Source of the DNA: a virus
IMG/VR virus record: IMGVR_UViG_3300036981_000340
Coordinates: 1-35,276 of that record
Length of the DNA stretch: 35,276 bases
Strand: one strand, 5' to 3'
Within the stretch, counting starts at the first letter, position 1. Each line of letters opens with the position of its first letter. The position numbers were made by a program, and so were the translations under genes. A model generated the notes under the pieces. It was not told where the DNA came from. It saw only the letters and a program-made list of their open reading frames with translations, and did not search any database. Positions 1-35,276 of the stretch are shown here, one piece after another.

Positions 1-153
1 TAAGAACTTTTCAATGTCTTTTATAATTTCTGCTTTGGTGGCTTCAGAAACCATATCTATATCAATTTGTACACCATCTTCGTCCAAAATGTTTTCTTCT
101 TCCGTCCAAAGGGCTGCTTCTAAATATCCAAGGATTATTTTATCTATGTTCAT
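1..153 (-). CDS. Small phage protein, C-terminus outside window (partial)
   Basis: An open frame begins with ATG at 153 and runs leftward off the window edge, leaving 51 visible residues starting MNIDKIILGYLEAALWTEEE. The start is supported by a host-type promoter at 217-248 and by the leader ACATATCTT directly before the ATG, which also precedes the start at 1284 (with a slight variant at 735). The pattern GYLEAALW followed by an acidic stretch resembles small orphan proteins I recall from other large phages, but no function is known to me. Reality of the gene is fairly sure; its role is unknown. Confidence 0.7.
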   Translation of the reverse strand, partial: MNIDKIILGYLEAALWTEEENILDEDGVQIDIDMVSEATKAEIIKDIEKFL

Positions 154-190
154 AAGATATGTTTTTGATTTGTGTTGTACCTGATTGGTA

Positions 191-211
191 TATTCTCGCT
201 TCGCAAGAAGT
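191..211. repeat. 21-bp leader repeat with hairpin, copy 1
   Basis: A 21-bp sequence (core CTTCGCAAGAAG on the + strand) recurs identically at 1327-1347. Both copies lie between a host-type promoter and the start codon of a leftward gene (153 and 1284), so they would be in the 5' untranslated leader. The core can fold as a 4-bp stem, CTTC/GAAG, with a four-base loop. A regulatory role in the mRNA is inferred from position only. Confidence 0.55.
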
Positions 212-216
212 GATTA

Positions 217-248
217 CAAAGATAGTGAAAAGAAATGAAAAAACCAAA
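217..248 (-). promoter_or_regulatory. Host-type promoter for the gene starting at 153
   Basis: Reading leftward, a TTTG -33 element (245-248) is followed after exactly 20 nt by TATCTTTG (217-224). This fits the Bacteroidetes primary-sigma consensus TTTG-N19-21-TANNTTTG. Confidence 0.7.
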
Positions 249-277
249 TAAATGTCAAAATGTTTTCAAAAATCTGT

Positions 278-490
278 TTAACCCCTCGTTACCTCGGCTT
301 TAAATTTTATTCTTTTCTGAATGTCAGCAGATGGAATTCTAATATCCAAGTCTTCATAAATCAAGTCAGCAGCAGCCTTTTTGTCCAAGGCAACAACTTG
401 ATACACACCATCGAAAAGATATGTGTTTTTCTTTTCACTTCGTTCAAGAAGTGAAAACAACGTTTGGTTTTTTGAATTTGAGTTTGACAT
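278..490 (-). CDS. Hypothetical protein, 70 aa
   Basis: A small protein starting MSNSNSKNQTLFSLLERSEK. It lies 14 nt downstream of the 505-735 gene on the same strand and has no promoter of its own, so the two are probably co-transcribed. The first 20 residues are Ser/Asn-rich, the rest mixed charged; no domain or membrane segment is recognisable. A 64-residue frame on the opposite strand (260-454) has no promoter and is taken as a shadow. Function unknown. Confidence 0.6.
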   Translation of the reverse strand: MSNSNSKNQTLFSLLERSEKKNTYLFDGVYQVVALDKKAAADLIYEDLDIRIPSADIQKRIKFKAEVTRG

Positions 491-504
491 ATATTTAAAT
501 TTTA

Positions 505-735
505 TCAGCGTTCAACAATACCGTTGTTAGTCGGAACTAGAAACGTAATTCTTTTAACCAATTTTCGTCCACCGTTGTAACTGTCACCAAACAAACTTCT
601 GCCCATGAATGGACAATTTTTGATGTCATTTTGGCTAACTGTTGTCATTTGTCCATTGTGCAATATAGTATCGCCTTTCATAATTTGGCTGATATGGACT
701 TCAGTTGTTTTTACGTTTGTTGGTAGATTAGTCAT
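505..735 (-). CDS. Hypothetical protein, 76 aa
   Basis: Starts MTNLPTNVKTTEVHISQIMK. The segment HISQIMKGDTILHNGQMTTV followed by GRSLFGDSYNGG resembles a small phage-protein family I recall from other large phages, with a compact beta-rich fold predicted from the alternating pattern. The start is supported by a strong host-type promoter at 791-822 and the leader ACATATATCTT before the ATG. Function unknown; probably first gene of a two-gene operon with 278-490. Confidence 0.65.
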   Translation of the reverse strand: MTNLPTNVKTTEVHISQIMKGDTILHNGQMTTVSQNDIKNCPFMGRSLFGDSYNGGRKLVKRITFLVPTNNGIVER

Positions 736-790
736 AAGATATATGTTTAAATGTCCAATGATTGTTTTGTAGTAGTAGAAGTTGTTATAA

Positions 791-839
791 CAAAGATAAC
801 ACTTTATTTTCAGAAAACCAAATTTAAAGTGTTATCTTT
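791..839 (-). promoter_or_regulatory. Host-type promoter inside a 14-bp inverted repeat
   Basis: Leftward TTTG (819-822), 20 nt, TATCTTTG (791-798). A perfect 14-bp inverted repeat, AAAGATAACACTTT (792-805) and AAAGTGTTATCTTT (826-839), has the -33 element in its 20-bp spacer and one arm covering the -7 element. This geometry fits an operator, or a terminator fused to a promoter, for the gene starting at 735. Confidence 0.7.
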
Positions 840-849
840 TTGTTAAAAT

Positions 850-1284
850 TTAAACTATTTTTCCATTTTCGTAAAACTCATATTCATTTGCTTCGCACAT
901 CTCTGTCAAACCTTCTTCACTATAAGCATATTCATATTCATTATTAAGTTCTTTGAACAATTTTGAAAAGTCGTTTTTCTTCAAACATTCTAAAATTGTT
1001 ATGTCATAACATACACCTGTGACTGGGCAGTTGTCTCTGTCTTTGTATAGAGTTTTAAAATCGTCTTTGTTATAACCCTCTAATGTAATGTGTGACTGTC
1101 CATATACCCCGATTGAATAGTCTAATTTACCACCAATTTTTTTTTGCAGTGCATTCAAGCAATCTACAATGTCATTCACAGAATGTTCAACTAAGTCTGA
1201 CCAATTTTGTCTAATCCAATTGAAAACCGCTTCTTTGTTTGGATGTTCGGCTAATTTATAAACGTTTAATGTTATCGTTCTCAT
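850..1284 (-). CDS. Hypothetical protein, 144 aa
   Basis: A soluble acidic protein starting MRTITLNVYKLAEHPNKEAV. The N-terminal part (about residues 8-50) reads as helices with the pattern LAEHPNKEAVFNWIRQNW. The middle holds YSIGVYGQSHITLEGY, a beta-rich pattern I associate with small uncharacterised phage proteins of the MRTITLxxYKxxEL type. Two Cys lie in CPVTGVC (about residues 87-93). Expressed from the promoter and inverted repeat at 1352-1405. Function unknown. Confidence 0.7.
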   Translation of the reverse strand: MRTITLNVYKLAEHPNKEAVFNWIRQNWSDLVEHSVNDIVDCLNALQKKIGGKLDYSIGVYGQSHITLEGYNKDDFKTLYKDRDNCPVTGVCYDITILECLKKNDFSKLFKELNNEYEYAYSEEGLTEMCEANEYEFYENGKIV

Positions 1285-1326
1285 AAGATATGTTTTTGTT
1301 TGTGATTGACTAATAAACTAATGACT

Positions 1327-1347
1327 TATTCTCGCTTCGCAAGAAGT
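1327..1347. repeat. 21-bp leader repeat with hairpin, copy 2
   Basis: Identical to 191-211 and in the same position relative to its gene: downstream of the promoter at 1352-1383 and upstream of the start at 1284. Confidence 0.55.
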
Positions 1348-1351
1348 AATA

Positions 1352-1405
1352 TAAAGATACAAAAGATTTTCCAAATATCCTAATGATTATAGGAAAATCT
1401 TTTGT
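1352..1405 (-). promoter_or_regulatory. Promoter with 14-bp inverted repeat (element copy A)
   Basis: The leftward -7 element TATCTTTA (1352-1359) directly abuts a perfect inverted repeat, ACAAAAGATTTTCC (1359-1372) and GGAAAATCTTTTGT (1392-1405), with a 19-bp spacer. The -33 position carries TTAG instead of TTG, so this copy may be weaker. The same arms occur on the other strand at 4503-4549 and 5083-5129. Confidence 0.65.
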
Positions 1406-1426
1406 TTTTTTTTGTCCAAGATACGT

Positions 1427-1747
1427 CTAAGCCCTTTGATTTTTTGAGGGTACGATATACCCTAAACTTTCATTCTCATTCCAGACCACAACCAATTCGC
1501 CACAATCAAATTTTAACATACACCCCCGATTTGCTTCGGAAATTTGGCTGTTACCGTCCATGAATTTTTTATCGCAGTTTTGGAATAGTTTGTGGTCTGC
1601 TTCGCTATAAAAGCAATGTGCAGCACTCAAAGAAAAATATCTTTGTTTGTCTAAGAATGTTTCAAACTTTTTTTTGTCAGTGAATTTGATAACATTTTTA
1701 TATTTAACAATTTCTTCTATTGCGTTTGGAATGATATATCGTTTCAT
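1427..1747 (-). CDS. Hypothetical protein, 106 aa
   Basis: Starts MKRYIIPNAIEEIVKYKNVI and contains four Cys; no metal-binding spacing is evident. The C-terminal half, around DCGELVVVWNENESLGYIVP, looks like a small beta-sheet. A host-type promoter at 1783-1813 supports the start. No relative recognised; function unknown. Confidence 0.65.
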   Translation of the reverse strand: MKRYIIPNAIEEIVKYKNVIKFTDKKKFETFLDKQRYFSLSAAHCFYSEADHKLFQNCDKKFMDGNSQISEANRGCMLKFDCGELVVVWNENESLGYIVPSKNQRA

Positions 1748-1782
1748 ATTGTCTAGTTTTTGAGATTGTTATTAATTATACT

Positions 1783-1813
1783 CTAAGATACGAATAAAAA
1801 TTCAAAGTTCCAA
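1783..1813 (-). promoter_or_regulatory. Host-type promoter for the gene starting at 1747
   Basis: Leftward TTG (1811-1813), 20 nt, TATCTTAG (1783-1790). The last bases of the -7 element deviate from TANNTTTG. Confidence 0.5.
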
Positions 1814-1817
1814 GGAA

Positions 1818-2021
1818 TTATCTAAATTTCTTTTGAAATTCTTCTTCTAAGAAGAGTTCTAAGGAATCTGCCTTAGTTTTCACTTTTGAATTAAAATTTG
1901 AGGTTTCAAATTCCGTCCAAAGTTTTGAACATTTATTGTAAATTTCAGTATATGACATATCTGGATGAACAACACCTAATCTTTCAGCTATTTCTATTGT
2001 AAGTAATATATTTTCTTTCAT
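1818..2021 (-). CDS. Hypothetical protein, 67 aa
   Basis: Starts MKENILLTIEIAERLGVVHP; largely helical and charged, ending EEEFQKKFR. The opening helix (ILLTIEIAERLGV) could suggest a small helical DNA- or protein-binding domain, but nothing decisive is visible. It has its own promoter (2071-2102) and a leader containing the 18-bp hairpin repeat at 2050-2067. Function unknown. Confidence 0.6.
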   Translation of the reverse strand: MKENILLTIEIAERLGVVHPDMSYTEIYNKCSKLWTEFETSNFNSKVKTKADSLELFLEEEFQKKFR

Positions 2022-2049
2022 GTTTAATTTTTGTTTGATTGTAATATTC

Positions 2050-2067
2050 CAAGCGTTGCTTGCAATG
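2050..2067. repeat. 18-bp hairpin repeat, copy 1
   Basis: CAAGCGTTGCTTGCAATG occurs here and at 3427-3444, each time between a host-type promoter and a start codon. CAAGC/GCTTG pair around a three-base loop. Relative to their genes the two copies are in opposite orientation, which fits a palindromic site or a hairpin rather than a coding remnant. Confidence 0.5.
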
Positions 2068-2070
2068 GTT

Positions 2071-2102
2071 TAAAGGTACGCAAAGTTTTTGAGATAATCA
2101 AA
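2071..2102 (-). promoter_or_regulatory. Host-type promoter for the gene starting at 2021
   Basis: Leftward TTTG (2099-2102), 20 nt, TACCTTTA (2071-2078). Confidence 0.6.
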
Positions 2103-2104
2103 CA

Positions 2105-2140
2105 AAAATCCAAAGATTTTTTAAAATTTCTTTGGATTTT
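2105..2140 (-). terminator. AT-rich hairpin after radC
   Basis: Inverted repeat AAAATCCAAAGA (2105-2116) and TCTTTGGATTTT (2129-2140) with a 12-nt loop. On the leftward strand it follows the radC stop by 12 nt and runs into a T-rich stretch, so it can act as radC's terminator just upstream of the next promoter. Confidence 0.55.
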
Positions 2141-2152
2141 GTTTGTCCAAGG

Positions 2153-2863
2153 TTACATTAAACCTTCGTCTGCCAAACTTGTGTATGAATTACCTGCTAC
2201 AATAATATGGTCTAATACACTAATGTCCAAATATTTACCTGCTTCTTTTATTTTCTTTGTTATATCAATGTCAGCCTTACTAGGGTTCAAATTGTCTGAA
2301 GGGTGGTTGTGTCCAAGGACTATTCCAGCACATAAGGGATTTTCCAAAGCAGCCCGAAACACTTTTTTTACATCTACAACCGTACCTGCCAAACCACCAA
2401 TAGATATGAATGCTTTGTCTATAACTCGGTTGCCTTGGTTAAGCAGCAAAATTACAAATTCCTCGTGGTTTAGGTCTGCTAAGAATGGTTTTAAAATATT
2501 ATAGCCATCTAAACTTTGAGTTATTTGAGGTTTTGTGCTTAATGGCGTTGCTTCACGTCTTATTCCAAGTTCCATACTAGCCAAAATAGCAGCAGCCTTT
2601 TTGGTTGTCATTCCTTTGAACGCTTTTAATTCGCTCAAAGTCAAACGACCTAATCTGTTTAAATCTTTGTCAATTGACTTTAATAAGTCTTTTGCAATGG
2701 ATACATCTTGTGTTGTACCTGTGCCTATTATTAGACTTAATAATTCTGCATTTGTCAAATTTTTTCTACCAAAAGACATAAGCCTATCAGTAGTATCATT
2801 TGTTTCTTTTTTTGCAGTTATTTTATACTCTGCAATATTTTCGCTATTGACTTCGTTATTCAT
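2153..2863 (-). CDS. radC: RadC-family JAB/JAMM protein
   Basis: A complete 236-residue RadC-like protein. Residues about 25-105 form the helical N-terminal region with a helix-hairpin-helix-like segment (LSELKAFKGMTTKKAAAIL). Residues about 115-236 are the MPN/JAB domain with a full metal-site pattern: Glu134/135, HNHPS (185-189) and Asp198 in SKADID. The frame could start at 2911, but that ATG overlaps the promoter at 2909-2939; MNNEVNSEN at 2863 is the likely start. RadC proteins were once linked to DNA repair, but the biochemical role is unsettled; phages and mobile elements often carry them. The neighbours give no pathway. Confidence 0.92.
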   Translation of the reverse strand: MNNEVNSENIAEYKITAKKETNDTTDRLMSFGRKNLTNAELLSLIIGTGTTQDVSIAKDLLKSIDKDLNRLGRLTLSELKAFKGMTTKKAAAILASMELGIRREATPLSTKPQITQSLDGYNILKPFLADLNHEEFVILLLNQGNRVIDKAFISIGGLAGTVVDVKKVFRAALENPLCAGIVLGHNHPSDNLNPSKADIDITKKIKEAGKYLDISVLDHIIVAGNSYTSLADEGLM

Positions 2864-2908
2864 AGTGCTATTATTTTTTATGGTGTATATGTGTGTAATT
2901 GATAGTAA

Positions 2909-2939
2909 CAAATATACAACAAGTTTTTTAAAAAGTCAA
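2909..2939 (-). promoter_or_regulatory. Host-type promoter for radC
   Basis: Leftward TTG (2937-2939), 20 nt, TATATTTG (2909-2916). It overlaps the ATG at 2911, which argues for the radC start at 2863. Confidence 0.65.
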
Positions 2940-3038
2940 CTTTTTTTCAAATTATTTTCAAATTATTTTTATAATGACAAAGGAACTGAAAAATCCAAAG
3001 ATTATAAAAATAAAAATCTTTTGATATTTTAAGATTTG

Positions 3039-3070
3039 TTTGGTTAACTGAAAAACTTTGCTTATCTTTG
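3039..3070 (+). promoter_or_regulatory. Host-type promoter for the gene at 3111
   Basis: TTTG (3039-3042), 20 nt, TATCTTTG (3063-3070). It is divergent from the radC promoter, and an imperfect AT-rich inverted repeat with AAAGATT/AATCTTT arms lies just upstream. Confidence 0.72.
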
Positions 3071-3110
3071 TTATGTGCTAATAAAGCAATACAATCTAAA
3101 AAATTGAAAT

Positions 3111-3329
3111 ATGAAACTCCTAACAAATTATAATGTGGTTATAACTAACGTTCCCACAATCGCAGTATATGAAAAAGAAGATAAAAATTTTGAATGTTCT
3201 GTTTGGGCTTGTCAAGATGAGGAATGTGAAAACTTCTTATCTGAAAACACAAATGTAGGAATGACAGAAATACAAAGAAAAAAAGCCAGTTTAAAGGCTT
3301 TAGAATCTGCTGGAGTAATTTGGTCATGA
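3111..3329 (+). CDS. Hypothetical protein, 72 aa
   Basis: Starts MKLLTNYNVVITNVPTIAVY. The N-terminal half is beta-like (NVVITNVPTIAVYEKED, then FECSVWAC), and the C-terminal part is a helix (MTEIQRKKASLKALESAGV). It is a single-gene unit with a clear promoter 41 nt upstream. No family recognised. A 60-residue frame on the opposite strand is a shadow. Confidence 0.65.
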   Translation: MKLLTNYNVVITNVPTIAVYEKEDKNFECSVWACQDEECENFLSENTNVGMTEIQRKKASLKALESAGVIWS

Positions 3330-3366
3330 AAGATTAAAAAATAAGCAAAAGATTTAACTAAAAATC

Positions 3367-3398
3367 TTTGGTTTTCTAAATTAAAAAGCCTATCTTTG
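3367..3398 (+). promoter_or_regulatory. Host-type promoter for the gene at 3463
   Basis: TTTG (3367-3370), 20 nt, TATCTTTG (3391-3398). A short AAAAGATT/AATCTTT inverted repeat lies immediately upstream. Confidence 0.75.
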
Positions 3399-3426
3399 TT
3401 ATGTTCTTATTTTTGTTCACTAATCA

Positions 3427-3444
3427 CAAGCGTTGCTTGCAATG
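3427..3444. repeat. 18-bp hairpin repeat, copy 2
   Basis: Same 18-bp sequence as 2050-2067, here in the leader of the 3463 gene, 18 nt before its ATG. Confidence 0.5.
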
Positions 3445-3462
3445 CTATAGACTTTCAAACAA

Positions 3463-4011
3463 ATGGATATTCTAAAACTTATCTCAAATCTAATTGACAG
3501 TATCAAAAATAGCCCTACAGGCGTTTCCTTTGTTGCTCTTAACAACTATGAAAATAGTAATGGGCAAATTCAAAACGCTACGATTAACGTAGGCTTATCT
3601 TACGAACGTGCAAAGAACAAAGATATACGTTTCTTAGAAACGCTCAACGTTCATACCGACAAAAGATTTGTTTCTTTTCAGGATAAGGAATTGTTAGAAG
3701 TCGCAAGATTAGAACTTTTAGCAAGTGCAAAAGAACCAAACGCAAAAATGAGTGCAGGTCAAATTGATGCCTATACATATCTTTGCAATGGTTTAAAGAT
3801 ACACAATGAAAGTAAGGTTTTATATCTGCAAGGTTTCTCGGTATCAAAAAACGTTGTTAGTGAAGGCACAACCAAGGCAGATACAAGACAACCAAAAACC
3901 AAAGCAAAAGACGCAATTAGAAAATATTTGAAGGCAACAAAATACCGTCAATACAACCTAGAAAAATTACCACAAGTCAAAGTTAATAAAACGACTTTGA
4001 TATTAGAATAA
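3463..4011 (+). CDS. Hypothetical protein, 182 aa
   Basis: Starts MDILKLISNLIDSIKNSPTG. About residues 22-115 look like a mixed alpha/beta domain (VSFVALNNYEN, ATINVGLSYERAK, helix LLEVARLELLASA). The C-terminal 50 residues are strongly basic (KTKAKDAIRKYLKATKYRQY), suggesting contact with nucleic acid. No family recognised. Good promoter and leader hairpin; single-gene transcription unit in the early-type arm. Confidence 0.7.
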   Translation: MDILKLISNLIDSIKNSPTGVSFVALNNYENSNGQIQNATINVGLSYERAKNKDIRFLETLNVHTDKRFVSFQDKELLEVARLELLASAKEPNAKMSAGQIDAYTYLCNGLKIHNESKVLYLQGFSVSKNVVSEGTTKADTRQPKTKAKDAIRKYLKATKYRQYNLEKLPQVKVNKTTLILE

Positions 4012-4051
4012 AAAAAATCTTTCGATTTTTCAATAAATTTCTTTTGATTTG

Positions 4052-4083
4052 TTTGGTAATGTCAAAAGATAGTTGTATATTTG
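4052..4083 (+). promoter_or_regulatory. Host-type promoter for the gene at 4125
   Basis: TTTG (4052-4055), 20 nt, TATATTTG (4076-4083). Its last 22 bases, starting GTCAAAAGATAGTTG, recur at the 4691-4721 promoter. Confidence 0.72.
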
Positions 4084-4124
4084 TATCACACCAATTAGGT
4101 AACACACTAAAAATAATATCAAAC

Positions 4125-4469
4125 ATGGAACTAAAATATAATATTATCCGCAAAGTGTCAAAAGGTTTAGCTAAAAAGTTAAATTTAGAATTTGACCCCA
4201 AATTTGGCTATTACGTTGGTGATACCTACAATGACAGTAAGGGGAATTCTATTCCAAATTATTTTTATTTCAATGGAATTGTATATTCTTTGAAATATTT
4301 TGACGGTTGTTTTAATCCGTATTTAGTTCAATACATCGACAAAGATAGATTTATTCTATTAATTAAGGGTAAAGAAAAACAAGTATTCCCCTTTGATGGG
4401 AAAAATGAAACATATAATAAAATTGAAGCTAATCACGAAGCGTTGGGGATTAAAGTGAATCTTATTTGA
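4125..4469 (+). CDS. Hypothetical protein, 114 aa
   Basis: Starts MELKYNIIRKVSKGLAKKLN. The frame is open further upstream (to 4044), but that part carries the promoter, so the ATG at 4125 is preferred. The middle is Tyr/Phe-rich and beta-like (YYVGDTYNDSKGNSIPNYFY). No signal peptide, membrane segment or known motif. Single-gene unit; function unknown. Confidence 0.65.
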   Translation: MELKYNIIRKVSKGLAKKLNLEFDPKFGYYVGDTYNDSKGNSIPNYFYFNGIVYSLKYFDGCFNPYLVQYIDKDRFILLIKGKEKQVFPFDGKNETYNKIEANHEALGIKVNLI

Positions 4470-4502
4470 AAAGTCCTAAGATTTTTCAAGATTGAAAAAA
4501 AA

Positions 4503-4556
4503 ACAAAAGATTTTCTTTAAATTCCTTGGATATTTGGAAAATCTTTTGTATTTTTG
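4503..4556 (+). promoter_or_regulatory. Promoter with 13-bp inverted repeat (element copy B)
   Basis: Perfect inverted repeat ACAAAAGATTTTC (4503-4515) and GAAAATCTTTTGT (4537-4549), 21-bp spacer. TTG (4526-4528) lies in the spacer and TATTTTTG (4549-4556) starts at the end of the second arm, 20 nt away. Downstream there is only a 13-codon frame (ATG at 4570), so the transcript may be a small RNA or leader. Confidence 0.68.
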
Positions 4557-4690
4557 TAATACTAAATATATGGATAATGATGATAGTTTTTATCACAATT
4601 CAAAAGACTAAGTTTTTGCTTTGGTATTAGAAATCTTTTGACTTTACAAAACTTTTCTTTGGAATTGTTTGGTTTTTTCTTGCAGAAAAC

Positions 4691-4721
4691 TTGCGTATGT
4701 CAAAAGATAGTTGTATATTTG
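4691..4721 (+). promoter_or_regulatory. Host-type promoter for the gene at 4759
   Basis: TTG (4691-4693), 20 nt, TATATTTG (4714-4721). Shares the stretch GTCAAAAGATAGTTG with the 4052-4083 promoter. Confidence 0.7.
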
Positions 4722-4758
4722 AGTATGGTTATTAATTCACACACTAAATTTCAACCTT

Positions 4759-5049
4759 ATGAAAAAAGTGAAACTTGCTTCAGGTTTATTCGCTACAATG
4801 CTAGATGACAACGAACAAGCAGCCCTCTGGAAAGAACTTTCTCAAGATATTTCAGTAGTAGGAAAAAACGTTGCACTTTTTACCCCACAAGATAAATTAG
4901 AATATTTTATTATATCTGAAACCACTATAAAGTATGACAGTTATTTAGCTGTTATATCTGCTAATGGTAAACAGATTAAAGTAAAATATAATGTATGTAA
5001 TCAGGACAGTAAAATTAACGCTGCTGTTCGCAAAGCATACGGAAAATAA
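4759..5049 (+). CDS. Hypothetical protein, 96 aa
   Basis: Starts MKKVKLASGLFATMLDDNEQ. A helix (DDNEQAALWKELSQ) is followed by beta-like segments (KLEYFIISETTIKYD, YLAVISANGKQIKVKYNV). Small soluble protein with a promoter 37 nt upstream; no relative recognised. Confidence 0.65.
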   Translation: MKKVKLASGLFATMLDDNEQAALWKELSQDISVVGKNVALFTPQDKLEYFIISETTIKYDSYLAVISANGKQIKVKYNVCNQDSKINAAVRKAYGK

Positions 5050-5082
5050 TAATCTCAAGAAATTTCAGGATTGAAAAAAAAA

Positions 5083-5136
5083 ACAAAAGATTTTCTATAA
5101 ATTCCTTGGTGGTTTGGAAAATCTTTTGTATCTTTA
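5083..5136 (+). promoter_or_regulatory. Promoter with 13-bp inverted repeat (element copy C)
   Basis: Same arms as copy B: ACAAAAGATTTTC (5083-5095) and GAAAATCTTTTGT (5117-5129). TTG (5106-5108) is in the spacer and TATCTTTA (5129-5136) follows 20 nt later. Similarity to copy B extends about 75 bp, including an upstream A-rich run. Drives the exported-protein gene at 5222. Confidence 0.7.
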
Positions 5137-5221
5137 TAAGGTTGAAAGTCGTAAGGGTTGCGACTTTCAACATCTACTGAAACAAATTATTTTATTGAAA
5201 CAAATTAAAATCAATTGAAAC

Positions 5222-5608
5222 ATGAAAAATCTAATGACTTTTGTTCTTATCTTCGCTGCCTTCGCTGTCTTCGCTCAAACAAACAAAGTAGCGGTTAAAA
5301 CGTTGCCACTTTGCGACACTATCAATGTGGTTGCGCTAGGTTTGAACGTTGAAATCATTGAAACTATTGAAACATTCTCAAGATTAGAGATTGAAACATC
5401 TATCAATCAAAATTTGAATGAAACCACGGCACGGACGATTCAAGGCACTCTAGGTGTGCAGGTGTCGGATAGATGGCAGGTTGCAACTGTTGTGGTTTCT
5501 CCTGTAAAATCTGATGAAAATTTTTCAGTGTCGGTTGGTGGCAACGACATTGAATTGAAACGCTCTTACAAATTGTTTGTGCCACGTGGCACGACAATAA
5601 AAAGATAG
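5222..5608 (+). CDS. Exported small protein with signal peptide
   Basis: 128 residues. The first 19 are a clear signal peptide (hydrophobic core LMTFVLIFAAFAVF, cleavage likely after AVFAQ), typical of Bacteroidetes secreted proteins. The mature part is beta-rich, with repeated VEIIETIETFSRLEIET-like strands and a GxxIELKRSYKLFVPRGTTI ending, faintly like the adhesin-type beta-solenoid domains seen in Bacteroidetes exported proteins. It has its own early-type promoter, so it could modify the host envelope early in infection, for instance in exclusion of other phages; that role is inference. Confidence 0.75.
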   Translation: MKNLMTFVLIFAAFAVFAQTNKVAVKTLPLCDTINVVALGLNVEIIETIETFSRLEIETSINQNLNETTARTIQGTLGVQVSDRWQVATVVVSPVKSDENFSVSVGGNDIELKRSYKLFVPRGTTIKR

Positions 5609-5627
5609 GAATATGTAGGACTGAAGG

Positions 5628-5670
5628 AGGGAGGGTATATATCCAAGTTAATTGTATATGTATCCTCCCT
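5628..5670. other. G/C-rich long hairpin
   Basis: AGGGAGGGTATATAT (5628-5642) can pair with ATATGTATCCTCCCT (5656-5670), 15 bp with two G-U wobbles and a 13-nt loop. It begins 20 nt after the 5608 stop but has no downstream U tract, so it is not a standard terminator. Confidence 0.55.
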
Positions 5671-5689
5671 ACCATACCCCTACCTTAAA

Positions 5690-5709
5690 CCCCTCTCCCC
5701 ACCCCTCCC
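5690..5709 (-). other. G-quadruplex-capable tract
   Basis: The + strand has C4-TCT-C4-A-C4-T-C3 in 20 nt, so the - strand has four G-tracts with 1-3 nt loops, a canonical quadruplex pattern. It sits within the C-rich stretch 5660-5740, which contrasts sharply with the AT-rich surroundings. The gene-free interval 5609-5993 holds this, the hairpin before it, a T-rich run (about 5749-5765) and the tandem array 5767-5890. Confidence 0.65.
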
Positions 5710-5766
5710 TAGGGGATACGCCCAAACCGACCCCCGACCTGCGCTAAATTTTTTTTTCAAATTTTT

Positions 5767-5890
5767 AGATTTTTCGATAAAAACACCTTCAGACTTTTCA
5801 ACAACACCTTTAGACCTTCATCAACAATCATAAGACCTTCATCAACAATCAATAGACTTTATCAATAATCAATAGATTTTCAGTAATAGT
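5767..5890. repeat. 21-bp tandem (iteron-like) array
   Basis: Units beginning AGAC/AGAT start at 5767, 5791, 5812, 5833, 5854 and 5874; the four central ones are spaced 21, 21, 21 and 20 bp. The best pair shares AGACCTTCATCAACAATCA exactly. Outer units are degenerate. No continuous reading frame explains the period. Spacing near two helical turns fits a protein-binding array such as a replication-initiator site. Confidence 0.7.
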
Positions 5891-5993
5891 TAAAATGTAT
5901 TCCAATAAGTCAAACATCTTCGGAACTTAAACTTAACATCATTTGTTGTAGTAGTTGAAAAGTAATGCTTAACATATAAACATAATAGGAACA

Positions 5994-6491
5994 ATGAAAA
6001 ATAATTTCAATAAAATTGATAAAACAATTAGAAAATATATCAAATTAACTTTAACTACCAATTGTGAAATCAGCGAGTTTGTTCCAAATACACATGTTGC
6101 AGAAGTATTCAAAGATATTTTAATCTATTCTGAATTAGAGGATAATAATCAGAAAGTGTTTAATAATGTTAAGGATAATCCTTACGATAGTATTGGTAAT
6201 AATAATCCAGATGATTATGAAAAACAAGAAGATGGGAGATATATAAAAAAAAAAACATATAGTGTTGGTATAAATAATTTACTAATCAGTGAATATTTTG
6301 ATTTAAATCGTTTAAAAATTGATGCTGTGAAAGAGATATATAGAACTTATCAAAAATTAAGAGATAAACGAGACGAAGTTAGAAATAAAATATTGATGGG
6401 AAGAATAGTTTTACCATATAATTATACAAATAGAAATCTAACTAAATCGCATAAAATCAAAATATCATGTACACATAACAAAAACCAATGA
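5994..6491 (+). CDS. Hypothetical protein, 165 aa
   Basis: Starts MKNNFNKIDKTIRKYIKLTL. Acidic/Asn-rich middle (about residues 55-85) and a basic helical C-terminal third (EIYRTYQKLRDKRDEVRNKI). First gene of a rightward set: its stop overlaps the next start by 4 nt (ATGA at 6488), indicating translational coupling. No clear promoter of either class was seen upstream; the iteron-like array lies 100 nt away. Function unknown. Confidence 0.65.
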   Translation: MKNNFNKIDKTIRKYIKLTLTTNCEISEFVPNTHVAEVFKDILIYSELEDNNQKVFNNVKDNPYDSIGNNNPDDYEKQEDGRYIKKKTYSVGINNLLISEYFDLNRLKIDAVKEIYRTYQKLRDKRDEVRNKILMGRIVLPYNYTNRNLTKSHKIKISCTHNKNQ

Positions 6492-7147
6492 AGAGTCTAA
6501 AAAATCATCCGACATATTTTGAACATCTGATGGATTTTAAAAATAGTTTCACAACTCTTAGTATGGAGAAGAGAAATATAAAAGTTGAATATTATTCTTC
6601 CGAATTTGAAAACTATTATTTTCTTCTTCCGCAAGGTGTTAAGGAATCCATTTTAGCCTTGATAGACCGTGGCTTCAAATATGGTCATACCCTTTGCCAT
6701 ATCTTCGACAAACGAGAAGAATGGCAACCTGCTTGGCAATGTGTTGCTCTCACTTGTGTCAACTGGGAAATCGTCAAAACCAATAAGAACACTGAAACTC
6801 GCAAGCTCACTAGTGATAGCAAACAAACGGCAAACACTGTTTGCAAAAGATTTGTCCTTGAAAATAAAACACAAATGAAAATCCAACTCAAAAGACAAAA
6901 ACAGACCAAAGACATTTTTGAAATTCCTTTGCTTGTGAAATTCAAAAGAAAATTTGACGGTCAACACGTAATGTACAAATTTATTCAACTCAACGACAAT
7001 CTTGAAGTATATTCGCATCATGGTTATTGGACTAAAGAACCATTAAGAGGTGTAAATTTGGAAGACCAAATATCATATTGGCTCAAATTCTTAAACAATA
7101 ATGAACATATAATCACAAACAACTTAAATCCTAATGATTACAACTGA
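6488..7147 (+). CDS. Hypothetical protein, 219 aa
   Basis: Starts MKSLKNHPTYFEHLMDFKNS. About residues 70-100 carry HTLCHIFDKREEWQPAWQC, rich in Trp and Cys; residues about 100-150 are very basic (KTNKNTETRKL, KIQLKRQKQTKD), suggesting nucleic-acid contact. Overlaps both neighbours (4 nt and 14 nt), so it belongs to the 5994-7591 operon. Several long frames on both strands inside it are shadows. No family recognised. Confidence 0.65.
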   Translation: MKSLKNHPTYFEHLMDFKNSFTTLSMEKRNIKVEYYSSEFENYYFLLPQGVKESILALIDRGFKYGHTLCHIFDKREEWQPAWQCVALTCVNWEIVKTNKNTETRKLTSDSKQTANTVCKRFVLENKTQMKIQLKRQKQTKDIFEIPLLVKFKRKFDGQHVMYKFIQLNDNLEVYSHHGYWTKEPLRGVNLEDQISYWLKFLNNNEHIITNNLNPNDYN

Positions 7148-7466
7148 AGAAAAGAAAATTCTCACAAAATTACAACTACTATTTTATGATAATTGGCATG
7201 TTGCAGATACTGATGAAGAACAATATAAATTAGATGGAGAGCAAATAGTTTTTAAATTAAATTCTAATCTAAAAGCCAATGAAAAATATAACTTTGGTTT
7301 TTGGTTAAACAACACTGTTAAATTTTTCAATGGTGAAATTGAAGGCAGTTTTCCTCACGAAACTATTACAATTAATATTCGAGAAAAATTGACAAACTTT
7401 TTAAATAACAATGGTTTTACACTTTCCAAAATAAACATTGATTCTGGCGTTTTAATTAAAACATAA
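7134..7466 (+). CDS. Hypothetical protein, 110 aa
   Basis: Starts MITTEEKKILTKLQLLFYDN. Mixed alpha/beta with an acidic N-terminal half (WHVADTDEEQYKLDGEQIVF) and beta-like C-terminal half. The ATG lies 14 nt inside the preceding gene, supporting coupling. Function unknown. Confidence 0.65.
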   Translation: MITTEEKKILTKLQLLFYDNWHVADTDEEQYKLDGEQIVFKLNSNLKANEKYNFGFWLNNTVKFFNGEIEGSFPHETITINIREKLTNFLNNNGFTLSKINIDSGVLIKT

Positions 7467-7480
7467 ATAATAGAAACAAT

Positions 7481-7591
7481 ATGAGTACAATTGACCTTTT
7501 ATCAACAATCGCATTTATAACATTCCTAATAGCAGCAACAGCCTGTGGGCAAATCAAACTAGCAAACAAACAAAGAACAAAAAGATATTAA
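7481..7591 (+). CDS. Small one-pass membrane protein, 36 aa
   Basis: ATG at 7481, 14 nt after the previous stop, encodes MSTIDLLSTIAFITFLIAAT followed by a Cys and a basic tail ending KQRTKRY. Residues about 5-21 make one transmembrane helix with a positive C-terminus, so the tail is probably cytoplasmic. It is last in the operon, before the terminator at 7613-7650. Membrane protein of this size could be an antiholin- or leader-type peptide, but there is no direct evidence. Confidence 0.5.
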   Translation: MSTIDLLSTIAFITFLIAATACGQIKLANKQRTKRY

Positions 7592-7612
7592 GTTTATATC
7601 ATACGATAATTA

Positions 7613-7650
7613 GAAGATGTTCATTCAATTGGGCATCTTCTTTTTATTTT
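7613..7650 (+). terminator. Intrinsic terminator of the 5994-7591 operon
   Basis: Stem GAAGATG (7613-7619) with CATCTTC (7634-7640), 14-nt loop, followed by TTTTTATTTT. Confidence 0.85.
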
Positions 7651-7684
7651 ATGTCAATAAACAATCTTTTTCAAAAAAGCCAAA

Positions 7685-7692
7685 TATTTATA
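7685..7692 (+). promoter_or_regulatory. TATTTATA late-type box for 7753
   Basis: Exact TATTTATA 60 nt before the ATG, followed by ATAAAAAT. One of 14 such boxes placed upstream of start codons in this window. Confidence 0.6.
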
Positions 7693-7752
7693 ATAAAAAT
7701 AGCAAGCAACGTTTGCCACAAAATAAAAACACAAAAAATCATATTATAAAAA

Positions 7753-8952
7753 ATGGCTAAAATTAAAATTACTAAAGGTGAATTGAAATCACTCATCAAA
7801 GAAGCTATGGCTTTGGATAAAGGTCTTTTGACTGAATCAAAATCTAAGAAAGTTCAGACACATCCTTTGTACAATATTATCAAGGAAGAGTTGGCTAAAG
7901 TTAAATTGGCTCAAAAAACTAAAACAGGTCAAGTGGCAAAGAAAGTGCAAACTGCTACAAAAAAACCTGTCAACGAAGGTATTTTGAAAAACTTGGTAAC
8001 AGGTATGGCGATGTTGGCTTCAACATTGGGTGGTAAATCCATTCAAGCACAAATGGTAGAACCGCTTCCAATGGCTGATACAATCATCATCAAAGGATTC
8101 AGTCCAGCAAATGTTTCTATCACTAAGAAAGCCACTAAATATGACATGAAGGCTCTTGTAAAAAATAACACTAAAGTTGTAGGCACAGGAAGTGATATTC
8201 AATTGAGTCCAGAAACGCAAGAGGTTTTAAATTTAAAACTAGGGGCAATCATTAAAAAAGAAGGTTCAACTGTTACAATTGTACAAAACCCTAATTTGAA
8301 GACTATCAAAACAGGTGGTAGTGTCATAACAAATGACCAAACACTCAAATTGAATGTTGACCCTTCAACAAAGGTGATTTTCCAAAATCCAAATGCTGCG
8401 GAAAATGAAGGTATTCCTTTTGGAGAAAATAAAAAGTTCAAAAAAAAACCATTAACTGAAGCCCAAATTAACGAAGATGTTAAAAGTTGGGTTTTAGGTG
8501 GTATGATGGCTTTGGCAAGTTTATTTGGTGGAAAAGCAAATGCACAAACTGCTGGTACTATCCAGCCGTTAGAAAAAGTTAGCAATTTGAGTTTAGTCGG
8601 ATATGACAAAGCGGATGTTTCAATTAAAAAAGTAAAAGGAAGTCGAATAACTTATAGAGTTTTCAACGATTTAAAAGGAGGTACAATTGATGCTAATACT
8701 GAAAAAGTTATTGAAGGTATGATGGGTGTCGCAGTGCCAAATGCGAAATTGGACTCTGCTTCTAACACTTACCAGATAAAAAATCCTGAAATTAAAATAG
8801 TTGCAGGAGATTATGAAGGTGAAGGTGCATTATTGAGTCGTATTCAAAACAAATTTGGTAATTCTGTAACATCTAATCAAAGAATTGAAATTCTAGTTGG
8901 TGAAGATGCCATGAATCCAGATTTTAAATGGGAAGCTACGATGAATAAGTAG
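7753..8952 (+). CDS. Internally duplicated, possibly proteolytically processed virion protein
   Basis: 399 residues. The N-terminus (MAKIKITKGELKSLIKEAMA) belongs to the shared targeting-like class, with (L/I)-x-E sites at residues 15-17, 26-28 and 43-45. Two related halves follow. Copy 1 (from about 72) has VNEGILKNLVTGMAMLAST then GGKSIQAQ; copy 2 (from about 233) has LTEAQINEDVKSWVLGGMM then FGGKANAQ. Each is a short hydrophobic helix (about 77-92 and 243-258) followed by a beta-rich domain of about 130 residues. An xNE or xTE site precedes each copy. A prohead protease could cut it into two mature chains; this is inference. No known domain recognised. Flanked by a TATTTATA box and a strong terminator, so it is a single-gene unit. 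Confidence 0.75.
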   Translation: MAKIKITKGELKSLIKEAMALDKGLLTESKSKKVQTHPLYNIIKEELAKVKLAQKTKTGQVAKKVQTATKKPVNEGILKNLVTGMAMLASTLGGKSIQAQMVEPLPMADTIIIKGFSPANVSITKKATKYDMKALVKNNTKVVGTGSDIQLSPETQEVLNLKLGAIIKKEGSTVTIVQNPNLKTIKTGGSVITNDQTLKLNVDPSTKVIFQNPNAAENEGIPFGENKKFKKKPLTEAQINEDVKSWVLGGMMALASLFGGKANAQTAGTIQPLEKVSNLSLVGYDKADVSIKKVKGSRITYRVFNDLKGGTIDANTEKVIEGMMGVAVPNAKLDSASNTYQIKNPEIKIVAGDYEGEGALLSRIQNKFGNSVTSNQRIEILVGEDAMNPDFKWEATMNK

Positions 8953-8957
8953 AATAT

Positions 8958-9007
8958 GCAACAAAAAAAAAGACTTTTGATTAATCAAAAGTCTTTTTTT
9001 TTTGTTG
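8958..9007. terminator. Bidirectional terminator
   Basis: Near-perfect palindrome centred on GACTTTTGATTAATCAAAAG (from 8972), flanked by nine A on the left and ten T on the right. It separates the convergent genes ending at 8952 and 9008. Confidence 0.9.
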
Positions 9008-9394
9008 CTAACGATTTACATATTCAGGGTTGAAAATATGGAAAAGATAAGTTTCATCAGACTTTTTAATAGCAACAATTGATATTTCGCTATTATAATA
9101 TTGAAAAATAATAACATATTGTTCAAATTGAGTTTTCATGGTGACTCTTTTTTCCATGAAATTTTCAAATATTTGTACAGTATCTAAGAGTACAAATTTC
9201 AAAGTGTCTGTTGAGTTACTGGGATAAAAAACTACTTCTTTGTCATTGAACACAATTTGATATTCAAGTCTGCTTGGTTGCTCAATGTTGCCTTTCACTA
9301 ATACTTGGCAATTTGTTATAAGCGTGTCATTTTGTCCAAAGATGTTTCCGATTGCAAAGAAGAAGAATGTGGCTACTATTAAGATGTTTTTCAT
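9008..9394 (-). CDS. Exported small protein with signal peptide
   Basis: 128 residues. The start MKNILIVATFFFFAIGNIFG is a signal peptide with likely cleavage after IFGQ. The mature domain is beta-rich (VLVKGNIEQPSRLEYQIVFN, EQYVIIFQYYNSEISIVAIK). No lipobox Cys. It lies behind a TATTTATA box (9422-9429, 27 nt upstream), so it may be made late, unlike the other exported protein at 5222. Envelope or periplasmic role is inferred from the signal peptide only. Confidence 0.75.
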   Translation of the reverse strand: MKNILIVATFFFFAIGNIFGQNDTLITNCQVLVKGNIEQPSRLEYQIVFNDKEVVFYPSNSTDTLKFVLLDTVQIFENFMEKRVTMKTQFEQYVIIFQYYNSEISIVAIKKSDETYLFHIFNPEYVNR

Positions 9395-9421
9395 AATTAG
9401 TTTGTTTTTATTTGTCTTTGT

Positions 9422-9429
9422 TATAAATA
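9422..9429 (-). promoter_or_regulatory. TATTTATA late-type box for 9394
   Basis: Leftward TATTTATA followed by ACAAAGAC, 27 nt before the ATG at 9394. Confidence 0.6.
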
Positions 9430-9498
9430 GCCCATCATAGAGCAGTTAAATATAAAACTCAAAAGATATCCATAAAGTTCCCAAGACTTTCTTTTTTT

Positions 9499-9909
9499 TT
9501 ATTCTTCTTCATCTTTATTTTCAGAAGTCATTTCAACAGATGTGATTTGACTTTCATTTTTTATAGTAATTGGATAAACTTCATAAAAGACTCGTGAAGA
9601 CTCGTCTTTGTGATAGTCCATGTTACCATTTTCCAAACATTTCACAAACACTAAATCACCACTAGCATTGACAAAAGACAAAGGTTTGTCGGAAGATTGA
9701 ATTAAAATCTTATGACAATGGATAAATCCACCGACTGTAACTGCTCTTGAATATTGTAAGGATTCCAACTCCTTTTCAAGTTTCAACTGTTTTTCTTTAA
9801 TTTCATTATAATGGTTGTCAAGCTGATGTAAAAACTGTATTTGTTCATCTTTGGTTGCGCCATCAAGAATGTTGGCAATTCCACTGTAAGATAAGTCGTC
9901 TATGTTCAT
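9499..9909 (-). CDS. Hypothetical coiled-coil protein, 136 aa
   Basis: Starts MNIDDLSYSGIANILDGATK. Residues about 18-52 form a charged coiled coil (EQIQFLHQLDNHYNEIKEKQ, LKLEKELESL). A central beta-like part follows and the tail is very acidic (ENKDEEE). Its ATG is the nucleotide after the stop of the 9910-10596 gene, so it is co-expressed with the ADP-ribosyltransferase-like protein and might be its partner or chaperone; this is guilt by association only. Confidence 0.65.
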   Translation of the reverse strand: MNIDDLSYSGIANILDGATKDEQIQFLHQLDNHYNEIKEKQLKLEKELESLQYSRAVTVGGFIHCHKILIQSSDKPLSFVNASGDLVFVKCLENGNMDYHKDESSRVFYEVYPITIKNESQITSVEMTSENKDEEE

Positions 9910-10596
9910 TTAATTAATAATTTTTATAAGTGAAGGATTAAAAACAATTCGTACTGTTGATTTAACAGTTCCACCATGATACGAATCTAAAACACCAATT
10001 ACATCAATAATATCAAAGTCTAATAATTGTGCCATTGCTGCAAGTGCGTCTGTGGAAGTTTTATCATAAAGCATTTGAAGTTGGAACATTTCAAATATGG
10101 TGTCTATTTTTTCAGATGGTACACCAGCATTTTCAAAAGCAGTTCTAACATTTTCGGTTGGTAAACCACGAAAGCGTACACCAAAAGCATGTACTTTTAA
10201 AATTTTACTGTTATTTGTATCAACACTAACTCTTAAAGTTTTTGGGTCAGAATCTTGGTAATTAAATTCTCTGTGTGGGTCAGCGTAGGATTTTGCAACA
10301 GAATAATCGTCACTCAAAAATATTGGTTTTTTAATGTTAACATAAGATTTAGTATTATCTATCTCTCCACCTTTGATTAATTCAAAATATCTTTTTGGAT
10401 TTGTGAGTCTAGTATCTTGTATTTCATCAGACAAACGTTTAAATTCTTTAGGATTTTTGATAATTTCTATGGAATGTTCATGTGAGCCGAAACCACCTGC
10501 GTCTTCAATCTTTTTGGCGTTGGGAGTTCCATGATACCAAAATTTACTGTTTTGGTTTTCTGTTAGCAGATTATTGACTACTTTCCTTAAATTCAT
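9910..10596 (-). CDS. ADP-ribosyltransferase-like protein with head-targeting-like N-terminus
   Basis: 228 residues from MNLRKVVNNLLTENQ (an upstream ATG at 10632 is rejected because the TATTTATA box at 10609-10616 lies after it). Residues 1-13 end in LLTE, matching the (L/I)-x-E class. Then WYHGT (20-24), IFLSDDYSVAKSYAD (92-106) and a C-terminal strand RIVFNPSLIKII (216-227). YHGT, then a phi-FLS segment with A-x-x-YA, then a closing phi-F-P strand, is the pattern of many small ADP-ribosyltransferase-fold domains. The third catalytic residue is not certain. T4 Alt is a head-packaged, injected ADP-ribosyltransferase, so this may be an analogue. Fold call moderate; packaging inferred. Confidence 0.65.
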   Translation of the reverse strand: MNLRKVVNNLLTENQNSKFWYHGTPNAKKIEDAGGFGSHEHSIEIIKNPKEFKRLSDEIQDTRLTNPKRYFELIKGGEIDNTKSYVNIKKPIFLSDDYSVAKSYADPHREFNYQDSDPKTLRVSVDTNNSKILKVHAFGVRFRGLPTENVRTAFENAGVPSEKIDTIFEMFQLQMLYDKTSTDALAAMAQLLDFDIIDVIGVLDSYHGGTVKSTVRIVFNPSLIKIIN

Positions 10597-10608
10597 AATG
10601 TATTTTCT

Positions 10609-10616
10609 TATAAATA
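10609..10616 (-). promoter_or_regulatory. TATTTATA late-type box for 10596
   Basis: Leftward TATTTATA followed by AGAAAATAC, 12 nt before the ATG. Upstream are GAAC/GTTC motifs (10620-10650) like those before 23162 and 17811. Confidence 0.6.
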
Positions 10617-10658
10617 TGAACAATGTGAACATCGTTCATATTGTTCTAAATATGGCTA

Positions 10659-11405
10659 TTATTCATCAGACCCATAAAGTTCAATCGCTAGATTTTCACA
10701 AAATCCTGCTGATAGTTCAAGTAACCATTTTTGGTTGAGCAAGTTTTCAGTGCCATGTATAGCTATCGGTTTGAAAGGTTGTATTGTTAAGTTGCATTTA
10801 CCCATCATATTGTATAACCGAGAAATGTCTTCAAGTTGTTTGTCGTAAGAGTGTCCGTGCATGAAGAGGTCTATATATCTTTTGACTAAAGTGAAGTTCA
10901 ATTGATGTACTTCTTGTTGACGTTTTTTATCTTCATCATTGGAGCAGAATGGATAGTAGTCCATTTTGTAGGCAAATTGTTTTTCATTCCAATTGTAGTG
11001 AATTTCTTGACCTTCCCATTTGCGACTATTCCATTCAGTCAACCTTGTCCACTTCCTTGAAAATTCATAAGTTTCAAATTTGAAGTAATCTGGATATAGT
11101 TCATAATGTTTGGCAAGCATTGCAACATAAACATCTTTTATAATGTAAATTTTGTCAAGTTTGTTGTCTGCAAGAATTTCTTCAATCGTATTGTTATAGA
11201 AGCTTTGAATAATTTTTACATTAGCATCTATTTTAATGTCAATGATATAATAAACGTCATGAAAAGTTCCAAAAATCGGCAAACTTTTAAACACGTAAGG
11301 TTGGTCAAATTCTCTGTCTAAGCTATTGTTCTTTTCAAGTAGAATGATAACAATCTCTTCTTGATAAGTTATAGGTAAATTGGTTATAGCACATCTTGGC
11401 TTCAT
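10659..11405 (-). CDS. Hypothetical protein, 248 aa
   Basis: Starts MKPRCAITNLPITYQEEIVI. The opening CAITNLPI followed by an ILL strand resembles a phage/Bacteroidetes family I recall that starts with C-x-x-(T/S)-x-x-P-I; function unknown to me. Central Trp/Tyr-rich segment (KWTRLTEWNSRKWEGQEIHY) and a helical C-terminal region. No membrane segments. It ends just upstream of the ADP-ribosyltransferase-like gene's box, so the two are probably separately promoted. Confidence 0.7.
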   Translation of the reverse strand: MKPRCAITNLPITYQEEIVIILLEKNNSLDREFDQPYVFKSLPIFGTFHDVYYIIDIKIDANVKIIQSFYNNTIEEILADNKLDKIYIIKDVYVAMLAKHYELYPDYFKFETYEFSRKWTRLTEWNSRKWEGQEIHYNWNEKQFAYKMDYYPFCSNDEDKKRQQEVHQLNFTLVKRYIDLFMHGHSYDKQLEDISRLYNMMGKCNLTIQPFKPIAIHGTENLLNQKWLLELSAGFCENLAIELYGSDE

Positions 11406-11440
11406 AAATTACTATAATTATTTATTAAGTTTAATAATAA

Positions 11441-11749
11441 TTATTGCTTGCGATGATTTAATTCCTGCAACAATACATGATAAACTTCATGTTCATCTTG
11501 ACCAATTTCTCTAATGATTCCCTCTACACGTCCTTGGAATTTAACACTATACATGAAAACGTCAAGACATATAATCATTTTGAATTGAGGAATAGTTAAA
11601 TGTTGACCAACCTCTTCAAAATAAATCTGTTGAAACTTGTCCATGTCTAAGGGCAACACGAAATGTTTTTTGAAATAATCGAAAGTCACAAGACCTGTCT
11701 GGGCTTTGTTTTTAAGATTTTTCTGTTGTTGATAATAACGTATATTCAT
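11441..11749 (-). CDS. Hypothetical protein, 102 aa
   Basis: Starts MNIRYYQQQKNLKNKAQTGL. Basic N-terminal 15 residues, then helical segments (LDMDKFQQIYFEEVGQHLTI, EHEVYHVLLQELNHRKQ). Lies 15 nt after the membrane-protein gene at 11765-11974, probably the same operon. No family recognised. Confidence 0.6.
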   Translation of the reverse strand: MNIRYYQQQKNLKNKAQTGLVTFDYFKKHFVLPLDMDKFQQIYFEEVGQHLTIPQFKMIICLDVFMYSVKFQGRVEGIIREIGQDEHEVYHVLLQELNHRKQ

Positions 11750-11764
11750 ACTAATATTTGATTG

Positions 11765-11974
11765 TCATACGTTGAATAGTTTTAATTGTGCTTCATAACA
11801 AAAAATAATCTGAAGCCCAATTGCTGCCCAGATGATAACTGCTGTCATTCCATATAGAATGTGAAGCGGTTGTTTGCCTTTGTAAGTTTTATAGTGCCAA
11901 TCTGCAATCACTGTTGACAACATTAGAACTCCCATAAATGAAAATCCAATTAATAGCATTGTTAAAAACATCAT
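11765..11974 (-). CDS. Small two-pass membrane protein, 69 aa
   Basis: Starts MMFLTMLLIGFSFMGVLMLS. Two hydrophobic helices, about residues 2-24 and 40-60, joined by a basic loop (HYKTYKGKQPL) that should face the cytoplasm, giving N-out/C-out topology. Size and topology would suit a holin or antiholin, but no lysin gene is nearby, so this is only one possibility. Confidence 0.55.
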   Translation of the reverse strand: MMFLTMLLIGFSFMGVLMLSTVIADWHYKTYKGKQPLHILYGMTAVIIWAAIGLQIIFCYEAQLKLFNV

Positions 11975-12021
11975 ATTGTTATAATTTAAAAATTATTCGT
12001 TTTTTACAACGTTGATTTTTA

Positions 12022-12822
12022 TTATTTAGTTCCAATTTCATTCGCAAGAATTAAAGAGTTGTCAGTTTTGAATAGTGGCAACAAAACATCAACAGACATT
12101 GATTTTGAAATCTGACGACTTTGTGACCATTTGTTGAAATGTCCACACATATCCCAAAGAATGTTTTCACAACCATTAAAATATCCACGTAAAGAGTTTT
12201 GGTATGATGAAAAGCCAATCATTTTTCCAAAGCCATAAGCGATAGCAATTTTTCCATTATCTCCCAAAATTGATTCCGATTTTTCACATCCTGTCAAGGC
12301 ATTGATGTTTGAGCGAATGCTCACGAGAAATCCATTTTGTCTAAGGGCATTGACCAATTCTTTTGACTTTTCATCTTCACAAAAGTTATCAAAATATGAA
12401 TCGTCAGAAATTTCGTATTGTATGTCTGTTGGTTTTTCTTTTTCAATCCTATAACGATAACACAAATCATATTTTTTATAACCCTTCATAAGATATGCGG
12501 ATGAAAATCTTACGATTGTGCCTTTTGGAATCCCTTTGACCGAATATGCTTTCAAGATACAAGATTTCAAATTGAGATTTTTTTTAACATCATCAACAAT
12601 GGTGTCATTGTCGTGACAATCTTTAAACCTTTTGTCTGTATAGTAACAGGCTTTTCCATTGTACAACTTTTCTTGCTCTTTGTTCGCATCATAGGCAAAG
12701 TTATACTGTTGATTGTATTTCAAATTGGAATTATGCCCATTATCCCAACGTGACATTCTAATGATATTAAAATGAGTCAATTGATATTTTTTAGGACATT
12801 GGAATCCTGTTTTTAGTTGCAT
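12022..12822 (-). CDS. Hypothetical protein, 266 aa
   Basis: Starts MQLKTGFQCPKKYQLTHFNI. Cys-containing throughout (nine or so), with an N-terminal region rich in Asn/Tyr and a C-terminal region containing CGHFNKWSQSRQ. No zinc-binding pattern is convincing. The frameshifted gene at 12813-13150 overlaps its start by 10 nt. Function unknown. Confidence 0.65.
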   Translation of the reverse strand: MQLKTGFQCPKKYQLTHFNIIRMSRWDNGHNSNLKYNQQYNFAYDANKEQEKLYNGKACYYTDKRFKDCHDNDTIVDDVKKNLNLKSCILKAYSVKGIPKGTIVRFSSAYLMKGYKKYDLCYRYRIEKEKPTDIQYEISDDSYFDNFCEDEKSKELVNALRQNGFLVSIRSNINALTGCEKSESILGDNGKIAIAYGFGKMIGFSSYQNSLRGYFNGCENILWDMCGHFNKWSQSRQISKSMSVDVLLPLFKTDNSLILANEIGTK

Positions 12823-13150
12823 AAATAATAAAAAAGGTTTAAATTTGTTAAATCGTTGATTGTGTGTATTCTGCGACCATCAATTGAAGCATAACCATCC
12901 AACCAATAACCGAACTGGTCATTAATTATTTGATATTGACCCAATTCATAAGTCGGAAAGCCACCACGAACATCTAAACTTGTAAAATTCAAAAGATTTA
13001 TTAGAACATCTTCTGAAATTTCAGTTTAAGTAAATTCGCATACTCAATGATGACTGCTCGAAAATCATCAACACTATGTTGGTCGATAGCAATTTGAACA
13101 AAGTCTAACATTGGAATTATGGGTACTTTTGTTTCTCCTTGAAAAATCAT
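12813..13150 (-). pseudogene. Frameshifted small gene
   Basis: From ATG at 13150 the frame reads MIFQGETKVPIIPMLDFVQI and on to ...YANLLK, then stops at 13001. Shifting by -1 at the A-run at 13025-13027 continues the sense seamlessly as TEISEDVLINLLNFTSLDV and then GGFPTYELGQYQIINDQFGY, to a stop at 12813, about 112 residues in all. The second frame opens exactly at the shift point. A one-base loss in the run explains it: real mutation, assembly error, or (less likely, as no standard slippery heptamer is present) programmed frameshifting. The tail pattern GYWLDGYASIDGRRI is beta-like. Function unknown. Confidence 0.6.
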
Positions 13151-13152
13151 AA

Positions 13153-14256
13153 TTATAAAGTTTTGTACAGTTGATAATTTCTAATGACTTTCAAAATGTC
13201 ATCAATAGATTTTTGGTCAATGTCGTCTGGTAAATCAGATTCGTCAAATAGTTTATTCATTAATTCTATGTCGGCTTCGCATTGTTTGATAAATGACGGA
13301 TAATCGACTTCACCTTTGCGAATTTTCAACAATTCTTGTGCATTTTCACGTCTGACAAGCACACCTTTACCTTGGGCAATTTCGATACCCATGTCAATAA
13401 GTCTTCTAGTATGTAGGATGCTTTTACCATCATAAGCCTGTCCATGACCTTCAAAGTCAACATATCTTTGCTCGTTTCGTTTTTCAAGCCATTCTACATA
13501 TTCTTTATACTTTCGGCAATGATGTTGATATCCATCGTCATTGTAGTTCATAACTCCAACGGATTCAACACCCTTTGGAATATTTGATAATCTTACTTGA
13601 TTGGATTCGTTACCGTTTTCTTTAACAATACCGTTTGCCCAAGCATGATTATCAATATCAACATAAACTTGGTAACAATCTGGCATTCTGTCAAGATTGG
13701 TTAAACCGATTTGATTTTGTGAAATTCCAATATCTTCACAAAATTGCGGAATTGACCGACTTCCTTGAAAATTTGGCACACTTATAAAACAAAAATCCAA
13801 AACTCCCTTTCGTTGGATTTCTTCCTTCTTCATGTTCATCTTCTTACCCAAACCTTGTGCCTTACGAATCTGTTCAACTGCATAACCGCCAACTGAATCT
13901 TTACATAGTTTTGTGATAAAACTATCTCGTTTGTCAAAGATTTCATTAAGCAAAGGATGTTTGTAAACAATGCAATCTTCTGGTGTATTGAGCATTTCGA
14001 GGATAGTTGGGTTATTCTTTTTCAAAAGTTCAAAAAAACGACCTATTTCGTAGTAATGTTCATCCTTTGTTACCTCTATTTGTTTTTGATGTTTACCTAA
14101 AAGGATTTCCATAGGATTTTGCATATAAATCCCTTTGAAATCAACGTCAGATGTTTCAGTGGAAGTTCCATAGGCTTGAGAGCCGATGATGACTTTTAAG
14201 AGCAATTGATGCCCTTCTATGTATTGGTTGTCGTTAATTCTTATTTCTGGTTGCAT
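13153..14256 (-). CDS. RlaP-type nucleotidyltransferase
   Basis: 367 residues. Near the N-terminus IIGSQAYGTSTETSDVDFKG (about 23-42) carries the polymerase-beta superfamily signature: Gly25-Ser26 followed by Asp37-x-Asp39. This layout (GSxAYG, then SDxDxxG) is that of the RlaP/COG3541 predicted nucleotidyltransferases, linked in some bacteria to RNA repair ligases and common in large phages. The rest includes a helical region (YAVEQIRKAQGLGKKMNMKK) and a C-terminal substrate-binding-like part. The start overlaps the upstream gene by 23 nt. Substrate unknown; RNA repair is a possibility from the family only. Confidence 0.85.
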   Translation of the reverse strand: MQPEIRINDNQYIEGHQLLLKVIIGSQAYGTSTETSDVDFKGIYMQNPMEILLGKHQKQIEVTKDEHYYEIGRFFELLKKNNPTILEMLNTPEDCIVYKHPLLNEIFDKRDSFITKLCKDSVGGYAVEQIRKAQGLGKKMNMKKEEIQRKGVLDFCFISVPNFQGSRSIPQFCEDIGISQNQIGLTNLDRMPDCYQVYVDIDNHAWANGIVKENGNESNQVRLSNIPKGVESVGVMNYNDDGYQHHCRKYKEYVEWLEKRNEQRYVDFEGHGQAYDGKSILHTRRLIDMGIEIAQGKGVLVRRENAQELLKIRKGEVDYPSFIKQCEADIELMNKLFDESDLPDDIDQKSIDDILKVIRNYQLYKTL

Positions 14257-14635
14257 AATTAGGATATTTTTTTAATAAGTTGTTTAATTGATTAAGGTCT
14301 CTTGCTTCTTGTTGTGCTTTCTGTTCTAGTTCTTCACTCTGACAAATAGTGGTAAAATGTTCCAAAGACATGATACCAAATCTTATGAGTTCTTGGGCGA
14401 TGGGGTTGTCGTTCAAGTTGAAACCATATAGATGAATGTCTTTTTGCAATCTTGGCTTTTTATTGTTTGTATAAGGATAACCATCAGCATCAGTGTTAGC
14501 CACCACATCATTGAAATAAAATGAATTGTCTTCAAATATAATCAAAATTTGGTATTGTGTTTCGTACCCATTATCAATCTTCACAAACTTTACTGGTTTG
14601 TCGTTGAGTTCGTTATTGTTGAATATTTGTTTCAT
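14234..14635 (-). CDS. Hypothetical protein, 133 aa
   Basis: Starts MKQIFNNNELNDKPVKFVKI. Beta-like first half (YQILIIFEDNSFYFNDVVAN) and a helical C-terminal half (SEELEQKAQQEARDLNQLNN). Overlaps both neighbours by 23 nt (nucleotidyltransferase downstream, 14613-14999 upstream), so it is tightly coupled to them. Function unknown. Confidence 0.65.
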   Translation of the reverse strand: MKQIFNNNELNDKPVKFVKIDNGYETQYQILIIFEDNSFYFNDVVANTDADGYPYTNNKKPRLQKDIHLYGFNLNDNPIAQELIRFGIMSLEHFTTICQSEELEQKAQQEARDLNQLNNLLKKYPNYATRNKN

Positions 14636-14999
14636 TTTGTTTTTGTTCTCGGTTTAATAAAATTGAATTGTACATTTGAATATCCTTATGACATTCATTA
14701 ATTTCTACAGACTTTTGTTTAATAATCTCTTGTTTTTGTTCTATTCGTCCAATGATTTGTTTTGCTGTTATCCAAATATAATTGTAATCCTCTACAACTT
14801 TTAACAATTTAAGTTTTTCTATCAAAAAACGTCCTTCTTTAGCAGATAAAAGCACCTTGTTGTAAGATTTGTCGTCAAACATTTCAATTATATGTGAATA
14901 GTGGTCAGTAATTTCCATTAAAAAATAACGATTGTTCCACATTTCTGCAACAGTGTCGATAGAGTTCCAAGGACTGCTTTTAATGTCTCCGTATATCAT
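14613..14999 (-). CDS. Hypothetical protein, 128 aa
   Basis: Starts MIYGDIKSSPWNSIDTVAEM. All-helical appearance, with a coiled coil at about residues 84-120 (IIGRIEQKQEIIKQKSVEIN). Starts 2 nt after the stop of the 15002-15337 gene. No family recognised. Confidence 0.65.
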   Translation of the reverse strand: MIYGDIKSSPWNSIDTVAEMWNNRYFLMEITDHYSHIIEMFDDKSYNKVLLSAKEGRFLIEKLKLLKVVEDYNYIWITAKQIIGRIEQKQEIIKQKSVEINECHKDIQMYNSILLNREQKQNETNIQQ

Positions 15000-15001
15000 A
15001 A

Positions 15002-15337
15002 TTACCTTTTTTTAACGAGTTTTCTCACGTGAGATAAAAATTGTTTTTCCAATTGTAAAAAATCTTCTCTTGTTATGTCTTCATATTCAACAGATTTCAA
15101 GGAAGCCATTTGGTCATCTAATATATACTCAAATAAAAATTTCGACTGCTTCGGATGTTCCACCGCAGTAACCTTGCAAAAAGAACTGAAATAGTACCCA
15201 ACATCATTCAGAGGTGTTGGTTGACCTTTTCTGTTGCAATCTATTCGGAAAATCAAATGGTTATCATTGCAAATCTTGAGATTGTATTTGTAATGATTAA
15301 CCATGTAATTTACGATTGCTTGATTTAATGATTCCAT
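15002..15337 (-). CDS. Hypothetical protein, 111 aa
   Basis: Starts MESLNQAIVNYMVNHYKYNL. Mixed fold with a basic C-terminal helix (LQLEKQFLSHVRKLVKKR). Starts 3 nt after the stop of 15341-15763, in a closely packed leftward operon. Function unknown. Confidence 0.65.
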   Translation of the reverse strand: MESLNQAIVNYMVNHYKYNLKICNDNHLIFRIDCNRKGQPTPLNDVGYYFSSFCKVTAVEHPKQSKFLFEYILDDQMASLKSVEYEDITREDFLQLEKQFLSHVRKLVKKR

Positions 15338-15340
15338 ATA

Positions 15341-15763
15341 TTATTCACAAATTCTACAAACAGTTAAATAAGGTTTATTTTCAGTTTGATATTTTGCATC
15401 GCCACATGAAGACGTGTTCAAATATTGGCAATCTTCCAAGAAAAAATTGAAATCATCATTTGATATTGTTTCACCGTCTAGTGACGTTAAAAATTCAATC
15501 ATTTGATTTTCTGTTGGTAATGAGATATAATGGTCATCATCACCACTTTCAAATCTTGCGACAAACCCAGTAATAAAATCAAATGGAGATTCGCCTAAAT
15601 ATTCGATAATTAATTGTTTAGTTGAAACAGATTCTTTAAAATCTGGCAGAAACCGCATTGAATGATTTTCACACAATTGTAAATGCACAAACTCTTTTTT
15701 ATTTGTGGCAGGGTTGGTAAACGAATTTGAATGTTGTGTGATAGTTACAGTTATTGATTTCAT
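15341..15763 (-). CDS. Hypothetical protein, 140 aa
   Basis: Starts MKSITVTITQHSNSFTNPAT. N-terminal beta strand, then mixed; the C-terminal 30 residues hold four Cys, the last two in CRIC, but spacing does not match a known zinc finger. Middle operon gene. Function unknown. Confidence 0.65.
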   Translation of the reverse strand: MKSITVTITQHSNSFTNPATNKKEFVHLQLCENHSMRFLPDFKESVSTKQLIIEYLGESPFDFITGFVARFESGDDDHYISLPTENQMIEFLTSLDGETISNDDFNFFLEDCQYLNTSSCGDAKYQTENKPYLTVCRICE

Positions 15764-15772
15764 ATTTTTGTT

Positions 15773-16039
15773 TTATAAATTAACAATAGACCAGCCGTCC
15801 TGTTTACCATCAACAAAACATTTGATTTTCCAAAGAAGATTTTCTTTTGACATTGATTGAAAATCTTGTCTGCCGTCATGGATTAAACCGCCATCAGACA
15901 ATATGTCATCCTCGTCATATTGAAATTTGTATTTGATTTGAACGAAAAAATCATCATTTTCTGTTTGACGCTCGGCAATATAACCTACTTTGATTCGGCT
16001 GTCGATAGACTCAATTTCGTAAATTGTTATTTGTTCCAT
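15773..16039 (-). CDS. Hypothetical protein, 88 aa
   Basis: Start placed at MEQITIYEIESIDSRIKVGY; the frame is open 11 codons further, but that part overlaps the upstream gene's stop and is lysine/leucine-rich non-conserved sequence. Acidic, beta-like first half (FFVQIKYKFQYDEDDILSDG). No relative recognised. Confidence 0.6.
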   Translation of the reverse strand: MEQITIYEIESIDSRIKVGYIAERQTENDDFFVQIKYKFQYDEDDILSDGGLIHDGRQDFQSMSKENLLWKIKCFVDGKQDGWSIVNL

Positions 16040-16050
16040 TTTTTTAGTTA

Positions 16051-16551
16051 TTAATAAAATTCGATTAAGCACACTCTAAAACTTGAAAGATTTGAACTGA
16101 TTTTTCTCCATTTATTAGAAACCGCTTCGTTGTTCCAATTTTCTGTGTATGATATATAATGTTCACCAGATGAAAAAGCGTTAAGCGGTACACAAAATTC
16201 ACCGTTCCTATTTTTACAATTTTCAACAATTTCGTTTCGTTCAAAATCATATAAATAGTCATAGTAAATACTTTGACCATGTTGAACCATATCTTTATTA
16301 GTAGTGCAAAAAACATCGAAAATGATTTGAAGTCTAATGTCAGTTTTGTTATCGTGAATATCAAATGGTTCAATTGGAAATCCAAGGATAATCTCATTCA
16401 AGAGATTTATGATATTTTCTTTACATTGTGAATCATCATAATCATAATCTCTATTCTTAAAATAGTTGAAATCAATCGAAACATGACCTTTTTCAAGGTG
16501 TTCACAGAATTGGAACAAACCCAATACTCTGTAATTAAAATTAATTGCCAT
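16051..16551 (-). CDS. Hypothetical protein, faint DUF262-like pattern
   Basis: 166 residues from MAINFNYRVLGLFQFCEHLE; earlier in-frame ATGs reach 16656, across A/T runs and the 16631-16638 box of the divergent gene. The segment ENIINLLNEIILGFPIEPFD is reminiscent of the DUF262/GmrSD N-terminal motif (Ii-x-x-Ii-x-G-x-Pip), but the expected DGQQR motif that should follow is missing, so the relationship is doubtful. Likely first gene of the leftward block running to 15002 and beyond. Function unknown. Confidence 0.55.
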   Translation of the reverse strand: MAINFNYRVLGLFQFCEHLEKGHVSIDFNYFKNRDYDYDDSQCKENIINLLNEIILGFPIEPFDIHDNKTDIRLQIIFDVFCTTNKDMVQHGQSIYYDYLYDFERNEIVENCKNRNGEFCVPLNAFSSGEHYISYTENWNNEAVSNKWRKISSNLSSFRVCLIEFY

Positions 16552-16630
16552 ATTTTTTTGTTTTTTTTTTGCTAACGACCTTATAACCATCAATAATAAT
16601 AAAAAGTTCCTTGTTTTAAACAAAGTTGAA

Positions 16631-16638
16631 TATTTATA
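16631..16638 (+). promoter_or_regulatory. TATTTATA late-type box for 16662
   Basis: Exact TATTTATA followed by TAAAAAGAC, 23 nt before the ATG at 16662. Confidence 0.62.
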
Positions 16639-16661
16639 TAAAAAGACAATAAACAAAAGCC

Positions 16662-17204
16662 ATGAGCCTTTACGACAAATATCAAAAGATTTTAAGACAA
16701 GCTCTCAACGAAGATGAAGATTTTTCCATTGACAAAAAGTTGCAACAATTGATTTCAACAAAAGAAATTGAAAACATAGACCTTGCATATCAATTGGCTA
16801 AAGGTCAAAACGCTACTAAAACTTTTGAAAATATTCTTTATCACACGTTTGTGCCAAATAGTTTGCAAACACAATTTGAAGCGGATGTGAAACCTATTAA
16901 GGAGTTTTTGAACAGACCGTTAAGTGAAATATTATCAGATACAGATGATGAAACATTGTATAATCTTGGAAATGAATTAAATAATAATGGACGTGATAAT
17001 TTCGCAGAATATCGAGCTTTTTTTAGAGATGAGATTCATGATAAAGTTGGCTATGACGCAGAATATGATTCAATATTATCTAAAATTGACAACGATTTAG
17101 ATGAAATCAATAGTAAATATCAACGTTATGTTAATGGAAGTAGCATGATGTTTACAGATTTAAGAAATGTGAGAAAAGGATATAACATGTTTAAAAATTA
17201 TTAA
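16662..17204 (+). CDS. Targeting-motif protein with the pre-LRR helical module
   Basis: 180 residues. The N-terminus YQKILRQALNEDED carries an L-N-E site (residues 15-17) of the shared class. Residues about 27-50 (LISTKEIENIDLAYQLAKGQ) match the module found after the targeting motif in the LRR proteins at 28437, 32766, 33419 and 34064 (LIxSGxxENIxLAxQxxxG), yet no LRR follows; the rest is helical and acidic (LDEINSKYQRYVNG). It may be the LRR-less member of that family. TATTTATA box upstream. Ends 17 nt from the convergent ADP-ribosyltransferase-like gene, with a 19-bp repeat between. Confidence 0.7.
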   Translation: MSLYDKYQKILRQALNEDEDFSIDKKLQQLISTKEIENIDLAYQLAKGQNATKTFENILYHTFVPNSLQTQFEADVKPIKEFLNRPLSEILSDTDDETLYNLGNELNNNGRDNFAEYRAFFRDEIHDKVGYDAEYDSILSKIDNDLDEINSKYQRYVNGSSMMFTDLRNVRKGYNMFKNY

Positions 17205-17208
17205 ATTT

Positions 17209-17227
17209 ATGAAAGACCTATTAAAAT
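17209..17227. repeat. 19-bp direct repeat, left copy
   Basis: ATGAAAGACCTATTAAAAT, identical to 17836-17854. Here it is a stray start (MKDLLK then stop) after the 16662-17204 gene and includes the stop codon of the leftward 17221-17796 gene. The pair brackets that gene. Confidence 0.8.
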
Positions 17228-17796
17228 AAGCCAAGATTAACAATCTGACAAGGTTGTACTCCATAATCTGGTGATATTGCAATATATTCTACATCATGTT
17301 TTGCGTAGTTTTGATTGGTAATTATGAGCAAATCAGATGACTGCCACGATTCCACAAGATTTTCAACATTTTCTTTATTGTTTTCGACAGCCATCTGATA
17401 TTCATCTTCGTCATTGTAATCTTCTGGGTCAATTAAATAATCTTCGTTATATTCTAACAAATCTTCAATCAAATATGAGGGCATTCCTTTATAGTTTGCA
17501 TCAAATGCTTCTTGAACAGAAAGACTATCAAAACGACTTTTAGACAAATCAAACACACACGGATTTTTAGATATTAGTTTAACTTTGTAAGTCAAATCAC
17601 CCCAAGATTTTTGTGGTATATTGCTAAAGAAAATTCCATTAATTCTTGTGGAAGATTGTGATTTCATCTGAACTTCATTAAAATCAAAATCTTTTATCTG
17701 ATAATCAGTTGAATGATATGCAATAAATTCACGCTCTTGTGGTTTAACGTTTAATAATTGGTTATATTGATTTTCGTTTAAAATTATTTTTATCAT
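17221..17796 (-). CDS. Second ADP-ribosyltransferase-like protein with head-targeting-like N-terminus
   Basis: 191 residues from MIKIILNENQYNQLL; an ATG five codons earlier (17811) lies at the promoter box and would add MNNVQ, so 17796 is preferred. Residues 1-8 are the canonical motif ending L-N-E. Then FIAYHSTDY (about 24-32), GIFFSN (54-59), and near the end HDVEYIAISPDYGVQP. A YH-S/G-T motif, a GIFFS strand and a closing EYIAISP strand fit a small ADP-ribosyltransferase fold of the kind found in phage polyvalent proteins. It shares little else with 9910-10596. Bracketed by a 19-bp direct repeat, suggesting it was inserted as a cassette. Packaging into heads is inferred. Confidence 0.6.
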   Translation of the reverse strand: MIKIILNENQYNQLLNVKPQEREFIAYHSTDYQIKDFDFNEVQMKSQSSTRINGIFFSNIPQKSWGDLTYKVKLISKNPCVFDLSKSRFDSLSVQEAFDANYKGMPSYLIEDLLEYNEDYLIDPEDYNDEDEYQMAVENNKENVENLVESWQSSDLLIITNQNYAKHDVEYIAISPDYGVQPCQIVNLGLF

Positions 17797-17810
17797 TTGA
17801 ACGTTGTTCA

Positions 17811-17822
17811 TATTTATAAATA
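17811..17822. promoter_or_regulatory. Overlapping divergent TATTTATA boxes
   Basis: Rightward TATTTATA at 17811-17818 (17 nt before ATG 17836) and leftward TATTTATA at 17815-17822 (18 nt before ATG 17796) overlap in a short palindrome. GTTC precedes the rightward box, as at 23157. Confidence 0.6.
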
Positions 17823-17835
17823 AATATCCATTAAC

Positions 17836-17854
17836 ATGAAAGACCTATTAAAAT
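17836..17854. repeat. 19-bp direct repeat, right copy
   Basis: Identical to 17209-17227; here it is the true 5' end of the 17836 gene (MKDLLK). Confidence 0.8.
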
Positions 17855-18552
17855 CTATAATTCCGCAAGTTCCAATTTATATTCTCATCATTTATCTAAT
17901 GTGGTTTTTCTCTGACAAAGATAAATTATCAGCAGCAGATGTGTTAAATCAACTCAATCAAAAGGATTCCATTATAAGTCAAATGATTGATGACCAAGGT
18001 CGTTTGGTTTTGAGTCACACTAACAGGCAATATTCACCTATGGTCATTCAAAATTCAAATGACCCTGAAATGGTTGAACTTAGGGAAGAATTAAAATCTC
18101 TTGGAATTTCTTTGAACGACCTCAAATCAGCCGTCAACATCAAAACCCAAGCAACTGGCAACGGTGAAACAGAAATTGTTCAACTGACTGACACACTTGA
18201 CGTTTACAGTTTCAAAGATTCTACCAAACACATTAAAATTGCTGGTCTTGTAGATGTTAAGAATAATAAGCTGAATTACAACTACACATACAGTGCAGAG
18301 TACAAGCTATTTTCCTACGATTATAAGAAAAAGTTTTGGAAACGACCAGAGCTTCAGCTTAAATTAATATCTGATGACCCTTCAAATAAAATTCAAATGC
18401 AAACATTTACGGTTAAACCGCCAAGAGAAATTGTGTCTATTGGGGTAGGAATCGGAGCAGCCTTTTATTACGCAGATGGCAAGTTTGGCGTTGCCCCAGC
18501 CATCACGGTGGGCATTTTCAAACCAATATATACATTTAGAACAAAGAATTGA
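17836..18552 (+). CDS. Membrane-anchored protein of a Bacteroidetes-phage type
   Basis: 238 residues. One transmembrane helix near the N-terminus (about 13-26, VPIYILIIYLMWFF), then a helical/coiled region (about 35-100, with VELREELKSLGISLNDLKSA), then a beta-rich domain (TLDVYSFKDSTKHIKIAGLV, YTYSAEYKLFSY) and a glycine-rich hydrophobic C-terminal stretch (VSIGVGIGAAFYY). The layout resembles membrane-anchored proteins I recall from Bacteroidetes phages and prophages, possibly near lysis genes; an inner-membrane spanin role is a guess. Behind a TATTTATA box. No targeting motif. Confidence 0.65.
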   Translation: MKDLLKSIIPQVPIYILIIYLMWFFSDKDKLSAADVLNQLNQKDSIISQMIDDQGRLVLSHTNRQYSPMVIQNSNDPEMVELREELKSLGISLNDLKSAVNIKTQATGNGETEIVQLTDTLDVYSFKDSTKHIKIAGLVDVKNNKLNYNYTYSAEYKLFSYDYKKKFWKRPELQLKLISDDPSNKIQMQTFTVKPPREIVSIGVGIGAAFYYADGKFGVAPAITVGIFKPIYTFRTKN

Positions 18553-18581
18553 CTTTGTTTGCCGTTTGTGAACTGTGAACA

Positions 18582-18589
18582 TATTTATA
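18582..18589 (+). promoter_or_regulatory. TATTTATA late-type box for 18635
   Basis: Exact TATTTATA followed by TACAAATAT, 45 nt before the ATG; preceded by GTGAACTGTGAACA, two GTGAAC half-sites. Confidence 0.6.
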
Positions 18590-18634
18590 TACAAATATAC
18601 TCTACAAATCAGCATAAAATAACAACAATCAATC

Positions 18635-20116
18635 ATGAAAATAAAAGCAAAAGATTTGAAAAAAATCCTTACGGAATCTAAAACAGATAACGCAAACAAA
18701 AAAAACATTTCGGTCAGAGACATGAAAAAAATCCTTATGGAATCTAAAACAAATAACGCAAACAAAAAAAGAATAACCGTCAAAGACCTCAAACAAAAGT
18801 TGAACGAAAGTAACGGTTTAGGTTTTGGTTATGGATTCAAAAATCAACATTCGTCTTATGGTGACCTTGGAAACCCCAATGCCAAAAATCAAAAGAAATC
18901 TGTAAGTAAGGTTAAAAAGTCTAAAGATTACATGGGTAAAAATGGTGGCACAATGTTCGGTTATGGCTTCGCTTTACAAGAGCAACTTGAAAAACTTAGC
19001 AAAGACCCTAAGAAATTGGCTTCTCTGGTTGAAAATATGGTCAAATCCATGAAAGGTAAATCTGACTACACTAACTTGAAATTCGTTGACAATGTGGCAA
19101 AAAAATACAATGTGAATGAAAGTGAAGTGAAGAAAATGAAGGCAATCATCTTGAAAGAGAATAGTCCAAAAACCGCATTGAAACTTTATAACTACATCAC
19201 AGAATGTTCTTGTCAACAAGCTGAAAGCGCTTATGGAAAATACTCTGGATTGAAAAATGAGTCTTCTGAAATGATTCCTAACATCAAAAGGACTTTCAAC
19301 AAATATCAATCGTCTGCGAATAGTTCTCAAGATGCGTTTGGAGCAACTTCTGAAAGTCTTAAAATCCCAAGGGAAATGGTGGAAGAGATGGTTGAGATTC
19401 AAAAAGAAGCTCAAAAAATGAAGACAGAAGGTCAAGGAAACAACATTACTGAAACTGATAGCAAATTGCAAAATGTCTTTGAAAAATATCAAAAAATGTC
19501 AGAAGGTGACATGTACGAAATGTACGATGAAATGGCTGAATACATGGACTATCCATCATCTGACGATATAACTACCCAAGCGATTAATGATGGCTCTATT
19601 TACGAGCGTGACGACTTTGACAGTGTGGTAGGCGGTGGAGATGATGATGACCGATTTGACAACAAATTTTCGCTTAGAGACATGCAACGTGGAATAGATG
19701 CAGAACCTGACGAATATGCTGCTTATGGACAACATAAAAAATCTAATTATGAATTGGGTTTAGATGATGACTATGTTGACCCAGATAGTCAATATGACTT
19801 TAGTGATGAAGATGATTTGGAAGATGTGTATGATGGCGCTACAACAAATAGTCGTTATAATTTTGACGAAGACGGTGATATTGTGGACATGCACCGTTAT
19901 GATGACGCTTTTGATAACTTCGGTAGTGACACTGAACTTGACGAATCTGACGACATTGAAATCGGTGACTATGACGAATCTGACGACATTGAAATGAGCA
20001 ACTACATGGCAAATATACCATGGCATGAAATGTCTTTAGAATATGAAGAAAATTTTAAAGCAGAGAGGATGAATCCCGATGGTCAATTTGATTATGATTG
20101 GGAGTCAGGATTTTGA
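18635..20116 (+). CDS. Acidic virion-type protein with three tandem targeting-like motifs
   Basis: 493 residues. The first 60 contain three copies of a 22-residue unit: DLKKILTES (E14), DMKKILMES (E36) and DLKQKLNES (E58), separated by near-identical KTDNANKK/KTNNANKK linkers. Each ends in L-x-E, the same class as the single-motif proteins. Then come two GYGF segments (about 63-68 and 109-113), a helical region (about 115-300), and a very acidic Asp/Glu/Tyr-rich tail with a repeated DESDDIE. The acidic tail and helical middle would suit a prohead core or scaffold-associated protein; inference. Single gene between a TATTTATA box and a terminator. Confidence 0.72.
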   Translation: MKIKAKDLKKILTESKTDNANKKNISVRDMKKILMESKTNNANKKRITVKDLKQKLNESNGLGFGYGFKNQHSSYGDLGNPNAKNQKKSVSKVKKSKDYMGKNGGTMFGYGFALQEQLEKLSKDPKKLASLVENMVKSMKGKSDYTNLKFVDNVAKKYNVNESEVKKMKAIILKENSPKTALKLYNYITECSCQQAESAYGKYSGLKNESSEMIPNIKRTFNKYQSSANSSQDAFGATSESLKIPREMVEEMVEIQKEAQKMKTEGQGNNITETDSKLQNVFEKYQKMSEGDMYEMYDEMAEYMDYPSSDDITTQAINDGSIYERDDFDSVVGGGDDDDRFDNKFSLRDMQRGIDAEPDEYAAYGQHKKSNYELGLDDDYVDPDSQYDFSDEDDLEDVYDGATTNSRYNFDEDGDIVDMHRYDDAFDNFGSDTELDESDDIEIGDYDESDDIEMSNYMANIPWHEMSLEYEENFKAERMNPDGQFDYDWESGF

Positions 20117-20145
20117 TTATGCACACTAATATTTAAATTTTTAAC

Positions 20146-20190
20146 AAAAAAAAACAATTGACCTAAAAATAAGTCAATTGTTTTTTTTTG
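20146..20190. terminator. Bidirectional terminator
   Basis: Stem CAATTGAC (20155-20162) with GTCAATTG (20173-20180), 10-nt loop, A-run before and T-run after. It separates the convergent genes ending at 20116 and 20206. Confidence 0.9.
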
Positions 20191-20205
20191 TTAAAAATAC
20201 GCTTG

Positions 20206-22644
20206 TTACATAGTAGCCAATTCTCTAGCAACAACTTTACCGTCAACCAAATTCAAATCCAATTGACCTGTGAAGTTTTCTATAATTTTGTCAGCGATAA
20301 TCATTTTAAGTTCATCATTGATTTTTCGTTGTAGTTGTCTAAATCCTTTTTCTGGTGTCACATCATTCACAAGATATTCTTTCACTTCGTTTGATACACT
20401 CAACAGAATTTCATGTTTGGCAGTTTGTGCAATCAAATTATTCAATTCCAAATCAAGGATTTGCAACATTGCAGTTTTATCTAAAGCGTTGAAATGGATT
20501 GTGTTGTCGATACGATTCAAAAATTCTATTCTAAATCTTTTGCCAATTTCTTTTTCAACTATTGCTTTGTCGTAGGTTGTTTCATGTTTGTTGAAACCTA
20601 ATTTTGATTGTAAGTCAACGCTTTGCTTTGTACCTATGTTTGAAGTCAAAATAATGATAGTGTTTTTAAAGTTGATAGTTTCACCTTTACTATCTGTCAA
20701 ACGACCTTCACCCATCACTTGAAGAAGTATGTCGAATAATTTATCATTTGCCTTTTCAATTTCGTCAAAAAGAATTACAGAAAAAGCATTACGTTTGATA
20801 GGTTCGGTCAAAAGACCACCATCACCATAACCAACGTATCCGTTTGGCGCACCAATCAGTTTTGCAACCTCGTGTTCTCTTGCATATTCACTACAATCAA
20901 ATCTCACAAGATATTTCTCATTTCCAAAGAGTGATTTACATAATTCTTTTGCCAATTGTGTTTTTCCAACACCCGAATATCCTACGAATAAAAAAGAACC
21001 AATTGGTTTTTCAATGTTATTCAATTGTAATTTATTGATTGTAAGTGTTCTGATTATTGAATCTATTGCGTTGTCTTGACCGATGATAGAAGATTGTAAT
21101 TTTTGCTTGATGCCAACAACGTTTAAGCCACCGTTACTGATAGGAATTTTTGTCACTTCTTCGACAACGTTTCTTACATCTTCAACAGTTAGTTCAATAC
21201 GTTTTTCTCGAACTTTATTGATTCGTTTTTGTTCTTTTTTTATGCGTCCTAAAACTCTGTCTTCCTGTTCTAAAACATATTCTGCCTTTTCATAACATTT
21301 TGTGCTAACGATTTTTGCTTTGATGTTCTCAACGTCTCTAAATTGTTTTTTCAAATTGGTCAACTCATTAGAAGTTGTGACTTGTAATTTCACCTTTGCT
21401 GCCACGTCATCCATCAAATCTATGGCTTTATCTGGAAGGCAACGGTAAGGGATATATTGTTCACTTAAATCAACACAGGCTTTCAAAACATCGTCAGAAA
21501 ATTCTACGTTGTGTGCAGATTCATATTTTCCCTTCAGTTTTCTCAAGATTTTCAAACAAGATTCTTTTGATGGTTCTTGGATTAAAACTTCGGAAAATCT
21601 TCGTTGCAATGCTTTATCATTTTCAAGATATTTTTTATATTCTGCCAAAGTAGTTGCGCCAATAATTTGAAATTTATTACTTGTGATATAAGGCTTTAGA
21701 ATATTTGCAAGGTCTGAAGAGCCTTCTGCGCTGCCAGTTCCGATAATGTTGTGAATTTCGTCAATGAAAAGTATGTTGTTCTTGGTTGCAGACAATTCTT
21801 TCAAGATGCCTTCCATTCTCTCTTCAAACATCCCTCGATATTTCGTTCCAGCAACTAAAGAGTTCATGTTTAAAGAATATATAGTTTTGTTTGAAATGTC
21901 TTGTGGACAGTCACCGCCCACTATATTACAAGCAAGTCCTTCAAGCATGTTGGTTTTACCAACACCTTCTCTTCCAATCAACATAATATTACTCTTTTTT
22001 GTACGGAGTAATATTCTATACATTTGATTCATTTCATATTCTCTACCAAAACAAAACTCTATTTCTTTTCGGAGAGCTGCTTTGTTTAGATTGGTGCAAT
22101 ACTTATCAATGAATTCCGTTTTTGTTTGTTGTGTATTGGTTTGATTGTTTGTTGCTGATGCGCTGATAGTGACATATTCTTGATATTCTTCAAGATTTTC
22201 TTGTAATTCTTCGTCAATTTCGTCTAATGTTTCCTTGAAAGTCACAGGTTCAATTGCTAAGTCTAAGAACATTAATGAAAGTTCGTTTGGAATTTTCATA
22301 ATCCCATGAAATACATCTTCAACAGATGCTTCATCTTTATCCTCATATTTCCATGTATTCTTTTGACCGTAATCAAGAATCGCTTGCAGAGTAAGATTTA
22401 TTTTTGGCTCAACACCCTTTTCGACTTCTTTGACACCTGTTACTCGAATCTCCATAACTTGGTCAACTAAAAATGGAATGTCAACATTCAAATCTTTCAA
22501 AACTTCAATGACCAAATTCGATTTAGAATCCGTTAAGATGGCATAAACCAAATGTGAAACACGAACTTCTATATCTTTGTCTTCTAATTTTGCATAGGCT
22601 GTTGCCTTTTTTATACATCTGTCGGTAAACTTATCGTATTTCAT
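20206..22644 (-). CDS. ClpC/ClpA-type AAA+ unfoldase
   Basis: 812 residues, full length for ClpC. Clp N-like helical domain (about 1-145), then D1 AAA+ with Walker A GREGVGKT (224-231), pore loop GTKYRG (266-271), Walker B ILFIDE (291-296) and LQRRF arginine finger (346-350). A short coiled middle domain (about 425-480) is ClpC-like rather than the long ClpB type. D2 has Walker A GYSGVGKT (555-562), pore GYVGYGDGG (602-610), Walker B VILFDE (623-628) and sensor TSN. A KLGFN tripeptide-type loop (681-685) sits where ClpC/ClpA/ClpX dock on ClpP. No ClpP gene is in view, so host ClpP could be the partner; alternatively it acts alone in remodelling phage proteins. Function call firm, role in infection unknown. 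Confidence 0.92.
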   Translation of the reverse strand: MKYDKFTDRCIKKATAYAKLEDKDIEVRVSHLVYAILTDSKSNLVIEVLKDLNVDIPFLVDQVMEIRVTGVKEVEKGVEPKINLTLQAILDYGQKNTWKYEDKDEASVEDVFHGIMKIPNELSLMFLDLAIEPVTFKETLDEIDEELQENLEEYQEYVTISASATNNQTNTQQTKTEFIDKYCTNLNKAALRKEIEFCFGREYEMNQMYRILLRTKKSNIMLIGREGVGKTNMLEGLACNIVGGDCPQDISNKTIYSLNMNSLVAGTKYRGMFEERMEGILKELSATKNNILFIDEIHNIIGTGSAEGSSDLANILKPYITSNKFQIIGATTLAEYKKYLENDKALQRRFSEVLIQEPSKESCLKILRKLKGKYESAHNVEFSDDVLKACVDLSEQYIPYRCLPDKAIDLMDDVAAKVKLQVTTSNELTNLKKQFRDVENIKAKIVSTKCYEKAEYVLEQEDRVLGRIKKEQKRINKVREKRIELTVEDVRNVVEEVTKIPISNGGLNVVGIKQKLQSSIIGQDNAIDSIIRTLTINKLQLNNIEKPIGSFLFVGYSGVGKTQLAKELCKSLFGNEKYLVRFDCSEYAREHEVAKLIGAPNGYVGYGDGGLLTEPIKRNAFSVILFDEIEKANDKLFDILLQVMGEGRLTDSKGETINFKNTIIILTSNIGTKQSVDLQSKLGFNKHETTYDKAIVEKEIGKRFRIEFLNRIDNTIHFNALDKTAMLQILDLELNNLIAQTAKHEILLSVSNEVKEYLVNDVTPEKGFRQLQRKINDELKMIIADKIIENFTGQLDLNLVDGKVVARELATM

Positions 22645-22735
22645 TTGTTTGTTGTTTTTAATAATGTTTGTTTAGCATAAAACAATATTCATGCCTTTGA
22701 CAATAAATAGATTTCAAGATTCGATTATTACTATC

Positions 22736-22743
22736 TATTTATA
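22736..22743 (+). promoter_or_regulatory. TATTTATA late-type box for 22797
   Basis: Exact TATTTATA followed by GAAAAAGGA, 53 nt before the ATG. The divergent Clp gene has only an imperfect leftward TATTTATT at 22702-22709. Confidence 0.5.
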
Positions 22744-22796
22744 GAAAAAGGACAATTTTTAAACCTCGTAACCTCGGTTGCGATAAAGTTCAAATT

Positions 22797-23099
22797 ATGT
22801 TATTACTAGAAGAAAAAATAGAAAATACAAGCACATGTTATTTTGATTCATCCAATGTGTTGGCTTGCAAATATTTAAGTGAATCGTCAGAAATGTTAAT
22901 CATTTTCAAAGGAGGTACACAGTATTTGTATAGTGATGTTTCAAATTACACATTCCAAAGATTAAAGGTTGCCCAAAGTCAAGGTGAAGTTTTCAATAGA
23001 CTTATTAAAAACAAATTCAAATGTGAAAAAGTTGCAAATTCTATGGATTTAACAGAATTAATTCTAATGATTGATAATTTAAAGAAATCTGTTCAATAG
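22797..23099 (+). CDS. KTSC-domain protein
   Basis: 100 residues. Residues about 17-72 match the KTSC pattern: SSNVLACKYL, a strand MLIIFKGGTQYLYSDVSNY, then a helix ending in AQSQGEVFNRLIK. KTSC domains are small beta-alpha modules widespread in bacteria and phages, sometimes next to RNA-related domains; their exact function is not settled. A single LLE at residues 3-5 is probably chance. Followed by the 27-bp repeats that lead into the next promoter. Confidence 0.82.
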   Translation: MLLLEEKIENTSTCYFDSSNVLACKYLSESSEMLIIFKGGTQYLYSDVSNYTFQRLKVAQSQGEVFNRLIKNKFKCEKVANSMDLTELILMIDNLKKSVQ

Positions 23100-23102
23100 A
23101 TT

Positions 23103-23171
23103 GTTCATATTTGGAACATTTTCAACATCGTTCATATTTGGAACAATGTGAACATCGTTCATATTTATATG
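23103..23171. repeat. 27-bp repeats running into a late-type box
   Basis: Two full units (23103-23129 and 23130-23156) start with GTTCATATTTGGAACA and end in AACATC; a third begins at 23157 with GTTCATATTTATATG and contains the TATTTATA box. GAAC/GTTC half-sites recur upstream of the boxes at 10609, 17811 and 18582, which suggests an activator-binding site. Confidence 0.65.
23162..23169 (+). promoter_or_regulatory. TATTTATA late-type box for 23190
   Basis: Exact TATTTATA followed by TGTAAATAA, 20 nt before the ATG, directly downstream of the 27-bp repeats. Confidence 0.65.
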
Positions 23172-23189
23172 TAAATAACAATTAGACTT

Positions 23190-23642
23190 ATGGCTTCAAT
23201 AAAACCTAATGAATTTCCGATTATTCCTACATTAGACGGGACAGAAGAGTTATATACGCAAACTGGTGGAACAAATGGTAAGTTCACAACAGCGCAAGTT
23301 GCTGCACTTTCAATAATAAACTATTCAATCACTCCAATAGAAACTGGACGTAAATGGATAGACGGTCAACCTGAATTAGAAGTTGTGCTTAATATTAGTG
23401 GACATGTGACTGGTAATAATTATAAACACGATTTGGGTGTTGCTACTTATATAAGTGTGGAAGGATACACATGGCAATCTGCTTCACCGTCAACTATATA
23501 TGCGTTAAATAGAAATGATTCAGCAGGAACTTTATCTAAATTCCAATATCTAAATTTAGATGCAAATAATATTAATACTATTAAAACAGACACAGGTTAT
23601 GATAGACTGTTATTTATAGTTAAATTCACAAAAGTGAAATAG
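23190..23642 (+). CDS. Tail/appendage-like virion protein
   Basis: 150 residues. The start MASIKPNEFPIIPTLDGTEE and TQTGGTNGKFTTAQVA resemble the N-terminal part of Bacteroidetes phage tail-fibre/appendage proteins, and TGRKWIDGQPELEVVLNISG resembles their recurrent GkWIDGKp-like receptor-side domain. Beta-rich, no signal peptide, no targeting motif. This short protein looks like a compact head-fibre or tail-tip decoration. Assignment rests on pattern memory and the late-type promoter. Confidence 0.6.
   Translation: MASIKPNEFPIIPTLDGTEELYTQTGGTNGKFTTAQVAALSIINYSITPIETGRKWIDGQPELEVVLNISGHVTGNNYKHDLGVATYISVEGYTWQSASPSTIYALNRNDSAGTLSKFQYLNLDANNINTIKTDTGYDRLLFIVKFTKVK
23611..23618 (+). promoter_or_regulatory. 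TATTTATA box inside the end of the preceding gene, for 23647
   Basis: Exact TATTTATA followed by GTTAAATTC, 28 nt before the ATG at 23647, overlapping codons of the 23190-23642 gene. Confidence 0.45.
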
Positions 23643-23646
23643 ATAA

Positions 23647-24681
23647 ATGAAAATAATATTAAGCGAAACGGCATATAATCAACTGCTTGGCAAACCAATT
23701 TTGCCGATTGATAAACAGAACATTCAAGAGAAATTCAATTTCACATCTTTTGAAGTGCAAGACACGTTAAATCCAGATGTTTTTGATGTTAAAAACCACA
23801 TGATTAAAGATGTTCGTAAGAAATTACTACAAATTGGCAAAGATTTTTATGATTTTCTTGGAATAGGATATGTTGACTTAAAAGATATTATCCTCACTGG
23901 TTCAATGGCAAACTATAATTGGTCTGCTTATTCAGATGTTGATTTACACGTGATTTTAGAATATAATCAAATATCTAAAAATAGTGATTTAGTTGACGAA
24001 TTTACATGGACAAAAAAGGAATTATGGAATGAGGAACACAATATCAAGATAAAAGATTATGATGTTGAAATGTATGTTCAAGATACAAAGGACAATTTGA
24101 TTGCAGGTGGAGTATATTCAGTTCTTTACGATAAATGGTTAAAATTGCCCAAGAAAGAACAGATGAATTTTAACCAAAATGCTGTCAGTAAACTAGTTGA
24201 CAATATTGAAGCAAAAATTGATGCGTTGATAAAAAGATATTTGATGGGCGATTGTTATGGATTAACGTCAGATATTGATAACATTAAGGCAGCAATTTCT
24301 AAAATGCGCAAGCAGGGTTTGGCTAACGGTGGTGAATTTTCACGTGAAAATCTGGCATTCAAAGCGTTAAGACGTATGGACTTGTTGGATAAGTTGGATG
24401 ACATGAAAAATCAATTGTATGACGACAGTTTATCAGTTGAAAAATCAAGAGGTGAGAAATTAGCATCTGGTGAAATTCAAAGAAATAGAAAACAAAGTAA
24501 ACTTGAAGATGAAGATGAAGCTGAAACAGGAGATGGAAAGGGTCGTTGGATGGTCAACGGAAGACGTTTCAAATCCTTACGAATTGCAGAAAAAGTCTTA
24601 GGGATTCCAAGGGCAACAATCCAATGGAGAATGAATAGCGACAACCCAGAATACAATGGTTACAAACAAATGGACGTATGA
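23647..24681 (+). CDS. Nucleotidyltransferase with targeting-like N-terminus and NUMOD-like tail
   Basis: 344 residues. Residues 1-7 (MKIILSE) and NQLL are the shared motif. ILTGSMANYNWSAYSDVDLH (about 82-101) has the polymerase-beta superfamily signature, Gly85-Ser86 and Asp97-x-Asp99, and KDYDVEMYVQD (about 136-146) supplies a likely third acidic residue. This matches a nucleotidyltransferase family seen in large T4-like phages, including GVYSVLYDKW. Residues about 297-344 (WMVNGRRFKSLRIAEKVLGI, then WRMNSDNPEYNGYK) resemble a NUMOD-type DNA-binding helix-turn-helix usually found with homing endonucleases. Substrate unknown. Combination is unusual. Confidence 0.8.
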   Translation: MKIILSETAYNQLLGKPILPIDKQNIQEKFNFTSFEVQDTLNPDVFDVKNHMIKDVRKKLLQIGKDFYDFLGIGYVDLKDIILTGSMANYNWSAYSDVDLHVILEYNQISKNSDLVDEFTWTKKELWNEEHNIKIKDYDVEMYVQDTKDNLIAGGVYSVLYDKWLKLPKKEQMNFNQNAVSKLVDNIEAKIDALIKRYLMGDCYGLTSDIDNIKAAISKMRKQGLANGGEFSRENLAFKALRRMDLLDKLDDMKNQLYDDSLSVEKSRGEKLASGEIQRNRKQSKLEDEDEAETGDGKGRWMVNGRRFKSLRIAEKVLGIPRATIQWRMNSDNPEYNGYKQMDV

Positions 24682-24687
24682 TTCGAC

Positions 24688-24695
24688 TATTTATA
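24688..24695 (+). promoter_or_regulatory. TATTTATA late-type box for the 24726-29851 operon
   Basis: Exact TATTTATA followed by ACAAAAAGA, 30 nt before the ATG at 24726. Genes from 24726 to 29851 follow with gaps of 26 nt or fewer. Confidence 0.62.
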
Positions 24696-24725
24696 ACAAA
24701 AAGATAATCAATTAACACAATAAAT

Positions 24726-25175
24726 ATGTTTTCACTACCGATACCATTTATAGAACAAGGCACAGCAAAAACTTGGGATATTCAACAAGGATATGAATTA
24801 AATCCAAAGGAATGTTTATGTACAAGTACAGACACATCTGGAACTACTGTTGATTTTACAGCAGTGATAGCTAAACTTGATGACATTTTACTTCAAATAG
24901 AACAACAAAACGTAGATGTTGAACAAACAACGCTATTTGCGACAGGTAGTAGTTCAATTCCAGCAGGTGTTCAAAGTTACACGATTATCAATTTGGGTAT
25001 AGACCCGAATGACCCTCTGTCAGCAGCGAATGCAATGATAATTGATGGTTTGTCAATTAATACAAAAATAATGTCTTTTGGTAATTCAACAGACACAAAT
25101 CAAGTGTTAGTTAACCCTGTGACGTATGACGCTAATGGCAATACGTTGTTTATCACTTATAATACACCAATTTGA
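24726..25175 (+). CDS. Probable virion protein, 149 aa
   Basis: Starts MFSLPIPFIEQGTAKTWDIQ. A Thr/Ser-rich linker around residue 38, a short coiled coil (about 45-65, FTAVIAKLDDILLQIEQQNV), then a beta-rich domain (TTLFATGSSSIPAGVQSYTI). No targeting motif. First gene of the operon behind a late-type box; layout suits a tail or head decoration protein. No close family recognised. Confidence 0.6.
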   Translation: MFSLPIPFIEQGTAKTWDIQQGYELNPKECLCTSTDTSGTTVDFTAVIAKLDDILLQIEQQNVDVEQTTLFATGSSSIPAGVQSYTIINLGIDPNDPLSAANAMIIDGLSINTKIMSFGNSTDTNQVLVNPVTYDANGNTLFITYNTPI

Positions 25176-25181
25176 TAAAAC

Positions 25182-25616
25182 GTGAGAAAAACGTGTAATA
25201 CACCACAAGTCATCACCGAAACCATTCTATGTGCAAAGACTTGTACTGTAAAATGGAATGATGCGCCTGTTGCAAAATTCTCCTTTGACAATTATGTAAT
25301 ATCAGATGATTCACAGTATTTTGATTCAGAAAATTTAAGTCAACGTCAAATGAGATGGGCTTTGTATTGTGGGGATGCTTTGATTTATGAATTTGGTTTT
25401 GGAAATCATTCAGATAGTATCACAGAATTATCTAATGGTTCAACTTATAGTCAAATGAATTTGGGTCTTAACAATATTGACATTTTAAACTTCGTTGAAA
25501 GCATACCTAGTACAATAGTACCTTTAAAAACTAAGTTTCGTTTATATCTTGATGTGAAAGATGATAGCGGAATTGAAAGCGAAAATATATCCAACGTTTA
25601 CTATTTTACAATATAA
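25182..25616 (+). CDS. Probable virion protein, GTG start, 144 aa
   Basis: The only frame that fills the gap begins at GTG 25182, 6 nt after the previous stop; the first internal ATG (about 25350) would remove a third of the protein. Reads MRKTCNTPQVITETILCAKT; beta-rich throughout, with CNTPQ, CAKTC and YCGD Cys clusters in the first 70 residues. Ig-like or carbohydrate-binding folds are possible, but no motif is decisive. Confidence 0.55.
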   Translation: MRKTCNTPQVITETILCAKTCTVKWNDAPVAKFSFDNYVISDDSQYFDSENLSQRQMRWALYCGDALIYEFGFGNHSDSITELSNGSTYSQMNLGLNNIDILNFVESIPSTIVPLKTKFRLYLDVKDDSGIESENISNVYYFTI

Positions 25617-25621
25617 AAATT

Positions 25622-26938
25622 ATGAAAATATTACAAGGAAAAGATGCTCTTAATAAAGCTAATCATTTGATGGAAGCCTTAATACCATCAAATGTGAAGC
25701 ATAGTTTCAGCAACATAGAATCACAACACTTGGCACATGATGGCAAAATTTATGCTATTGTGAAAGAGAATGCTGACTTTGTTCTGAAAGTTGCCAATAA
25801 ACCAAATCCTAAAAATGCCGATGACTTTGACTACCTCAACGGACTTGGCAACAAAAATAAAAACGTCAAAAGAACTTACAGTGAAAGCGTTAGAATTTTA
25901 AATCTGATGGATGTTGAGTTCAAACGTATTTATGGTTCACGACTTATTGAAGCGTTTGTTGCTGATAAAGGGCAAATTGACGAAAAAACAGTTTTGAAAA
26001 TCAAAAATCCTAACCCTTCAACATCAACTGCATCTGAAATTCCAATGGGAAAAGATGAAATGTCTGCTGATGCTGTACCCGAAGCTCCTGCTGATGGGTC
26101 TGATGAATTTGACACAAATGATGCTAGTAATGGTGAAACCCTTGATAGTGGTGAAAATAGTTCAGAAAATCCAGATGATTATTCAGATGTTAATCCAGAT
26201 GATTTGGAAACTGACAACCCTGAAAAAATGATTCAAAAATTATCAGGAAAATTGGCTTACGAACTTAGAGATTTCGATGATTCAGACAAATATTCTAACG
26301 TTGCAAAATTCGCAATGTCTATGGCTACATCTGCACTCCAAACGGATAAAATGTCTGACTCTGATAAAAAATCTATTGAGAAGAAATTAACTGCCAAATT
26401 TGATGGTTCTGGTGATTCTGAAGACGGACAATCGGAAGATATACCGTCAGACAATGCAGAAGGTGGTGACGAACTTGACTTTGATAGTGAGCCAACAGAA
26501 GATGTGGGTCAAGACATGAATAAACAAGAATCGTTTAAAGTTAGTAAAGGTAAATTGCTTGAGATGTTTAAAAACATCAAACCAACGAAAAAAATAGTTA
26601 AAGAAAACATATTCTTTGAATTTGCCGATGAATTTGATTTTTATAATGAACCATCTGACGAATTAACAGAAGAAGATTTGGACTTAGATGTTGACGATAA
26701 TTTTGATGATGATTTTGATAGCTATAACCAATACGATGTACCACAAGAAAAAATTCTATTCGACATTGAAGAAGATATTTATTCAGAGCCAGTACGTTCA
26801 CCAAAAAATAAACAATATCAAACATCAATTGGTAATGTGAATGTCGGACGAATTGATGGTGATGATGACAGTCCGAGTGTGTCTGAATTTCAAACCAAAC
26901 AAACAACAAAAAGAAATCCTTTTAAATACATTAAATAA
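25622..26938 (+). CDS. Acidic structural/scaffold-type protein, 438 aa
   Basis: An L-M-E site at residues 16-18 (NHLMEALIPSN) fits the shared class. Residues about 35-110 (HDGKIYAIVKENADFVLKVA, DDFDYLNGLGNKNKNVKRTY) match a conserved segment (yaIvKEn... DFDYigGl.NK) I recall from uncharacterised proteins of large phages. Residues about 130-300 are acidic and low-complexity; a second basic helix FKVSKGKLLEMFKNIKPTKK (about 306-325) precedes a very acidic Asp/Glu tail. Could be a prohead-core or neck-associated protein; inference. 5 nt after the previous gene and 2 nt before the next. Confidence 0.65.
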   Translation: MKILQGKDALNKANHLMEALIPSNVKHSFSNIESQHLAHDGKIYAIVKENADFVLKVANKPNPKNADDFDYLNGLGNKNKNVKRTYSESVRILNLMDVEFKRIYGSRLIEAFVADKGQIDEKTVLKIKNPNPSTSTASEIPMGKDEMSADAVPEAPADGSDEFDTNDASNGETLDSGENSSENPDDYSDVNPDDLETDNPEKMIQKLSGKLAYELRDFDDSDKYSNVAKFAMSMATSALQTDKMSDSDKKSIEKKLTAKFDGSGDSEDGQSEDIPSDNAEGGDELDFDSEPTEDVGQDMNKQESFKVSKGKLLEMFKNIKPTKKIVKENIFFEFADEFDFYNEPSDELTEEDLDLDVDDNFDDDFDSYNQYDVPQEKILFDIEEDIYSEPVRSPKNKQYQTSIGNVNVGRIDGDDDSPSVSEFQTKQTTKRNPFKYIK

Positions 26939-26940
26939 AT

Positions 26941-27363
26941 ATGAAAACCAATAAAATGAATCCTTTACGCCAAATGATTGTTGAAGCAATCTTGAAAGAA
27001 GCAGCAACCAAAGAGAAAGAGAAAAAAACTTTCAATGAATTGGATAGAATGATTAGTGATGTGCGAAGCAAGTTGATAGATTTGAGTGATGCGTTTGTAA
27101 GTCATGGTTTGTCAGAAACATCTAAAGTTTTTCTTCAAATCGAAAAGATGAACCATATTCTTGCAGATTTAGACCCAGTTAAGGTTAAAATGAAAGAAAT
27201 GTTTGCACCAACACCAAATACCACACAAGGCGCAGAACAATTAGTAGGTGAAGGTGAAGACTTAAAAATGAATGCTGATGCTGACCGTAACATGGAAAAA
27301 AAAGCAACAGACATGTCAAAAAAATATCAAATGGACATTGAATTGACAGATGACCAACAATAG
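26941..27363 (+). CDS. Helical virion-associated protein, 140 aa
   Basis: Starts MKTNKMNPLRQMIVEAILKE with I-V-E (13-15) and L-K-E (18-20) candidate cleavage sites followed by Ala. The rest is nearly all helix: KTFNELDRMISDVRSKLIDL, SETSKVFLQIEKMNHILADL, and an acidic polar C-terminal segment. Size and helicity would suit a small prohead-core protein. Tightly packed in the operon. Confidence 0.65.
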   Translation: MKTNKMNPLRQMIVEAILKEAATKEKEKKTFNELDRMISDVRSKLIDLSDAFVSHGLSETSKVFLQIEKMNHILADLDPVKVKMKEMFAPTPNTTQGAEQLVGEGEDLKMNADADRNMEKKATDMSKKYQMDIELTDDQQ

Positions 27364-27369
27364 ATTCTT

Positions 27370-28410
27370 ATGACTAAAATCAAAATATTACTTGAAAATG
27401 CTTTGGTTCATAAGGAAAAAATTGAGCCAAACATTTTGAACGCTATCACAAATAAATCTCATTATTTGGCAGATAATTCTGCGTACCCTCAAATGATAGG
27501 TCGTGGAAATTTTTTGTTGGATTCTAGCAATAAGCATTTTAACAAGTGTCTTGGCAAGATTAAACGTTCTCACAATGCAACAGACATTACACCAGAGAAG
27601 TATTTTGAACTTAAAAAAACTATTGGTACAGTTCTATACAATATTACGAAGATTGAAGAAGAACATAAGACTGAATTAAATCAATTGGCTGAAACAATCA
27701 TTAGAAATTATTTCAATGTGCCAAATGATATTCAGTTTGAATTGTCTGATGATGGGTTTAACGTTGAACTTGGCGATGAAGTTTTGAAGGGGTTGGAAAC
27801 ACCACAACAACAAGTTCAATTTGACGACCATTCTTATATTGAAAACGCTAACAATCAAATTGATAGAAGTCGAACTAATTATGCTTTGATTTGTGGTGGT
27901 AGTAATCAAGCAATGGAACTGTTTAAAAGTTACGAAAACGCTTTAGATTCCATTGATTATCGTTTGTTTGACTTGTATCAGAAGTTTATTTCTTTCAATC
28001 ATTTCAACCTTTGGGTGACACCCGATGAAGTTTTATCCGATGAAGTTCAAAACAATAATGATTTTAAAATATATCAGAAGGGTGATGGTTATGTGATTGC
28101 AATTGAACCGAACAATTTTCTGATGACTTTGTATGAAATGTCTAAGGCTGTTTTGTCAATCCTTTTCCAAGAGAAATATGACAATTCTTATGTTGACTAT
28201 GAAAATCTATGGAATACCAGAATTGGAACGATTCTGTGGCAAGATTTTATAGAAAACATCAAACAACGCAAACATTTTCCATACATTGTTGATTCAATGA
28301 ACCAATTGAACGATTCTGACTACTTATATGTTATGAAAGAAGTGTTTGCAAAAACCAACCATGCAAAAGAGATGTTTGCTGATTTATGCGACTCATTTAA
28401 TTCAAAATAA
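27370..28410 (+). CDS. Conserved-type virion protein of unknown function, 346 aa
   Basis: The N-terminus MTKIKILLENALVHKEKIEP has an L-L-E site at residues 7-9. Helical region to about 120 with HYLADNSAYPQMIGRGN, an acidic part about 125-160, then a second globular region (YKSFNHFNLW-like, DGYVIAIEPNNFLMTLYEMS). Similar openings occur, as I recall, in structural-gene clusters of other uncultured large phages near the terminase. Exact role unknown. Confidence 0.65.
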   Translation: MTKIKILLENALVHKEKIEPNILNAITNKSHYLADNSAYPQMIGRGNFLLDSSNKHFNKCLGKIKRSHNATDITPEKYFELKKTIGTVLYNITKIEEEHKTELNQLAETIIRNYFNVPNDIQFELSDDGFNVELGDEVLKGLETPQQQVQFDDHSYIENANNQIDRSRTNYALICGGSNQAMELFKSYENALDSIDYRLFDLYQKFISFNHFNLWVTPDEVLSDEVQNNNDFKIYQKGDGYVIAIEPNNFLMTLYEMSKAVLSILFQEKYDNSYVDYENLWNTRIGTILWQDFIENIKQRKHFPYIVDSMNQLNDSDYLYVMKEVFAKTNHAKEMFADLCDSFNSK

Positions 28411-28436
28411 CTAATCTGATATATAATTAATCAAAC

Positions 28437-29255
28437 ATGAAATCCAAACTAACTATTCTATTGAACGAGAATCAATATCGTCAGATTTTTAAGGAAAATC
28501 AAACGGAGTCGTTAGAATCATATCAACAGAAACTCAAGCAAATGATAGAATCTGGTGATGAAGATAATATTCGTTTGGCATTTTCTTATGAGTCTGCAAT
28601 CCAAGCTGATTATCCTCAATTTGATATGGAATCGTTTATCCATGAAGAGTATGACGATTTGTTACTTTTGTTAGAAATACATTTATCACAATATGGAAAT
28701 GAATTAGAAGAGGATATTGTAGACCATTTAATAATGCTTTTTACAGTAGATGGTCTTGATTTATCTGAAAACGATTCTTACAATTTACCAGAAAACATAG
28801 GTGTTTTGAAAAATCTCACTTGGTTAAATTTTTATGCTGCACATTTAGGTTATCTACCAGCATCATTTTCTAATCTTAAAAACTTAAAATCACTTAACTT
28901 GGATGAAAATTATGCTTTTCAGACTATCCCAGAAGAGGTTTTAAATTTAACTTCATTAGAAGATTTATCTATTGACGACCTTAATCAACTTCCTGAAAAT
29001 ATTGGTAATTTAACAAATCTAAAAAATCTAAACATAAGTTACGCTAGAAATATAAAAACATTGCCCAATAGTTTTTCAAAATTAACTGCTTTAGAATCAT
29101 TAAATTTGTCTGGGACAGGTATAACTAATATTCCAGATTACTTCAAAAATTTCAAAAATTTGCAACGGTTAGATTTAAGTTATCTGGAAATTTCCGAAGA
29201 TGAAATTATAAGAATACGTCAAATATTGCCAAACACTGAAATAATCTTTGAATGA
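28437..29255 (+). CDS. LRR protein 1 with targeting-like N-terminus, 272 aa
   Basis: MKSKLTILLNENQYRQIF carries the motif (E11). The pre-LRR module follows (about 34-75; MIESGDEDNIRLAFSYESAI, then a short acidic helix). Residues about 100-265 are seven or so LRRs of the bacterial 23-residue type (LPENIGVLKNLTWLNFYA, LPENIGNLTNLKNLNISY). Ends ILPNTEIIFE, like the other LRR genes. Overlaps the next LRR gene by ATGA, so the two are translationally coupled. LRRs bind proteins; the target is unknown. Confidence 0.82.
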   Translation: MKSKLTILLNENQYRQIFKENQTESLESYQQKLKQMIESGDEDNIRLAFSYESAIQADYPQFDMESFIHEEYDDLLLLLEIHLSQYGNELEEDIVDHLIMLFTVDGLDLSENDSYNLPENIGVLKNLTWLNFYAAHLGYLPASFSNLKNLKSLNLDENYAFQTIPEEVLNLTSLEDLSIDDLNQLPENIGNLTNLKNLNISYARNIKTLPNSFSKLTALESLNLSGTGITNIPDYFKNFKNLQRLDLSYLEISEDEIIRIRQILPNTEIIFE

Positions 29256-29851
29256 CAATTGAAAACCAACAGATTTTAACTAACATCATAGGATTGATAG
29301 AATCCTGTGTCAAAGAAAACATTGAACTTGCATGGCAAGTCGGAATAGGCGCAGAAACATACATTCCAAATTTTAATATAAAGAAATTCCTGCTTGATAG
29401 ATATGATTTTCTCCAAATTAGTAGAAATAAAGAACATGATGACTTTGTTCAAGCTATTGTCATCCATCTTTCAGCTAAGAAATTAAGTTTCACTAATGCG
29501 ATAAGATTGCCAAATTGGCTGGGCATTCTCAAAAACCTCGAACATCTTATAATCACGCATTCATATTTTACTGAAATTCCAAAGACTATAACATCTCTTG
29601 AAAATTTGAAAAATCTTGAGATAATCCATTCAAAACTAGAAGATTTGACAAAAGACATTGGAAAAATGAAAAATCTGAAGGCTCTAAATTTGACAGGCTC
29701 ACGTGTTGGTAAATTCCCAAGGGAAATGGAAAATCTTCAGAACTTAAATGAAATATTCTTGGACGGCAATCCAATATCTTTGGAAAGTTACTACGATTTG
29801 CAAGATATGTTGCCGAATTGTACTATTTATTTGCCTTCGCAGTGTGGCTGA
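29252..29851 (+). CDS. LRR protein 2 without the targeting motif, 199 aa
   Basis: Begins MTIENQQILTNIIGLIESCV, directly at the pre-LRR module (LIESCVKENIELAWQVGIGA, then YIPNFNIKKFLLDRYDFL), so the KIILNEN peptide seen in its relatives is absent. LRRs from about residue 85 (LGILKNLEHLIITHSYFTEI onward), ending MLPNCTIYL. Coupled by a 4-nt overlap to the 28437 gene. If the motif directs packaging, this one would stay in the host cell or enter through its partner; inference. Confidence 0.8.
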   Translation: MTIENQQILTNIIGLIESCVKENIELAWQVGIGAETYIPNFNIKKFLLDRYDFLQISRNKEHDDFVQAIVIHLSAKKLSFTNAIRLPNWLGILKNLEHLIITHSYFTEIPKTITSLENLKNLEIIHSKLEDLTKDIGKMKNLKALNLTGSRVGKFPREMENLQNLNEIFLDGNPISLESYYDLQDMLPNCTIYLPSQCG

Positions 29852-29860
29852 TAATGTTTA

Positions 29861-30877
29861 CTAATATTCAAAAGTGAACAATTTTTTAGCAGTTTCCAAA
29901 CCTATTGTATTCTCAAAATAATTAAAAATATCTTCTATTGGTTCATTAACCATGTCAAATGCGCTTTGTTGATTTTTCATGTGTTTGGCGTGTTCTGGAT
30001 TGAAACTGATTGCATCAATGATAGTCGTCATAAATTCTGAACTATCTTGTGATTCATTAAAGTTCATTATAACATATACAAAATCATTTGGTGAATTATC
30101 AATCCAACTGCTATAAGCATATTCAAAATCTTTACTAGCAAAACACCAAAACGAATTACAACCGATATTTTGCATACCTTCTACTGAATCTACTCTGATT
30201 ACAAGGATATTATTCTTGTTATATAATAATTGTAAATCACTATCATCGGATATTAATTCCAACACGTTTTGAATAGTCGTTTCATTGCCAGTTATAAAGT
30301 TTTTATTATCTTGGAAAAAATCAATGAAATCTTCAAGATTATTTCCAGATTTGAACCCCTTTTCATATATTTTTGTTCGTTTTTCCGCATCTAATTTATC
30401 AATATATTCGATTATTGGTAACAGATATTCAATATCATTATGAAATTTAGACATTTCACTCGAATCTCTCGGAGTCCTTATATCATTCTTTAAATTCCTT
30501 AGAGCAATAGATGGTAACTTTTTTATACTTTCAACAACTCTCACTCTGAAATTCAATGTTCTAATTAATTCACCAATGTTGCCAACATTTAATGGGTTTG
30601 TAAAATCCTTTATTGGAAAAACATTCTTATTATATTTTTTTATCTGATTATACACAAAAGATAATTCACCAAGTAAATCAAAATAGTCTGTTATCTCTTT
30701 AGTGTGTCGCAAATAATAATAAACATCTGCAATCAACTTCGTGTAATTATCACCATTGGTTACAGATAAAATAAGTTCTTTGACATCACCATCTAACAAA
30801 CCAGTTTTAAAATAAACTTTGTCAGCTAATTGTTGATTTTCTTTGATAATTGCTCGAATAATTGTTCGTAATTTCAT
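29861..30877 (-). CDS. Targeting-motif protein with a WCFA module, 338 aa
   Basis: MKLRTIIRAIIKENQQLADK ends its opening helix in I-K-E (11-13) followed by NQ, as in the other motif proteins. Largely helical to about residue 215, then ILVIRVDSVEG and GCNSFWCFASKDFEYAYSSW (239-258), then YVIMNFN. A (G)-x-SWC-like strand pair followed by F-x-x-Y and a phi-YVI strand recurs in many large-phage proteins I recall, of unknown function. Convergent with 29851, only 9 nt between, no terminator visible. TATTTATA box at 30899-30906. Confidence 0.68.
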   Translation of the reverse strand: MKLRTIIRAIIKENQQLADKVYFKTGLLDGDVKELILSVTNGDNYTKLIADVYYYLRHTKEITDYFDLLGELSFVYNQIKKYNKNVFPIKDFTNPLNVGNIGELIRTLNFRVRVVESIKKLPSIALRNLKNDIRTPRDSSEMSKFHNDIEYLLPIIEYIDKLDAEKRTKIYEKGFKSGNNLEDFIDFFQDNKNFITGNETTIQNVLELISDDSDLQLLYNKNNILVIRVDSVEGMQNIGCNSFWCFASKDFEYAYSSWIDNSPNDFVYVIMNFNESQDSSEFMTTIIDAISFNPEHAKHMKNQQSAFDMVNEPIEDIFNYFENTIGLETAKKLFTFEY

Positions 30878-30898
30878 GTTGATAGATTATAATATATC

Positions 30899-30906
30899 TA
30901 TAAATA
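30899..30906 (-). promoter_or_regulatory. TATTTATA late-type box for 30877
   Basis: Leftward TATTTATA followed by GATATATTA, 21 nt before the ATG. Confidence 0.6.
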
Positions 30907-30937
30907 TCAAAAGACATTGAAAACAAACATCTAAAGA

Positions 30938-30945
30938 TATTTATA
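30938..30945 (+). promoter_or_regulatory. TATTTATA late-type box for the terminase
   Basis: Exact TATTTATA followed by TAGAAATCT, 29 nt before the ATG at 30975. It lies in an imperfect inverted repeat (ATCTAAAGAT and ATCTTTAGAT, 30929-30960) and is divergent from the box at 30899-30906. Confidence 0.62.
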
Positions 30946-30974
30946 TAGAAATCTTTAGATGTTTCAAATAAACA

Positions 30975-32762
30975 ATGGTTGAAGAAACTAAAATAGTAAA
31001 CAAAAAATATGCTCAAAACAGGGCAAAACAGGAAATAGCAAGCGACTATTATGAAGGCTTGTTAAATCCTGCGTTTATTATTGAAAAATACATGAAAACT
31101 GTCACCAAAAACGGTTATAGACCTTTCGTTTTATTTCCTAGACAAAGAGAGATAGTTGAAGCATACGAAACATATCGTCATAACATTGTAACCAAACCTC
31201 GACAAACTGGTGTTTCTACAACAACCGCAGCTTATTTAGCAGTAAAAGCAGCCTATACAGACCCTGAAAAACCAGAATTGATTGTTATTGCTGCAAACAA
31301 ATGGAAATCTGCTAAAAACTTTTTAGGACTTATCCGAAAATACATGGCAGATTTGCCTTCTTGGATTTGGGGAAAATATTATGACCACGACAAAGCAATT
31401 GAAGGTCATATAGATGGGAAAGGTTCTACTGAAACTTTAACATTACTTAACGGTACAAGAATAATTGCTGTTGCTACATCGCCTGACACATTACGTGGTT
31501 TGACACCAACTTTTCTTATATTAGATGAAGCTGCGTACATTAAATCTTTTGCGAAAGAATTATACACGGCATCAATGGCATCTCTTATTATAGGTGGTAA
31601 AATGATTATTATTTCTACACCGAATGGTAAAGATGAACTCTACTATAAAGTGTATGTTGGCGCAAAATCTGGTGAAAATAATTTCAATTTAGTTCGCTTG
31701 GAGTGGTTTGAAGACCCTAGATACAACGTTGATTTAGAGTGGCATAAGACCTACGATGATGGTAAAATTGAAATATTAAAAGAGGAACTTTTCACCTTTG
31801 AATCATTTGCAAGTATGGTTAAAAAAGGGTACAAAGCGTACTCTAGTTGGTATCGTGATACTTGTGCTGCATTGAACAATGATAAACTAGCAATCGCCAG
31901 AGAACTTGACGTTAAATTTGAAGGTTCTGCTGGAACAGTGGTCGAACAAGAATGGCTCACGTTCCACGAAAAATACAACGTTATAGAACCATTAGTCAAA
32001 TGTGAAACAGAAGACCGTCTTTGGATTTTTGAAGAACCAATTGAAGGTCATCAATATATCATGGGAGTTGACGTTAGTAGTGGTAATGCAGATGACTATT
32101 CGTCTATGGTTATTATAGACACACTCACAGGATTTCAAGTTTTAGAGTTCAAAGGAAAAATAAGACCTAATGAATTGGCAGTAATTGTCAACAAATATGG
32201 TCTTTTGTACAATTCACTAACTGTCATTGATACAACTGGCGGTTATGGTGATTTACTTGTGTTTAGTTTGGAAGAATTGAATTATGGTTTACTTTATTAC
32301 GATAAAGGTAAACAAGACCATTTGAAAAAACACCCAAGTACACAAGTAGATAAAAATAAATTGGTTGCAGGTTATAAAATAGGTACATTTAGACCGCAAA
32401 TTATAGGTAAATTAACTGCTGCAATCGAAGCCAACGAATTTAAAATACGTTCTCAACGTTTGATTGGCGAACTAGAAACATTTGTTTGGGTTAACGGAAG
32501 ACCCGACCACATGTCTGGATTCAACGATGACGTTATTTTTGCTGCTGCCCTTGCACTATGGATTTTGGAAACAGAGTTCAAAAGTCTTGCTCGTGCAAAA
32601 GAGAAAACTACAAGCATCTTATCAGTTTGGGCTGGTACAAGTAACAAAGAAGTGAAAAAAGTTGAATCGAATTTACCTGTTCAATTAAATCAAAACAGAA
32701 ATCAACCGATGAAAAATGTTCAAGACCCAATGGGACAATATAGTTGGCTTTTAGGTAGATAA
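30975..32762 (+). CDS. terL: Terminase large subunit, T4 gp17 type
   Basis: 595 residues, close to T4 gp17 (610). ATPase: Walker A KPRQTGVST (74-82), Walker B LILDEA (181-186), coupling motif STPNG (214-218). Nuclease: MGVDVSSGNADDYSSMV (first acidic, Asp366), VIDTTGGYGD (Asp419, where T4 has Glu), FNDDVIFAAALA (Asp518/519). The enzyme packages DNA into the prohead and cuts concatemers. No small subunit was recognised nearby. The gene starts the late rightward block containing three LRR genes, only 3 nt before the first of them. It places the phage among T4-like large myoviruses, which use (L/I)-x-E prohead proteases. Confidence 0.95.
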   Translation: MVEETKIVNKKYAQNRAKQEIASDYYEGLLNPAFIIEKYMKTVTKNGYRPFVLFPRQREIVEAYETYRHNIVTKPRQTGVSTTTAAYLAVKAAYTDPEKPELIVIAANKWKSAKNFLGLIRKYMADLPSWIWGKYYDHDKAIEGHIDGKGSTETLTLLNGTRIIAVATSPDTLRGLTPTFLILDEAAYIKSFAKELYTASMASLIIGGKMIIISTPNGKDELYYKVYVGAKSGENNFNLVRLEWFEDPRYNVDLEWHKTYDDGKIEILKEELFTFESFASMVKKGYKAYSSWYRDTCAALNNDKLAIARELDVKFEGSAGTVVEQEWLTFHEKYNVIEPLVKCETEDRLWIFEEPIEGHQYIMGVDVSSGNADDYSSMVIIDTLTGFQVLEFKGKIRPNELAVIVNKYGLLYNSLTVIDTTGGYGDLLVFSLEELNYGLLYYDKGKQDHLKKHPSTQVDKNKLVAGYKIGTFRPQIIGKLTAAIEANEFKIRSQRLIGELETFVWVNGRPDHMSGFNDDVIFAAALALWILETEFKSLARAKEKTTSILSVWAGTSNKEVKKVESNLPVQLNQNRNQPMKNVQDPMGQYSWLLGR

Positions 32763-32765
32763 AAT

Positions 32766-33413
32766 ATGAAAAAGAAAATACTTTTGAACGAAGGGCAATA
32801 TCATTTATTGTTTGAGAATGACAATCAAAAATTCATTGATGAGGTGAAGAACCTCATAAGCAGTGGTCAAATTGAAAACATTGAAACTGCGTTACAAATG
32901 GGCAAATGGATGAAAGCCGAAGGGATTTTTGATGTTAAGAAATATTTAGCTGAAGAATATAAAGGCTTAGTTAAATTTTTAAAAAGTGTAAATTACCAAG
33001 TAAAAAATGGAAATTACATTGAAAATATTGTTTATATGTTAAATTTAACACGTGTAGATTTAGGTGTCGCTGCACTCGGAATATTACCGAAAGAGATTGG
33101 TCAATTAAAAAATTTAACAACATTAATCGCTACAAATAATCATTTGAAAGATTTGCCAAAAGAAATTGGCAATTTGACGAATTTAGAATGGTTAGCTTTA
33201 GCAGATAACCATCTCACGTCTTTGCCAAGTGAAATAGGTCGATTGCAAAATTTAAGGATTTTATCTTTGCCAAATAACCGTCTCACGTCTTTGCCAAGTG
33301 AAATAGGTCGATTGCAAAATTTAACAACTTTGAATTTGTCTAATAATCCATTACCCTTACAAGAAAAAGCAAATATTGAAAAAATGTTACCAAATTGTGA
33401 TATAGAATTTTAG
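32766..33413 (+). CDS. LRR protein 3 with targeting-like N-terminus, 215 aa
   Basis: MKKKILLNEGQYHLLFE carries the motif (E9). Pre-LRR module about 24-65 (LISSGQIENIETALQMGKWM, VKKYLAEEYKGL). Canonical LRRs from about 105 to 205 (LPKEIGQLKNLTTLIATNNH, LPSEIGRLQNLRILSLPNNR), ending MLPNCDIEF. Two adjacent repeats are almost identical at DNA level (69-bp period), a sign of recent repeat expansion. Starts 3 nt after the terminase stop and is probably co-transcribed with it. Confidence 0.85.
   Translation: MKKKILLNEGQYHLLFENDNQKFIDEVKNLISSGQIENIETALQMGKWMKAEGIFDVKKYLAEEYKGLVKFLKSVNYQVKNGNYIENIVYMLNLTRVDLGVAALGILPKEIGQLKNLTTLIATNNHLKDLPKEIGNLTNLEWLALADNHLTSLPSEIGRLQNLRILSLPNNRLTSLPSEIGRLQNLTTLNLSNNPLPLQEKANIEKMLPNCDIEF
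33212..33330 (+). repeat. Near-identical 69-bp LRR units
   Basis: TCTCACGTCTTTGCCAAGTG starts at 33212 and again at 33281, exactly 69 bp (23 codons) apart; about 45 bases are identical. This points to recent in-frame duplication within the LRR gene. Confidence 0.85.
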
Positions 33414-33418
33414 CCTTT

Positions 33419-34027
33419 ATGAAAATAATACTTAACGAAAATCAATATAAACTTTTATTTGAATTTGATGATTTTTCCAAAGAATTAACGGAAATTAAAA
33501 ACTTGATTGAAAGTGGACTAGAAGAAAATATAGTTTTAGCATTTCAAATTGGTGAAGGCATGGAATCTTATGTTCCTAATTTTAATATGTTTGGATTGAT
33601 AAGTTATAATTATGGTTCATTGTTAAATCTTATTAGAATACGCAAAACAGATAGTATGCCACAAAAATTATTGAATTTATTTGATACAACAACATTAAAA
33701 TTATCAGGTCATAGACTATTTAAATTACCATTAAACTTAGACAAATTAAAAAATCTTCAGACATTAGATTTAAGTTCAAATGATTTTTCACAGTTTCCAA
33801 TGGGATTATGTTCAATGACATCATTAATAAACATCAAACTAAACGACAATAAAATAAGTGAAATCCCACCTTGTATCGCCAACTTAAAAAATTTGGAATA
33901 TTTAGGCTTACGAAATAATCTATTGTCAGAGGACGACTATAAAACAATAAGTAAATACAATCCGAAGACTATTATAAGTTTTACAGATAATATCTATGCA
34001 CAACATAATAAAGTTCACAGATATTAA
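33419..34027 (+). CDS. LRR protein 4 with targeting-like N-terminus, 202 aa
   Basis: MKIILNENQYKLLFEFDDFS is the archetype of the motif (E7). Pre-LRR module about 28-60 (LIESGLEENIVLAFQIGEGM, YVPNFNMFGL). Degenerate LRRs about 90-170 (LPLNLDKLKNLQTLDLSSND, IPPCIANLKNLEYLGLRNNL). The tail is different from other LRR genes (TIISFTDNIYAQHNK). The first 59 bases are identical to those of the 34064 gene and the proteins align end to end, so this is a recent duplicate. Confidence 0.82.
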   Translation: MKIILNENQYKLLFEFDDFSKELTEIKNLIESGLEENIVLAFQIGEGMESYVPNFNMFGLISYNYGSLLNLIRIRKTDSMPQKLLNLFDTTTLKLSGHRLFKLPLNLDKLKNLQTLDLSSNDFSQFPMGLCSMTSLINIKLNDNKISEIPPCIANLKNLEYLGLRNNLLSEDDYKTISKYNPKTIISFTDNIYAQHNKVHRY

Positions 34028-34063
34028 AATTTCGGCAAATTGTAACATAGAATTTTAACCTTT
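34028..34063 (+). pseudogene. Relic of the 3' end of an LRR gene
   Basis: AAATTGTAACATAGAATTTT followed by AACCTTT matches, with few changes, the last codons and spacer after the 32766 gene (AAATTGTGATATAGAATTTT followed by AGCCTTT), including the in-frame ending NC(N/D)IEF-stop. The duplication that produced the 34064 gene therefore copied the junction, and the body of an upstream LRR gene was lost. Confidence 0.7.
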
Positions 34064-34711
34064 ATGAAAATAATACTTAACGAAAATCAATATAAACTTT
34101 TATTTGAATTTGATGATTTTTCAGAACAATTAGACAACTTAAAAAGATTGATAGAGTCAGGTCAAGAAGAAAATATCAAACTTGCCTTCGAGATAGCTAC
34201 AGGAATGGAATCTTATATCCCAAATTTTAAACTTGAAACTTGGTATAAAGAACAATATCGAGAATTATTAGACTTCCTTATAACTAATAAATACAACAAT
34301 GTACTTTCTAAAGGACATTGGTTTCACACATTTCTTAAAAATTTCCTGAATGTGTTAAACAGTGATGTTATCACTTTTAGCGATAAAGATTTAGTCAAAT
34401 TACCAAAAGGATTCCAAAAATTCCAAAATCTCCACACTTTAATTTTAAGTTATAATAAATTTTCAGAGTTTCCAGTAGTATTATGTTCAATGGAATCACT
34501 AAAAAGAATAAACTTGCAACATAATCAAATATCTGAAGTACCATCTTGTATTGCCAACTTAAAGGGGTTGGAATATTTAGATTTACGAGACAATCTATTA
34601 TCAGAAGGTGACTATGAATCAATAGGTAGATTAAATCCTAGTGCAATAATCCGTTTCACTGATAACATATATATTCTAAATAACCAAATTCACAATTATT
34701 ATAAACAATAG
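34064..34711 (+). CDS. LRR protein 5 with targeting-like N-terminus, 215 aa
   Basis: MKIILNENQYKLLFEFDDFS is the same as in the 33419 gene; identity then falls through the pre-LRR module (LIESGQEENIKLAFEIATGM, YIPNFKLETWYKEQYREL) and the LRRs (LPKGFQKFQNLHTLILSYNK, VPSCIANLKGLEYLDLRDNL). The tail IIRFTDNIYILNNQIHNYY parallels its twin. So the N-terminus is frozen while the binding surface drifts, as expected for diversifying paralogues with a fixed sorting signal. Confidence 0.82.
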   Translation: MKIILNENQYKLLFEFDDFSEQLDNLKRLIESGQEENIKLAFEIATGMESYIPNFKLETWYKEQYRELLDFLITNKYNNVLSKGHWFHTFLKNFLNVLNSDVITFSDKDLVKLPKGFQKFQNLHTLILSYNKFSEFPVVLCSMESLKRINLQHNQISEVPSCIANLKGLEYLDLRDNLLSEGDYESIGRLNPSAIIRFTDNIYILNNQIHNYYKQ

Positions 34712-34715
34712 CAAA

Positions 34716-34723
34716 TATTTATA
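34716..34723 (+). promoter_or_regulatory. TATTTATA late-type box for 34774
   Basis: Exact TATTTATA followed by TAAAAACTC, 50 nt before the ATG at 34774. Confidence 0.62.
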
Positions 34724-34773
34724 TAAAAACTCGTTTTCACAATACAACAAAAAGAACAAACAAAAAATTACAA

Positions 34774-35276
34774 ATGACTTACACAATAAAACCATTAGAC
34801 GTGATGCTTTTAGAAGCATATCAAAATAAAGACAAAGGAGCTGCTACTAAAATATTGAACGAACTTCGCAAAAATCCGAAACAAAAGATGTTGTATGCGC
34901 TTGTTGACAATTTGAAAAATGGTTCTGTTCCTTTGGTTGACATTGACAGTTTTATCAATGAGAACATAGAAATGGCAAAATCTTTACAAATAAACAAACT
35001 GAAACCATTATTTGAAAATAAAGTCTCGTCAAAGACAAAAGAACAAACAGCAGAACCATTAGTTCAAGCAATAACAACTTTACTATTTGAAGGAAAAACT
35101 GCTCTGAACATGAGTGAGTATTACAAATCCTTTGCATTAGTTCGTGAACATTTGACTTCCATTAATTCAAAAGACAATCTGTTCACAGAAGATTTGAAAA
35201 GTTTTGACCAAGAATATTCAAACCTTGACGAAGCTGACAAAGTGATTGTTGAAAGTTTATTCAAAACACCACATAG
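34774..35276 (+). CDS. Helical virion-type protein, C-terminus outside window (partial)
   Basis: ATG at 34774 opens a frame still open at the last base (167 codons visible). It starts MTYTIKPLDVMLLEAYQNKD, with an L-L-E site at residues 12-14 followed by Ala, fitting the shared class. The rest is helical and charged (AATKILNELRKNPKQKMLYA, SFINENIEMAKSLQINKLKP), without membrane segments. With a late-type box and the terminase upstream, a head, core or tail protein is likely; no specific family recognised. Confidence 0.65.
   Translation, partial: MTYTIKPLDVMLLEAYQNKDKGAATKILNELRKNPKQKMLYALVDNLKNGSVPLVDIDSFINENIEMAKSLQINKLKPLFENKVSSKTKEQTAEPLVQAITTLLFEGKTALNMSEYYKSFALVREHLTSINSKDNLFTEDLKSFDQEYSNLDEADKVIVESLFKTPH

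Follow-up and report, generated by a model that had tools for sequence, protein, structure and literature searches.

Why do about 15 mostly unrelated proteins encoded on one stretch of viral DNA open with the same kind of short peptide ending in (L/I)-x-E? The stretch analysed here (35,276 nucleotides; hereafter the window) belongs to a large, T4-like phage whose host is probably a member of the Bacteroidota. The original prediction interpreted these peptides as capsid-targeting signals, and sequence comparison backs that interpretation, with a prohead protease in the closest relative, a motif present at viral but not at prokaryotic gene starts, tags on many further proteins of related phages, and the position of L-x-E at the borders of protein bodies. 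We consider it quite probable that the peptides constitute a propeptide system of the T4 type, in which the tag most likely directs its protein into the head and is then removed. Such tags are already known in T4; new are their scale (dozens per genome), the use of several interchangeable tag classes, and the similarity that links one of these classes with the capsid propeptide.

The classes in use are type a, MKIILNE/NQYxxLLxE, and type b, MKxxIRKILKE/S, with type c, KIIKLNE/NDIENLVKKIIKE, in relatives (the slash follows the terminal glutamate). All 15 proteins, with every glutamate position listed for them, were recovered in the window, together with two untagged genes that are included below:

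7753..8952, plus strand: tagged protein of two similar halves with hydrophobic segments; MAKIKITKGELKSLIKE/AMALDKGLLTE/S (IKE17, LTE28); moderate confidence
9910..10596, minus strand: tagged protein; MNLRKVVNNLLTE/NQ (LTE13, counted from the ATG at 10596); YHGT motif in the body, which looked ADP-ribosyltransferase-like by eye
16662..17204, plus strand: tagged protein, the tag followed by a segment common to the LRR family; MSLYDKYQKILRQALNE/DED (LNE17); lower confidence
17221..17796, minus strand: tagged protein, type a; MIKIILNE/NQYNQLL (LNE8 with the ATG at 17796 as start; in the longer ORF this is residue 13)
18635..20116, plus strand: protein with three tandem tag-like repeats; KDLKKILTE/S, RDMKKILME/S and KDLKQKLNE/S (LTE14, LME36, LNE58)
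23647..24681, plus strand: tagged protein of nucleotidyltransferase fold; MKIILSE/TAYNQLL (LSE7)
25622..26938, plus strand: LME/A protein, glutamate at residue 18 (LME18); moderate confidence
26941..27363, plus strand: protein with IVE/A and LKE/A (IVE15, LKE20), its homologue in the relative G001 opening with MKNNLLIKE/G; moderate confidence
27370..28410, plus strand: tagged protein; MTKIKILLE/NA (LLE9); moderate confidence
28437..29255, plus strand: tagged LRR protein, type a; MKSKLTILLNE/NQYRQIFKE/N (LNE11)
29252..29851, plus strand: untagged LRR-family protein, its body starting at the first residue; a natural contrast
29861..30877, minus strand: tagged protein, type b; MKLRTIIRAIIKE/NQ (IKE13); remote member of the YG-x-G-x-KWC family
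30975..32762, plus strand: large terminase of the T4 gp17 type, untagged
32766..33413, plus strand: tagged LRR protein, type a; MKKKILLNE/GQYHLLFE (LNE9)
33419..34027, plus strand: tagged LRR protein, type a; MKIILNE/NQYKLLFE (LNE7)
34064..34711, plus strand: tagged LRR protein, type a; MKIILNE/NQYKLLFE (LNE7), nearly a duplicate of the preceding tag
34774..35274, plus strand: LLE/A protein (LLE14), its ORF open at the contig end

The tagged bodies had been described as unrelated, which holds for most of them. The exceptions are the proteins at 28437, 32766, 33419 and 34064, which are LRR paralogues; those at 33419 and 34064 appear recently duplicated, and what follows the tag at 16662 looks like the corresponding segment of the LRR proteins. 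Thus, the tags do not represent 15 independent events. The nucleotidyltransferase label of the 23647 protein was supported, and residues 1-36 of this protein are disordered in its structure model. The ADP-ribosyltransferase label was not confirmed for 9910 and 17221 and was confirmed for tagged proteins of the closest relative (G001), which include ART-PolyVal domains. For 9910, no relatives were found among viral contigs and a single-sequence structure model (mean pLDDT 32) was unusable, so that the label stays unproven for this protein and for 17221. Inspected by eye, the tags, which are short, charged and Glu-ended, do not fit a host secretion signal peptide, which would have an extended hydrophobic core and a site for signal peptidase. 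True-looking signal peptides are present on window ORFs 5222 and 9008.

Two protein families keep their body even though the tag is exchanged or lost, and L-x-E stands at the border. Within the YG-x-G-x-KWC family the border glutamate is conserved in 48 of 52 members and the P3 position is L, I or V in 50 of 52, with variable prefixes. Unlike prefixes of the LRR family align their hydrophobic-x-E in one column in 13 of 15 members, and the remaining two lack a prefix. Some homologues of the 23647 and 25622 proteins in another relative, G011, have no clear tag, so the L-x-E of these two window proteins may be incidental.

The window fragment carries the large terminase gene and therefore adjoins head genes; it ends before the head-gene region, contains no capsid genes within its 35 kb, and gave no match in a gp21 search of the record. 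A gp21-type protease beyond the window had been anticipated, and in G001, whose terminase is 64% identical, a Peptidase_S77 prohead protease (E=1.2e-21) and a T4-type gp23 gene lie in the head-gene cluster 5-9 kb downstream of the terminase. In the window's phage, the corresponding two genes would be expected within several kb past position 35276. Among records of at least 75 kb, S77 was found in 19 of 27 tag-bearing versus 1 of 11 random ones (p=8e-4), a second control having been added because the first held just four records of this size; among records of at least 30 kb, the counts were 28/58 and 4/44 (p=1.4e-5). The 8 large tag-bearing records without an S77 match are all fragments, several also lacking a full gp23. 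The record-level link is weaker for type a, whose records show no excess of S77 per megabase (2.65 versus 2.35 in the first control). In gp23 of G001, G055 and G011, L-x-E precedes the likely mature start. The last part of the propeptide of the major capsid protein (LYENQAxxLxxE) is similar to type a. When a profile was built from cargo tags, it ranked the capsid propeptide site of G001 (ALLYENQARALVE) second among 51,289 positions, that of G055 fifth among 61,512 and that of G011 21st among 77,200. Such tags occur on many further proteins of related phages, and in G055 tagged genes lie between the protease and the scaffold/capsid genes; the scaffold of G001 is encoded at 36995-38161.

An alternative is that the peptides are propeptides for processing only: the proteins would be structural or core components of the head, most of them not injected, packaged through other signals and released or activated by cleavage. 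T4 core proteins gp22, gp67 and gp68 are indeed cut at L-x-E (PMC9026906), and the proteins at 34774, 18635 and 25622 are acidic or close to head genes: the C-terminal part of the 18635 protein is acidic, the 25622 homologues in relatives are syntenic and upstream of the terminase, and the 34774 homologue in G001 (33583) sits between portal and protease, the prohead-core position of T4 gp67/gp68. Many tagged bodies are, however, enzyme-like (ART, GNAT, DHH, nucleotidyltransferase) and differ between phages, which fits cargo better than structure, and we regard this alternative as unlikely.

N-terminal helices can also act as a degron, a localisation signal or an oligomerisation helix. Since the phage encodes a ClpA/ClpC-type ATPase, the tag might be a ClpC degron or some other sorting or regulatory element, such as a signal for the membrane or the replication compartment, or an oligomerisation helix that the proteins share. 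Such a role would not explain why the tags end so strictly in L/I-x-E, why this ending stands where the body begins, or why the capsid propeptide is similar. S77 moreover co-occurs with the tags, and this alternative seems to us rather improbable.

The capsid-targeting interpretation also has to be weighed against coincidence, i.e. short N-termini rich in K, I, L, N and E in an AT-rich genome, a loose L-x-E motif and a few LRR paralogues. A bare L-x-E at residues 5-20 occurs by chance in 20-26% of control stretches, so the single weak cases at 16662, 25622, 26941 and 27370 weigh less, and four of the fifteen proteins are paralogues. The strict rule applied here demands an [LI]xE whose end falls at residues 6-20, which no acidic residue precedes and which N, S, D, A, T, G or Q follows, together with at least one K or R. 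Right of 7.7 kb it was matched by 10 of 29 genes, compared with 1.1% of internal stretches (p 4e-11) and 2.4% of composition shuffles (p 9e-10). With a uniform ORF set, 9 of 43 window genes matched; the random viral contigs gave 4 of 953, and an AT-rich set of such contigs gave 4 of 624 (p=5e-9). The genes at 1-7591, which had been said to lack the tag, do so under this rule, while ORFs 278 and 850 respond weakly to a looser one. In T4 the strict rule gave 3/188, no excess over background, and failed to single out the phage's own internal proteins. The exact type-a pattern is carried by 35 IMG/VR contigs, at a gene start in 35 of 35. Prokaryotic genomes amounting to 257 Gb have it at no gene start, so that the motif spares host proteins as anticipated; the same pattern scrambled in codon order was found in 0 IMG/VR contigs. 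The random-contig controls and the scrambled pattern lead us to reject chance or AT-richness as the source of the tags, and with the conserved border glutamate they leave coincidence hardly any probability.

Type b was found at 52 loci, almost all of them gene starts, and MKIILTENQ on 8 bodies in 7 DNA spellings. A shared DNA element behind the tags is rejected on account of these different codons for identical peptides. A mobile 5' gene cassette of promoter and start region, spread by recombination with a functionless peptide, would account for the exchanged prefixes and for the recurring box upstream of many tagged genes, yet it is very improbable given the differing codons, unlike prefixes having only L-x-E in common, and the presence of the same box before untagged structural genes. 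Clear enrichment of this box, ATATTTAT[AT], on tagged genes is seen in G055 alone (p=3.5e-4), the window showing a weak one (p=0.08); the T4 late promoter TATAAATA is not enriched upstream of tagged genes.

Among the closest known counterparts of the proposed capsid-targeting tags is the T4 system of IPI-IPIII, Alt and the gp21 protease (PMC9026906, PMC12373910), with propeptides such as MKTYQEFIAE/A and MAKINELLRE/S. Both place a short N-terminal L/I-x-E peptide on non-homologous bodies, an S77/gp21-type protease is present in the window's relatives, and T4 packages the ADP-ribosyltransferase Alt (PMC9026906) as the relatives' tagged set includes ADP-ribosyltransferases. Internal proteins number about ten across T-even phages and three per phage in T4 (PMC9026906, PMC12373910), whereas in this phage group tens of genes per genome are tagged. 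Further differences are several dissimilar tag classes, the T4 core MKTYQEF not being found in the tags compared; tandem tags (18635); and a class resembling the capsid propeptide. The T4 tag carries foreign proteins fused to it into the head. In the giant phages phiKZ and SPN3US, with their inner-head (ejection) proteins, a related protease likewise cuts many head proteins after Glu, and several are ejected into the host (PMC5694885); SPN3US differs in its A-x-E cuts and in several propeptides of more than 100 residues (PMC5694885), compared with mostly 7-30 residues and L/I-x-E here. Of the named phages, it is two Far-T4 phages, Flavobacterium phage immuto and Rhodothermus phage RM378 (PMC4360716), whose terminase or capsid proteins come nearest, with a terminase identity of only about 27%. 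Immuto tags include MKKSQLRQIIKE/A and MKKQILSE/Q, its tagged proteins include immuto26A_176, _177, _191 and _199, and its capsid segment is ILENQAKQIVSE/A; no description of a tagged cargo set for either phage was found in the literature text searched.

For the tagged proteins we infer the following path. Late in infection, the basic/hydrophobic N-terminal helix would bind the prohead core, and the protein would be enclosed while the gp23-type shell assembles. The phage's own S77 (gp21-type) protease would then cut after (L/I)-x-E, and the mature cargo would stay in the head and most likely enter the host with the DNA. Type a may dock at the docking place of the shell subunit. A broader proposal, which we hold tentatively and rate slightly below an even chance, is that a small interchangeable set of tags puts tens of proteins into the capsid, that one class copies a segment of the major capsid propeptide (LxENQxxxLLxE), and that any gene gaining a tag becomes delivered cargo.

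If the capsid-targeting interpretation is true, phage heads could be loaded with proteins by means of new short tags, and one could test the idea that these tags bind where the propeptide of the capsid protein itself does. For large environmental phages, sequence alone would then tell which of their many unknown genes have products carried in the particle, and these products would probably be the first to reach the host. T4 internal proteins disarm host restriction enzymes (PMC12373910), and the tags would thus point to a large and as yet unexplored pool of candidates for anti-defence and takeover functions; one phage could send many different proteins into a bacterium alongside its DNA.

The record is a linear virus fragment of 35,276 bases whose large terminase belongs to the T4 gp17 family (phrog_2, E=7.9e-42). 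This terminase is 64% identical to that of G001, a viral contig of 184,534 bases, and its best match among named phages is Flavobacterium phage immuto (27%). The window probably derives from a large T4-like phage with a Bacteroidota host.

According to the original prediction, about 15 window proteins open with a short tag ending in (L/I)-x-E; all the Glu residues it relied on were found in place. In a strict tag, as we defined it, the Glu of L/I-x-E falls at residues 6-20 and is followed by N/S/D/A/T/G/Q, and the stretch ahead of the motif contains K/R but nothing acidic. Such tags start 10 of the 29 window genes right of 7.7 kb, the rate being 1.1% in internal stretches and 2.4% in shuffles. 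With one uniform ORF set, the counts were 9/43 in the window (p=5e-9), 14/178 in G001, 17/204 and 13/244 in the further relatives G055 and G011, and 5/98 in part of the immuto genome, versus 4/953 in random and 4/624 in AT-rich viral contigs. T4 (3/188) shows no excess over background under this rule, which gauges this tag style and not every capsid-targeting sequence, since T4's own tags contain acidic residues. Because LxE alone is frequent by chance, less trust can be placed in single weak cases: confidence is high for genes 9910, 17221, 18635, 23647, 28437, 29861, 32766, 33419, and 34064, moderate for 7753, 25622, 26941, 27370, and 34774, and lower for 16662.

The motif lies at the border of variable prefixes and conserved bodies. 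Among 52 aligned non-redundant members of the YG-x-G-x-KWC family, whose prefixes differ, Glu occupies the edge of the body in 48, and L, I or V a close upstream position in 50; gene 29861 encodes a remote member (E=3e-5). In the LRR family of the window and G001, prefixes of unlike classes (MKIILNENQY-, MDISKINKIMKKRLDEGFF-, and MSLYDKYQKILRQALNE-) place a hydrophobic-x-E (L, I or M) in one alignment column in 13 of 15 proteins. The other two, G001 68932 and window 29252, lack a prefix and start at the body. In a moderate AlphaFold2 model of 23647 (mean pLDDT 66.5), residues 1-36 score below 50 and a folded body follows; nucleotidyltransferases top its fold matches, in agreement with its earlier label.

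A DNA pattern for MK[IV][ILV]L[NST]E[NS]Q, representing type-a tags (MKIILNE/NQYxxLLxE, putative cut at the slash), was found in 35 viral contigs, always at a gene start with no in-frame ATG upstream. The same codons in scrambled order gave no viral match, and 257 Gb of prokaryotic genomes gave two matches, neither at a gene start; thus, the possibility that hosts match as often as phages was not borne out. For type b, the pattern MKx[IL]IRK[IL]LxE gave 52 viral loci, nearly all gene starts. MKIILTENQ is spelled with 7 sets of codons across 8 bodies, and therefore the peptide is kept, not the DNA.

A gp21-type protease, sought outside the window, is present in G001: its Peptidase_S77 gene (36260-36754, E=1.2e-21) lies about 5 kb past the terminase, and a scaffold-like gene and the gene for gp23, the major capsid protein, come after it. 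The window itself contains neither protease nor capsid genes; its end falls within the homologue of G001 gene 33583, and thus protease, scaffold, and gp23 may adjoin just past it. Across IMG/VR, S77 accompanies the tag in a good but not clean association: at a length of 75 kb or more it occurs in 19/27 tag-bearing versus 1/11 random records (p=8e-4), and from 30 kb upwards in 28/58 versus 4/44 (p=1.4e-5). S77 gave no match in eight of the large records with tags, and its frequency per megabase is not higher in type-a records than in the first control. In G001, a portal gene lies directly 3' of the terminase; in the window, three LRR genes take this place (30975-34774) and none of the genes was recognised as a portal. 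The G001 portal gene (31157-33559) has a long insert ending VFVSN-C that by eye looks intein-like.

By a profile trained solely on type-a cargo tags, the propeptide segment of the major capsid protein comes 2nd of 51,289 positions in G001 (ALLYENQARALVE), 5th of 61,512 in G055, and 21st of 77,200 in G011, ranks that are not independent because the capsid proteins are homologous. The immuto capsid protein reads ILENQAKQIVSE/A, and T4 gp23 has FENQ at a more upstream position. This resemblance is suggestive, and type-a cargo may use a docking site of the shell protein.

In the window, three relatives, and pattern matches, 252 tag-type proteins (taken by a loose rule, so some are false) form 173 body clusters; tagged bodies of the relatives include ART-PolyVal ADP-ribosyltransferases, GNAT, DHH, and OmpA domains. 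In G055, KIIKLNENDIENLVKKIIKE-class tagged genes lie between protease and scaffold. A zinc-ribbon-like module, CxxCGWSWDxSDGGDDxYxCHKCGHDN, directly follows type-a and type-b tags alike:

Loci with the zinc-ribbon-like module after the tag: L034 (5578-7065), L057, L085, L090, L096, L097, L103, L107

A second box (DFDWV or similar) often follows type-b tags (L162-L172, from G055; L056-L107), and such genes form long neighbour runs in G055 (8187-10071 and 37886-49770). Internal hydrophobic segments (GMAMLASTLGG; ALAGLIALASM) occur in the tagged proteins of window 7753-8952 and G055 69365-70390; the latter bears an OmpA domain, so these proteins are possibly envelope-acting cargo. Another N-terminal module, MAxxKPNxFPxxTxxDGTEExYTQT, is shared by otherwise unlike proteins (window 23190-23642; G001 2906, 35139, and 118425).

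The box ATATTTAT[AT], several times inside a GTTCATATTTATA context, precedes ten window genes, including the terminase and seven tagged genes (seen at 9910, 16662, 17221, 17836, 18635, 23190, 29861, 30975, and 34774). In G001 it lies upstream of the terminase, protease, scaffold, and other genes, tagged ones too; enrichment at tagged genes is clear in G055 only (p=3.5e-4). It may serve as a late promoter and differs from that of T4, TATAAATA.

In T4, capsid-targeting sequences comprise 10-19 residues and are cut by gp21 after L/I-x-E (PMC9026906). T-even phages have at least 10 such capsid-targeted proteins, and all three of T4 block restriction enzymes (PMC12373910). The open-access literature searched contains no description of such tags in the present phages, an absence that is weak evidence. 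Compared with the T4 system, the new features are the number of tags per genome, several interchangeable tag classes, tandem tags (18635), and a class resembling the capsid propeptide. By analogy with T4 and from the relatives, the tagged proteins would be packaged, cleaved, and injected.
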